Shown piece after piece: positions 1-64,000 of a stretch of 64,000 nt of DNA. Origin of the DNA: Branchiostoma floridae (Eukaryota > Chordata > Leptocardii > Amphioxiformes > Branchiostomatidae); NCBI RefSeq assembly GCF_000003815.2, contig NC_049980.1, positions 33,227,553 through 33,291,552 on the forward strand, given 5' to 3'. Every line of letters begins with the position of its first letter. Positions within the stretch are counted from its first letter, which is position 1. The position numbers were made by a program, and so were the translations under genes. A model generated the notes under the pieces. The model saw only the letters and a program-made list of their open reading frames with translations. It was not told where the DNA came from and did not search any database.

Positions 1-68
1 TGGGGCTATATTGAATCAACAACAACCTTGTACTACTACACAGCGATTCCAACACACCTCACGCAGAC

Positions 69-395
69 ATGGCCCAAGTCTTCACGGTCGCACAGTTCGT
101 GGCGGGTATCGTGGGCACGTTTGTCGGCACCCTGCTGCTAGTCGGACTCGCGTTCGCGCTGGTGTACTACGTGCGGAGACGGAGGGACCGCAGGAAGGCC
201 ATGGAAAACAACATGCAGGTGACCATAGAGAACGCGCACGTGGAGAACCCCATCACCCTGAACAGTGTGTCTGACGGGTACACCATAGAGAACCCACATG
301 CGGGGAGGAGGCAAAGAACTGACAACCGCAGCCGATCCTCCTCTCTTCCCAACGGATCTCATGGCGCAAACAGAAACATTGCGACAATATCGTGA
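69..395 (+). CDS. Small single-pass membrane protein, possibly a C-terminal exon
   Basis: The reading frame encodes 108 residues. A hydrophobic segment at about residues 7-32 is followed at once by a basic stop-transfer stretch (RRRRDRRK), then a polar tail with a repeated TIEN motif (TIENAHVENP and TIENPHAG) and a serine/arginine-rich end. This predicts a type I or III single-pass protein with a cytoplasmic tail of about 70 residues. A stop lies in frame at 12-14, so the first ATG at 69 is the natural start if this exon is initial; alternatively the TACACAG at about 35-41 could be a splice acceptor and this the last exon of a larger receptor whose ectodomain lies left of the window. I do not recognise the family. 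The stop is followed after only 15 bases by a transposon-like insertion. Confidence 0.55.
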   Translation: MAQVFTVAQFVAGIVGTFVGTLLLVGLAFALVYYVRRRRDRRKAMENNMQVTIENAHVENPITLNSVSDGYTIENPHAGRRQRTDNRSRSSSLPNGSHGANRNIATIS

Positions 396-401
396 TGATG
401 T

Positions 402-1354
402 CTTTACAGGGGGAACGGGTTTTCTGCGCGTGGAGAATTTGCGCGTGCGCGTGAAAAATTTGCGCGTGAAAAAATAAAGTTCCTGAAATATGTCAGAAAA
501 TGTGCAGCAAGGAATTCTAAGGCAGAAAAATTTGATCCTATGATATAATTTCCCATATGTAACCAGAATTTTTGGTTTGAAAAAATCCTGATTTTTAGAT
601 CCCTTGGGAATAGATTCATTTGCATATTTTGAACAATCCAAAATCCCATTAATATCACAGAAATACATGGAAAAATTACTTGTACGTGTGTGTATGAGGT
701 TTTATATTGTAAAATGTTACAATTTGAGGGGAACGGGTTTTCTGCGCGTGGAGAATTTGCGCGTACGCGTGAAAAATGTGCGCGTGAAAAATAAAGTTCC
801 TGAAAAATTTGCCGCAAGGAATTCTATGGCAGAAAAATTTGAACTTATTATATAATTTCCCATCTGTTACCTGAATTTTTGGTTTGAAAAAAACCTTGAT
901 TTTTAGATCCCTTGGGAATAGGTTAATTTGCATATTTTGAACATTTCAAAATCACGTAAATTTGACAGAAATGAATGGAAAAATTACTCATATGATATTT
1001 TATATTGTAAAATGTAACAATTTGAGGCTTTTCTCCATTCTAGAAGCTTTATTTCATCTTTTTTGAAGCAGGTTGTTTCACGCGCAAATTTCAAACTTTT
1101 TTGCGCGTGAAAAGTTAGCATTTAAAAATCACTTGAAAATCACTCAGGTCGAGATTTTGTACTCTAGAATGCAACAATATGATGATTAATTCCATTTTGT
1201 GCCATCTTGTTTGAGCTTTTAAGTATAAAACTGCAAAAACTTTTTGAATCCCTTGGGAATCAGCCAATTTGCATATTGTCACGCGCAGATTTTTCACGCA
1301 CAACTTTTTCACGCGCAACTTTTTCACGCGCACAAAACCCCATCCCTTTACAGG
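402..1354. mobile_element. Non-autonomous DNA element with 9-10 bp target duplication
   Basis: Direct repeat CTTTACAGG lies at 402-410 and 1346-1354. Between them the ends are inverted repeats: the left end begins GGGAACGGGTTTT and then TGCGCGTG motifs, and the reverse complement of the right end begins GGATGGGGTTTTG and then TGCGCGTG. The inside holds two tandem copies of a ~310-bp unit (about 411-727 and 728-1023), each starting with the same terminal motif. No coding capacity is seen. The duplication length fits hAT (8 bp) or Mutator-like (9 bp) transposition. Confidence 0.7.
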
Positions 1355-1357
1355 GAG

Positions 1358-4300
1358 GGAGTTTGTTACTTTAAGTCTGCTGCTAGGTCTTTTACTGTAA
1401 ATTTGTTTACTTTTGTAAAGGTTTTGTTTCGTGCTAATATAGATTCTGAAGCTTCTTTGCTGTTTAAACTTGCAGTTGAAACAATTAGTAGTAGTAAGTA
1501 CTACCAGTACTGCATTGAAAATAGCGGAGTTTGGTCAGTGAAAAACCAAAACCACAGCAAAAGTTTGAAGATTTACAGTACAGTACACTCAAAACTTTTA
1601 TGATCTACAACACACGAAGGCTGTTCGACAACTCCACCACCTGAATGCAAGATGGCTACATTTCTGTGTACCGCTGCCTTCAAACATCGCACGGGTCACG
1701 TCTCCCAGTCTTGTGACGGGTCCTTGCAAAACGTGGCGCATGGTCGACCTCTCATGTGTGCTGAGTAAACTATGTCAACAACAGAACACTCCCCCTTTTG
1801 TGAGCCAGACAACTTGATAAAGGACTACACCGATCAGGACAACTGTGACAGCTGTAACATGGATCATCACATACCTACAGAAGCCTCTCCAGCTCCACAC
1901 CGGTGGTGGTATTTCCTAAAGGGGGGGTTTTCAGGACGATATCACATCCATAAAGACAGCCCTTGTTCGGACAATTGCCGTACCTACAGCAGTGATCGGA
2001 CGGGATGCCTGTCTGCTCCCATGGTAAAGTAAGGCTCACAGTGTAAGTCTTGTGTACATCATGTGAATGGTATAGTTTACAAGTTCTTTCCCATGACCAA
2101 TTGTGTTACCTACTGTGTACAGCATGTGTATGAATAGTACACCGTTTATAGTTGTCAATCCCATTTGTAACCACACACATGGTGGAAAGCAGGGAAAGGA
2201 ATGGAAACATCGGGACAAATATGGGAATGTTCTTCACATCAAACCTTGAACTGCATCTGGACAATCAAATAAATAAAACATATGCCGGCCACTGGAAACA
2301 TAAATACAGTCAAACCTGTGCAAGAAGACCACTCAGGGAACTGATAATATCTGGTCTATGTGGACAGGTGGTCACTTAATACTAATAATAGACAGTACTC
2401 TTAATGCTTGAGTCAATTGGAAAAATTATCGAAGTAAGGAACCACAAAAAACAAGCAATAATTCGGAATAATGTAGAGAGGTGGTCACTTGTACAGGTTT
2501 GATTGTACTTCTTGATCTTCAAGTTCTATTCAATCTGCATTTTCCTTCCTTCTAACATTAGACCAAAACAAGCAGGGCTAAGCTTTTACAGAATTGTACT
2601 GGAAGTCCAGAATATCCGGAATATCCCTAAAGACGGTGGGAAGAGCCAGGCCATGTACAGTTTACTGCCAAGTCAGCCTGCAAAAAGGACAGTCTGTAAA
2701 GCTGCTTGTTGAGTAAACACTTGTCTTCCTGTTACAGCTGGGTTTGTGTACAAGACTGGGCTGTAAAAAGTTTTACTGTACTGTCAAGAAGTTTATGAAC
2801 TGTGTCTTCGATTTTGTTACCATTTCCCCACAGAAACTTGTTTTTGTAAATATTCCAGGTGATTTCAGAGGGAGAATAATTGTAAAGGGTTTATATGTAA
2901 ATGTACTCAAATAAAGCTAGAAGCTGGCTTCGAGTTTTGTAGACATTCAGCTGATACAGCCGAAAACGTTCAATTTTTGTTACACTCCAATATAAAGTCT
3001 CTTCTCTACATGGTCCCAAAACTTGCTCCTCATAAGGCTTTATGTAGTCAGTTTCTGATGCTATAATTATGGGGTCTGGGATGTGTTAGTTTCCACAACT
3101 TGGTATGCTCCAACCATGAATTATTAGCCTATAAATTATAAGCACACATGTGAGTTACAATCAGAAAGCTGTGATTCAATACACCTTGCCAAGGATGATC
3201 TTTGTAAAAAATGGTTCTTTTCTATAGTTGCAGGTGTCCAGGAAAATGTACCGTTATTGTTATTATTATGTTATTATTATCTCTTAATAAATCTCGGGGA
3301 AAGGTGGTCTTGACTTCTATTTCATTTATTCCAGTTTTGTTAACTTTGAGAACAGTACTATAACGTAATATATATATAGAGAGAACAATCTAGTTATGTA
3401 CCAAGACTGGAATTGGAAAAGGCATTTTTGCCCAACACAGATGTTGATAATTTGCCTATCAGGACTAATTAGCTACTTAACGAACTGAGCAAACGAGTGA
3501 AAGGCACTTACTGCATAGGTGTGGGGGCACGAAATAAATATTGACAGCACTGCCCACATCTTTAGCTGCAGCTGTCCTCAACCAAAACAGATTAGTTCCA
3601 AATAATTACATCATTCGGTCGACCAGGTTTTCTTCTAATTTCTGCCTCAAAGAATTTTGTCACATTTCAGTTCTGTGTATCATGGGACAGAGTGCCTTTC
3701 ATTTATTCTCCAAGCAGAGGTTTCAGTAAGGGGGATACTAGTGGACAGGATTTCTTACTGATGCCTCCCTTAGATGCCTCTCTTCACATTGGTAACAAAT
3801 CCCCCAAAACAAAAACCTCTGCTTTGAGAATGTATTTTATCATTCTCCAATCAGATGTTGCAGTGGGGCTTGTTTCGAGCAAACTTGGTGGTATTATGCA
3901 CGTTTTGAGTTTTTTTTAGGATTTAGATATATGTAGAAAAACAGTGCCAAATATGTTAAAATCAAGCCAGACTGCAACACCTACTTGGAGATATACCTTA
4001 TGAATGTTAAGGTTTTGTGTTGTTGTTGTTGGTCGGCAGTTGTCCCTACCAGGCTCTGTGGGTAGTTGCAATACGAGAAATTGGCCACATAGGCTGAATA
4101 ATTTGCCTGAGTATTTATAAGCCGGACAGAGGGTTACAATTTGCTACCAACTGTTTGTGGCTTAATACAATTTAAAGTCAACAATATAAGAAAAAAGCAC
4201 TTTTCTGTAATCAACTTGAAAGAGGAATAATTCACTGATGATCACAGATTTTTCATTGCTTTACTTGAAAGTAAAAATTTTGTTTTTGTTGATTTTTCTC

Positions 4301-4950
4301 TATCTACAAGAGTGATGGGCAGCTCTCAGGGAGACAGGAATAAATGCTGTTATTTGTGATGGTGACCTAGATGCCAGGCCTGAGATATGTTCCAGAGTCC
4401 ACATAACTCATTGTCTGTCCCAAATCTAGGCTACATGTCATGCCTGCTTGGGAAAATTCAGACAAACCTGCCCAAGATGACCACCAGGGGACCTATAAAG
4501 AAATTCAGGTCTATGTGGACAGGTGGTCACTATAGACAGGATTCTTAATGCTTGTGTCAATGGGAAACATTTTCCAAGGTACATTTGTACCACCAAAAAG
4601 TGGTCATATTGGCCAGGTGGTCCTTGTGTAGAGGTGGTCATTTGAGTCAATAGAAGGCAATGACGGCCAGCACTGCAATGCCGGGACAACGATGGTGTTG
4701 ATGAGTTAAGGTCACAAGTAACTGACTGTACCAATCACAGGTGATGGTGTTAAAATCCAATGTTTTGCACCTACCTGTGTGTCTCAATTGAACCATGTTT
4801 AGTTTATACAATGTAACTCAATTCCATGGCACTGTTTGTACAATTGAGTCATCGCCATCTCTATACTGTAAAATTATTCACTGTTGCAGTGGTCTGCATG
4901 ATTTTGTGGTCAGAGGGAAAAGAAGGTTTACATACTACTAGCAAATTTGC
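1358..4950. other. Non-coding stretch with scattered repeats
   Basis: No gene is recognised. AATAAA-type signals near 2268 and 2911 could end the transcript of the membrane-protein gene. It holds one mariner-like MITE (2305-2507) and a decayed relative (about 4460-4650). Open frames of 60-98 codons here show no recognisable family. Confidence 0.5.
2305..2507. mobile_element. Mariner-like MITE with TA flanks
   Basis: The termini TACAGTCAAACCTGTGC (left) and the reverse complement of the right end, TACAATCAAACCTGTAC, match over 15 of 17 bases and include the TA that Tc1/mariner elements duplicate. The inside carries a GGACAGGTGGTCACTT motif. Related, more decayed copies are seen near 4460-4650, 51740-51935 and 55735-55935. 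Confidence 0.65.
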
Positions 4951-5304
4951 GGTTGAAACAGGGGTCTAGCCAGCGTCCGTTTTTCCGTCAATTGACGGAA
5001 ATTTGCTGCGTCTGACGGAAAAATTTTAAAACCAATCCGTCAACCTTGACGGACAAAAATCCTTGGTGGAAGCTACAGGCGGCTTGGGGACGCCGTCCGC
5101 TGCCGTAAAAGCCACACACTTTGTTTTGCTATTGTTATGATTGTTGACAATGTGTGTCGGCGCCCTTTCGCATACGATAATCTCATTAAAACCCGTTTTT
5201 CAAGGTCTCAGTTCAGTCCTTCTAATCAATTTTCGCGGTTTTCGCGACGATTGTAATTGGCTGACGGAAAAAAATTTCGAGCTGGCTAAAGCCCTGGGTT
5301 GAAA
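4951..5304. mobile_element. hAT-type MITE, copy 1 (338 bp)
   Basis: Element 4959-5296 is flanked by perfect 8-bp duplications GGTTGAAA (4951-4958 and 5297-5304). The ends are inverted: CAGGGGTCTAGCCAGC and, reversed, CAGGGCTTTAGCCAGC. The inside holds several CCGTCAATTGACGG palindromes. The 8-bp duplication and CAGGG terminus are hallmarks of hAT transposons. No coding capacity. Confidence 0.85.
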
Positions 5305-6430
5305 CCATTCTGTAGTACAGTAGTATTACATTTGAAACACATCTTTGTGGTTTCATGAATTTGCAATCATTATGGAAAGGCCGCAACCAAAATAAAACCA
5401 CCGCAAAAGTTTCACAATTTACAGCATGCCACCTTGAGTAAGGAAAAACACAGCTACACCTGAGCGATGCTGGAAACCCTGCTGAGGCCAGCCGAGACAG
5501 TCATGCAGAAAACATGTGATTACATCTATGGTGAGGACAAAACATGCCACTGAAATACTGTAAGTCTGCAAACATCTGAAGCAATTATATTTTTAACATT
5601 TTTCTCTGCCTATCCACCGTGAAATTATGAAACTGCGAATATCTGTTATTTGTTCACGCTTAGCCTAGAGAACTGTTTTGACCATGCAAACAGAAAACAC
5701 ACTAAAAACCTCCTAAACTTTTGTCCGCCTAAACAGGTTGAACAACTAATTGAAGTAGACAGGATGACATCCAGACTTAGATCTGCATGATAGCGAACTC
5801 TTGTAATCCTGAAAATTACAGACAAGACCTTTCCTCCCTACCATGGCAGACCTCACTCAGCAGAGTTTGAAAGCCTCTCTGGAAAGATCAAAGCACAGGA
5901 AATGTTGTCCCACTTAATTAACTATAATTAAAGATAAAGAAGGATTTGAGTATGTCAAAGGATTGGTGTTGGAGATAATGATTACAACTTTGGGCCTTTG
6001 GAATAAAGACTTGTTAGAACCATTCTGACAGCCTTCTAAAGTAAATACCTCTACAAACTAAGGAATTTCACAAAGATGTAATTGTTTTATTCATGAAGTC
6101 ACATCAAGTGTGAATACACCAGATATATCATTTTCCCATGACTGATGACATTAAAAAATCCATGAGACAATAAGAACTTGTAGAGGGATTAATATATGTA
6201 TAATGGCTTGCCTTCAAGTTCCATACTGATTGTTACAAATATCTAACATCTCTACAATGAATTTCACAACGATTTGATTGTTTTATTATTGAAGCCACAT
6301 CACTTGTATTAGTAGGATTACAAATGTCTGGATATACCTAGTATATTATTTCACCAGATGACATAAAAAAATCCATAAGCAATGAGCACTCATAGACTGA
6401 GTGCTTTTTACCACACACAATGGCTTAACT
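5305..6430. other. Non-coding stretch, AT-rich
   Basis: No gene is recognised. Two diverged direct copies of a ~110-bp segment lie at about 6075-6180 and 6262-6390; both contain a TGTTTTATT...GAAG.CACATCA motif and end near AAAAAATCCAT. Confidence 0.4.
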
Positions 6431-6434
6431 AGCT

Positions 6435-6572
6435 GATCGCTGGTCAAGTAGTAGAAATTTGACAAATAAATTAGTACGCTAGGGAAGTCAGCCAGCCATA
6501 GGAGTCAGTATGCTCCCTAGCGTGCTATTGACTCTATCATTACTGTCCAATTTCTACCACTTGACCAGCGAT
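6435..6572. mobile_element. Short inverted-repeat element (138 bp)
   Basis: The left end GATCGCTGGTCAAGTAGTAG is repeated in reverse at the right end with one mismatch. The short length and absence of an open frame fit a MITE. Target duplication was not resolved. Confidence 0.55.
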
Positions 6573-7367
6573 CCACGGAGTCTGGTAGAGGCTGTGGCTT
6601 CCCATCCATATTGCAGAAATATTAATACAAGGGTCATGTGGTCACGTATTTTCATCAAGGCAAAATGAATCCCAGCATTTAAAGTTTATGACTAGGGATC
6701 CTGTGACAGTTTATGGTAAATCTTGAATTCCAAAGGACGAATTATGACCCACATTTAAAATGATATCTGTCCACCTGTAACCCAGTCATGTGTAATTTCA
6801 GTCATGTGTAAAAGGGCTATCTAAGGTCTGGGCTGAATAATAACCTGACCTCTAACCTAATAGATAAGGCCTCATCTGGATAAGGTTTCTACTGTAACAA
6901 CCTGACAGCAGTGGGTTGGCTCTCAGACAAACACTGTCAGGCACCCATCATTTCTTACCTTGGGTTTACGGAAAAGGCTGGGCTGTCTACCTGGGCTGTC
7001 TACCTGGGCTGTCTACCTGGGCTGGCTATCACGTCAGGCTACTTGGACCTACGAAAGCCCATTGCGACAAAAGCTGTTTTAGCAGTAGTGGTTGTTTGTG
7101 CTCAGCGAAGAAGCTGTGTCCAAAGGATGATTGTGTTATTATGTGAATGAGCTGTGTGAAGTGGCTATGTGTGAAGGAGCTGTGTATGTTACATAACCCA
7201 GAGGTTCTGGGTTTGAATCAGTTGATATGCCACCGATCTTGTACCCTTGGGAAGGGCTATTAACACGACTTATCGGGCTGATTGGATTAGTCTTAAGACT
7301 GGTGGCTAGTTGGTCAAAGGCGTCCAGGAGCCGTTCTATAGTGGCTGTCAGGGTCCAGGCTTCTACG

Positions 7368-7650
7368 CAATACATTTACCCTGGGAAACCAGCTCGAGAA
7401 TCTTCGCAAATAAGAGTTACCGATCCCCTGCCTAATGCGCACCCTCCCGCCTCTATGCACCCGCCCCACTACCAGCTGGCCCCACTTACGCCGGTCCCCA
7501 ACTATAACTCGCGATAGTTGAGGCCAGCTGGTTTGTGGGGGCCGGCGGGTGTTGGGCGGCATGTGTTCCGAGCGCGCGTGTGGTGGGGATCGGTAAACTA
7601 GGCCTTGCGTGCCTCGAATGAGTCTGCGTTTTCCCAGGGTACAATACATT
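7368..7650. mobile_element. MITE with 9-bp target duplication (265 bp)
   Basis: CAATACATT flanks the element at 7368-7376 and 7642-7650. The ends are perfect inverted repeats TACCCTGGGAAA. The GC-rich middle folds back around 7500 (AACTATAACTCGCGATAGTT). A 9-bp duplication is typical of Mutator-like elements. Confidence 0.75.
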
Positions 7651-7815
7651 AGGATTGAGAATTGAATTGTGAGGAGCTTAGAATAAGCGTTGCTAAAGTG
7701 CAAGGGTCTGGAACTGCTGCCATTCGGTGCTAACGTCGACCTCAATATGACAGCAATTACCCCAGGTGTGGCCATAGGACTTAAGGGTTTGAACCATTTA
7801 CACTGGGAACGAAGG

Positions 7816-8183
7816 ACCCCTAGCAGGGCTTTAGCCAGCTCGAATTTTTTTCCGTCAGCCAATTCCAAAACCGCGAAAATTAATTTTCCCTATGACACTA
7901 CAAAGTAGTAAATGTTGCCATTGAGACCTTGAAAAACCGGTTTTAATGAGATTATCGTATTCAAAAGAGCGCCGACACACATTGGCAACAATCATAGTAA
8001 TAGCAAAACAAACAGTGTGTGGCTTTCACCGCCGTGGACGGCGTCCCCAAGCCGCCCGTGGCTTCCACCAAGGATTTTTGTCCTTCAAGGTTGACGGATT
8101 GGTTTTAAAATTTTTCCGTCGGACGCATCAAATTTCCGTCAATTGACGGAAAAACGGACGCTGGCTAGAGCCCTGACCCCTAG
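7816..8183. mobile_element. hAT-type MITE, copy 2 (352 bp)
   Basis: Element 7824-8175 is flanked by perfect duplications ACCCCTAG (7816-7823 and 8176-8183). It has the same CAGGGCTTTAGCCAGC and CAGGGCTCTAGCCAGC ends as copy 1 but lies in the opposite orientation. Confidence 0.85.
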
Positions 8184-8184
8184 T

Positions 8185-8395
8185 CTTTTTTCCGTAAGTG
8201 TGGTGGGTTCTTTGACCTATCTGAGGGAGAAGGTACTATTTTCTCTACCCTAGTGAAGGGAGGAAAGTCGTGTTTGGAGCCCTTCCCAAGCGCACAAGAT
8301 CGGTGGCATATCAACTGATTCAAACCCAGAACCTCTGGGTTATGTAACATACACAGCTCCTTCACACACAGCCACTTCACACAGCTCATTCACAT
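8185..8395 (-). repeat. tRNA-derived SINE
   Basis: Read on the minus strand it carries a box-B-like GGTTTGAATC, a CTTGGGAAGGG motif and the tail AAAGAACCCACCACACTTA seen in other copies of this SINE. Its head is shared with the right arm of the foldback at 8278-8561. Confidence 0.6.
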
Positions 8396-9191
8396 AATAA
8401 CACAATCATCCTTTGGACACAGCTTCTTCGCTGAGCACAAACAACCACTACTGCTAAAACAGCTTTTGTCGCAATGGGCTTTCGTAGGTCCAAGTAGCCT
8501 GACGTGATAGCCAGCCCAGGTAGACAGCCCAGGTAGACAGCCCAGCCTTTTCCGTAAACCCTCTTACCTTTTAACATCTGTACATCATTCAGTTCACAGC
8601 ATTTTACTTGCTTGGTTCTCAGAAACAATGTTTGGCATAGTAAATACAGCAGACCGGGATTTAAACTTGAATATGCCTTCTGGAAACTGTATGTTACTTT
8701 TCTCTCATCCAGACACTTGAAGATATTACATTTCCACATTATTTTTCAAATCCAAGAAACAACACATCAAGATGGTATGGCCTTGATATCACCAGGGTTT
8801 TCTTCTTTTGAAAAGGGATAAAATGCCATCGGTTTCCACAATTAAGAACAAAAGTTTAAGAAGACTTGGTACAGTACCGGTATTTGATGTCCTACAAAAT
8901 TTTCCAAGAAAAACATCTTCCCATTCCCTTGTGAAAACCAAGAAATTAAATTGGTATGGCCTTAAGGAAGTACAACCAAGATCATAAAGTCAAAATGACA
9001 GCTTCTGCTCCGATATTGGCACTCAGGGATATGATTTTTTCATCACTGGACATGAATGATGAAGCTGCAGAATTGATTTTCACCATTCCAAGGACACAAA
9101 ACTCAGTTTCTGTCGGAGGAGTCAAGTGTTCATCAATCTGATGTTCACTACCCGATACATGTACCTCTCCAGGCGGCGCTAGTAATACTGG

Positions 9192-10404
9192 GTGCATATC
9201 AGGGCTTTAGCCAGCTCGAGATTTTTTTCCGTCAGCCAATTCCCATTGACGGAAAATTCCTGTCAAGAATCTTTTTTTTTCCGTCATCGCGTAAAAATTT
9301 CCGTCATTGACTGCAAAAATGTCTACCTCGTCCGATATAAATGTTGTCATTGGGAGAAAATATGACACCACGCTGACGTTTTGTAATAATGTGAACAGTA
9401 AAACATCGTTTCTTTGCGTTTTCCCCGCAAAAACACGGCGCTAAAATCAACTCGCGGGGTATGCAAATCTAACATTACATATTCTCAATACGCACTGTTG
9501 ATTGGTTGATCGTAACATCTGGAGGGGCGTCTCCTCAGATCCCGCGCTCTGATTGGTAAAGCTATGGATACCGACCCACAATGTACCGCGCGCACCAGCG
9601 TTCAAATATTTTATTTGTTTGAAAATGTTACATTTGTAAAGGCAGGAGAACGCTATATTTTTCTATTACACGACAATTTTCTAACTAAGAACACAATTAC
9701 TCAAAGACTCTTTTGAGAAAACATGCATTCATATACGGATTTATGGTGCATTTGGGGGAATTTTGGCGTTCAATTAACCCGGAAGTGTGCCAACAACAAC
9801 GTGGCGTGGGTATCTCATCTGTGTCGCTGCAAAATTAGCGTTTTCTCGTCAAAACAAAAACAAAATTCCCACTGAAGAGAACCGTGCATCATTTTAGATC
9901 CTAAAGATTATGTTTTTGATCAAACTATTTGTGGATAGCATGATGTGCCGGTTCTTTTAGCTGCGACTGGCACCTTGCGTTGTCGCAAGCGGCGCGGCTG
10001 GGCGAGCGAAAATAATTTGTACGGCCAGCCCCGGCACGCTAGCGTACAAGTTAGGTTTTGATGAGTGTCAAGATTCCAAACAAAGTTCGTAGAATGCACT
10101 GTTCTTGGAGTGAGACCTTGAAAAACGGGTTTTTAATGAGATTATCGTATGCGAAAGGGTGCCGACACACAATCGTCAACAATCATGACAATAGCAAAAC
10201 AAACAGTGTGTGGCTTTCCGACAATGGGCTGTCCGGGCGTCCCCAAGCCGTAGCTTCCCTCTTTTCAACTTGGCCTCCTTGCTTCAATCAACGATTTTTT
10301 TTCCGTCAAGGTTGACGGATTGTTTGAAATTTTTTTCCGTCACACGCAGCAAATTTCCGTCAATTGACGGAAAAACGGACGCTGGCTAAAGCCCTGGTGC
10401 ATAT
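9192..10404. mobile_element. hAT-type element, copy 3 (1,197 bp, long form)
   Basis: Element 9200-10396 is flanked by perfect duplications GTGCATAT (9192-9199 and 10397-10404) and has the same termini as copies 1 and 2. It keeps about 0.85 kb of internal sequence lacking in the short copies. I find no transposase frame in it. It is a plausible parent of the 0.34-0.35-kb forms by internal deletion. Confidence 0.85.
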
Positions 10405-13000
10405 GCACTTTTGCGTACCCAAAATGATGAGGATGAATGGTTTATTCTATAAATACATTGCAGCCTGAAGTAGGCTTGACATAATGCAGCAGATTTTTTT
10501 ACTGTAGGTGCTCCTAGATATTTGTGTGGGAATACACTACATACACTTTTTCTGTGCACTTAAATGTTTTGGTTACGTGCACTAGGGCACCTCGTCCAAA
10601 AAACGAATTTTGAGCCAAATTGTGTTCCATTTTGGTCATAACACACAAAGTACTTATTCCTGGATTGAACTACCAAAGGATCTGTCAGAGACAAATGTCC
10701 ATCCTATCTTCTCTATTTCTTTATATCATTTTCTTGATGATAATTTAAGACTCCCATCTGTTAAAGGTCCAATCTAATGACAGTATAGAATTAAATGTAT
10801 TTGCAGGTGTTTGATCCTGGTGCCACAAAAACTCCAGGTGGATTTGAAGACCTGCCGACATCCTTGGTGCCTGACTAAGACTTGGATTGTGTAAATGGTT
10901 TTCATGTGTGAAACATCATCCCATCCAAGGCCATTGGTAATACCTTCATAACATCAATTCCCTTCTTCCATGATATATGCATGACCGGACTTTTAAAGTA
11001 TATATCTGTAAAAACAGATATAAATCAACTACAAAATTGCTACCAAGATATACGGAAAATTGCTAGAAAGAGATACAGAAAATTGCTACAAAGAGACACA
11101 GAAAATTGCAACAATGTGATACAGTGGCCAACTTCTACAAATGACAAATTGTAAAATGTAGCTTTGGGAGATAGGAAGGCATTCAACTACCTATAGTTTA
11201 ACCATGATACAATCCTTGTCTTGCAGGATGAATGCTTCCCAATGTTGCTGTATTAAGCTGGGCAAGAATATCTTTGAGATGAGGTCACTTGACAAGTGGA
11301 CAGACTAGTTCTGTGTTGTTTATGTGTGAGGTAAATATAGACGGGCCTTTCCCTTTGTCTGTAGATTTTGTGCCATATCCCATAATCAACTTCAAGGTTT
11401 CTTTAAACAGATATGAACACGCATGCACTGTTGCAGATATATGTGGATGGGTCAGATGTTGCATCAGGGGGCAAATGCAATATCAGACATGTTACTGATG
11501 TCTACAACAAGTACTAATTTATGATTGAAAATTCTTTTCAATAATGAAGATATAGTACATGAGCAAAATATTAAGATACAATGTAGATGTCCTGAACAAG
11601 AAAAATTTTTGCTGCTATCCTAATTTGAGTGAACACTCCGAACCACAAGGTTGCATTCTGACACATACCTGGTGATACAATATTTAAAAAAACACATCAA
11701 AGTAAAAAAAAAAAAAACTGAATATCTCAATAAAAATTTGGTTCAATATCTGACCATATATCATAAAGCTGTATAACATTAAGTTCACTCTCAGTGATCA
11801 GTAGGCAAAGGATCTGTCCAAACTGAACTAAACCTCCAACACATCTGTATTCTATTCTGCCTGAATACCCAACCTCTTTAAAGGATTGGACCATTAAGAA
11901 CCTAAGGAATGCTGCTGATTCAACTACCCTCTGTGAAGTCAATATTGTGGCAGGACTCGGTTGCCTCTTTGACAATCTTTGTCAATACAGGTACCCACAG
12001 AAATACCAGTATTCATCAAGATCAGTGTTACTTTTAGCACATTTAATCATTCCTAAATATGTCAATATCTAGCTACATCTATACAGAGAAAACTGCAAAC
12101 CGTTCATCTGAAATTGACTGAGAATACTAACAAGAACATACAGTCACAGTTCAAGGTAAAGTGTTGTATTGTGTATAAGCCTATTGCCCATATTTTATTG
12201 TCCTGCTATTAAATAACGAAAAATGCTACTGATTGTAAAGAAGGGCAGCAAACCTTCAAATGCCGTAAATTAATTTACTTTTGAAGTGATTTTACTTCAA
12301 TGCAGGAAGGAAATTTTTTTCAGAGCTTCAAATCGACAGTTGAAACAATTCTGTAGTATTGTAGTATTACATTGGAAATGCATACATGTATTTGATAATG
12401 AACCTGTGTTTTGAGGTCACCATGAAAATAAAATCAACAGGAAAGTTTTAAAAAGATTTACAGTAACAAGGAATCCTCAGTATCTATAAACAAGAAATAC
12501 GGCCTGGTATTTTTATTGCATTGGCTATCTGTTATTCATCGTTTATGAATCTGAGGACCTTGGACATGACCCTTCGATTTTCCAATGGAATAAAGATTGA
12601 CTGAATCAGATGGTTTTACATATTGGATAGTGGGCATGGCACAGAGTAAATGAATTGATGATAATGGGTGGCATCGCATAAAGTGAATATCATGGCACAA
12701 AGTGAATGAATAAATCTATTAATGAAAAGAATGACTGAATAATGAATTGAATGACCTCAGGTGCATTGAAGAGTCAGACATTTTAGAGGGCATCCATTTT
12801 CTTTCATCAGTGACTGAGAATAGCTTAGGACTGTAACATCAACTTTCATGCTAGTAATTCCACTGGATAGCATAATATCACCACATAAGGAAACCAAGGT
12901 GATTTAAAAAGATGTACTGATGCAGAATCAGTAATTCCTGAGATATATACACTTCGGATACTTCAAGACAATCTTGAGAAGACCTCAGATATTTAAATAA
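10405..13000. other. Mostly non-coding stretch
   Basis: No firm gene. There is a possible terminal exon at 10807-10878, a partial copy of the GGTGCAC-rich MITE near 10550-10610 and an A-tract at 11706-11718. Confidence 0.4.
10807..10878 (+). CDS. Possible terminal exon, 23 codons
   Basis: A TTGCAG acceptor is followed by a frame starting VFDPGATKTPGG and ending LVPD before TAA. Codon-like composition and the acceptor support it weakly. No upstream exon of the same gene was recognised, so it may be chance. Confidence 0.2.
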   Translation: MFDPGATKTPGGFEDLPTSLVPD

Positions 13001-13009
13001 TTTTTTTTT

Positions 13010-13130
13010 TTTTTACGTTGATGAAGGTTAAACACCCAGATATGCCAGAAAGCAGTTACTCAAGCAACTGGATTTTAGAGCAATATCCAAAATCATATCC
13101 AGTTGCTTGTCATGAGTAACTGCTTTTTGG
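13010..13130. repeat. Hairpin repeat of the AGCAGTTACTCAAGCAAC family
   Basis: AGCAGTTACTCAAGCAACTGGA is followed after a short loop by its imperfect reverse complement. Other copies or halves lie at 47865-47965, 49910-50035, in each DET1-array unit between 50280 and 51570, and near 62345. Confidence 0.6.
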
Positions 13131-13194
13131 CATAATGTTTTTTATGTGGCGGTATTATGGCACCTGGTGGAATTACATTTTGTATGAGAGTTGA

Positions 13195-13830
13195 TGTTAC
13201 AGGTACAGCAAACCTAAGCCTAAGGTGAATATGCAGTGCTGCCACATTCCTGTCACATATCCATGCACAGTGCCACCATACCCCGATTCTGGAGAACCCT
13301 GCCATCCATCTACCGTGGAGAGCACACCACCCGAGTTATCAAGAATTTCTAATATATGAGTCTCAAAAAAAGGAATTCTTCTATAGCCCAGGTGCATTCA
13401 AAAAGGTAAGACAAATAGAATATTATGTAACACAAGACAAAACCAAGAAACAGTTACTGGATAAATTCTCAAAAGAGACATCTCAAATAGCATCTTATCT
13501 TTCATCAGTGACCGACATTACAGGTCTTCAGCAAACCTAAGGTGAATATGCAGTGCTGCCACATTCCTGTCACATATTCCTTGCACAGTGCCACCAGTAC
13601 TTCGATTGTGCAGACCCTGCCATCCATCTAGCCCAGGTTAAGAATTATTAAGAATACATGAGTCTCAAATAGCATCTTTCATCAGTGACCGACATTACAG
13701 GTGTTCAGCAAACCTAAGGTAAATATGCAGTGCTGCCACATTCCTGTCACATATCCAATGCACAGTGCCACCATACTCCGATTCTGCAGACCCTGCCATC
13801 CATCTAGCGTGGGGAGCACACTACCCGAGT
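13195..13830. repeat. Three imperfect tandem copies of a ~130-bp unit
   Basis: Copies around 13195-13335, 13505-13635 and 13690-13815 share GCAGTGCTGCCACATTCCTG and the CCCTGCCATCCATCTA motif, separated by a TTTCATCAGTGACCGACATT segment. No coding role is seen. Confidence 0.65.
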
Positions 13831-14235
13831 TTTTAAGGGGGCAGTTACAGTAAATCTTGCTATCTGCAATTCCATTCCAAATGTCAAGGGTTCATAGTTC
13901 CCATAACCGTCACCCTTCCATGGGCAGGCACATCAATTGTCCTACCTTGCAGACTACTTTTCAATACCAGTATTGCTCAAAATGCTTTTTCAGCTTGGTT
14001 GCTCAGTCAAAACCCAGGTTGTGCCATCAATATTTCAGGTTGCCCATCCTCCAAGTTATTACTTTCTTCAAGTCAGCTACTTATCCGTTATCTTTTCGTC
14101 CAGTTACATGTAACTACAAAATGCTTTGTCTTATCAAGAAATAAAATTAATACAAAGCTTATGCTCATAGGTGGCCGAGAGTCGGTGTTCCAACTGCAAA
14201 CTTCCAGATAAAATTTCTTGAAAAAATTTTATATG

Positions 14236-14625
14236 CTAGTAAAACTTATACAAGGGCCATGGATCTGTCGGAATACCATGCTAGAAAGATAAAAGTTATG
14301 AGTCTTTGAGCAATTTTTTCAGAATAGTTTTCCACTGGACTAAAATCCTGTATCTGGTCTTGCAGCCGCCATAGTTCAGAATCATGACCACAGTAGCAGT
14401 GCTCCTCTCATAAATCATTCACCTGTACTTATACAAGGACCATGAATCTGTCTGAATACCATACTAGAATGATTAAAGTTATTATGAGTGTTTGAGCAAT
14501 TTTTTCAGGACAATTTTCCACTAGACTTTAATCCTGTAAAAGGTCTTGCAGTCTCCAGAGTTCAGAATCATGACCACAGTGGGTAGCAGTGCCCCTCTCA
14601 TAAATCATTTACCTGTACTTACCAC
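14236..14625. repeat. Two tandem copies of a ~190-bp unit
   Basis: Copies starting near 14240 and 14430 share ACTTATACAAGG, GAATACCAT, TTGAGCAATTTTTTCAG and AGTTCAGAATCATGACCACA in order. It is not recognisable as coding. Confidence 0.6.
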
Positions 14626-14974
14626 AGGAGACCCTCATGGCCTGACTTCTGACTGACCTCTCCATTGACCCTGACCCCACCCACTAATCCCCAGCATGAG
14701 CACTGGAATTGAGTTTTGGACAGTTTGACACTTGGGGTCACGAGGGGTCACAGAAGGGCAGTACACTTATCTACCTGTCATTACCTACAGCAGAGGCTAC
14801 TTGTTTCAAAAGGGTCAAGAGCAAAATCAGTTATCAGAACACCCCCCCCCCCCCACACACACACACATACATGCATGACAACTGCAGTACCTCAGAAAGC
14901 TGCTAGGAGCACTACTGGGTTTCAGCCTACAGCATAGACTACAACTGTTCCAAAAGGTTTAACAGCAACTTCAG

Positions 14975-15152
14975 TACAGTGGAAGCTGCTTAACTGCACA
15001 CCCAGTTTGCCAGCGAATTCTGTGCAATTATCCGGCGTGTGCGATAATGCGAAGTTACCCAGTTGGACTGCACTGCCACGGGATTTGGGGATTCCGTGCA
15101 ATTGACCGAAGTGTGCGTTTATCCGACGTGCAATTAACTAGCGTCCACTGTA
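14975..15152. mobile_element. TA-flanked MITE, 174 bp
   Basis: Element 14977-15150 lies between TA dinucleotides, with imperfect inverted ends (CAGTGGAAGCTGCTTAACTGCAC and, reversed, CAGTGGACGCTAGTTAATTGCAC). A second copy of exactly the same length lies at 52195-52368 in DET1. Confidence 0.7.
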
Positions 15153-15159
15153 CTTAGAA

Positions 15160-17160
15160 CACCCCGCTCCACACACATATACATGGCAACTGCAGTACCT
15201 TAAAAAGGTGCTAGAGACCTCATTATGCTACAGCTTACAGCAGAGACTACAACTGCTCCAAAATGTGAAGTATCAAGAGCAAAAACAGCAGTTTCAGCAC
15301 TCAGAGCAGAGCCTCCATCCACACGTGCATGAAAACTGCAGTACTGTAGAAAGATGCTATTCGTCCCATAACCTAATCATCATTTTACCTAATCATTTTG
15401 CCACAACCTACCAGCATACCAAATATCATCAGGATCCATCTACCACTTGAGTAGGGCAATTGAGTCTTGGGCAGTTTGACACCCGAGGTCGGCCTGGGTG
15501 AGACAAGGTCAGTGTTATCTCCCTTGGCATCACCAGGATTAAGCCTGAGAATATTTATGACTGTTCCAAGACTTCAACCTGCTCACCAATACAAATCACT
15601 GCAGTGTGATGAAGACATTGACATTATATAATATACACCCAAGAAATGATTTGTGTTGCTTGTACAAATTGTGTTCTTTATTTGACACAAGCTGTTCCCA
15701 GTTGTCACCACTGCATCCTGACAACTACTACAAACACTAGTCATCTGGAACCTGACATAGATCTGATAAAAAATAAAGGTTCCTCTAAGTCTAAGTAGTG
15801 GGAGGTGCTCTGGCTACATAAAGTCTAACACAGAGGGAAAGTTTATTACTAACAATACTAACAAGAGCAATGATGGGGAAAATGTTGCAAACTGCTAATT
15901 AATTACAGTAACCAATGCTAAATCAAGTGAGTGAGTGAGTGAATGACAAAGAATCCAGATTCAAATCTTGGTCAGAGGTGGAGTAAGGACTGATCTTGGT
16001 GAGGATTATAATGGAGCATGGAACAAAAACTAAGTAAGATACTAAGAATCTAGTATTACATAAGACTGTTAAGCATCTCAAGTCTCATATCCTGTTGTGA
16101 GAAGAGTCTAACAAAATACAAGTAAAGGTATGAAAAAAATTACCATTGTCACAGCAATCTATCAGTGGCACCTGTAACAGAGCTATCCATATAGATCATA
16201 CAAAAACAAGGCCAACTGGTATCATTTGAAAACTTGTTGTCATATTGCTGAAAGATGTGATAAACCATATGCCACACATACCAAGACTAACCCAGTGACC
16301 ATTTTGAGACCCCACATGACAAGGAGAGACTAACATGTGTATATAGAGTTTGATGTTCTGGGTTTCCTTTTAGTTTAGTATAGTTCAAGCCAGGGCTGTC
16401 ACCAGCTTTAGATTTTTCCTGTTGTTTAGGAGCCCATGTACTTGATTTTTGTTGTCATTAATCTGTCATTTTAAGCTTACAAAATACTTAACTTCAGTGT
16501 CATGTCAAGAAGGTTTTGGACAGATGGGGTGAATCTTTTTTTTCGGTTCTAAAAAGCAAATATCTATCCCAGAACAGAGCGACAGGCCTGATTTAAAGTT
16601 TGTTGTTCCAGCATGCCCAAACTTACAACAGACTATCAACCAATGTTGAGATATAGCTAACACCTAAGTGATGGTCTGACAAGGCAATCACAACAAACAG
16701 GTCTCCTAGGAATCCAACCAAACCGTCTGCACTTAGACATTTGCAGACTGGCCGACCAGGGTACAATAACAGGTAGTTTCTACCAAGATGCAACATGTCA
16801 AGACCTCTTTTCCTGAACAACATTCCTGGCATCGTTCTTGAAGAAGCCACTGTAAGCTAGTTCAAGTCTTTCTGCACCATACGTGGTGCATATGGCAGTG
16901 CCTATCTCAGTTCTATGCCCTTGGGCCACATAACATTATGCAATCACTACAGCAGAAGGCCAGTCCACTGGTAGTGATGTGTGTTCAACTCCGACACTCT
17001 TTCCCAATGCTGAAGAGTTATTCTTCCACGGGATGTAACAGAGAGACCTGACCCTACATACAGTATTAACAGATTCAATGTACCGGGAAAATTTCTCTAG
17101 CTCTTTCCGACAAGCACAATGAACAGCGGACCATGGCTCAACATTCCGTCTCAGAAACTG
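15160..17160. other. No gene recognised
   Basis: There is a GTGA microsatellite near 15927-15944 and a decayed MITE around 16393-16545 that begins CAGGGCTGTC and relates to those at 43650-43865 and 47110-47285. Two 75-codon minus frames (16623-16850, 16936-17163) have no recognisable family and are not called. Confidence 0.4.
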
Positions 17161-17164
17161 CAAC

Positions 17165-17270
17165 CCCTTCTAGCCTGATCAAATCTCCCTTATAGCAGCC
17201 CGCCAAACATCCGCCGGCGGGGAGGGGCCAGTTACAGCCATGGACAGCAGAGTTTGTGTTACACAGATTG
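17165..17270. repeat. Dispersed repeat, inverted copy at 63070-63185
   Basis: TCTAGCCTGAT...CAGCCCGCCAAACATCCGCCGGC and the flanking segment recur as the reverse complement at 63070-63185, including the ACAAACTC(T/C)GCTGT motif. It is an unclassified interspersed repeat. Confidence 0.65.
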
Positions 17271-17370
17271 CAACCCCTTCCAGTCACATACATGTCCAGT
17301 GAACGATTGAACTCACAGCTTCTATAATTCCAGAGGCAGGGAAGTGCTGCTAACCACTGGACGACGCACG

Positions 17371-18175
17371 CTATGTAACTTACAGTCCATCTATACGCAA
17401 AATCGCAGAAGTAATAGCGCAGTGGACCTTCCCCCTGACTCCAACCGAGGGGTATTGCCTAGTACAAGAACAAGTTGTGCCGAAAGGCAGATTAACAGTT
17501 ATGTGAGGGTGTGTGAAGAAGCAGTTTCTTACTGTGTGGAAGCCATTTATCCACATCCAAAATCGCAGCAATAAGAGCGCAGCGCACCTCCCCCGGACTC
17601 CAACTGAGAAGTATTGCCTAGTACAAGAACAAGTTGTACCAAAAGGCAGATTACCGCTTATGTGAAAACGTGTGACATAGCAGTTTCTTACTGTGTGGAA
17701 GCCATTTATCCACATCCAAAATCGCAGCAATAAGAGCGCAGCGCAACTCTCAACTGACTCGAAGCCAGGGGTGTTGCCTAGTACAAGAACAAGTTGTACC
17801 AAAAGGCAGATTACCGCTTATGTGAAAACGTGTGATGTAGCAGTTTCTTACTGTGTGGAAGCCATTTATCCACATCCAAAATCGCAGCAATAAGAGCGCA
17901 GCGTAACTCTCACCTGACTCAAAGTCAGGGGTGTTGCCTAGTACAAGAACAAGTTGTACCAGGAGGCAGTTTACCGCTTATGTGAAGACGTGTGATAGAG
18001 TTGTTTCTTACCGTGTGGAAGCCATTTATCCATACCCAAAATCGCAGCAATAAGAGCGCAGCGCAACTCTCAACTGACTCAAAGTCAGGGGTGTTGCCTA
18101 GTACAAGAACAAGTTGTACCAGGAGGCAGTTTACCGCTCATGTGAAGACGTGTGATGAAGCGGTTCCTTACCGTG
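17371..18175 (-). repeat. 160-bp tandem array copied from a HERC1 exon end and its splice donor
   Basis: The motif TGTGTGGAAGCC (or CGTGTGGAAGCC) recurs at 17531, 17691, 17851, 18011 and, in the genuine exon, 18171, an exact 160-bp period, plus a more decayed copy from about 17371. Read on the HERC1 strand each unit repeats the exon end GGCTTCCACAC followed by a GTAAG donor and ~140 bp of intron. The decoy donors lie downstream of the true donor at 18171-18170. Confidence 0.85.
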
Positions 18176-18355
18176 TGGAAGCCGAGGTTTCTCAGGAGCG
18201 TCTTCATCAGCATCTCTGCCAGGTGTGTGTCGGGGGCAGGGGGGGTGACCCCCCTGGGGGAGGGGGTGTCCATGTCCAGGGGGGCGGAGAAACCCAGGAG
18301 GGAGGCGACATGCGTGTTGTCCTGGAGACTGGTCAGGATGATGCCCAGCTGCATC
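18172..18355 (-). CDS. HERC1: Last HERC1 exon visible in the window
   Basis: The frame reads RMQLGIILTSLQDNTHVASL, then a proline-rich linker and DTHLAEMLMKTLLRNLGFHT before GTAAGG. The acceptor that keeps frame with the phase-2 donor upstream is GCAGAG/GATG, so the exon starts at 18355 rather than at the nearby CAG. The linker is encoded by a run of C-rich sequence and is shorter than in vertebrates. No following HERC1 exon was found in the 18 kb to its left. Confidence 0.88.
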
Positions 18356-21300
18356 CTCTGCATACCATAATGATGATAATGATAATTAACAAGAGCAATG
18401 TGTCGATGAAGGTTAGACATCCAGGAAGTAAGATAAAGTTTGGAGACAGTCAGACTTTTCAGACAGCATCTGCCATCTGCATCTACATGACTGGATAAAA
18501 ACTGGATTTACAAGATTTATAACAAAACTCAGAATTCATGATATTGGTATCTCAAATCTTGAGATGTTACACACCGAAAGTTTTTCTGTGCACATAAATT
18601 TTTAGGTTAGGTGCACCAGTACACTTGTTCCCCAAAATGAATTTCAAGCCCTGTATTAGGGCATAAGACAAACCACAAAATGAAGGTAACTTTGAAGTTT
18701 GACTTACTAGTACTATTTAGAAATGTTATGACAAAGGTGAGTTAAACCTGTTATGCAAACCATAAAAAACAAAACTGACCTGTCCCTTGAGAGAGACTCC
18801 CACCTGGCTGGACCCTGAGGAAGCAGCTGGTGGAGAAGCTCCATTCTTTCCCTTAGTGGTGGCAACAGCAGAGGAGCTCCCACGGACAGGGTCTCACTCA
18901 CAGCCTGGAAATGATAATGATAAAGTCTTTATTTGTAAACTCATGGCCTAGAACACATAGATACCATTATAACTACTGAGAAGCTCCATTCTCTCCCTAA
19001 GAGGGGGCAGCAGCAAAGGTGCGCCCACGGACAGGGTTTCACTAACAGCCTGGAAAGAATAATGAAAAAGTCTAAATTTGCAGGGAACACATAGATATAA
19101 TAAGTGGTGTTTAACAGTTCAAGTTGGTGGAGAAGCTCCATTCTCTCCCGTAGAGGTGGCAACAGCAGAAGAGCGCCCACCGACAGGGTCTTACTCATGG
19201 CCTGGAAACGATAATGAAGAATTCTTTACTTGTAAACTACAAACATGCTTGGGAATGTTCAGATATGATTTTTGCTGGTGTTCAACAGTACAAGTTGGTG
19301 GAGAATCTCCATTCTCTCCCTTAGAGGGGGCAGCAGTAGAGGTGCGCCCACAGACAGGGTCTCACTAACAGCCTGGAAATGACAAAATAAATTCTTTACT
19401 TACAAACACATAGCCTAGAACACATAGCTACAATAACATGTTGTTGGACAGTACAAGTTGGTAGAGAAGCTCTATTCTCTCCCTTAGAGGTGGCAACAGC
19501 AACGGTGCGCCCACTGACAGGGTCTCACTAACAGCCTGGAAACAATGAGTATAAAGTCTTTACTTATAAACTCATGGTCGGGGACACATAGATATGATAA
19601 CTGGTGTTCAACAGTTCAAGTTGTTGGAGAAGCTCCATTCTCTCCCTAAGAGGGGGCAACAGCAGAGGAGCTCCCACGGACAGGGTCTCACTCACAGCCT
19701 GGAAAAGATCATGAAAAAGTCTAAATTTGAAGGGAACACATAGACATAATAAGTGGTGGTTAACAGTACAAGTTGGTGGAGAAGCTTGATTCTTTCTCTT
19801 AGTGGTGGCAGCAGAGGAGCACCCACGTACAGGGTTTCACTCATATCATGGTCATGAAATGACAATGATAGATTCTTTATTTGTAAACTCATGGCCTAGA
19901 ACACACAGATACATGTACTAATATAACTGGTGCTCAATAGTACAAGTTGGTGGAGGAGCTCCATTCTTTCCCTTAGATAAGGTAGTGCAGGAACAAGAGC
20001 TGACACCTAGCTTACTTTACATGTACTGCAGCATATTTGGACTCGTACTGGCTTTTACAACTGTCTAAAANNNNNNNNNNNNNNNNNNNNNNNNNNNNNN
20101 NNNNNNNNNNNNNNNNNNNNNNNNNNNNNNNNNNNNNNNNNNNNNNNNNNNNNNNNNNNNNNNNNNNNNNTGGGGCTGTGGTACTTACTTGGAGGTAGGG
20201 AAAGGTGGCGGTGGGTTGGGACTGTGGTACTTACTTGGAGGTAGGGAAAGGTGGCGGTGGGTTTGGGCTGTCAAAGCCGTCGCAGTAGCGCTCCAGAAAC
20301 ATGCGCAGGTGGGTGAAGGTGCTCTCCTGTAGGTCCACACAGAATGGGCGATGCCACGCCACCACCTGCCTGGGGAACAGGAAAACAATAAATAAAGTAT
20401 GGTGATTTTAACCAAATGTTGCTTGTCATGTTCGAACAGACGTTCCAAAACCTGAAATGCCTCTCTCCGCTAGTGGAAGGACCTGTTGTCTTCAAACTAG
20501 CACTCTAGAGCCCATTCCTTAATTCGCTTACTTAACTGATGTCACCACCAAAAGGTTTGAAAGTTCAGTTCTCTAGAAGTGAATACTCGCAATATGCTGG
20601 TCTTCAGGATTTGGCAAACACTTTTTCGAACACATTCTTCGTTTACGGACGAGTGCAATGAAGTTACAGTTTGTGAGTAAAATACCTCCTATGACAAAGG
20701 AAGGTTATGTGGTCTATTGAGGATAACAAAAGAAGAAGAAGATGTATTTTAAGAACACCACATTGTACATTATATAGCTTACCTATCTGTGGGCAGGGCT
20801 GTCCATGCTAGACTGTGGGAGGTGCCTGCAGAAATCTGGTGCACGGTGACTCCGTCCAGGCCAACCACTTTCTTCGGCTTAGTGATGGGGCTTTGGGAGT
20901 GGCCCTGTCCACACTGGCCCATGGCATTGTTGCCCCATGCATAAACTTCATTGTCTGAGGAAAAGAAGAGAAGCTCTAAATAAACTTTGCAGAGGACACA
21001 TCAGCATTACTAAGACTGATACCAGTACTGATATCGGTATGCATCTATATCTGTATAGTCAGTATAACCAACCTTCGGCGTAACACACCAGCTTCACAAG
21101 CACGCATTGCGGCAGCAGCTGGTTATATTACACTGAATGACATGTCACACATAACCTAAAAGTTTGTTCATGAAGCTGTCAGCATAGATTGATTTCTAAT
21201 AATAGCTCTTCATTGCAATTCATCATTGCAACTTGGTTTTCTAAGTTTTTTCATCCCCTTCTGCCAGGGTCCTGTCTGAGGGGCCTTGATAAATACAAGC

Positions 21301-24300
21301 AAAATGTGCCCCTGAAATGCAGGAAATGAAGTTTCAGATGGTCAAGATTTCAATTTTTCTCTGGACGTCCCTTGCGACGGCTTGCGCCTCTGGCGCACAC
21401 AACACTTCGGCACTCGTCGCCATCAAAAATCTCTTCCTCTGACAGAAAATTGTCATTACATTTAGCATAGTCTACCAGCAAAGTTTATCCCTCAAAATGC
21501 AGAAAATCGTGTCTCAGAGGGTCCAAACTTCATCATTTGAATGACATTTCTCCAGACCTACCTTGCGACGGCTCGTGCCATGCCCGGCGCTCGAAATCGT
21601 GGAAATACGTTGGGGGCGTCGCCGCCCTCAAAACCATGTGAAGTTCTAATAGAAAGGCCATGAGCATGCCCCCGGACCCCCAAGGATTACGTTGATATAG
21701 TTCACCCTCCCCATACTGAGAAATTTTCTGCACCCGCCTCTGTCGTGTGATTCCATGTTCGCACGAAGTTTAAGAAAATAGAAACTAAAATTGGTATAAA
21801 TATCAATCCTGCGTGCATCTGTTCTTTGTATACGGAATGGTTCACGGACGGCAACGGGATAAAACATTACGATGTTTACTTTCGTGACAGCGGGCTCTCT
21901 GCTGCATATGACGCAATCATGGTGGCGCAAATTTTTTTTGGCAAGTTTGTAGGTTGCAATTGGCCGAAATAACTCCCGTTTTGGAAAGATTGAAGCAGTC
22001 TTGAAGCGGTTTTCGAAACGATATCGCTAAAATGAACCCAAGTCTCTTCCATCTACAACATTAATTTGTTTTCTTTTGTGTAAATTTCGTACATGTGTAG
22101 TGGAAAAGACCGCCCAAGTTGGATTACCGCCCCTCCCCGCCCGCTTTTCTCTTCGTTGATGTGGACGCATAAAATCCAAATTTTTTTTGCCTCACAGAAT
22201 GCGGGAAATTTCGTTTTAGAGGGTCAAAAATATCAAAATTTCCCGGGTAGCATGCCCCTAACCCCGAGACCGGTCGGGCCTTCGACCCTCCGATCCCTGG
22301 ACGGCCTTTAGCAGCTAGCCGTCGGTCTGGCGGAAACGCTCAGTTTCGTGATCTTGCGTATCAGTAAACGTTACCAGAGACTTTTTTTCACGTAGATCGG
22401 AGAAGTGATATCAGACAAGGTAAGTCTTATAACCGTTGCAACGTGAGTGTAACAACATCAAGTGCTACATGTTTGTATATATGTCATCCAAATGAAAACT
22501 CGGCTGTAGTAAAACTTTGGGTGATAACATATGCCCCAGCAGGACTCCAACGTGCGTAATTTGTTGACGCGCGGGTCTTGACACCCCGGGCCGATCGTCG
22601 TCACGTTCAAACAACGCTACCGCTATTGTTATTACTATATTATTTAATGACAGACTGTGTGTAAAGGAAACGGCAAGGAAAAATTTGGGGGGGGGGGGCA
22701 TTGAAAAATTTTTTACCAGACCTATTTTGCACCAGCCCTCTCCCCCCAGTAAATAACGTCAGGTCCCTTATGATGAGTTAGAGATGGTTTGTTTGTTTGC
22801 CTGTAACAATGGCGTTGTCGGCAGGATTGTCCTTACCATGAGTGAGGGCCAGACAGTGGCTGTCCCCACAGGCCACATCTACTATCCTGGTGTTGGCCAG
22901 CTCCTCCACCAGCTTGGGTCGGAGGGCGGTGGACTCAGGTGACCCACAGCCCAGGCAGGCGCCACACCCCCACGCAAACAGCTGCGGAAGGATTGAGCAA
23001 AACACAAACTTTTGTAATCAAGCACTTTTGGGATGACATTGAAAAATAGATTTGCTTGTAACAGTTGTACTCTATTAACTTAAACAGGGCTAGAAAAGAA
23101 ATGCTTTTTCTGCATACCTGCTCTGGTGTAGGTAACATTAAAAATTACCTGCACCAAACAAATTTTACCTGCACCACTCTGAGTTTAGTAAGCATGGATC
23201 ATGTTGTGGAACCATTGCTATTTTTTCATTTCATTTTATACTAAGAAGGTAGTAACACAGTCAATGCAGCTAATAACAATCCTGCACAGCTGCAGTTTTA
23301 CCTACACTAACCTGCATATGCAGGTAGTATTTTGAGCCCTGTTTGAGTTTAATTATCACAGGCTCAGAAGTAGTAAAAAGGACAAAGAACTCACCTGTCC
23401 AGTTGAGGTGAGAGCGAGTGAGGACTGACTTCCGCAGCACACCTTCCGTATGTACAGCCCCACCAGGGCTTCGATCACCTTAGGTTTGTAAACTCGGTTG
23501 GTGTCTCCATGGCCCAGTTTCCCTGTAGGTCACAAATAATGATACATTATAAACTAACTATTTTTCCAAAGGTCATGTTCGACAAGTGTATGATATCTCC
23601 AGAAACTTAAAAAGTTATTTAGTACCTTTATTAAATTTTACTACTGTAATTCTTGAAATTTTTCCTGATGGTTTACGTTTGCAGTTTTGCAGTTACCTCT
23701 TTACTGCAAACATGATGTTTCCATTCTAAATACTAAATCAAATTCATGAGAACTTAATGCCAAACAATCAGATAGGATCCACTATCTTTCAGTCTCAGTC
23801 ACTGATGAAAGATGTTTTCTGAAGCATCTGACTGTCAGACAATATATCCATTTGTAACATGGTCCCATCACAAAGAGAGACGCATTTTTTAAAATGATCA
23901 TCCCAGTGCCTTACCATTGTCCCCTCCTCCGAACGACCAGACCGTCCGGCCGTCCTGCGAGACGACGATGGTGTGCGAGCTCCCACAGACCACCTGGCCA
24001 CCATTGGTGATGTCCTTCACCAGCGTGGGCAGGTTCTTACTATTGCTGTCTCCGTGCCCCAGCCTGCCGTAGTCCCCCTCCCCCCACGTGAACAGCTCAC
24101 CGTCCTCGGTCACTGCCGCGCTGTGGCGATAGCCCGCGGAGATGCTCTTTACAACCTAGAGAGAGAGAGAGACAAACAATCAGCACTCACAATATTGCTG
24201 AGAGTAAAGAAATCTGCAGGGAGGGCCTGCTAACCCATTAACGTGCTTGAGGTACCACATCGAACACAGTCATCACTCAGAATATTGCTGCAAGTAAACA

Positions 24301-27300
24301 AATCTGTATTCATACAACTGGCCTTCAGTGTAATACACTAGCTTCTGTATCTGTATTTGTGTAGCCGTTTTATAACCACCCTTCAGCATAATATACCAGC
24401 TTCCATATCTGAATTGTCTGTGTAACCAGTATGACTGCTCTGAAGTGTAACACACCAGCTTCTGTATTTGTACCTTTGTAACCAGTATGACTGCTCTGAA
24501 GTGTAACACACCAGCTTCTGTATCTGTACCTTTGTAACCAGTATGACTGCTCTGAAGTGTAACACACCAGCTTCTGTATTTGTACCTTTGTAACCAGTAT
24601 GACTGCTCTGAAGTGTAACACACCAGCTTCTGTATCTGTACCTTTGTAACCAGTATGACTGCTCTGACTCTACAGACGCAGAGTATATGGTGTTCTAAAG
24701 CTCTCACCTTGCCCTGTAGGGCCCCCTGTATCTGTTTGGGGTACTTCTGTGTAGAACTGTACCAACAGTCTCACCTTGCCCTGTAGGGCCCCCTGTATCT
24801 GCTTGGGGTACTTCTGTGTGGAACTGTTTCCGTGTCCCAGCTTCCCGTAATCCCCATCTCCCCAGCTGAACACTTCTCCATCAGCCGTCAGCGCTAGTGT
24901 GTGTCCGTCAGAACCTGGGAGGATAGATGTTCCGAGATTTATTAGGAGTAGGGGTGGGTTCCGGTACAGAAATTTCAGGTCCAGGTATGGTTCAGATCCA
25001 GAGGATCAGGTCCATCCAGGTCCGAAATGACTATAGACTCTATCGCCCTTGTTATTTTCTTCGACCAGTAAGCCCCGAAACGTGTGAATACCTGATGAGA
25101 TATCTGTTCATTTTCCAATAGGTCCAAATCTGGTCCACTGTGTGTTTTTTCAGGATCGGTTCTTCGGGACCGTTCCGGACCGGTCCAATGAGAAAAACCA
25201 GTTTTGTACCGGTACAATGAACCAGTACCCAGCCCTTATTAGGACTCTATGTTTATGGATTCATACCCTTCTGGTGAATAGTGGATGGGACATAGTTAAT
25301 AAGATTTTGTATCAGTAACTATCACAAGTTTACCTTCTGAAGTGATTAGTCATCAGTATCGATCACGACAATGGTCGTTGAAAATTTTATCCGTGTGTAC
25401 TTTTGTGTTGGAAAAGAGTTTAGCATTGTAACTAGTACATATAATGTTTATAAAAAGACTCTAGTATACAGTTATAATCATGTAACTTGTATCTTTACCA
25501 TATTTTGTCTTATCCTTACCTTATCCTTATTATTTATATAAAAAGCCACAAGCAGACTGATTTGAGTTTTTCCTGGATGAATTAAGGCCCAAAGAAACAA
25601 ACAAACCCTTGGAGGATGAGATCTTCCGGATGACGTAACGGTGGTCAAAGTTCAGTTTCTTGAGAGTTGTCTGGTTGTTGGAGTCCCCGAGGCCAAGTCG
25701 GCCGTAGCTGCCTTTTCCGCATGCCCGTACAGTTCCATCACTATAGACTACAAATGTACAGTACTGTCCTGCCTCAATCTGGTAAACAAAACAAGCGAAG
25801 GTTATCAGTAACTGTACTTGAATTGACTTGACTTGGCAGCAGGGCAGCCTTTAGTAAATGAATAAATAAACAAACTCATAATCAATCAAATAATAGAGTT
25901 TATACAGAAAAGAATGCATACAAAATACATACAACATGAATAACTATATACAAATGATTAAATAATAAAATAAATGAATTACAAAATATATAAACAAGTA
26001 GATCAGCTTAATCAAAATGTGTTTCAAGTGCTTTGAACAGCAATGGTTATATATGTGAAAAATTTCTGCAAGTTCAATAGCATACAGTGGCAATAGCCAT
26101 GCATCTTCAAACTGGTAGAAAATAGGCTAGCACACAAAACTGCTAGAAAAGATGACATGGAAAACTTATACATGTACATAAGTAAGAAAAGTTTAAAAAA
26201 AAGACTCAACAAGGGAACTAGAGCTTGCAGGGTATCATTATGATATAATATTTTAGATATGTCCCATCTCATTGAGGCTATTAGTAGAGGCGGTTAGTAT
26301 CAGTTATTTTTTTCTCATGACATTTGTTACTTGTTGAACGTAGGACTACAAATGGCTGAAAAAAATACAAGGCTATAATGACGTAATCATGAGAAGTCAC
26401 AATTTCCGGCTGACGACAGGAATACACTTTTGACTGAAAAAAACTATAAATTAAAGTGATGATATAGCAAACACATTCTGTTAGTGTTACCTCTAAGAAA
26501 AATGGAGGTATTGTTTTGAATCTGTGTGTGTGTGTATGTGTGTGTGTGTGTCTGTGTGTGTGTGTGCCTGTTTGTGTGCTTGTCTTTCCAGATATTTGTG
26601 GCCAGCATACATTAAGAACCTCTTAATGGACTGTAACAATATCTGATATGTGAGTAGGTCTTTAGAGGACAAAGGTCATGGTCAATTTTGGGCATCCTCT
26701 TGTGTGATCTTCTTACCTGAAGTTCTCCTCCTCAGACAACAAACAAAAATGTAAAGAAAAGTTGTAAACATGTATCATCGAAGCTGAGATACACAGAGAC
26801 CACACAAAATCAGGATGGCGAAGTGTTATACATACATTCAAAATGGAGCTTACTGTCTGAGCATTAGCAAATGCAGGAGACAGTTTCGGCTGTAGGATCT
26901 TCTCCTGGCTGCCCTCGGCCAGCTGGTGGCTGCTGTTGCTGCCCCACACGTACACCTCGCTGTTCTCCGTCACCATGTTCCCGTTCTCACCCGTGCTCGA
27001 GTCGTCGATGGGCACCGGCGAGGGGCAGACGCAGGACCGCGCGTAGTCTGATGCCAGCCAGGCCACCTGCGAGGGCAATGATAACAGCTGTAAATGTTCT
27101 ATTTACGCAGTAAACCCAGCCAGTTTGGAGTATTGACACCTTTTATAGCTAGCATCAAAATTTCAAATATGCAATACAGCAAAGGTATCTTTTCTGAGAC
27201 TTGCAAAGGCAAGGAGAACACCTGTAAGTATGCAGTCCTATTGTTCTATTCAAGCAGCAAAACCAGCCAGTTTGGAGTACTGACAAATTGCAATGGACCC

Positions 27301-30300
27301 AAATTCTCTAGCTAGCATCAAAATTTCAAATATGCAATACAGCAAAGGTATCTCTTCATGTGAAGGTCTTCTCTTCATGATCTGGACTAGAATCTCCAGA
27401 CCCAACAAGCAAATTTCCATCCTGAGACAGAGGGACGGGTCCTGGAGAGCCTGATCTGGGTGCTCCCTGTGGTAAGGTTACCAAGCTGACAGAGTAGATG
27501 AAGAGAGACGAAGATGAAACTCCTTACCTCCACCATCAGCACCATCCCAGCCAGGTACAAGTACCTAAAACTCTGTAACCAAGAACCATACCTGTACCTG
27601 ATATTACGCACAGGTACACATCCTTTAGTTACCAGGCTACCTTACAGGATATCTAGATGTTCCTTACCTCTTCCATGAGAACCATCCCAGCCAGGTATAG
27701 GGGAAACATCCCATCTGAAGTCTTGTTTGTGTCGGTGATCTGATGATCTCTCTTGTCGTTCCCAGAGCCACCCTGTGGAAGAATGTACATATAGAATATG
27801 GGTTCAAGTGCTTGTACAAACAGGTGTTCCAACACCCAAAACACCCTTTGTCCACTTGAAGTCAGAGTGCTTATTAATGTGACGTCACCACCAAAAGGTT
27901 TTAATGCACAGTTCCCCAGACGGGTAGCAGAAGCGAACATAGGGTCGAACTACTTCCCAGATGGTACCCAGGCTACTGCCATGTCATACCTGCCAAGTCT
28001 CCCTTGCAAAGAAGACAAAAGAGACTCGGCAGCTATATAAAGTACAGTATGAATACCAGCCTACAACCATCTACAAAGCACCATTCCTTAAGAAAAGCCC
28101 CAAAGCACATGAATTATGTGTGGTCCATAAACTTGTACCAGAAGCTGTAACAGGGTGATCCTGGTCCTGAACAGCCTTTCTACTGGTGGGACACATTCGG
28201 ACTCATCCCCATACCTTCTCTAAAAGGACCAATCACTTTTGTTAAAAATGTATGAATCAAGGTCACAACACTTGGTATGTAGAATGGAAGATTAGCTATG
28301 ATAGATAATCTCCAAGCAGATCCTATTGTACCATAAGATAGTATCAAAGATTAGTATACTGATGTAGATAGTTTGTAGTTGCTAGTGATACATTATTTGC
28401 CATACATTATACCTGTTACAATCGTTGTGCAATAAACTTGACTTGACTTGACTTGAAAGCTGGCCAAGGGGTATAGCTGGCAAAGGGAGTCAAATGGGCA
28501 CCAAAGCGTACACACTCTAGGGCCGGCTTTACTCCTCTGCCAGCTTTTGATACTATCTTATGCTACCATTCTGCTTGGAGATTAATGATTGACACATATA
28601 GAAACTTGAGGAAAGATACCAATTATGAAATCTGCCCCTTAAAAAAATATTGTATCAATACCAAACCATGCATTCTGTGACTTCATCTCTACCAAAATTA
28701 GAAATGTTCTTTTCAATCTGTCAAATAAAAAAATAACTTTCTCTGAGTCTGAATAAATATAAAACGTACATGCTACAGCAAATAAAAAGCGAAACAAAAA
28801 TTAATCATTTTTAATGCATAACCAAAAGACTAATAGCTTGACCAATTCAAAATGCTGTAGAACATCTTACCACAGAGTTCTCCATCACTTGCAGAATCTG
28901 TTGGAAGAAGTCGTGAGAAATCTGTCCCAGTCTGTCCTCTTCTCTCTCCACCTGTGGAAACAGTAAGGGGGACAACGTGGCCTTGACGTTAAAAGTTGTT
29001 GACTGAGAATCTAAAGGTTCAGGGTTCAAAGCCCCAATGTTATGCCCTTGGGATTGGAAATGGCATTCAACACCTATTTTTCCACACAACTCAGGTGAAT
29101 ATGTCTTGAGTATCTAGCTTTGGTCGGAGATGTCCTCTGGGATGGGACGTAAAGCCTGAGGTCCTGTGTTTGAGAACAGCCACACCTTAAGCATATTAAA
29201 GAACCCACTGTACTTACTGAAAAAGATTACTAGTAGGAGTTCTTTCCAGAATGCCTGAGTGTAAAAAAAACCTTACAGCTCTATCTTATTGAGCTTGTAA
29301 AGTACATATGGTGCATAACTGGTGTGCTATCCTTAAGGGAGGTTTACTGTTTATGTCAACAAACAAACAAACAAGCAAACAAACAAACAAACACCTGTGC
29401 TGCCAGCGCTGCTGACGCGGCCAGCGCCATCTCTATCCAGTCTAGCATGACAAACAAACAAACAAGCAAACAAACAAACAAACACCTGTGCTCCCAGCGC
29501 TGCTGATGCGGCCAGCGCCATCTCTATCCAGTCTAGCATGACAAACAAACAAACAAACAAACAAACACCTGTGCTCCCAGCGCTGCTGATGCGGCCAGTG
29601 CCATCTCTATCCAATCAAGTAGGTAGCGCAGCGAGCCCCTCTGTGACGCCAGCCCCAGGAGCAGCTCTGCAGCCAGCCTCTTTCCCAGACTGTCCGCACC
29701 CGAGGTCGGCATGGTAACACTCTTCAGGAACTCCGTCACCTGTTGGTGTTTGTATTTGTATTTGTATTTATTGACGATGAAACAATTCATTACCCTGGGT
29801 TAGCCTAGGCAGCTCACCTACAAGAGTCTGACTAACATAAACTTGTTTACATTACCTACATTTCTTGGTGACTCGCAGCAAGTGATAAAGGTCCATAATG
29901 TAGGGGGTTAGGGGCATCCACCTTCCATAGTGCAGAGTGTTCAAGAATTTTAAGTTAAATTTTGCATTCTTAAGTATTTAACTGTCAGAGAGGTCACAGA
30001 AATCTAGTGGTATCCCTGGTCAATCAGAATTTTATGCATGTCAGAGGATCTGCCCCCCCAGTGTAAGGGTGTCTAGTGCGTCCAATTTCTAAGAAATTTT
30101 TAAGAAAAGCGTGTCCAAATGACGCCTGGACGCATGTCTGGCTAAAAGCCTGGATAAAACTGTTCTTGTTACCTGCTTCAGACAGTCCAGTCCCATGGGG
30201 GGCATCTTGGTCTCATTAGCCAGTGACAGGGGCGGCAGGGAGCTCACAACGTCCATGGCGGTTTGTATCACGTCGTTGCAGAGAGAGAGGTTTCCCCCTG

Positions 30301-32333
30301 GCGGAGACTGGAGCCAGCTTTGCCGCAGGAGCGCAAACAGCAGGCTGAGACCCGTCCGCACGCCCATCTCGATCAGGGCATCGTTTCCCGTGCGCGTCTT
30401 CTCCCCGCCGGACTTCTCACTGTTGACGCCCGCCTGTGTCTCCTGTGTCTGCTGCTGTTGTCTCACCTTAAGAAGAAAGAAAAAAAAACAGTCATGCCTC
30501 CTCTCAAGTACAAAAGTTAACAACCTAGGATTGATGTTATCAAAATTTCTACAGTAAATGTTTGCGGTAGTTTTATATTCATGGTTTTCGCGGTGGCCAC
30601 TTTACCGTGAACTTAAAACCCACTGCAAACATTTATCTATTATAGTAAGTGACAACAGTCTATGGCCCTACCGCGAATGTGAATGATTTTAAATACCTCC
30701 TTAACTTTGTTATGGCAACATGATGCAAGTGCAAGAGCAACTCAGGACATAGTATTAGTGCCCTGCCAATCTGTACATGTTGAGCGACAAATAAACCATT
30801 ATTACAGATACCTTCTCCTTGTCGTGGTACTTGTTCGACACAGCGTAGAATATCCGCTGCAGCACGACGAGCCTCTTCCGGAGGGATGAGGAGAACGGAG
30901 AGTCGGAGCACACACTCCGGGCGAGCGTGAGCTGGCTGTTCAGGAGTGCCCGTAGGAAGTGCTCCTGCTCCTCCTGGATGAATGAATGAATGAATGACTT
31001 TACTGTATTTGCTTTCATTTGGTTTTGCTAGCAGATTAATTGTATGATTTTGACTAATTTCTTTATGATCTGTAGATCATGTTTAGTTTTGTCTAATTCC
31101 AGTTTTTGATGTTAAGATCAATTGTAACGTTATGATGATCACAGGGTTATATTATTTTCACTTGGTTTATTATTGTTTGATGTATAATCTTCATATCCAT
31201 TTAATTGTATTATGATTTGTAAATTTTGACGGGGGAAGAGTTTGTATAAGCCACATGGCCTTTTTCTTCCCCTTTGCACGTCCTGTTGTTTTCTATAATT
31301 TTCTGTATGTTATCATTTTTTAAAGTGCAAAATAAAAAAATCAATCAATATTTGTAAAAACGTTGCAGCTGGATAGCTGAACTGCCAATTACTTACAGGA
31401 GTCAAGCTACAAGCATATCTCCACATAAATAGATTAGTAAAATTATCGGGACTAAAATAACTTATCCATTGAATTTGGAGTAAATACAGCATAAATCTAC
31501 AAGACAATTTACTTAAAGACAATGTTAATGAATGCGAGGCTAATACAAGAGAGGAAGATCATGAGCCTACAGAACAAGATCGTTGGTGTATACTGAGTAT
31601 AGCAGGGCTCGAAATTCATTTTTGGGATTAGGTGCACTGGTGCACCCAGCTTAAAAAATTGGGTGCACCAAAAAGTTTTTGGGTGCACCACATATATGTC
31701 AGTAGAATGTCAGAAAAACCTATCAACAAGTACCATGACAGACATCTTTATTATATCTCTAACACTTAGATGTCAAAAATATGATGTATACTAGTATACA
31801 TTGATATCTTACATACATAAACCCAAGAAAATATTTTGGTGCACCCTGAGCACCCACAGAAAATAATTGGGTGCACAGTTCCAATTTTGGGTGCACCTGG
31901 GAGCACATGCACCCAGTATTTCGAGCCCTGGTATAGTGACTTCCGTACACAGTTAGAGTACTAATAGTCTCTAGTATACACATTCAGCCACTAGTCATCA
32001 CTAGCATACAGCAGACCTTCCGAATACACAGTCAGAGTACTAATAGTCTCTAGTATACACATTCAGCCACTAGTCGTCACTAGCATACAGCAGACGTAAG
32101 GCACAAAGGGGATGAGGGACCTGGCAAAGAGTCTCCCTCTCGAAGTCCGGCAGCTGCGGCCCCTTCAGGTGCAAGGCCTGCTGGGGGATGGCGATGACCT
32201 CCTTGTTCGTGACGAGACGGTCGTACAGCATGATGACCCCCTCCCGGGTCGCGATGCTCTCGCAGTCCTCCGACACCCAGGAGGTGTTCAGGTGCTCCAT
32301 CCACTTCAACTTGACGGGCGGGTTCACCGCCAT
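18172..32333 (-). CDS. HERC1: HERC1 homologue, N-terminal part (16 exons seen)
   Basis: The spliced frame reads the N-terminus of HERC1, a giant HECT-type E3 ubiquitin ligase with RCC1-like domains that works in the cytoplasm and on Golgi membranes. Exons in transcription order: 32121-32333, 30812-30973, 30173-30466, 29569-29739, 28871-28951, 27668-27772, 26854-27066, 25607-25778, 24775-24914, 23915-24155, 23395-23522, 22837-22981, 20783-20954, 20235-20369, (missing exon), 18780-18904, 18172-18355. Phases agree at every junction and all splice sites are GT-AG. The family has about 4,860 residues in vertebrates; about 895 are visible here. The rest, with the SPRY, WD40, second RCC1-like and HECT domains, must lie left of the window or be lost. 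One exon of length 1 modulo 3 is absent between 20235 and 18904, probably in the N gap. Confidence 0.93.
18780..18904 (-). CDS. HERC1: HERC1 exon after the propeller
   Basis: The exon reads AVSETLSVGAPLLLPPLRER and continues to WESLSRD, matching the segment that follows the first RCC1-like domain in vertebrate HERC1. It is bounded by CCAG at its 5' end and GTCAGT at its donor, and leaves phase 2. Its 5' part, with the acceptor, is repeated about seven times in the intron upstream (18970-19985). Confidence 0.9.
18970..19985 (-). repeat. Tandem array (~145-170 bp units) copied from a HERC1 exon start and its acceptor
   Basis: About seven units repeat the CCAG acceptor plus the first ~70 bases of the exon at 18780-18904 and some upstream intron. 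Shared motifs on the plus strand are GGAGAAGCTCCATTCT, AGAGG(T/G)GGCA.CAGCA, GC(G/T)CCCAC.GACAGGGT and CAGCCTGGAAA. Copies sit near 19046, 19199, 19369, 19532, 19695, 19850 and 19970. They lie before the true exon in the direction of transcription, so their acceptors are met first. Confidence 0.85.
20071..20170. other. Assembly gap (100 N)
   Basis: The gap is flanked on the right by a 46-bp tandem repeat copied from the end of a HERC1 exon. An expected HERC1 exon is missing in this interval, so the gap probably hides a collapsed repeat and that exon. Confidence 0.9.
20176..20267 (-). repeat. 46-bp duplication of a HERC1 exon end and donor, running into the gap
   Basis: CTGTGGTACTTACTTGGAGG...GGCGGTGGGTT occurs at 20176 and again at 20222, an exact 46-bp period. 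The copy at 20222-20267 is the genuine exon end (TCCAA/GTAAGT on the minus strand). The other is a decoy, and more copies may lie inside the N gap. Confidence 0.85.
20235..27066 (-). CDS. HERC1: HERC1 exons 7-14: first RCC1-like domain, seven blades
   Basis: Eight exons encode a complete RCC1-type beta-propeller, which in HERC1 binds ARF and Rab small GTPases. The blade signatures run in order: VYVWGSNSSHQL, VRACGKGSYGRLGLGD, VFSWGDGDYGKLGHGN, LFTWGEGDYGRLGHGD, VWSFGGGDNGKLGHGD, LFAWGCGACLGCG and VYAWGNNAMGQCGQG. The last exon here (20235-20369) continues past the propeller with VVAWHRPFCVDL and a proline-rich end. Introns are in mixed phases (0, 1, 2) and several carry tandem copies of the neighbouring exon end (24702-24760, 20176-20221). 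Confidence 0.93.
21055..21165. repeat. Dispersed repeat shared with 45375-45475
   Basis: GCGTAACACACCAGCTTC...AGCACGC...GCGGCAGCAGCTGG and TTATATTACACTGAA recur in the same order at 45395-45470. The core AACACACCAGCTTC also forms part of the 56-bp minisatellite at 24310-24665. No function is apparent. Confidence 0.55.
21170..22830. other. HERC1 intron, no exon seen
   Basis: The long intron between the exons at 22837-22981 and 20783-20954 shows no recognisable coding segment. It holds a G-tract near 22687-22698 and stretches around 21350-21620 and 22190-22300 that share words such as TGCGACGGCT and look like repeats. Confidence 0.4.
23085..23341. mobile_element. CAGGGCT...AGCCCTG MITE in a HERC1 intron
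   Basis: The element begins CAGGGCTAGAAA and ends TTTTGAGCCCTG, with internal ACCTGCACCA motifs on one side and CTGCATATGCAGGTAG on the other. A close relative spans 44637-44971. Clear target duplications were not found. The CAGGG ends suggest hAT. Confidence 0.6.
24310..24665. repeat. 56-bp minisatellite in a HERC1 intron
   Basis: At least four near-identical units contain ACTGCTCTGAAGTGTAACAC, ACCAGCTTCTGTAT and TTTGTAACCAGTATG, with two more diverged units at the left end. The array lies just 37 bp from the decoy exon end at 24702-24760. Confidence 0.8.
24702..24760 (-). repeat. 67-bp-spaced copy of a HERC1 exon end and donor
   Basis: TCACCTTGCCCTGTAGGGCC followed by CCCTGTATCTG and GGGGTACTTCTGTGT occurs here and, as the real exon end, from 24771. 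On the minus strand both read ...CAGGGCAAG/GTGAG, so a second intact donor sits 67 bp downstream of the true one. Confidence 0.88.
25920..26830. other. HERC1 intron, AT-rich, with (TG)n
   Basis: No exon is seen between the exons at 26854 and 25778. A TG microsatellite with interruptions lies at about 26521-26580. Confidence 0.45.
27521..27567 (-). repeat. Partial copy of the HERC1 exon end at 27668 with donor
   Basis: TCCTTACCTC...CACCATCCCAGCCAGGTA occurs here and at 27661-27705. On the minus strand the copy reads LYLAGMVLM.E followed by GTAAGG, as the genuine exon end does. Similarity is limited to about 45 bp, and the copy lies 140 bp downstream of the true donor. Confidence 0.75.
27668..32333 (-). 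CDS. HERC1: HERC1 exons 1-6: N-terminal helical region
   Basis: These six exons encode about 342 residues before the first RCC1-like domain. The start ATG at 32333 sits in a good context (CACCATGG), and an acceptor at 32380-32379 (TCAACAG) shows that the 5' untranslated region is split by an intron. Landmarks shared with vertebrate HERC1: PPVKLKW near the start, GPQLPDFERE, SNKYHDK, DALIEMGVRTGLSLLFALLRQSW, SLPPLSLANE and PPMGLDCL, SGADSLGKRLA and LLGLASQRGSLRYLL. Every junction in this block is phase 0. The exon ends at 29569 and 27668 have partial copies in the following introns. Confidence 0.92.
28306..28584. mobile_element. TAATCTCCAAGCAGAT MITE, copy A
   Basis: The left end TAATCTCCAAGCAGATCC and the right end TCTGCTTGGAGATTA are inverted repeats, flanked by nearly matching ATGATAGA and ATGATTGA. 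Two further copies (49340-49516, 61716-61895) carry perfect 9-bp duplications, which suggests Mutator-type transposition. It lies in a HERC1 intron and is enlarged relative to the other copies. Confidence 0.7.
28970..29215 (+). repeat. tRNA-derived SINE in a HERC1 intron
   Basis: The segment contains a box-B-like GGTTCAGGGTTCAAAGCC, the ATGCCCTTGGGA motif and a diverged AAAGAACCCACTGTACTTA tail, as in the copies at 8185-8395 and 39862-40076. Confidence 0.55.
29391..29620 (-). repeat. Three-unit array (83-91 bp) of a HERC1 exon end and donor with (CAAA)n
   Basis: ACACCTGTGCT(C/G)CCAGCGCTG is found at 29391, 29482 and 29565, the last being the real exon end. Each unit repeats about 50 exon bases (WIEMALAASAAL on the minus strand), the donor CAG/GTGTTTG and a CAAA-rich spacer. 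Two decoy donors follow the true one. Confidence 0.87.
31020..32100. other. HERC1 intron 1
   Basis: No exon is seen. It contains a GGTGCAC-rich MITE at 31603-31930 and two tandem copies of a ~65-bp unit (31925-32000 and 32010-32095) with AGAGTACTAATAGTCTCTAG in common. Confidence 0.5.
31603..31930. mobile_element. CAGGGCTCGAAAT MITE with GGTGCACC repeats
   Basis: The ends CAGGGCTCGAAAT and ATTTCGAGCCCTG are perfect inverted repeats. GTATAG flanks both sides, probably what remains of an 8-bp duplication. The inside holds many GGGTGCACC words in both orientations. Partial relatives lie near 10550, 18575-18660, 60070-60380 and 62020-62110. Confidence 0.75.
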
Positions 32334-32379
32334 GGTGTTAACTTTTCAAGTATACTTCTGATTTACTAGTTCTTCTTCC

Positions 32380-33910
32380 TGTTGACAGAAGAAAATGTGT
32401 TTAGTTTAACATTCTTCATATTATACTAGTAGATACTTCAGCTTGACGGGTGGGTTCACTACATACTTCTGTACATGTTTTTAGATGCTTTTTTGGCTTT
32501 CAATTTGTCTCAGTTTCTATATCTTATTATGTTTTGCCGACGGATATGAAAAATGGGACAAAATACAACAAGGACATAGGCTTGAACAAGTCCTTACTTG
32601 CCAATAGGGCAAAAGGGGTTGAACATATGCTTGCCTGATCAGCACTTTTACTTGTCAGGGAAAATTAGACTAGTGGACTTGTCCAACACTGAAAACGCCT
32701 AAAAAGTTTTTAAAACAACATCAAAACAGCCTGAGCCAAACCTCTGTCAGGAGAGTAATCCCTACAGGGTGGCACAATATCCATGGACTAACAACTCTCA
32801 GTGGCCAGATGGAAATTGTTAGGCCCTGGGATACTGTCCTGCCACTGTAGAGATTTGCTTGCAGATTACGATTTACATATCTCTGCTGCAGCCCTCTGCA
32901 TTTCCTAAATAGTATTATCTCTACACAAATAGGGAAATAGGGAAACCCCCAAAAGGCTTCCATAATCTACTTTAGGGTTCTTCTTTCATTTTGAGGCGAC
33001 CAAGTTACCAACTTCAACTTGCTGAAGACCTTTGTAGCCTGTATACTCATTTTTCACTTCAGTGAAGTGAGGAAAGTCGTGTAAAGTGCCTTTCCCAAGG
33101 GGAAAAGATCGGTGACACAGTGGGGTTCGAACTCAGGACCTTCTGGACCTGAGTCAAACGTGCTGTCAATTGTGCCATGCGGTCCAGGGTTGTTTTAGGG
33201 GAAAGGTACGGAAAAGTTTAACAGTAACTGCAACTTTCATTTTGTTCCTCTGTTATCTTATCTTTTTCTTTGGTGTCTTCACCTCAGACCCACCCACTAA
33301 TCTCCAAGCAGATCTTTTGGTGACATAGACAATATCCAAAGGGTCCAACAGCAAGACTTTGTGCTAAACAGTGTCCAATTGGTCGGGCCAGTTGGACAAC
33401 TGTCTAGCCCTTTGGATTCCCTCTTTGTCCTCGATCGACCTGCTTGGAAGTTTAATACCACCCTCTTCCAAAGAACTTATATGTTGCACCAAAACAGTTT
33501 ACACCAAAACAGTTATAGTTCATCTAGCATAGTATACGAGCAATCGCTGTTATTGTTTACATCCGGGGTATTCGGCGCACGAGCGCTGACTGGTAGGCAA
33601 AAAGCGTTAGGAGATCAGATTACTAATTAGCATACCGGCGCGGAAGCAGATCGTACTGTTTACGCGAATTTGCGCATTTTCAGCCACGTTTTTATCGCAT
33701 CCATGGGATTTTTTCAGATTTTGTATTTTTTTCACTACTTCTTAGTCTTTTTTTTTTTTTCTTGTGTAATATTTTGGGAGAAAATGACCCTTGCCCTCTT
33801 GACTTCCGTCATGTGTTTCCGGTTGTTTTGATTTTCCCGCCGTACGGGCTTTCTGTCATCCGTTCCGGGCTGTTATATTTCTGTTCCTAATGTGGTTTAA
33901 TTAATACGTT
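32380..33910. other. Upstream region of HERC1 and left flank of the ISL2EU element
   Basis: A 5' untranslated exon boundary of HERC1 is at 32378. A minus-strand SINE lies at 33045-33185 (box-B complement GGGTTCGAACTC), and 33296-33315 matches one end of the TAATCTCCAAGCAGAT MITE. The HERC1 promoter is not identified. From 33540 the sequence becomes richer in CpG and may be the promoter or end of the mobile element. Confidence 0.4.
33045..33185 (-). repeat. tRNA-derived SINE, minus orientation
   Basis: On the minus strand it shows a tRNA-like head with a box-B-like GAGTTCGAACCCC and the CCTTGGGAAAGGCAC motif, followed by TTTCCTCACTTCACT, which is also seen in the copy at 39862. Confidence 0.6.
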
Positions 33911-34849
33911 TAATCAATATGAGTTCTTCAAACAGCTACATTAGCTCTTTGGAGCCTAATGACCGAACCAGGTATTTTGAGAAATGAATGGTAAGTGTCG
34001 AAGACGCCGGCGATAGTTCAAACCCGGAAGTGACTGGTTCGGCGGTGACTGGTGACGGTGTACGCCTACCTGACCCATACAGTCTGACAGGTGAGGATCA
34101 TGTGTACATGTGTTTCTAGATTTTGATAAGGTAGATTTTTGTGTCAGATAAAGGTTACAAAAACATGAGTACGTGTAAATGTGTTTGTTGCTAATCTCTA
34201 GAAATTCTGGCTACGTAACGTTATGTTTATTATCATTTGTATGTTATACAGGTTGGAAGGATGATTTGAGCCTCTGGCCAGATACGGACTATGGGTGCAT
34301 CTACACCTACCTAATCGAGGCTCCAGGTCCGTTTAACGGAGAAGCCATGAAAGCCTATAAATCCCTGGAGGCGTACAATCTCTTTATAAGTGGCCATGTG
34401 AGGGAGTGCAGGTACCACCCTATTGGAAAAATGTGAAGGTCTGCTTCCTTAAGGCCAAGGTTGTGCCAGGTGGGTGTTGGAGTGCATTGGAACAATATTT
34501 CTACTTACATGTACCTGTAGTGAGAACTCTTGAAGATGAAGAATGAGATGCGTGATTAGTATTTAACTGTCAGATACGTTTTTATATTACTGTTATTATC
34601 TTTTTTTTCTGTTACATTTGTGTTTCAGGACAGAGAGTAACAGAGACTCCTCACAACCCATGGGTGTGTTTGACCAAAAGAGAGGGTTATGTCATGGCAG
34701 CTCACTGCACTTGTATGGCAGGGTAGGTAATATAACTGCATTGACCATCATATCCAAAAAGTCACATTTTTATCTAACAGTGGTCTCGTCAGATGAGGTC
34801 CATGGCAAGAAACAGTTTTAGAAATAATGAAAGTCAAACTAGTACTCAC

Positions 34850-35074
34850 CTGTAAATGTTCCTCCGTATATTTCCAGGGAGGAGCGACCATGCAGTTTGT
34901 ATGTGGCAAGATAACTGTCTTAATTTTTTTCCTTGGTTCATGTTCTTGTGCTTGATGGTTTCCAGTTGTATTTGTACCTGTTGCAAATGCATTTCTTCTT
35001 GTTGATGTTCTTGTTGCAGGTTTTACTTGTTGATGTGTTTCGTTTTCTAGGTAATTTGGAGTTATCAACAGTTC
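34850..35074 (-). CDS. Possible antisense exon of 75 codons in the nuclease intron
   Basis: The minus frame is open between an ACTCTCAG acceptor (35076-35075) and a consensus donor CAG/GTGAGT (34849). It has exactly 75 codons, phase 0 at both ends. It starts ELLITPNYLENETHQQ and ends PPWKYTEEHLQ. It is polar and threonine-rich. I do not recognise it and see no partner exon, so it may be chance or a remnant of an inserted gene. Confidence 0.25.
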
Positions 35075-35630
35075 CTGAGAGTGAGTATACTAACACATAT
35101 CATCATGTAGATGTAGATAATGCTAAAAGAAATGTGTATATAGTAGAAATATTCAAATATCACAGAGACTTCCATAATGAGAAGATAAGGCAAATCTTTC
35201 ATTGTACTGTGAAGCTGGCCAACTTATCCGTTCCTTTTACCATTAACTCTAAAATTGCTCCTGACTATAGTACCTATAATGTATACTCATTTTTTGTTAT
35301 ATTTCAATGTAGATTGGGAGAGGTCTGCAGCCATGTGGCTGCACTGCTGTTCGCAGTGGAGGCCTCCAGGTCTCTTCAGGAAAAACGGACGTCATGCACC
35401 AGCAGAAAGGCCGTGTGGAACAAATATTACAAAGATAAGGTCTGTTCATATTTGGGCATTATAATTGAGTAGAATTTTTTTCAATGTCTACAATTTTTTT
35501 GCCTAAGTTAGTAAGTAGACTGTTATAACTTACATTAATGAATTGCTTCTACAAAATCATGTGGCATTTACATGTATCCAATTCACAATATATAGCCCTA
35601 CACTATAGATTTACAGCAATATAGTATAGT

Positions 35631-35766
35631 AGATGTTCCTAGCCTGGAGTCCAGCCTTGTTGTGCTTTAGTCCACTCCCAACGGTGGCTACCCCGTCAAT
35701 GCCATGGGGTAGCGACCTTTGGGAGCGAACTAAAGCACAAGGTTGCACTGCAGGCTAAGATGTTCC
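35631..35766. mobile_element. Hairpin MITE (118 bp) with 9-bp target duplication inside the nuclease intron
   Basis: Element 35640-35757 is an almost complete inverted repeat (TAGCCTGGAGTCCAGCC on the left, TAGCCTGCAGTGCAACC read from the right). It is flanked by perfect AGATGTTCC duplications at 35631-35639 and 35758-35766. It inserted into the larger ISL2EU element. Confidence 0.85.
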
Positions 35767-37856
35767 TCTTTGTAAAGTGTAATATCTGACATGGCCACTG
35801 TATAATGCTTTTTCTCACATATATTATTGATAATTCATTTTGTGGATTATTTCTTTCAGGTTGATCCACAAAGGGCTGAGGACATGGACTTTTCGCACCC
35901 TAAACATGGAGTCCAGATCAAGAAGGCGCGCCGGAAGCCGCAGTGTGATGTGCCACCACTCAGTGAAGAAGAGGCCGCTTCTGCTTTCTCACAACTGAGG
36001 AAGCTGTGTCCCACTGCCAGTGCTGTCATTAAAGAGGAGGAGGACACAGACACAGCATCAGAAGATGAGTCAGATGTCAACACAGAGACGCTTCCCCCTG
36101 TGGTATACAGGTCTTGTCATCCAGCCAAAGTCCCTGTTACTAGTGTTAGTGTAGACAGCATCCTTGAGGATGTTCGGTGCAACCCCGAGCAAATCACAAA
36201 CCTCAACAAAGCTACAGTGGGGCAGTCCAAGTCTGCTTTATGGCGTCAGCAACGCAAGGGTCGTGTGACTTCTACATCCATGCATGATGTCCTTCATGCA
36301 TCAAACCCCACCACTGCAGTACGGAAGGTCATGCAATATGACTGCAAGGATTTGAGCCAAGTGAGTTAACTGAAAACTAGTACAGTGTACACTTGCAGGA
36401 AGCCATTTTTCGTAGGTAATTAAGGCACACAAAGAGACAACATTACCCTGTATATTGGAACATGTACCATAATAATCCCAGAGCAAGTGTAGCTCTGATC
36501 TTTATTTGGATTTAAACAATACCAGGAGTCTAAATATTTCTGCAAAGTGTGACAGTCTAAATGTTCAGTCAATGCGAGATAGTGTCATATTAGAGATGTA
36601 ATTCATTTGTGCTTTCTATGTCAGAAATTCTAAATAGGGAATTTCACTTTCAGGTTCCAGCTATACAATGGGGGATGAAACAGGAGGAGAAGGCAAGGCA
36701 ACAGTACCTGGAAGCTACCTTGTGCATCTGCAAGGATGTGAAATTGGAGGAAGTGGGGCTCATTCTCTACAAGGATTTTCCCTTCATAGGTATAGCTAAT
36801 TTTGGCTCTTACTTCAAACTTATGAAGTATAGTACATGTAATTGAGTACCAACTACACAATGTCTAATTGACTTATGATTTTGTTGATGTAACAATGAAA
36901 TACATGTACTTGTTTTAACAATTGCACTTTATTCGTACCAAGTGAATATGTGCCATTTGCAGCATTTGGCAAGTATCAAAAGTAAGTACATTATGTTCAT
37001 GTTTGAAATATCAGAAACTTTGCCACTAATTTGAACATTACTGTTGTATATATAGGTGCATCTCCTGATGGGATGAGACAGTGTTCATGCCATGGAAGAA
37101 CTGTGATTGAGATCAAGTGCCCATACAAGTACAGGGACATCTATCCTGCTGCAGATCTGTGTCTATCAGATGCCAACTACTGTTTAGATAAGGATTGTAA
37201 GCTAAAGACAGGGCACAGATATTACACCCAAGTCCAGACACATATGCTGGTTACCGGTGTCTCAACATGTGATTTTGTAGTGTGGACTAATGCAGGCATG
37301 GTTGTAGTAAATGTTCCAAGGGACCAGTCACTGTTAAATGTAATGTTGTCTACATGTGTCCAGTTTGTAAAGTCCAGTCTTATCCCTGAGATACTGACCC
37401 ACAAGTTACAGTGTGGAGACTCTGGAGTAGATGTGACTTTCCAGGAAGATGATGACCCAAACAAACGTTACTGTTCTTGTCAGAAACCAGCATATGGTAG
37501 GATGGTAAAGTGTGATAACAATGAATGTGAGTCAGAATGGTTCCATTACAAATGTGTTGGCATCAAGAGAAAACCAAGGGGCCATTGGTTCTGTCCCAGT
37601 TGTCAATGCTAAATCCTACTGGACAGTTTGAAATACTAAAAATACTAGTATAACAATAGAAGGCATTTTACAGTTTTATGTCATGTTTTAAAAAACTAAT
37701 GTAAAACAAGTAAGAATTGTACTTTGTGGTATACTTATTATATTGTAGTGGGCTTCCCAAAAATTTGTTTTGTGTCCCTTTAACATTTTACCTTCAATCT
37801 CAGTATTTTGATATACAGAAAAGGCCAGCTCGTGCAGACAACATTGCCATTAAAAA

Positions 37857-39806
37857 TTACTTGATTAGCTTTGGAAGTAAGTTTGTAAGAGCCGCACAGA
37901 TAACAACACTGTCACTGAGTAGAGGGGCAAATGTTAATGGACAGATTTGGCTGAGAATTTGGAAGTTCTTGATTCTTTCAATTGCACGTTCTACATGAAT
38001 TCTTAGAGTTGATATCTGTCTGGCATCTTGGACGATACGCCCCGGGAGTTGTTTCCTTCCTGTGGTAAATGGTGGCATAACTAGTGTTGCTCCTTTCAGG
38101 GCAAGTTCCTCAGAAATGGTGAATCCCCGATCTGCCATAATCATATCACCATATTCCACTTTGTTATAGAAACGACTTTTTAGCGTAATGTCTTTATCAG
38201 AAATTCTTCCACCCCAGGAACTGGACAGAAATGACACTGCTCCATAAGGTGTAATACCTACCAGAAATTTGAACGTATGATGGTGTTTGTAGTTACTCCA
38301 GGTCTTTGCTCGGGTCTTTAAATTGTATGGCCTCTCAGTGAAAATCTCTGAGCAATCAATGATGACTCTACAGTTTGAGTATTTTTTTTTCCGAAAATTT
38401 TTGGGAAGATTGCGCTTTACGGTTTCCTTGGACGGCCAATGAATCAGGAACTTTAGTCGGACAGCTAAGATTGGAATACAACGGTTTATGACTTTTGAAA
38501 CTGTGGAGGCAGAAACACTAAATCTCAAAGCTAGATCAGCATTTTTGAGGCCTAGTCTCAACTTCATGAGAGTCATGAGTATTTGATCCTGCTGACACAT
38601 GGACTTTAGAGGAGCAATGAAATCACTAACAAGTCTAAACACAAACATAAACAGTGCAACAGTAGGTATTCCAGTGAAGAGCTTGCATTTTGCATCTGTG
38701 AGATTGGAGGCTGATGTTGATGATTTCTTGATTTGTTCTTGAAGGTGATCACGTTCTTCCCTAAGGTTGTCAGCTTCACTTTGAAGGGACTCGCAAAACT
38801 GTTCCAACTTACATTTCTCCTCTTGTACTTTTGTGAGCTGTTCTCTCAGAGTCTCTACACTTTCAGGAAGGGGGTCTCTCAGAGTCTCTACACTTTCAGG
38901 AGGAGGGTCAGCGATCATTTCTTCATCTGAAATAAAGCAAATCCGAAGTTCAATGAAAGTGCTATGTGATTATGAGTGTCATATATCTGAACTGAACTGA
39001 ATGTTCTAAACTCTGATTCATATGTATGTATTGTTGTTTCAATATTTTACTCATGCAGGTTGCATGCTTCTCTACTTGATTCACATCTATATCCCCACTC
39101 CGAAAACCAAGCGGATAAACTTTGTAGCAAGTAGTCTTGTGTGTATGGTATGTGATTTATGTTGAATAAGTGACAAGTGATAGATTTACTTGTTGAGCAA
39201 GAATGATAGATTAAACTGTTGATCAAGAATTTATATGTTTAGGATTACTGATTGTATCCATTAGACACTTTTCTTATTCCCTCTGTAATGCCCTTACCAT
39301 TTAGTGATGTAGGTGGGGCTTCATTCTCTGATGACACCCGCAGCCTTTTTGCTGCACGCATATACCTGCAAACAATGAAGCATGTTGTAAGTTGTAAATC
39401 AAAGTTGCATGCTTTGTTTCCTACATACATTCTGTTAGCATAGCATTTAGTGATTACTGCTGTGAATGTTATGAAATATAAAACATTTGACTAGGTGTAA
39501 ACTCTAACATGAGTAACTTACAGGATCTTTGTGAGATTTAACTGAATCCTTGGTAAAACTTTCATGGTCATCTTCTCAGGCAAGGAGGTAGAGTATAGCA
39601 ATGTTTCACACAGGCATGAACAGCCTGCCTGCATGAACAGCATGAGCAGTAAATCAAATTTCAATAAAGAAACATTGAAACCCCCAATGTTACCTACCGA
39701 TCTTTCTTGGCAACTGGGTTTCTTGAACGATTGCAACTTGCTGAGGTTGGGAGGTTAAACAAGCTTGGGACGTAATCTGGATCTGCAGGGTCTTTAGAAG
39801 GGTTCC
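37857..39806 (-). CDS. THAP/DDE transposase of an ISL2EU-type element
   Basis: Three joined exons are visible: 39698-39806, 39298-39365 and 37857-38926, with matching phases (2, 1). The first ends a THAP-like DNA-binding domain (YVPSLF resembles the AVPxxF box); its zinc-binding start is not seen and may be in the N gap at 40077-40221. The last exon has a leucine/glutamate-rich coiled coil, a helix-turn-helix (LGLKNADLALRFSVSASTVS) and a DDE_Tnp_4 catalytic core: DCSEIF (first D), MADRGF (second D) and RIHVERAIERIKNF (E). A short repeat, PPESVETLRDPLPESVETLR, lies near the start of the exon. The frame is open to TAA with no lesion. It converges on the nuclease gene, with 244 bp between the two stops. 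Enzymes of this fold cut and paste DNA using two metal ions. Confidence 0.85.
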
Positions 39807-39861
39807 CTGCAATGCAAGAAGCAAAGAACTTGTCAGTATTATAAACATGATTTTAAAATGA

Positions 39862-40076
39862 GGTGGCAATTGGTCTTGTGGTTAGGGTGTAGGACTCATA
39901 ATCCAAAGATAAGTATGAGTTGGAATCCCTGATAGGTCACTTTGTTGTTGTGCCCTTGGGAAAGGTACTTAAACCATACTTTACACCTATTTCCTCACTT
40001 CACTAAGGTGAAAAATGAGTACCTGGCTTCGGCTACACACCTCGGCATGTAAACTGAAAGAACCCACCACACTATC
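39862..40076 (+). repeat. tRNA-derived SINE, cut by the gap
   Basis: The tRNA-like head reads GGTCTTGTGGTTAGGGTGTA, then an ACTCATAATCC anticodon-loop-like segment and GAGTTGGAATCCC as box B. It is followed by GTGCCCTTGGGAAAGGTACTT and the tail AAAGAACCCACCACACTATC, where the N run begins. The tail recurs at 41009-41030. Confidence 0.7.
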
Positions 40077-40221
40077 NNNNNNNNNNNNNNNNNNNNNNNN
40101 NNNNNNNNNNNNNNNNNNNNNNNNNNNNNNNNNNNNNNNNNNNNNNNNNNNNNNNNNNNNNNNNNNNNNNNNNNNNNNNNNNNNNNNNNNNNNNNNNNNN
40201 NNNNNNNNNNNNNNNNNNNNN
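40077..40221. other. Assembly gap (145 N)
   Basis: The run of N directly follows a SINE tail. The 5' exons of the transposase (start of its THAP domain) are expected near here. Confidence 0.9.
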
Positions 40222-41584
40222 TGCAAACAACATATGCATACTGGTAGATTTGTAGAGATAATCTGCTCCGTTCTGTTCTGCAAATTATTCTGACCCAACG
40301 TTTCTATCCTTCACCTCGGTCTAACTTTAGATGATCGGGCAGTTTTTGTCAACACACTCTTCTTCTTCTTGCGCTGTCCCACCACATGCCTACAGATATA
40401 TCCACGCTATTACTCAACAAATGGACTCAAAAGTCGGCAGGAATGTTCAACATCACCTGAGCTATCTTGTCGGTGAAAAATGACTCTCAGCTAGGTCACA
40501 AACTTGCACAACGGACGCTTGTTGTCTGTACCGAAATTGGAACCATCCCGATGGGCCGACATTTTGTCGGCAATGACCTCATGTCAAGGGTTGGAGGTCA
40601 GATATCAGCTGTGTGAGAGACTGCCTCACAATGTGATGCACTGTTTGGGATTTTCTGCGGTTAACGTTATACCAAGGAGGTTTAGATAAAGGACTATAAC
40701 GTTATACTTCTAAGATGATCAGTGAGTGATACCCTTTAAGTATGATAGAAGTGCCAATGTTTTGTCATATCTTTGATAACGTTAAAACATGATAAATTCT
40801 GATGAGTAACTAGATCTGATCAAGAAGCTTTCATCAACCTTGATCTGATATATTACTGTTAAACAATGTTTATGCAGTTTCTGATTTTTGTCTTAGGAGT
40901 GTGCTCATAGAAATAGGAAGGAGAAGGTATAAAGTACACCAAGGAGGTTATATTGATTGTCAGGTAACGTTTATACCTCAATCGAGCATAAAAAAATGAT
41001 AAAATTAAAAGAACCCACCACACTCAAGGAAAAGAGACACTATACACCTTTCTCACGCGGCGGCCATGATAGATCTAAAACGAGTTCAATGTGGCAAACA
41101 AAAGGCTGTCCATCATGATTAGCAGTTCGACCAATGGTAGCCTGCCAACTAGAAAATCGACCAATAAGTGAATGGCTGCAAATTCGTTAAAAATTTGCAT
41201 TATTATGTTGTTATTTTGCATCTCTTAAGGGACTATGGGGTCAGTCTACACTACTCTAAATTGCTACATCTTTCGGTGCATAACACTTCTTGTAATATTT
41301 ATTATTCTATCTTATATCATGAAAATTTGTGTGGTTTGGGGAAAAACTAAATGGGACCTGATTTTAGAAATAAGTTTTGTCTGTTTGCCTCATTGACCTC
41401 TTCTTCGATCTATCATGGCCGCCGCGTGAGAAAGGTGTATGGCAGCCCTTCCTGGTGTGAGTGTATCATAATATACAGCTTGTAATGTTCAGTACCCTAA
41501 AAAGAAAACCACTTCAAAAGTTTCAAGATTTACACTGTATTACTAGTATATGTACACAGATTTTCCTCTTTTTTTTGTTTCCAG
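40222..41584. other. Region upstream of the glutaredoxin-like gene
   Basis: No exon is recognised, although the acceptor at 41583-41584 implies at least one 5' untranslated exon here. A SINE tail lies near 41009-41030, and an inverted-repeat element at 41041-41440 occupies the proximal part. Confidence 0.4.
41041..41440. mobile_element. Inverted-repeat element, ~400 bp
   Basis: ATACACCTTTCTCACGCGGC and the following GGCCATGATAGATC (to about 41075) recur as a perfect reverse complement at about 41407-41440, a 34-bp terminal repeat. A TA dinucleotide precedes the left end, but the right flank is TG, so the target duplication is not certain. It ends 145 bp before the first coding exon of the glutaredoxin-like gene. 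Confidence 0.75.
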
Positions 41585-41586
41585 GC

Positions 41587-43327
41587 ATGATAGTCCAGAG
41601 ACGAGTAATGCAGGGTGCATTGTGGGCAGTCCGACATCACGGCTGGCCGATCTCCAGACTGTTTTCAACAAGAAAGACGTTACCCATTCTGACCCTGTAT
41701 ACCAAGGTAAAATTGTGGATATCAAACCTCTTTAGGCTTTAAGTACCTGTCTCTAGGAGCAGGAGTGACAGGCTTTTCTTGGCTTATGATCTTTTTTATT
41801 TATTCATGGCACATCAGTTTTTCTACTAAGTTGTGCCAATTGCCCTTAGGCTAACCTTCTTTGCAAACTTCTTGCGATGCCGTGGCTCTATTTTTTAGAT
41901 TTGGGTATCCTACGTCCAGTTTATGGTGTCCTTATGTTTTATTACTTATAGAGTCCATTCCAAGACACCATGAGGGGTTTTAGGCGATATTTATAATTAG
42001 TCTGAATTATTTTGAATAAAAGAATATCTGAGCCACAATAATTGAATTATTTTTAAAAAAATTGACTGAGAAAGTACTCATATATTTTAATTCCTTTGAA
42101 TATTTTAGAAACATTTTGAAAGTAACTGTACAAAAATATCTTTATTTAGAATAATTGTGAAACCTCTGTGTGATTATTTGATGTTTACAAATATTTACAA
42201 AAAATGGTAAACCTCGCCAAATGGTTAAATTAGTTTATTGCCCCCATAAAAGTAAGCCCCATTGTTGTATCTGTATATTTTTAGATTTCACTCGTGGATC
42301 CTTTGTGATGGGCCATTGCTGCATGGCACCCAACCATACTTTGCAAGGATGTGTGAATTGCTATCTTCCCAGCCCACTGAACCATTTACAAAAAATGGTA
42401 GAAAATGGTAAATAATGGTAGAATGCTGTTATCATTATTTAGAAACCATTAGAAGTATCCAATTCCACACGATGAATATTTCCAAAGTTTTACAGGACCA
42501 GGGAAATATTTATAAAGTTGAAACAGTGTTAGAAATATTTCTGAAGTATCAAATGTCCTAGACATATAATTACAAAACTTTAAAATCAATTCTAAACAAT
42601 GGCCACAAACATCCGCACGGTGTCTTGGAATGGACTCTAGGCTCCTAGCAAGGACGTGATATAACGTCCTTGCTCCTAGTTAATACAATGCAAGGAACAT
42701 ATACCAATAAATGAATAATACTTTTTTTTCTTTCTCTAGGAGGTGTGTCCCTTATGTGATGAAGCTAAGGAAGTTTTAGAGCCATACAGACATAGGGTAA
42801 GCACCTGAAGACAAAATTTCTGGTTTGCATCAAAATTGAACTTTTAGTTTTTATCCTTCCTGAAATTTCCCTAAATCTTAAGGTGCTGCAGTTCACTTCC
42901 AAGAAGATATGAGGCGCTGTTGACAAGTTTCCTGACAATGCAGTGAACTGGGTTCATTGACAGTAGTTCACCTGTTGACCAGGTAGTTCCTTCACAGAAC
43001 TTCTTTTCCGTGGCTCTCCTGCCAATGGATGGGTCTGTAACCACCTTTCATTTTGTTATTTCAAGTATAACTAATATATATAAATGTCCCCAGAAATATG
43101 TGGTGTGAAGCCTATGTGTATGTTTACATGATAAACATCTCTGCATCTCTTTTCTCCAGTTTAATCTGGAAGAGGTGGACATCACAAAACCTGACAATAA
43201 GCAGTGGTTCAAGCAGTACAGATATGAGATTCCTGTCTTCCACTTCAATGGAGAATTCCTGATGAAGCACAGGGTGGATATCCCAGCCTTGGAGGAAGCC
43301 CTGAAGGAATGGGAGGACGCAGCATAA
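41587..43327 (+). CDS. C5orf63: Glutaredoxin-like protein, C5orf63 homologue
   Basis: Three exons (41587-41706, 42740-42796, 43160-43327), all phase 0, give 114 residues. The first 30 residues are basic and hydroxylated without acidic residues, suggesting a mitochondrial targeting signal (inference). The thioredoxin fold follows: strand LPILTLYTK, then the redox motif CPLC (VCPLCDEAKEVLEPYRHR), EVDITKPDN and the cis-proline segment YEIPVFHFNGEFLMKHRVD. This matches the DUF836/YDR286C-type glutaredoxin-like family, whose substrates are poorly known. An acceptor lies 2 bases before the ATG (CCAG/GCATG), so the leader is mostly on another exon. Intron 1 contains a 687-bp mariner-type MITE. Confidence 0.9.
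41949..42639. mobile_element. Mariner-type MITE, 687 bp, in intron 1 of the glutaredoxin-like gene
   Basis: GAGTCCATTCCAAGACACC at 41951-41969 and its perfect reverse complement at 42619-42637 are flanked on both sides by TA. The inside is very AT-rich with many AATTATTTT-type words and has no transposase frame. Just outside the right end lies a hairpin (AGCAAGGACGT...ACGTCCTTGCT). Confidence 0.85.
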
Positions 43328-43329
43328 CG

Positions 43330-46300
43330 TTGTATGAACTGCCATTTACCTTCATCCATAATTGTCCAGGGCTGATTTGTCCGTCACAATCAACTGAAAC
43401 TTCCATCTCAGGTGGAGGGACGGGTCCTGGAGACAACCCTTGGGCAACATCCGACGTGTTGATTATTGTGATATTTAGTATTCAGAGAGAATGAAACGAT
43501 CTATTCCTTTTTCTAGAAAATATTTTGTCTAGCCGATGATTGCCCCAAGGTACATTTTATTGCATCCTAGCAACAAATATGTCATGAGCATAGCCCCTGG
43601 AACCATTTTGATTGGAGGAATATCTTTGAAATTGCTGTTGCTAACAGCAAGGCTATCTCCGGCTCAAGATTTTTTTCCGTCCCACTCATTGTTTGGGAGC
43701 CCATTTTGTTAGTATTCCTGGTTAGATATGCCAATTTATGCCTATAAAAGTACATTTTCAACAGTGTTATGTCACTTTTGGGATGGATAGGGTAAAATTA
43801 TTTTCCGTCCCTTGAAGCAGATTTACGTCTGTGGATGGGAGGATGGGTCTTAGAGACAGCCCTGCTATACAGTATCTTTTTTTAATCCAGTGCTGGTTTA
43901 TATCTATGATGTTGAATGCCCTTTTATCTTCCCCAAGGTCTCATTTTTATTTATTCGTTTTCCCTTTGAGTTACCAGTCAAATCACTTTCCATTTTATTT
44001 CAAAGTTTTCATTTTCCTTGCTAAAACCTAATCCCATTAATTGAAATTTGAGCATAAGTCCTTGAGAAATTCTAATGGAGCAGTTGTTAATGAACCCTGT
44101 ACACATGACTATGAAATGTATTTGTTTTCCCATTTACTTCCAGCTGTTCTAACCAAGATTTGGTTACATCTGAATTTTCAGTGACTGAAGGTCTTTGCTC
44201 TGTGTTACCTATGAAGAAGTATATGTTTTTTGCAATCTATTTTAAGCATGTTGGGGGGTCAAATTATATATGTAATATATACCTTTCTTGATGAAGATGT
44301 ACTGTAAATTTGAAAATGTTTGCAGCTGCTTTATTTTCACAGTGACCTCTCCCAGGTGATATTATGACAGGTGTGTGTGTATTTCCTTATGTATTACTGC
44401 TGTACTGTTTGAACTAAGAACGTTCAACTCTGTGAAAACCTTTCTCCTTCTATCGCAAAATGAAGTCATTGCAAAAATAACTCAATATACAAAATTGTTG
44501 GGAAACATCAATATAGTGCTCAAAGAGGCCCCACCTATGCCCAATTGTACAAGATTGTCACGTTGCTGAAATGAGATGTTGAGTGTGAACAGAAACAGAA
44601 AGACAACTCATCAGCAAACATTAGTCTGTTCCCCGCCAGGGCTCCAAATACCTTTTTCTGCACACCTGCACTGGTGCAGGTAACATTGAAAATTACCTGC
44701 ACCAGACAAATTTTACCTGCACCACTCTGAATTTAGGATGGATCATACTAAAATTGTTGAGGAACCATTGCTTTTTCTTTCTTTTGTACTTTATTGGTGG
44801 TAACAGTCAATGCAGCTAATAGCAATCCACATACACTTACATCATATGACATTTAAAACCCAGTACATGGACCAGTGCAGGTTAGGTGCAGGTAGACACC
44901 AGAAGAAATGCCTGGACAGCTCCAATTTTATCTGCACTAACCTGCATATGCAGGTGGTATTTCGAGCCCTGCCTGCTGACAGTAGATGAGGACGGCACAC
45001 ATACAGGTGCCTCCTACAGACTGATTGCATCTGCACATGTCTTCCCTCGTGACCTCAATGCAAGCAACCGGCAGGCCATTGAATTTTTTATGATTCAATG
45101 AAGGTTCAAACAAACAGAAACTTGGTTTAAAAAATGATACAGATCTAGTAGCCTGTAGTAAGTTTCTTCTAGCTGAATACATCTACAAGACGGGAATGCG
45201 CCATGCCTCTTTTCCAGGTGGTTGATACGGTTTGGATATTCACCAGGCCTCCATCCGAGTGATTTGAAGTGAATCACCAACTCCAGACAGAACGATTAGC
45301 TCCATCCAAGCTATGCAGTTCCTGTTGTTACTTTATTGCCCACTGCAAAGATAGTAGATATGTGCACTGTATCTGTATCTATATAGCCGCTGTTCAGCGT
45401 AACACACCAGCTTCGTAGGCACGCGGGGCGGCAGCAGCTGGTTATATTACACTGAACGGTCCGTCACACCTAACTTTTGCACATCTATCTGCGTTTTTTT
45501 AAAACTGCCCCTACTATACTTGGTGATAACAAATTCCATAGTTCTGTGAAAGTACGGCACTGAAATGTATCCCGAAGTACTGTTTTTTTTAATCGAGCTA
45601 GTACTGATGTAACATGGAGACTTTGATGTGTATTGCACAAGTTTAATAACAAACAGGTTTATTTGTACAGACTTTGAAACATTCATCTTTCTAGACTCTA
45701 GACATAAACTTGCCTACTGCTAAGAAAAACAGTGCTAAGGAATACAGTTAAAACCTTTAGCTTTCAACAATGAGGTCTCTTACTAAGCCTGAACAAGAGA
45801 ATAGTGCAGACAGAAATAGAAATACATGTACTAGTATACAGAAATACACAGAAAGAGGCAGTGTAGTATTTCATGCTACAATAATTTTGACTAACTTTTG
45901 ACAGAAGAAAAATATGCTTACACTAAACTTCAGTGCATGTCGGAGATTGAAGATTGAACCATGGAATGCATACATAAGATGTGTTGGACTTAAATGTACT
46001 CAACTATGTCTTAAAATAGCCTGCCTAAATCATGCTCCTAGCAGCTTGCTCGACTGGTAGGCAGGATAAATTTTAGCACCTGGCAGCAAGAGTTTGTATA
46101 ACACAGGCTACCTCATAAAACTCCATAGATAAAAAACATCAAGTTACAACAGTACAGCAATACACATACATTGAATTGAAATGTGTGGCATGTAAGAAGT
46201 GGTACAGTTATCACTTAAGTTGCAAATGGCACAGGAAAAAGATATGAACATCAAAAAATACACTACACAACTGATAGAACTCCTTCCTTCAAGAATAAAG

Positions 46301-46680
46301 CAACGACACACCAATCTATTTTCTTGGTTCTCAGTTTTTAAGGTGAAAGTATATTCAGTGTACTGCATAAAACTGGGTGCAACAAGGCACAAACCCGGTC
46401 CTCAGTCTTTGTTTTCATTAGGTTATTCCAGATGAGCGTACTTTTCTAATCCAAGAACCCAGAATACAGTAAACAATATCGAGGGCAGGGAAGAAAACTT
46501 GAATATGATTGTATAAAATTGAATATCATTGCATAAAACTGAGAGCACCAAGGCACAAACCTGCTTCTCCGGCTTTGTTTTAATTTTGTTATTTCCGATA
46601 AGCTTTTATTCTCAAATCCGAGAACCCAAAAATTACATTGGAGTGGCTAAAACCGTAGCACCAACAACATTCATTACACA
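43330..46680. other. Intergenic stretch between the glutaredoxin-like gene and DET1 (convergent)
   Basis: No gene is recognised. It holds a decayed CAGGGCTGTC-type MITE (about 43650-43865), a CAGGGCT...AGCCCTG MITE (44637-44971) and the dispersed repeat at 45375-45475. Two copies of an ~80-bp unit (about 46365-46450 and 46545-46630) share GCAC(A/C)AAGGCACAAACC. The 3' ends of both flanking transcripts fall here. Confidence 0.45.
44637..44971. mobile_element. CAGGGCT...AGCCCTG MITE
   Basis: The ends CAGGGCTCCAAAT and ATTTCGAGCCCTG are inverted. ACCTGCAC words recur inside, and there is a palindromic CTGCATATGCAGGT near the right end. It is closely related to the copy at 23085-23341. Confidence 0.6.
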
Positions 46681-46688
46681 GAAATATA

Positions 46689-49600
46689 TTAGTCTGAGGG
46701 ACAGTGTCTGACGTGAAAATTAACTACATATTCAGCGTTTGTTCTCTGTACGGAGATGGCGAACGGCTCGTACGGGTGGAACGTAAAAGCAACCAGGCGG
46801 CGCGCGGTGGGCGGGGTCTGACGGCCTGGCATCCCCGCCTGGATCTTAAACTTCAGCAGACCGGAGTCTCTGGCGTAGAACCTGTGTGTACGATGAAGAC
46901 GGGAAAATAAATTCAGCAAAATTATTGAACTCTCTTGATGACTCCTGTTTCCCTCCTGTCTACAACTTATCAGCCTTCAAAACAAATGTCCACCGCTAAC
47001 TCCCTGCACAGTTTCCACCTTCTTAGTTCACTGCCTTGAAGTGGTCTCATGACGTTGCTTTGAACAATCTTGTTAAAAAAAATTTCAAGAGGAAAATATG
47101 GGTGCACATCAGGGCTGTCTTCAGCCTTAAATTTCTTTCCGTCCCACTCATTGTTTGGGAGCCAATATTGTTGATTTTTGTTGTCAAATCTCTTGTAATG
47201 AGCATATAAAAATACAGTTTCACCATTTTTGGGACGGACAGGGTGACATTTGTTTTTTTTCCGTCCCAACAAGTAAAGAGACAGTCAAGTATTCAACACC
47301 CAAAAAGAGCTATCACTCTAAATACAGCACTTATCATGCCTTTAACTAGAACCTCCAAGAACAACATATTTTTTTCTCTAAATTTCAAAGCTGGCATTTG
47401 TCATTTTAACACATACACATAATTATTGACCACTGTCTTTCAACCCAAGAGGCAAAAAACAGTTAACAATGGTAACTATGTCATGTGTTTATTTATTTTT
47501 GCATGTTTTCTAAAAAAATATTTTGTTAAACCAAGGAGGTTATATAACCTCCTTGGTTTAACACGCATGATAACCCTGAAAAAGGATACATAAGTGCATG
47601 TCTCCCTGTGAATGTGCTGGTACCATTAGTGGTCTCTATACACATCTGGGCTAATCAGTCTGAACATAATTAGTCATCACCTGCTCATTAGCAAACGAGG
47701 CTGTGTGTGAGCTAATTCAACTGACAGTTACATTGTACATGTACATGCTAAGGTAAAATTTGGTGATGCTTGCCTCCTTAATAGCGGGCTGGCCTATTAT
47801 GAGTTGGGAAATTTTTGTGCTTGTCATACACTGTTTTCTGATGGTGTGACAGTTCTCATTCGCCAAATAGCAATTACTCAAGCAACTGTATATGATTTTT
47901 GATCCAGTTGCTTGAGTTATGGCTATATGATCTTATTACCTGGATGTCTAACCTTCATCGACGACAATAATCTCATTGTTCACAGTTTCTAAAAGAGCTG
48001 GCAAACACGTAACCATGCACAATGACAACTAACATACAATCATACAATAGCATATGACAAGCACAAAAATAGCCAACCTCGTGAGCCTACTAGGGCTGCT
48101 ATCCTTTCTAGTGGTCTTTATTCACTCACTTTAGTACTTCTCTTCGATGATTTTAGATTTGTATGCTCAACAACCTGTTACTCGTACTGACAAACAATCA
48201 GAAAACAGCATAGACATATACATAGGGCCATGACAACTGACATGCAATCATACAATAGCATATGACAGGCACAAAAATAGCCAACCTCGTGAGCCTACTA
48301 GGGCCGCTATTCTTTCTAGTGGTCTTTATTCACTCACTTTAGGAATTCTCTTTAATGATTTGAATTGTTGTATGCTCAACAACATGTTACTCGTACTGAC
48401 ATACAATCAGAAAACAGCATAGACATATACGTAAGGCCATGACAATTGACATGCGATCATACAATGTCACATGACAGGCACAAAAATAGCCACACTCGTG
48501 AGCCTACTAAGGCCGCTGTCCTTTCTAGTCCTTTCTTTATTCACTCACTTTAGTACTTCTCTTTAATGACTTGAGATGTGGTATGCATCTGTTACTCATA
48601 CTGACATACAATCAGAAAAAGGTATATACATAAGCACAAATAAAGTCTAACTTGTAGGTACTGTATATCAAGGAAGAAGCTATCACCATAGCTGAGCTAT
48701 GGTGATAGCACCTTCCCATTGGTGCTCACAGTGTGAATATTAATATTCAAGATTAGAATGTCCCAACATGAGGGAAATGGACACTTGCATATGTCAAGCA
48801 TGAAAGTCGTCATCCTGGAAAATATCCCTTGCAGTGGAGAGCCACTTTGACTTTTTTCCAATACTAGCCATTAGGCCACAGCAAGTAAACTTTATGTGGG
48901 AGTAATGATTCATAATGTGCAAAACATTTTGTTTCCTCTCAAGATGGTCAACATGACAAGAAAATACAGAAAATGTGAAAATATGTCTTGTGGTGGCACT
49001 TGTAGTGACACTAGTAAGGTAGTCATGAATGTACTAATAGTTGTAGAAATGAAACTAGTTCGGTAGAGGCAACACTAGTGTGGTGGTTTTGTGTGTAGCT
49101 GCCAGCTTAGTACCAGTTTACCACATATGTATGGGTGTCACTTTGTGCGTATAAGAGTATGTGAGTATAAAAGACTTGTTGCTTAAATTCTAATTACAAA
49201 GTTTATGGTCCCTATTTTGAAAATTTGGGCATCCATTTTTTTTACCCATCTTATATTTCTTCGCACTCTCACATTAGATTGGGAAATTACAGGATGTCAT
49301 CCATAAAATTTACTTCCTGCGGCCTTAGTGAGCAAGCAGTAATCTCCAAGCAGATTCTACAATGGCATAAGACAGTACCAAACTGGCCAAGGAGTGTACT
49401 AGTAGTCAGCTAAGACTAACACACTCCTAAGTCCTAAGCCAGCTTCACTCCTCTGCCAGCTTAAATTGATACTATCTTATACATCTTATGCTACCGAAGG
49501 ATCTGCTTGGAGATTAAGCAAGCAGCATTACCTGATGGGATGGTCCCCGCAAGCCTTTGGTCTCTCCATGACCGACACCCACTTGTCGTCGTAGCTGAAG

Positions 49601-52600
49601 AGCGAGAGGTCGAGGTAGGGACTGCTGCTATAGGACTGGGCACTGATGGGCAGCTGGGCAAGCAGGCGCTTCACTGCCTCCGTCTGACCACCGTACTTAG
49701 CATGGATGATGGTGTGTTTAAATCTGTGGGGAACAGGGGGAAAGGTTAGGACATATTGATGAAGACATCCATGTAATCAGTCTGAATTGTCTTACAACGT
49801 TTCCTATTGGACATCTGAAATTGTCTTCATTCAGAGTACAAAAGACCTGTTTCTTCCAGATCACTTCAGTGTCACTGACGAAGGATAGTGGATTCTATCC
49901 GATACGTCTGACCGTTTCAAAACCATATCCAGTTGCTTGAGTAACTACCTTTTGGCGTATCTTATTACCTGGATGTCTAACCTACATCGACGTATCCATG
50001 TAATAAGATATGCCAAAAAGCAGTTCCTCAAGCAACTTATCCGCTTCCGTCTGACCACCGTACTTAGCATGGATGATGGTGTGCTTAAATCTGTGGGGAA
50101 CAGGAAAAAAGATCTCTAAAATATCTCAAATATTGCTACCATTGCCACTGTTTCATATAATGTTGTACTGTAACAAGATCATTTTATAGAATATCAATGT
50201 TTCTATCGGCCCATCGTACTTAGCATGGATGATGGTGTGTTTAAATCTGTGGGGAACAGGAGGAAAGGACATATTGATAAAGACATCCATGTAATAAGAT
50301 ATGCCAAAAAGCAGTTACTCAAGCACCTTCACCGCTTCCGTCTGGCCACCGTACTTGGCATGGATGATGGTGTGCTTAAATCTGTGGGGAACAGGAGGAA
50401 AGATCTCTAAAATATTACAGTGCACTATTCAGTTCAGTTCAGTCATCGATCAGGTGATGTCATTAAGTCACTCCAGATGGCTCTCACGCATGACTGACAT
50501 GAGGTCCCTGTCTTGGAGACCAACATCCTCCTCGATCAACCTCCAAGCACATTGCAACAGGACTAGAATTTGTTTAGGGCATTACAGAACAGAATGCCAA
50601 CTGCATATCAAAAATTGCTACAATTGCCACTGTTTCATATAATACTATGCTGTAAAAAGATCATTTTATAGAATATTAATGTTTCTATCGGCCCACCGTA
50701 CTTAGCATGGATGATGGTGTGCTTAAATCTGTGGGGAACAGGAGGAAAGATCTCTAAAATATCTCAAATATTGCTACCATTGCCACTGTTTCATATAATG
50801 TTATGCTGTAAAAAGATCATTTTATATTAATGTTTCTATCAGGCCATCGTACACTTGTATTTAGCATGGATGATGGTATGTTTGAATCTGTGGGGAACAG
50901 GAGGAAAGGACATATTGATGAAGACATCCATGTAATAAGACATGCCAAAAAGCAGTTACTCAAGCAACTTCACCGCTTCCGTCTGGCCACCGTACTTGGC
51001 ATGGATGATGGTGTGCTTAAATCTGTGGGGAACAGGAAAAAAGATCTCTAAAATATCTCAAATATTGCTACCATTGCCACTGTTTCATATAAATGTTATG
51101 CTGTAAAAAGATCATTTTATAGAATATTAATGTTTCTATCAGCCCATCGTACACTTGTATTTGGCATGGATGATGGTGTGTTTAAATCTGTGGGGAACAG
51201 GAGGAAAGGACATATTGATGAAGACATTCATGTAATATAAGATATGCCAAAAAGCAGTTACTCAGGCAACTTCACCGCTTCCGTCTGGCCACCGTATTTG
51301 GCATGGATGACGGTGTGTTTAAATCTGTGGGGAACAGGAGGAACGATCTCTAAAATATCTCAAATATTGCTACCATTACCACTGTTTCATATAATGTTAT
51401 GCTGTAACAAGATCATTTTATAGAATATCAATGTTTCTATCAGCCCATCGTACACTTGTATTTGGCATGGATGATGGTGTGTTTGAATCTGTGGGGAACA
51501 GGAGGAAAGGACATATCGATGTAGGTTAGACATCCACGTAATAAGATATGCCAAAAAGCAGTTACTCAAGCAACTTCACCGCTTCTGTCTGACCACCGTA
51601 CTTAGCATGGATGATGGACTTTTTTTATTGATGGTGTGTTTAAATCTGTGGGGAACAGGAGGAAAGGTTACTGAAATGTTATCGAATGCTGTGCAACAGG
51701 ATTAGAACTTTGATAAGGCCATTACAGAACAGAATGACAACTGTGTACTGAATAGAACAGAGAACCAATTAAGTCTGTTCTATGTGGACAGGTTGTCGAC
51801 TGGTCGCTATATGGAAAGGATTCCTAATGCTTATATCAATGGGGAAAATTAAAGGGGCCAAAAAAACTTAACTCTGATGTGAGATAACTTACTAGTATGT
51901 AGATGTGGTCACTTGTGCTGGTTTGACTGTATATCACATTATCAGTGGCCAGGTATTCCTTATATAGGGGTGGTCACATGTACATGTTTATTTATCTATC
52001 AATCTTGTAGAGTCGTCCCTTCAGACTTCAGTTTTCGAGAAATAGATTTCTACGGGAGCCGTTCAACTTAATTAAAAACTTCACTGAACAGTACACTAAC
52101 ACATGTAATAAGAGAATAGGTAATAAAAACTTATTACCCCAGTTTATTTTCATATCATAGTCATACTGCAATGTAGATTGGTGATATTGTACTATAGTAG
52201 AAGCCAGTTAATTGCACAATGGATTAACGCACACTTCTGTTAACTGCACGGAATCTCCAAGCCACAAACAGGTGCGGTCCAGCTAGATAACTTCGCATTA
52301 TTGCACCAGCCGGATAATTGCACGAAATTCACTGGCAAATAGGCCGTGCAATTAAGCGGCTTCTACTGTAGTATGTAAACCTGCCTTCTCTGTATCTGTC
52401 GAGCGTAGATGTTGCTTGAGGCAGAGCATGTGAAGTGGACGGGCTGCGAGTGGAGGGAGGCGTTCCTGAACAGGTCACAGAAGTTCTCAAACAGCTCCAA
52501 CAGCTCTTCTGACGTGTTCTCAAACACCGCCACAACGTTCGTCGACATCATGTCGTAGACCACGAAGAACGAAGGCTGTGAGTTTGGGTCCTGGACGCGT

Positions 52601-53736
52601 AGCGTCACCACATCCTCGCTGGCGTACTTAATGAGAAGATGGTTCTCGTCAAGCAGCTGCATCTTCCACATCCTCAGCATGCAGAACTGGTCAAAGTACT
52701 GGAAAAACTGCCGCAGGGCGAAGGGGGACCCGTCCTGCTTCGCCCTGCTGTAGAGGAACACCAGCAGCCGGTGCTTCAGGCAGTTGATGGCGGTCTCCCT
52801 GAACGGGCGGACCTGTTGCTGCGTCGGGTTGAACTCCTGCCTGACGTGAGACAGCATCAACTCGTCGTCCTCGTAGCAGAACCTTCCGATGCTCCGAACT
52901 CCGACAAAGTAGCCGTCCTCCCCGATGTGGAATATGTGGACGGTCTGCTGCTGAACCGACAGCACGGCGAGGATGTTCCTGTACAAGTAGAGACCCTGGT
53001 TGTGCGAGAGGAAGATTTTGTCGCACTTGAACTGTTTTGTGTCGCACAGCCTACCTGTGTGCATGTCCACTATGTGGAGGGAGTAGTCCTCGAGCGGAGA
53101 TCGGGGGTTGGGGGCTACTGATTCGTTATTCTGGTACATGTCGAAGAAGTACGGATACGGTTCCTCGGGGACATACATGGCCGATCCAACAATGACGTAT
53201 CTGCTGTCCTCCGTGAAGAGGCTGCACTCTCTGTTCAGATGCTCCCCGTTCGGCGCCACGCTTGTGGTGTGCATGAGTTCAAAGAAGGTGTCAAACAAGC
53301 ACGCCCGGATCTGAGCAGCGTCGTTGCTGGCATCTGTTCCAGACAGCAATTCCCCCTCCCGACTGAACAGAATGTTCTCTGCTGCGTGCGAGCCTCGGAA
53401 TTTGTAGATCTCTATCGAAGTCTGGTCAGAGGAGAAGGCAATAAAGTGCTTCCCGTCTGGTGAAAACTTTCGCAGAAAACATGGCGGCTTTTCGACATTG
53501 ACGATGGTGAAGTTGGGGAACAGGTTTTGGTGAAAGGAGCGAGCTATGTGCCAGTTGGTGCCCGGGAAGGCAGCGTGCGTCTCTCTCTGCCGCAGCCTGT
53601 GGACGATGTTCTGGTTAGGTATGCGCCGAACTTTGATGAAGTCTGCGAAGCTTTCGCTGCCGAAGGAATTAGTGGGACCTTCCATATCTTCCCATGCTGC
53701 CTCCCCCTCACAAAACGCTTTGGTGGAATCTGCCAT
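46689..53736 (-). CDS. DET1: DET1 homologue (complete coding sequence)
   Basis: Three coding exons, 52385-53736, 49532-49723 and 46689-46881, join in frame (phases 2 and 2) to 578 residues; vertebrate DET1 has 550. DET1 is an adaptor of the CUL4-DDB1-COP1 E3 ubiquitin ligase, acting in the nucleus on targets such as c-Jun. Conserved landmarks: [118 protein letters not shown] and [16 protein letters not shown]. The N-terminus adds ~35 acidic residues before RRIPNQN. An acceptor at 53766-53765 shows a spliced 5' leader. Intron 1 seems to use a GC donor (AGAAG/GCAGGT at 52384), since the nearby GT would give an immediate stop. Confidence 0.95.
47110..47285. mobile_element. Decayed CAGGGCTGTC MITE in DET1 intron 2
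   Basis: The left end is CAGGGCTGTCTTCAGCC. TTTCCGTCCCACTCATTGTTTGGGAGCC is shared with 43670-43705, and the element ends in TTTTTTTTCCGTCCC. A relative lies at 16393-16545. Confidence 0.55.
47525..47562. repeat. Perfect 38-bp palindrome
   Basis: GTTAAACCAAGGAGGTTAT is followed directly by its exact reverse complement, with no loop. It may be the head-to-head ends of a MITE. A single arm-like CCAAGGAGGTTATA occurs at 40939-40952. Confidence 0.85.
48020..48640. repeat. Three tandem copies of a ~209-bp unit in DET1 intron 2
   Basis: GCACAAAAATAGCCAACCTC and the following GTGAGCCTACTA recur at 48061, 48269 and 48479, with TTTATTCACTCACTTTAG and ACATACAATCAGAAAA in each unit. It is a non-coding satellite-like repeat. 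Confidence 0.8.
48679..48709. repeat. 31-bp hairpin
   Basis: GCTATCACCATAGCT and AGCTATGGTGATAGC form perfect arms around a single G. Confidence 0.85.
49331..49525. mobile_element. TAATCTCCAAGCAGAT MITE, copy B, beside a DET1 splice donor
   Basis: Element 49340-49516 has inverted ends TAATCTCCAAGCAGAT and is flanked by perfect 9-bp duplications AGCAAGCAG (49331-49339 and 49517-49525). The edge of the right duplication is only 6 bp from the exon end at 49532. Confidence 0.87.
50037..51663 (-). repeat. Ten decoy copies of the start of DET1 exon 2 with acceptor
   Basis: Partial copies of the exon start at about 50037-50103, 50211-50263, 50327-50399, 50693-50746, 50843-50902, 50968-51039, 51145-51204, 51270-51343, 51449-51508 and 51575-51663; the genuine one is at 49670-49735. 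Each keeps the polypyrimidine tract and CCCCACAG acceptor followed by the codons [12 protein letters not shown] or a close variant. The longer copies are joined to half of the AGCAGTTACTCAAGCAAC hairpin repeat. All lie upstream of the true exon in the direction of transcription. Confidence 0.9.
52193..52370. mobile_element. TA-flanked MITE (174 bp) beside the DET1 exon 1 donor
   Basis: Element 52195-52368 between TA dinucleotides has imperfect inverted ends (TAGTAGAAGCCAGTTAATTGCAC and, reversed, CAGTAGAAGCCGCTTAATTGCAC). It is the same length as the copy at 14977-15150. It ends 16 bp from the exon end at 52385. Confidence 0.75.
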
Positions 53737-54407
53737 TGATCATCGCTCTCCAGGCATAAGCACGCTGAAAAAAAAAGAAAATGTTTTCTTTAAGTTCAAA
53801 GGATGTTGAATACTCTAATACAAACATGATATGTCTCTGAACACTTGCCGTGACTAGCTTTATTTAATAAAATCTATGTTCAAATTTGATTGTATTAATA
53901 TACAACATTTCTATAAAACAGGAATGGGCTTAGCGGAGAAGGAAACGGATTTATACATGCAACGTTTACCTGAGTTTGAAGGGGATCTTGATTTTTGTAC
54001 TAGTGCGAGCGCGAGTTCTTTCAAATCTTCAGTTTGCCATGCTAAACGGCTTTTTAACATCCCCAGACAATAATTCGGCAACTTTCCCCAAAGCGATCAC
54101 TTCGATTGTCGAAGGTGAATCCCTTGTGACAACAGTTGATCATATATTAGCTGAAGTGAACGATAAATCCGCGCAAATAACAGAAAATGCAACCTGTCTC
54201 GTCTGCTAGGCCGCCATACTGTTTGGTTGACCTCTTACCTCATTCATAGATGGACAAAAGCTAACAACAACTCTGCTCGACTAAAAATGCGCACACATTA
54301 GATGGTTTAAAAGATTCTGTTTATATCTTTATCACATATCATATATTTCTTGTACAATTTAGCAAAATCTGTAACGCTGTAGGTTTGAAACGTTACCAGG
54401 TCAACTT

Positions 54408-54504
54408 CAGCATAGGCCATCAGGAACAGGGTGAGGCACGCCGGATCAGCCATTTTGTTCACATTGTTTCCGGGTGGACTCTCGGACAGCTGCACAGATT
54501 TCAC
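54408..54504 (-). promoter_or_regulatory. Possible 5' exon and start region of the DET1 transcript
   Basis: A minus-strand stretch with ACAAAATGGCTGATCC and a donor-like CTG/GTAACG just below 54408 could be a leader exon. Its frame (MADPACLTLFLMAYAEVDL) does not join in frame to the exon start at 53764, so if used it would be an upstream open frame or belong to another gene. The assignment is uncertain. Confidence 0.2.
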
Positions 54505-54509
54505 ACGGT

Positions 54510-57490
54510 AAAACCCAATTCTTCTTCACTTTGATCCGTTCTGAATATTTTTGTGGAGTCTAGAAGAGTGCATGCATGAGAAAATATGTTTGATAGTCGC
54601 GATTCTTGTCGAGGTATGGCATAAGCAGACTTTGAAATTTAGCTTCCCCCTCATAATCATGCAAAGTAAGATCAAGTAAGAAAGCGCGCCTTCCGCTTCC
54701 ATTCTATAAAGGAAGATATTTTGCACTGTATACATAAAGGAATCCCAAACTAATTTGAGACAGGCATCTGGCTGAAGAACGCGTAAGATTTGATCTGCAT
54801 CTCTTGTGAAGCCTTCTGACTATGAACAAATCGCGCGCGTGTGTGTATGTTTGTTGGGGGAGGGGGGCAGATAATTTTGTGGGTGGAGCATTTTCGAGTG
54901 GAGTGGGTCACGGGAAATTAAGACCAAAGGCAGGGATGATAGTTACTTCCTGTTTGTTGCTCGCATTACATATCATGATTTGTCCAAGTCACTTTTTTTT
55001 GGTAAAAAATCTTGATAAAGGTCTTGAAGTTGGGCGTATTAAGTTATTCAAAAGAGATTATTTATGAGGTCACCAAATAATTTATGCAAGTTGTTTGTTT
55101 GTTTATTGAGATCTCCATTTACAAGGCAAGAGAGTTACAAATTTCTCAGAACTTCAGATTCGTATTGTTCATCCATTACAACTGCCATTGGCTTGGGTAA
55201 AACAATCACAGAAACTCTGCCTCAGCTGGTGATTATTCTGAATGACCCATGCCCTGTCAAGCCTAACTAAATTACCTTTGCGCATCTATATTGATCAAAC
55301 TCCAAGCATTATGTAACGTTACGTAAGTAACGTTAATAGTTGTAGTATCCCCAATTCCCCATACAATCCAGTAAAACAAACGTGAAACAGAAACCATTGA
55401 AACTCACAATCATTTGATCTCCCTTGTTGCCTTTTTATTGTACTGATTGTATTGACCAGTCTACATTATATCATTTCAAAGTTTATTTTTGTCTCTTACA
55501 GTGGTACACTGTATTAGCCTGGTATCCAGCCATATCCAGCCATATTATAGCTCCCTAGTCTCTTCTGTCCTCTCCGCAAAATTTGCTATCAAAAGTACAA
55601 TCAAGCTTAAAATTTAAATGAACTTATACGGTACAATGAAGCCTTTACAGGTGATGACCACATTACATGTTAATAATAAGTATGTAATTGCTTTGGACAA
55701 CCTCAAGTCAACTGTACACACTTGTGCCACACCTTCAGAAACATTACATAATACTGTATGACCACATTACATAAGAGCCACCTGGCCAATATGACCACTT
55801 CTTGGTGGTCTCTTGTTAGATGATCTTTCCTATTTTCGCATGAATTGAGAATCCTGTGTATAAATGTCTACATAGAGCAGATGTTATCAGTTCCCTGAGT
55901 TGTTTCCTAAGACAGTTTTTATTTGACTGTGCCAGCGACCATCCTGTGAGCCTCCATAATCAATAGCTGCACACCTGTACACGTGGCGTGACTGGTCCGA
56001 CTAGTTCTTCACCCAGTTAAAGGTTTAAATCAAACAGCTTGTCATATCCTCCTGCACATGCTTCTACCTGTACATTTTGTATGATCAGATGTTCAACAGC
56101 TGTGAAAAGTGTTCCCTTTGCCCAGATAGAACAGAACAGAACAGACAGACAGAACAGGTAACATTTTCGTATTGAATTCTCATTTGAAGTTTGGAGAGCT
56201 GTGGTGTAGTAAAACCAGTAGAAGCTTGCCAGTTGAACTATGTTTTGTATTCTTTTGTTTGAAAACATTTGAGACTGTACTCAGTACTACTCACTAAAGG
56301 TTACTAGTACTTGATTGATTGATTGAAGGTTACTGAAGTTGTAAAGGATAAGTAAGAAAGATCAGAAGCAAATTAAGGGTGTTCGCTGTTGACATAAGGA
56401 GTATGCTCAAGCGCAGTTTGAGCCCCAACTTCCGGCTCTAAGGCTTGGGAAAGTATAAAATCTAATTATTTGTTGCAATTTAAGACTTTCCGTCACCTGT
56501 AAATGTAATGCTCTCCTGTCTGCATCTGTCTCATAACATTTGGCTTTCTATTTTGTGCTTTTTTTTCTTCATGCCTTCCAGCTATGAGACATAAAGAAAA
56601 TGATAAAAAACAGTAAGCTTGATAAAGATGCCTAAAAACATTTTTTAAAAACAGCGTTAGCCAAACCTCTGCTTGGGTTGGAGGGAAACCTCAAGGCGAA
56701 GGTTAAGATGCCAAGATTGGCAGGTGGAATCCTAAACCAAATGCTCTCCTTGGCTAATGCAGTAATGGATCTTATTTTTACTTTAGTGGTGACCCAAGTT
56801 CCAGGAAATAGTTTTTTTTCCACAGAATGGAACAGGATGTTGCCAACAAAATACACCAGTGTGTGTACAGTGTAAGACCCCATTCATACCAAAATTTGCG
56901 TATCGAGATTTGCTCAGGCACGGAACTGATCTGGATTTGTGGATCCTGGTATGAATGGTGGTGTTATGAGGGTTAATCCTGATAATCTATGTGTCAAAAT
57001 AGTCAAATAAACCTGCTTGGTGTAATTTGTCATTTTTCGTGAAGTATTTGATTCTGATCCCCATTTGTGACTGATAATATGTCACTATTCTTCCTGGAGT
57101 CCTGGTGAAATGATGTAAATCACGGTTAATCCTGATCCACTAAGATTAAGTAAGAAAGTGTCACAATATTCAAATGAACCTGCTTGGTGTAATTTGTCAT
57201 TTCGGTTAAGTATTTACATTCAGGTCATGCACGTGACTTGTGTATTAAAGGATAAGTATATATTAAAACATATACTTATACTTAACTCATGCCAAGCCAT
57301 AGAATTGCTATAAATCCATTTAATTTTGTGATTAGTAATTTTAGCAGTTGGTTGCAATGAGAGTGCCATAGTTTACAGCATTTCATTCTGATGATGGGAA
57401 CGAACATCACTGTCCCAAATGTAAGGTGATCAAATACGGTGATCAAATTTTACCGGTAGCTGTTCAAAATATAGCAAAAGTGTCTAAAAT
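54510..57490. other. No gene recognised
   Basis: It holds a decayed mariner-like MITE at about 55735-55935 and a pair of ~110-bp direct repeats (about 56985-57060 and 57160-57230) with AACCTGCTTGGTGTAATTTG in common. A segment near 56650-56680 has AGCCAAACCTCTG, also found at 32735. Confidence 0.4.
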
Positions 57491-57494
57491 CAAG

Positions 57495-57825
57495 TTACCA
57501 TCGACAAAGAAAGAAATCAAGAATGGTGCTTGTATTTTCCAGCACCCATTTTTCATATATTTGGCACTCGCAAAAAATATGTTTTGCATCTCGAGTGCAA
57601 CTACCTGTTGAGCCTACAATATTCAGTGTTTGATATTCACGGCCAGTAGCATGCATATGTTGCCATGGCGCTAATGTGGTCTGCATATTCCCGCTCACGC
57701 TCCCCATGTTGACAAGTGAGATGTGATGAGGGCTCATGTTGGGGAGGTTTGACATTGTGGAGGGTCTGGCTTCCATCAGAACAACTTACAGGGGGTCAAA
57801 ACTGGGTCGGCAGCGGCCATGATGG
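57495..57825 (-). CDS. Candidate exon(s) of an unrecognised gene
   Basis: A minus ATG at about 57821 in the context ATCATGGC reads MAAADPVLTP and meets a donor-like CCT/GTAAGT. Just downstream, a frame with coding-like composition (EARPSTMSNLPNMSPHHISL to REYQTLNIVGSTG) ends at CAACAG/GTAG. The two are not clearly joined. I do not recognise the product and it may be repeat-derived. Confidence 0.25.
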
Positions 57826-57859
57826 GTGGTGGAGCAGGTAGCATCAAGGTCACCTTGGA

Positions 57860-58252
57860 AGGGCCTAGGGAAAAAATGTTGTGTTTCCTGTTTACTACCC
57901 TAGAAAAATCTGCCGATCCTAGACTTTTTTCTTGCGGGTGGGCAGTGGAGTTGCATAGTTTCCAGTTAGAATTTTTACTCAGCCTGCTTCCTATTGAAGT
58001 AAAAACACTGCTTGTCATGTCTATTGAAGGATAGATGTATCTATTATGCACAATATTCAGGTTTGATTTCAGGTGAGAGACACTTTGTGTCCTCATGCAT
58101 TTCAGTTTACTTTGTTCAACTGTATTATAATATGTCACATTGGGTTTGGCCAGCCTAAAAAAATTACAAGGAAAAAAATTCATACCTACCGACCCTAATT
58201 TTTTAAGGATAGAAACAGGAAACACAACATCTTTTTCTCTAGGCTTTAATAG
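57860..58252. repeat. Inverted repeat around 57860-57925 and 58186-58252
   Basis: CCTAG.GAAAAA.ATGTTGTG and TTTCCTGTTT in the left arm recur as the reverse complement in the right arm (AAACAGGAAACACAACAT...TCTCTAGG). It could be a MITE; the 207-codon minus frame across it is then not a gene. Confidence 0.6.
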
Positions 58253-61200
58253 GGACATTAGAAAACGTTCGCAGGTTTCCTCCAGTGCATAATTGTGCGT
58301 AGTTCCTGCATTGGTGGTGGAGAATCTACCGAAACTGGTGCGAGGAACAGAGATGATTTCAAATTCAAGGCCAGAACTACCCTGGATATCAGAGTACAAC
58401 TTAGCCGGCTAAGGGACTTTACGCCTTCACGCATGCGTGAGGCGTATCTCCCCGGGCCGGCTAAAGTCGGTTTACGGGGCTATGTTGCTAGCGGCCCGCG
58501 AAAGAACCGTAGCCGCGAGCGCTGTTCTCTGGATACCAGGGTAGGCCAGAACAAACAGGAGAGAGCCAACAGCAATTATGGCTCCAGTACTGTAAATGTT
58601 TAGATGTTTGCAGTGTTTTTTAAGGCAGTTTTTTTGCTGTGACGTTCTGAAATGAAAATTGTCTATACCACACCAATTACATGTGGTTACAATAATTGCT
58701 ATCAAGACAGTTGCACAGAAGCCCAAAATATACATTTGGGGCACAGACTTTATTAGCATAATCCATGCGGGAAGGAAAGAATGTTTATGGGGTCAGGTAC
58801 CTGTATACTATATATTTCTTGGGGAAATGTAAATTACAGTAAATTGATTATTTTTGTGTGTGTTGCAGTATTAGAAAAAAAGGTTTTTGCAGGGTTATAA
58901 ATTTATGGTTGAACTTCAACTTGAAGCAATTTTGTAGTATAGTCAGGACAGTAGACACAAGGTCCACGAATTTGTGGTCAGGTGGAAAGGTCACTGCAAA
59001 AACCCAGGGGAAAAAACACTGCAAAAGTTACAAGATTTACAGTAGCTTGCCTGTAGGGCCTGGAAATACATGTGGCCTGTCACCCACAAAAAAAATAAAC
59101 AGTGCAACCAAGACCAAAGTAACTAACCAAAGGCCTGTTGGATGCCGGTTTGCCCGTCGGATACTACCTTACCACTGATCTGTTTGGAGATCAGTACCGA
59201 AGGACATTTGAAACCTTTGGGTGTTCCTTCATTTCTGTAGCTATAGGCCTTGTCATTGTCCCATGAGAGATAGTTATGCCTGACATGAACAAAGAAATAC
59301 AAGGCTGTGACAGGTGGTTTCACTAATGAAACAGTGTGTTAATGCATCATATTGTCCTTCACAATGGGGGGGGGGGGTCCTTCTTATTGCTATTGTCATG
59401 GTCTCGACATTCCTCTATTACCTGTAATTTTGCAAGTAATTTTAGAGAAATTTATAAAGAAATATGCAAATATACGCATACATGCAAGCATGCACACACA
59501 CAAACATTCACACGTACACACACACACTATTCATGTTTGTGATATCTCACCTAGACTGGTGTGAAAATTTGAAAATATAATATTATTATACTGGTAATAC
59601 ACGTGTAATGGTCACAAGTGTTGCATGCAGCACTTGCATTGATAAATATTAACCATTGTCTAAAATTCATTTGCTTTGGTGTTGACGGAAAATTTGTGGT
59701 TTAAACAGTTCTACAGTAGAGCAGTTATCCAAATTTGAAACATAAAGTCATATTGTTGTGAATTTGTTGCAGACAAATCAACAGGAAAACTGAAAGATAA
59801 AGCCAATGCAAAGGTTTAAAGATTTACAGTACTAACAAACGTGCATACTTCACTACATGTGTTGATAAATATTAACCAGCACATCTACAGTTGTGTTCAC
59901 ACTTGTGACAGAGCTGTAATGCTCATTTTAACTGGGAGAGAAGGCAGCTGTTGCAGACAGAACGGGAACCCTTTGATCTCCTGTAGGCAAATGTGACCGT
60001 GTGGGCTATAAAAAGTGAAGGCACCAGGCGCAACCTGGGCTCCAAATTCAGAGATACGCATAATATTAAGGTACACAGAAAAATTTTGGGTGCACAATAT
60101 GATGATAATGTTCGGCCATCGGATGTATGTCCAAGACCTAACATAATATTTAATGAAATTAAATGTCAGCAAAAAAAAACTGCACTGAACCAGTTAGACA
60201 TAGAATAATTGATACAAGAAAAAAGCACCACCAAGGTTTTATTATTATTCTTTCTGATACTTAAACTGGAAAAATACATACTCTTGACTATAATATTTGT
60301 TTACATACAAATATCTAGGTGTACTGGTATACCCACAGTGACACATAAATTACACTGTCCAATTTTGGTTGCACAATAGTGCAAATACACCTACGTGCAT
60401 ACATTATCATCAAACCTGAGGTCGGGACCAGGCTAGTTCATACAAATGTATTTCACTCCATAAAGCCCTGTCTAACATAATCTAAGTTCTCAAAATCAAT
60501 ACCATAGTCTCCATAAAAGTGTCCACATAAGTGAAACTTCAGCAATGCACCCAGCCACTCAGTTTCTATAGGGGAATGGACAGAACTACATTGTATTTGG
60601 GTGTACAGGGACCTCATGATTTCCAGCCCTGGCATGGCATTGAACATGACGGGGTCAGAGGTTGTGTCATCACCAGCATTTGGCAGGAGCAGTTTGGGGA
60701 ACAATTTATGCTTGGGTGACAAGTTGGGTCCCTAACACTGGGGACAGGCTCATGCCCCGGTGACATAGGATCCCAGCCAGGCCGCATAGTCGTCTGTATT
60801 TCAGTCTTCGGCCTTGAAGGTATGGAGGTTTCCCTGTGTAGTTTAGACCAAATCTTTGTCTCGTTTCATGTTCCTAATGTGTTTTTCACTGTTTAATAGG
60901 CGTTAGCATCTGTGGTTCATATGCAGCATGACATTCTGCTTTGATGTTTTTAGATGTATTCCTTAGAAGGTTAATATGTAAATTCCTGGTACATTGTCTA
61001 TTATTGTGATCATCATATTTGGAATCTGGACCTGGTATTGCTGCCAATTTATATGATGTGATGTGGTTTGTATCCATATAATACACGTGCAATATTGATT
61101 ATATCATTGTACTCTTTTCTTCCTTCCCATCAAACAAGAAATGTAATGCTTGAGACAAAGCGTTATCCTTTTTTTAATCTAATAGCTAACGAGAGCAATG

Positions 61201-61706
61201 TGCCTTCGCTATCAGTATAGTTCTCTTGTGTGGTAGTGTTGTTGTGTTAACTTGAACCCTGTGTTGTTAGATGTTATGTATTAAGCTTCTTGGCATGTTT
61301 TGAGTTTCAAAGAGTTGGAAGGGGGATACGCCTGATGTTTTATGATGTGACAGTAAAACAATAATCCAAGGATGCCAGTTATTGTTTTCTTCAGCTGTTT
61401 TCACCCGTACATAAAGTGTTATTCTGGTATTATCGGCTGAACACCCTTCTAGAAGCACCAGTGCGCTTATATTGCACATACAGTTTGAACAACTACATGT
61501 ACTATTTTTGCTCTCTCCCCCCATGCACCCTACCGTTCCTTTTGATGTGTTTTGCTGGGATAGAAATACTGAGCGCGAAAGCACTTGTGTGCATCCTTTT
61601 GAGAGCGGTGTACCTTATTTTTGACTGGGCCAGGGGCATAGACCATTGCACATACATATAGATATTCGTGCACATTATGTTTGACACTAATATTGTACAA
61701 GAGTAA

Positions 61707-61904
61707 CATACATATAATCCCCAAGCAGATCCTACGATGGCATAAGATAGTACCAAACTGGCCAAGGAGTGTAGTCAGCCAAGAGGTGTGCATTTGTCAG
61801 TAGCGAAACACACTCCTTAGCCGGCTTCACTCCTCTGCCAGCTTTTGATACTATCTTATAATGTATATGCTACCGTAGGATCTGCTTGGAGATTAACATA
61901 CATA
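61707..61904. mobile_element. TAATCTCCAAGCAGAT MITE, copy C
   Basis: Element 61716-61895 has inverted ends TAATCCCCAAGCAGATCCTA and, reversed, TAATCTCCAAGCAGATCCTA. It is flanked by perfect 9-bp duplications ACATACATA (61707-61715 and 61896-61904). Confidence 0.88.
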
Positions 61905-63290
61905 CAGAACATTCTTCACATTCAAGTTAAGAAAAAGTAATGATTCAAGTTTCAACCTCTTAAAAGAGGGAGTAAGTTTGTAATTCGGGTGTGCTGACTT
62001 TCTACTTTATTCCATGTTGTGTACCGAAAGGTTTTTTCTGTGCACCTAAATTCTTTTGTTAGATGCAATGGTGCAAGTATTCCCAAAAATGAATTTCAAT
62101 TTAAGCCCTGTTTGTGCTAATCTGGCATATTGGTCTGAGGCCTCATTAGCACAATTTCTTCATTTTCTCATAGATGAAAAAATTAAAATTTAAAGCCTTC
62201 AAGCTTAAAACAGAAGAAAGGTGGGAAGAAAACTTGTACCTTTCCTCATGTCTATTCACTCAATGAACGTGAAGCTGTATACCAAGGTACAGCCCAGACT
62301 TTGAGTTATTTCAATTTAGCAATGTTTTTGCTTAAGTCCAAGAACAAGCAATTACTCAAGCAACTGGATATGATTTTGCAACATGTATCATGCCTATTTC
62401 CAGTACATCACTGTTGATTTGATTTGATTTATTCGGCTGTATAATCATGAGAAATACAGCCAGGGCTACCCAACTAGCCGGAGGCTATTATCAAGGGCTA
62501 GCCCTGGTAGCATTACAATATACGTTATACAATAGTATACAGTATACAACAGTATTAACGTTCTTGCCTCTTTGTAAATGTATTTTCTTGACTTTTAGTT
62601 TAACTCAATTTTCTTGGTGACTAGAACCGACAAATAGAATTGGAATGGCCTGATAATGATCATGGAGAGTTGACAACTGATGCACACATGAGATGATAGC
62701 CAAAGTCTGATCCAACAGACCAATTATTTCTAATGGCCACGAAGAAAATACCATGCTATCACTACAATTTGATGATACTGCTCCTGTATTACTAAACTAC
62801 ATGTGTAGTTAGCTGTTCTAAAACTAAACATGGATTCTTTTCTACGATGCCGTAGATATGAGAATGCAACATGTTGAAAAGGCTTGATTTCATTAGAAGT
62901 AATACTAGTAACAATAAAATTTTATTGGTTTTATTTATTGATTTATTGGTTTGATTGTAAATAACAAACATTTTCATATTGATTGAAATTGTGCAATCTT
63001 CAAGTACATGAATACTTTACAGAAGGAACAAATAAAATGACATGATAATGGGGTAGCATTGAAGTTAGAATATGGATAGTCTGTGTAACACAAACTCCGC
63101 TGTTAAGGGCTGTAACTGCCCCCTCCCCTCTAGGGGGCCGGCGGATGTTTGGCGGGCTGCTATAAGCGAGATTTAATCAGGCTAGAATATGGAAGAAAGG
63201 TAGGATTTTCTAGAATCATGATTATTATGTTCTGAAAGACTGTGTTAGAAATGGGTAAACAAGTAAACAACATCTACAAATCTTGAACTA

Positions 63291-63402
63291 GTTCATCTGT
63301 AATATCCAACACAAAAATTGGGCTCACCCAAATTCTCGACTGAACAGCACCAGTAAAAAATTTGGGGAGTCCAATTTTTGTGTTGGATATTACAGATAAA
63401 CT
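63291..63402. repeat. Hairpin repeat with ~35-bp arms
   Basis: ATCTGTAATATCCAACACAA and AAATTGGGCTC on the left recur in reverse on the right with one or two changes, around a 30-bp loop. It is a probable MITE; the flanks were not resolved. Confidence 0.7.
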
Positions 63403-64000
63403 ACACTCAGCACAAAAAGTTTGGAATATCAACTTCGGTTGATCATATTTCTGTTGTATCTGCATCAATTTCAATATATTATATATCAATAGAAAGCTTG
63501 CACTATTTTCTTTTCAATGGTATGAAACTCATTATCACTGTTAACTCATGGAACATACACTAGGCCTGCTAACGTGAGTGGGTCACGAAAAAAAGTGCCC
63601 AAATTCCCCCGTTTTTGTTCAAAACTGTATCGTCCGGTTGCTATAACCGCGGGTGACAATGATTCAATCAATCCCTTTTTCACCTAACGTTTGGTATACA
63701 GAACATCCAAGTTTCTTTTTGGCATATCTGAGTAGAGTATTTTATGACTGTAAATTCATGAAACGAGCACCAGGCCTGCTTACGTAAAGGGGGTCCTAAA
63801 GATAAAGTGCCAAAATTACCCTTCTAAAGAGTAAAGTCAATCACTCCATTCTGTTCATTTTTTTCTTCCGTCGGTATTGACTTGTGAATGAAGGCAAGTT
63901 GAATAAACAGGACATGTCAATCAAAGCTACTTTTACTCTTTATTCAAGCAAAAAATCTGAACCATGGCAAAAGGTGATCAGTCGAGTGCTAGCCATAAGC

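Follow-up and report, generated by a model that had tools for sequence, protein, structure and literature searches.

Seven exon edges of HERC1 and DET1, in a 64,000-nucleotide stretch of the Branchiostoma floridae genome (the whole stretch analyzed, referred to below as the window), are confirmed to carry copies in their neighbouring introns. These copied edges are almost certainly amphioxus mirages, which are minisatellite-like duplications of intron-exon boundaries (accessible parts of PMC3087553 and PMC3902484, as in all citations of these papers below), and HERC1 and DET1 are thereby further loci of a known kind. Unexpectedly, the intronic copies have changed in the manner of protein-coding DNA. 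Such change in mirage copies was found neither in the accessible parts of PMC3087553 and PMC3902484 nor in the open-licence literature searched, and the pattern constitutes a new lead.

The two genes were recognized by homology: four joined RLD exons matched PDB 4o2w HERC1 (E = 3e-82), and two DET1 exons matched Pfam Det1 (4e-122 and 1.5e-31). Exon edges were placed by tblastn with human HERC1 and DET1 protein sequences. A purpose-written small gene finder provided a second source of edges; its ab initio predictions include false exons in repeat copies, and the HERC1 and DET1 edges were taken from the protein match instead. At three of the 35 edges (26853, 25780 and 52384), none of which has a copy, the AG or GT is slightly displaced from the set position. 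Copies were sought with a 100-base probe over approximately 2.5 kb each way, and the extra copies at each edge all reached E = 1.4e-9 or better.

Spanning copies were detected at all seven edges for which the initial annotation had claimed them, at the claimed one to ten per edge and 25 in total (2, 1, 1, 1, 6, 4 and 10, in the order given here; all on the minus strand). The HERC1 exon end with its true donor after 29569 has two downstream copies at 29438-29536 and 29367-29445 (29367..29613). That with its true donor after 27668 has one 37-base copy at 27521-27557 (89% identical; 27521..27727), which is single and lies 140 bases off rather than forming a head-to-tail array. One copy each accompanies the true donors after 24775 (copy 24702-24760, period 67; 24702..24827) and after 20235 (copy 20171-20225, period 46, meeting a gap; 20171..20271). 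Six upstream copies belong to the true acceptor of the HERC1 exon that begins at 18904 (18845..19892); they lie at 18990-19080, 19142-19238, 19313-19411, 19476-19575, 19639-19729 and 19791-19892, the last without AG. The HERC1 exon end with its true donor after 18172 has four copies with a period of 160 (17398..18183), each copied unit holding only 12 exonic bases. Finally, the true acceptor of the DET1 exon beginning at 49723 has ten upstream copies (50043 to 51670; 49664..51670), all ten of which keep the AG, and its unit of about 300 bp has a two-part structure. Periods of the boundary arrays in the window are thus 46, 67, 91, 160 and approximately 163 bp, with a unit of 302 bp for DET1. 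By their coordinates all 25 copies are intronic, donor copies downstream and acceptor copies upstream, as had been described. GT or AG is retained in 24 of the 25 copies, the outermost 18904 copy being the exception.

An assembly gap of 100 N (20071..20170) directly follows the 20235 array, and a second 100 N gap adjoins a globin array (locus L033, 1922-2021). Since these gaps touch arrays, array lengths there are probably underestimated; the claimed copy numbers were found as stated, but that of the 20235 array, like that of the globin array, is a lower bound. The gaps give a hint, though only that, of the length instability seen in mirages. Between 20235 and 18904 we would presumably expect a HERC1 exon corresponding to human residues of about 780-840. 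A tblastn search with the human protein gave no match to it in the window, and a whole-genome search was also blank, although this search was run without a positive control and shows little. The HERC1 exon that follows 18172 lies on the same contig at G000:C2:33095073, about 150 kb off, which reflects either a very long intron or a misjoined scaffold. There, three further edges in the next HERC1 exons (locus L038; C2, about 33090-33094 kb) have copies: one donor has four and one acceptor a single copy, and at a second acceptor there is a short match only.

Mirages are known from Adh3 of B. floridae and B. lanceolatum (cited in PMC3087553) and can affect both 5' and 3' boundaries (PMC3087553). 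Published units measure 10-72 and 150-160 bp; the BflGb6 mirage has units of 150-160 bp, of which its two haplotypes carry six and three, and the BflGb9 unit is 157 bp long (PMC3087553). Presenilin is cited among loci with similar structures (PMC3087553), PGBD5 carries similar repeats, and TnC is cited too (PMC3902484). The arrays in HERC1 and DET1 share the minisatellite-like tandem copying over exon-intron boundaries, at donors and acceptors and in many cases with AG or GT. The genome also holds arrays that match both published globin cases in size and position. At L037, likened to BflGb6, a globin exon start is repeated in three full copies (unit about 158 bp); at L033, likened to BflGb9, a globin exon end has a single copy, which lies 157 bases downstream. 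The likening is by unit size and position and not by published letters. In presenilin, a weak match (76-77% over 50-75 bases) marks a copy on the acceptor side. The statement in the initial annotation that no named system describes this anatomy is contradicted by the mirage literature (PMC3087553, PMC3902484). Differences from that literature are that HERC1 and DET1 are absent among the loci named in the accessible parts of the two papers, that the DET1 unit, at 302 bp and with two parts, exceeds the published units, and that coding-like change in the copies is absent from the descriptions in those same parts. With the Rogers model of intron gain by proto-splice site duplication (cited in PMC3087553) the arrays share local duplication with splice signals, but nothing in them was seen to point to a newly gained intron, as their copies lie inside existing ones. 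Ordinary intronic minisatellites have a comparable size range and local abundance, whereas the HERC1 and DET1 arrays include the exon edge and show its reading-frame pattern.

We compared exon edges with other positions, as the initial annotation had proposed a duplication process biased to exon boundaries, for instance through difficulties of replication or repair at transcribed splice junctions. The seven boundary arrays in the window, together with the three copied HERC1 edges about 150 kb off (one by a short match), speak for such a process. On a grid of one point every 25 bases, each counted if inside a local direct duplication, 327 of 2463 window points were duplicated, and within HERC1/DET1 so were 213 of 694 points in introns and 12 of 174 in exons, the window and intron figures counting the boundary arrays; the overall coverage of the introns thus argues against the bias. 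So do the edges themselves, 7 of 35 of which lie in local duplication against a rotation mean of 4.58 (sd 3.11, P = 0.29), while 36 of 250 random window points had spanning copies (boundary arrays included). In a random sample of 200 kb (four 50-kb blocks), 6 of 84 confident predicted edges were matched versus 93 of 992 random points; block B2 supplies four of the six, on predicted exons that themselves hold tandem arrays. With boundary arrays counted in the window figures, a small sample, and predicted edges in the random blocks, a modest bias may still exist. In this small sample, duplications at edges are about as common as elsewhere, the outcome that the initial annotation had named as counting against its reading. 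The initial annotation had noticed no duplications of the same anatomy away from exon edges, yet arrays of similar size occur in a HERC1 intron (24421..24667, 56 bp x 4.4) and a DET1 intron (48022..48619, 209 bp x 2.9), both without an exon edge, in the window's first HERC1 intron near but not over donor 32121 (31946..32095, 79 bp x 1.9), and at 410-988 (307 bp x 1.8) without a homology-supported exon edge. Taken together, a strong preference for edges is improbable on these data, and a boundary-directed process has very little left to recommend it. The apparently new pattern is instead tied to a known but little-studied lancelet phenomenon, which makes a boundary-specific mutation process less needed.

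The exonic parts of eight arrays (the seven of the window and globin L037) differ by 46 synonymous and 23 nonsynonymous changes, against an unconstrained expectation of about 27% synonymous (P = 6e-12); 13, 9 and 47 changes fall on codon positions 1, 2 and 3, respectively. Five further arrays (three HERC1 edges, globin L033 and presenilin), examined after the idea of a coding pattern had formed, gave 19 synonymous and 6 nonsynonymous changes (P = 5e-7), at least 22 of the 25 coming from two arrays, the HERC1 L038 donor (9:4) and L033 (9:2). Changes were counted once per column and are only partly independent, though the tests assume independence. To avoid junction mismatches, each match was trimmed by four bases at its far end; the untrimmed count for the seven window arrays is 39 to 22. 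After trimming, three of the 13 arrays (20235, L038 acc553 and L038 acc1507) have zero changes and add nothing. The top codon phase held 0.68 of changes in the eight boundary arrays versus 0.44 in 28 comparison arrays, the statistic being the best of three phases as the comparison arrays have no known frame. The 28 remain from 55 arrays after removal of 13 whose period is below 30, seven that lie in predicted coding exons (six in B2, one in B4) and seven in the window, of which six are boundary arrays and one, 14244, touches a weak predicted donor. Of the arrays kept, two (B3 20887 and B4 49708) overlap a predicted edge, and another four share sequence with predicted exons of low score. Synonymous divergence reaches 0.77.

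The pattern is seen in detail at the 18904 acceptor, where the 24-codon exonic part of the true exon was compared with copies c1 to c6. Synonymous differences from the true exon are 10, 6, 9, 8 and 4 for c1 to c5, with 0, 3, 1, 1 and 0 nonsynonymous ones; for c1, about 20 nonsynonymous differences would be expected on an unconstrained branch. Copy c6, which lacks the AG, has 3 synonymous and 5 nonsynonymous differences, so that c2 and c6, with 3 and 5 nonsynonymous differences, are the less constrained copies. Comparison between copies gave synonymous to nonsynonymous ratios of 5:1 (c1-c3), 6:1 (c1-c4), 8:1 (c4-c5) and 6:0 (c1-c5), pairs with c2 being less extreme (e.g. c2-c3, 7.5:4.5). The intron parts of c1 to c5 differ by 10-35%.

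Coding-like change in the copies could arise if they were used, that is, if transcripts spliced to them and the resulting peptide or regulated unproductive transcript were under selection. Consistent with use, the splice dinucleotide is kept in 24 of 25 copies, and in six arrays the decoys are predicted to be about as strong as the true site (DET1: true site 9.8, decoys 10.3-10.5), the seventh, 18172, being the exception. Splicing to a copy would, however, add an in-frame stop in 24 cases and a frameshift in the remaining one, and direct use is thus unlikely for all 25; moreover, Adh3 data and globin RT-PCR suggest that mirages leave splicing undisturbed (PMC3087553). We consider selection on use of the copies to be quite improbable. 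The idea in the initial annotation of decoys that selection merely tolerates is in line with that undisturbed splicing, but sits poorly with exonic parts that change mostly at synonymous sites. Could the arrays be an assembly artefact, with haplotypes or collapsed repeats wrongly set in tandem? The gaps beside the 20235 and globin L033 arrays would fit, and one draft version of the BflGb6 mirage was considered an aberrant assembly in the original study (PMC3087553). Against this, false joins of haplotypes would not readily give units of 46-302 bp that hold partial exons and differ far more than haplotypes do, the globin array was reconstructed from trace reads in that study (PMC3087553), and lancelet PGBD5 repeats were confirmed by re-examined Sanger and new Illumina data (PMC3902484). 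An artefact is accordingly hardly credible for the arrays as such; even if they are real, copy numbers in HERC1 and DET1 may be wrong.

A simpler history would have the true edge copied outward at times, the copies then drifting freely, so that synonymous differences stem from the history of the true exon. Variants common to at least two units are 21 synonymous to 1 nonsynonymous and those private to one decoy 18 to 20, as if the shared ones had arisen in the true exon. The degenerate state of the outermost 18904 copy also fits this history. Under such decay, a simple calculation sets a ceiling of about 47% on the synonymous share of differences separating a copy from the true edge, but with the true exon's own synonymous changes allowed for, 65 of 94 distinct changes in the 13 arrays are synonymous (P = 1.6e-5). 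Single-copy arrays alone show 15 of 18 (P = 0.002), and two hand-picked disjoint decoy pairs at 18904, c1-c4 and c3-c5, 13 of 15 (P = 0.002; pairs with c2 less extreme). Furthermore, synonymous divergence from the true exon is greatest for c1, the nearest copy and expected to be the youngest. One-way decay thus appears unlikely as the source of the pattern. A paralogous HERC1 or DET1 was also considered as the source of the copies and rejected, as the 18904 and 49723 DNA matches only its own arrays genome-wide (7 and 11 matches); three downstream HERC1 exons have one genome match each.

Overall, we regard as the probable explanation mirages that formed by chance capture of exon edges and then exchanged sequence with them. 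Short local tandem duplications, common in introns, would sometimes take in an exon edge by chance, and only intron-side copies would be seen if selection removes changes to the exon. The spliceosome would use the edge that is joined to the whole exon and leave the rest intronic, as the published globin and Adh3 results hint. Misaligned exchange, by gene conversion or unequal crossing-over, might then carry sequence from copies to the true edge and back, and copies might alternate as the true edge, losing amino-acid-changing mutations while there. That such exchange causes the coding pattern has in our judgement about an even chance. More tentatively, the copies may be long-lived spare edges that misaligned recombination keeps exchanging with the true one; the whole array would be under coding selection even though a single copy at a time is translated, and the true edge of a conserved gene would be replaceable from the neighbouring intron.

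Direct signs of recombination are compatible with exchange but limited. Read by eye, the DET1 alignment contains all four possible pairings of flank type with tail type when the true edge is counted along with the copies. At 18904, to which the recombination tests were confined and in which homologous columns alone were used, 9 of 103 triplets reached P < 0.05 (about 5 expected) and 2 of 103 P < 0.01; in the best triplet, c5 looks like a mosaic with parts from c1 and parts from the true edge (P = 0.0012, or about 0.12 when corrected for 103), and distances in the intron and exon parts showed no significant disagreement (P = 0.13). The evidence at 18904 is only suggestive. In B. floridae, gene conversion at heterozygous sites is orders of magnitude likelier than point mutation, a rate that concerns allelic conversion and not conversion between array copies, and heterozygosity is 3-4% (accessible parts of PMC12862219). 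As synonymous divergence of up to 0.77 far exceeds this heterozygosity, copies that exchange must persist very long while revisiting the true position. An effective size of the population near 1.7 million has been reported. The private decoy changes, with a ratio nearer to free drift, count against exchange.

Signatures of purifying selection in intronic DNA that should stay untranslated are a testable result. Should copies and true edge indeed swap positions, a natural system would be at hand in mirages for measuring the interplay of recombination, splice-site choice and coding selection, and gene finders that rely on synonymous bias could misread mirage introns.

Two observations concern the surroundings of the arrays. 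Between HERC1 and DET1, a long open frame at 37860-38969 of the window matches DDE_Tnp_4 and HTH_Tnp_4 (DNA-transposon transposase). About 600 kb off, at G000:C2:32629486-32630284, lies an array that is 71-76% like the 29569 copies, one 27-base piece being identical.
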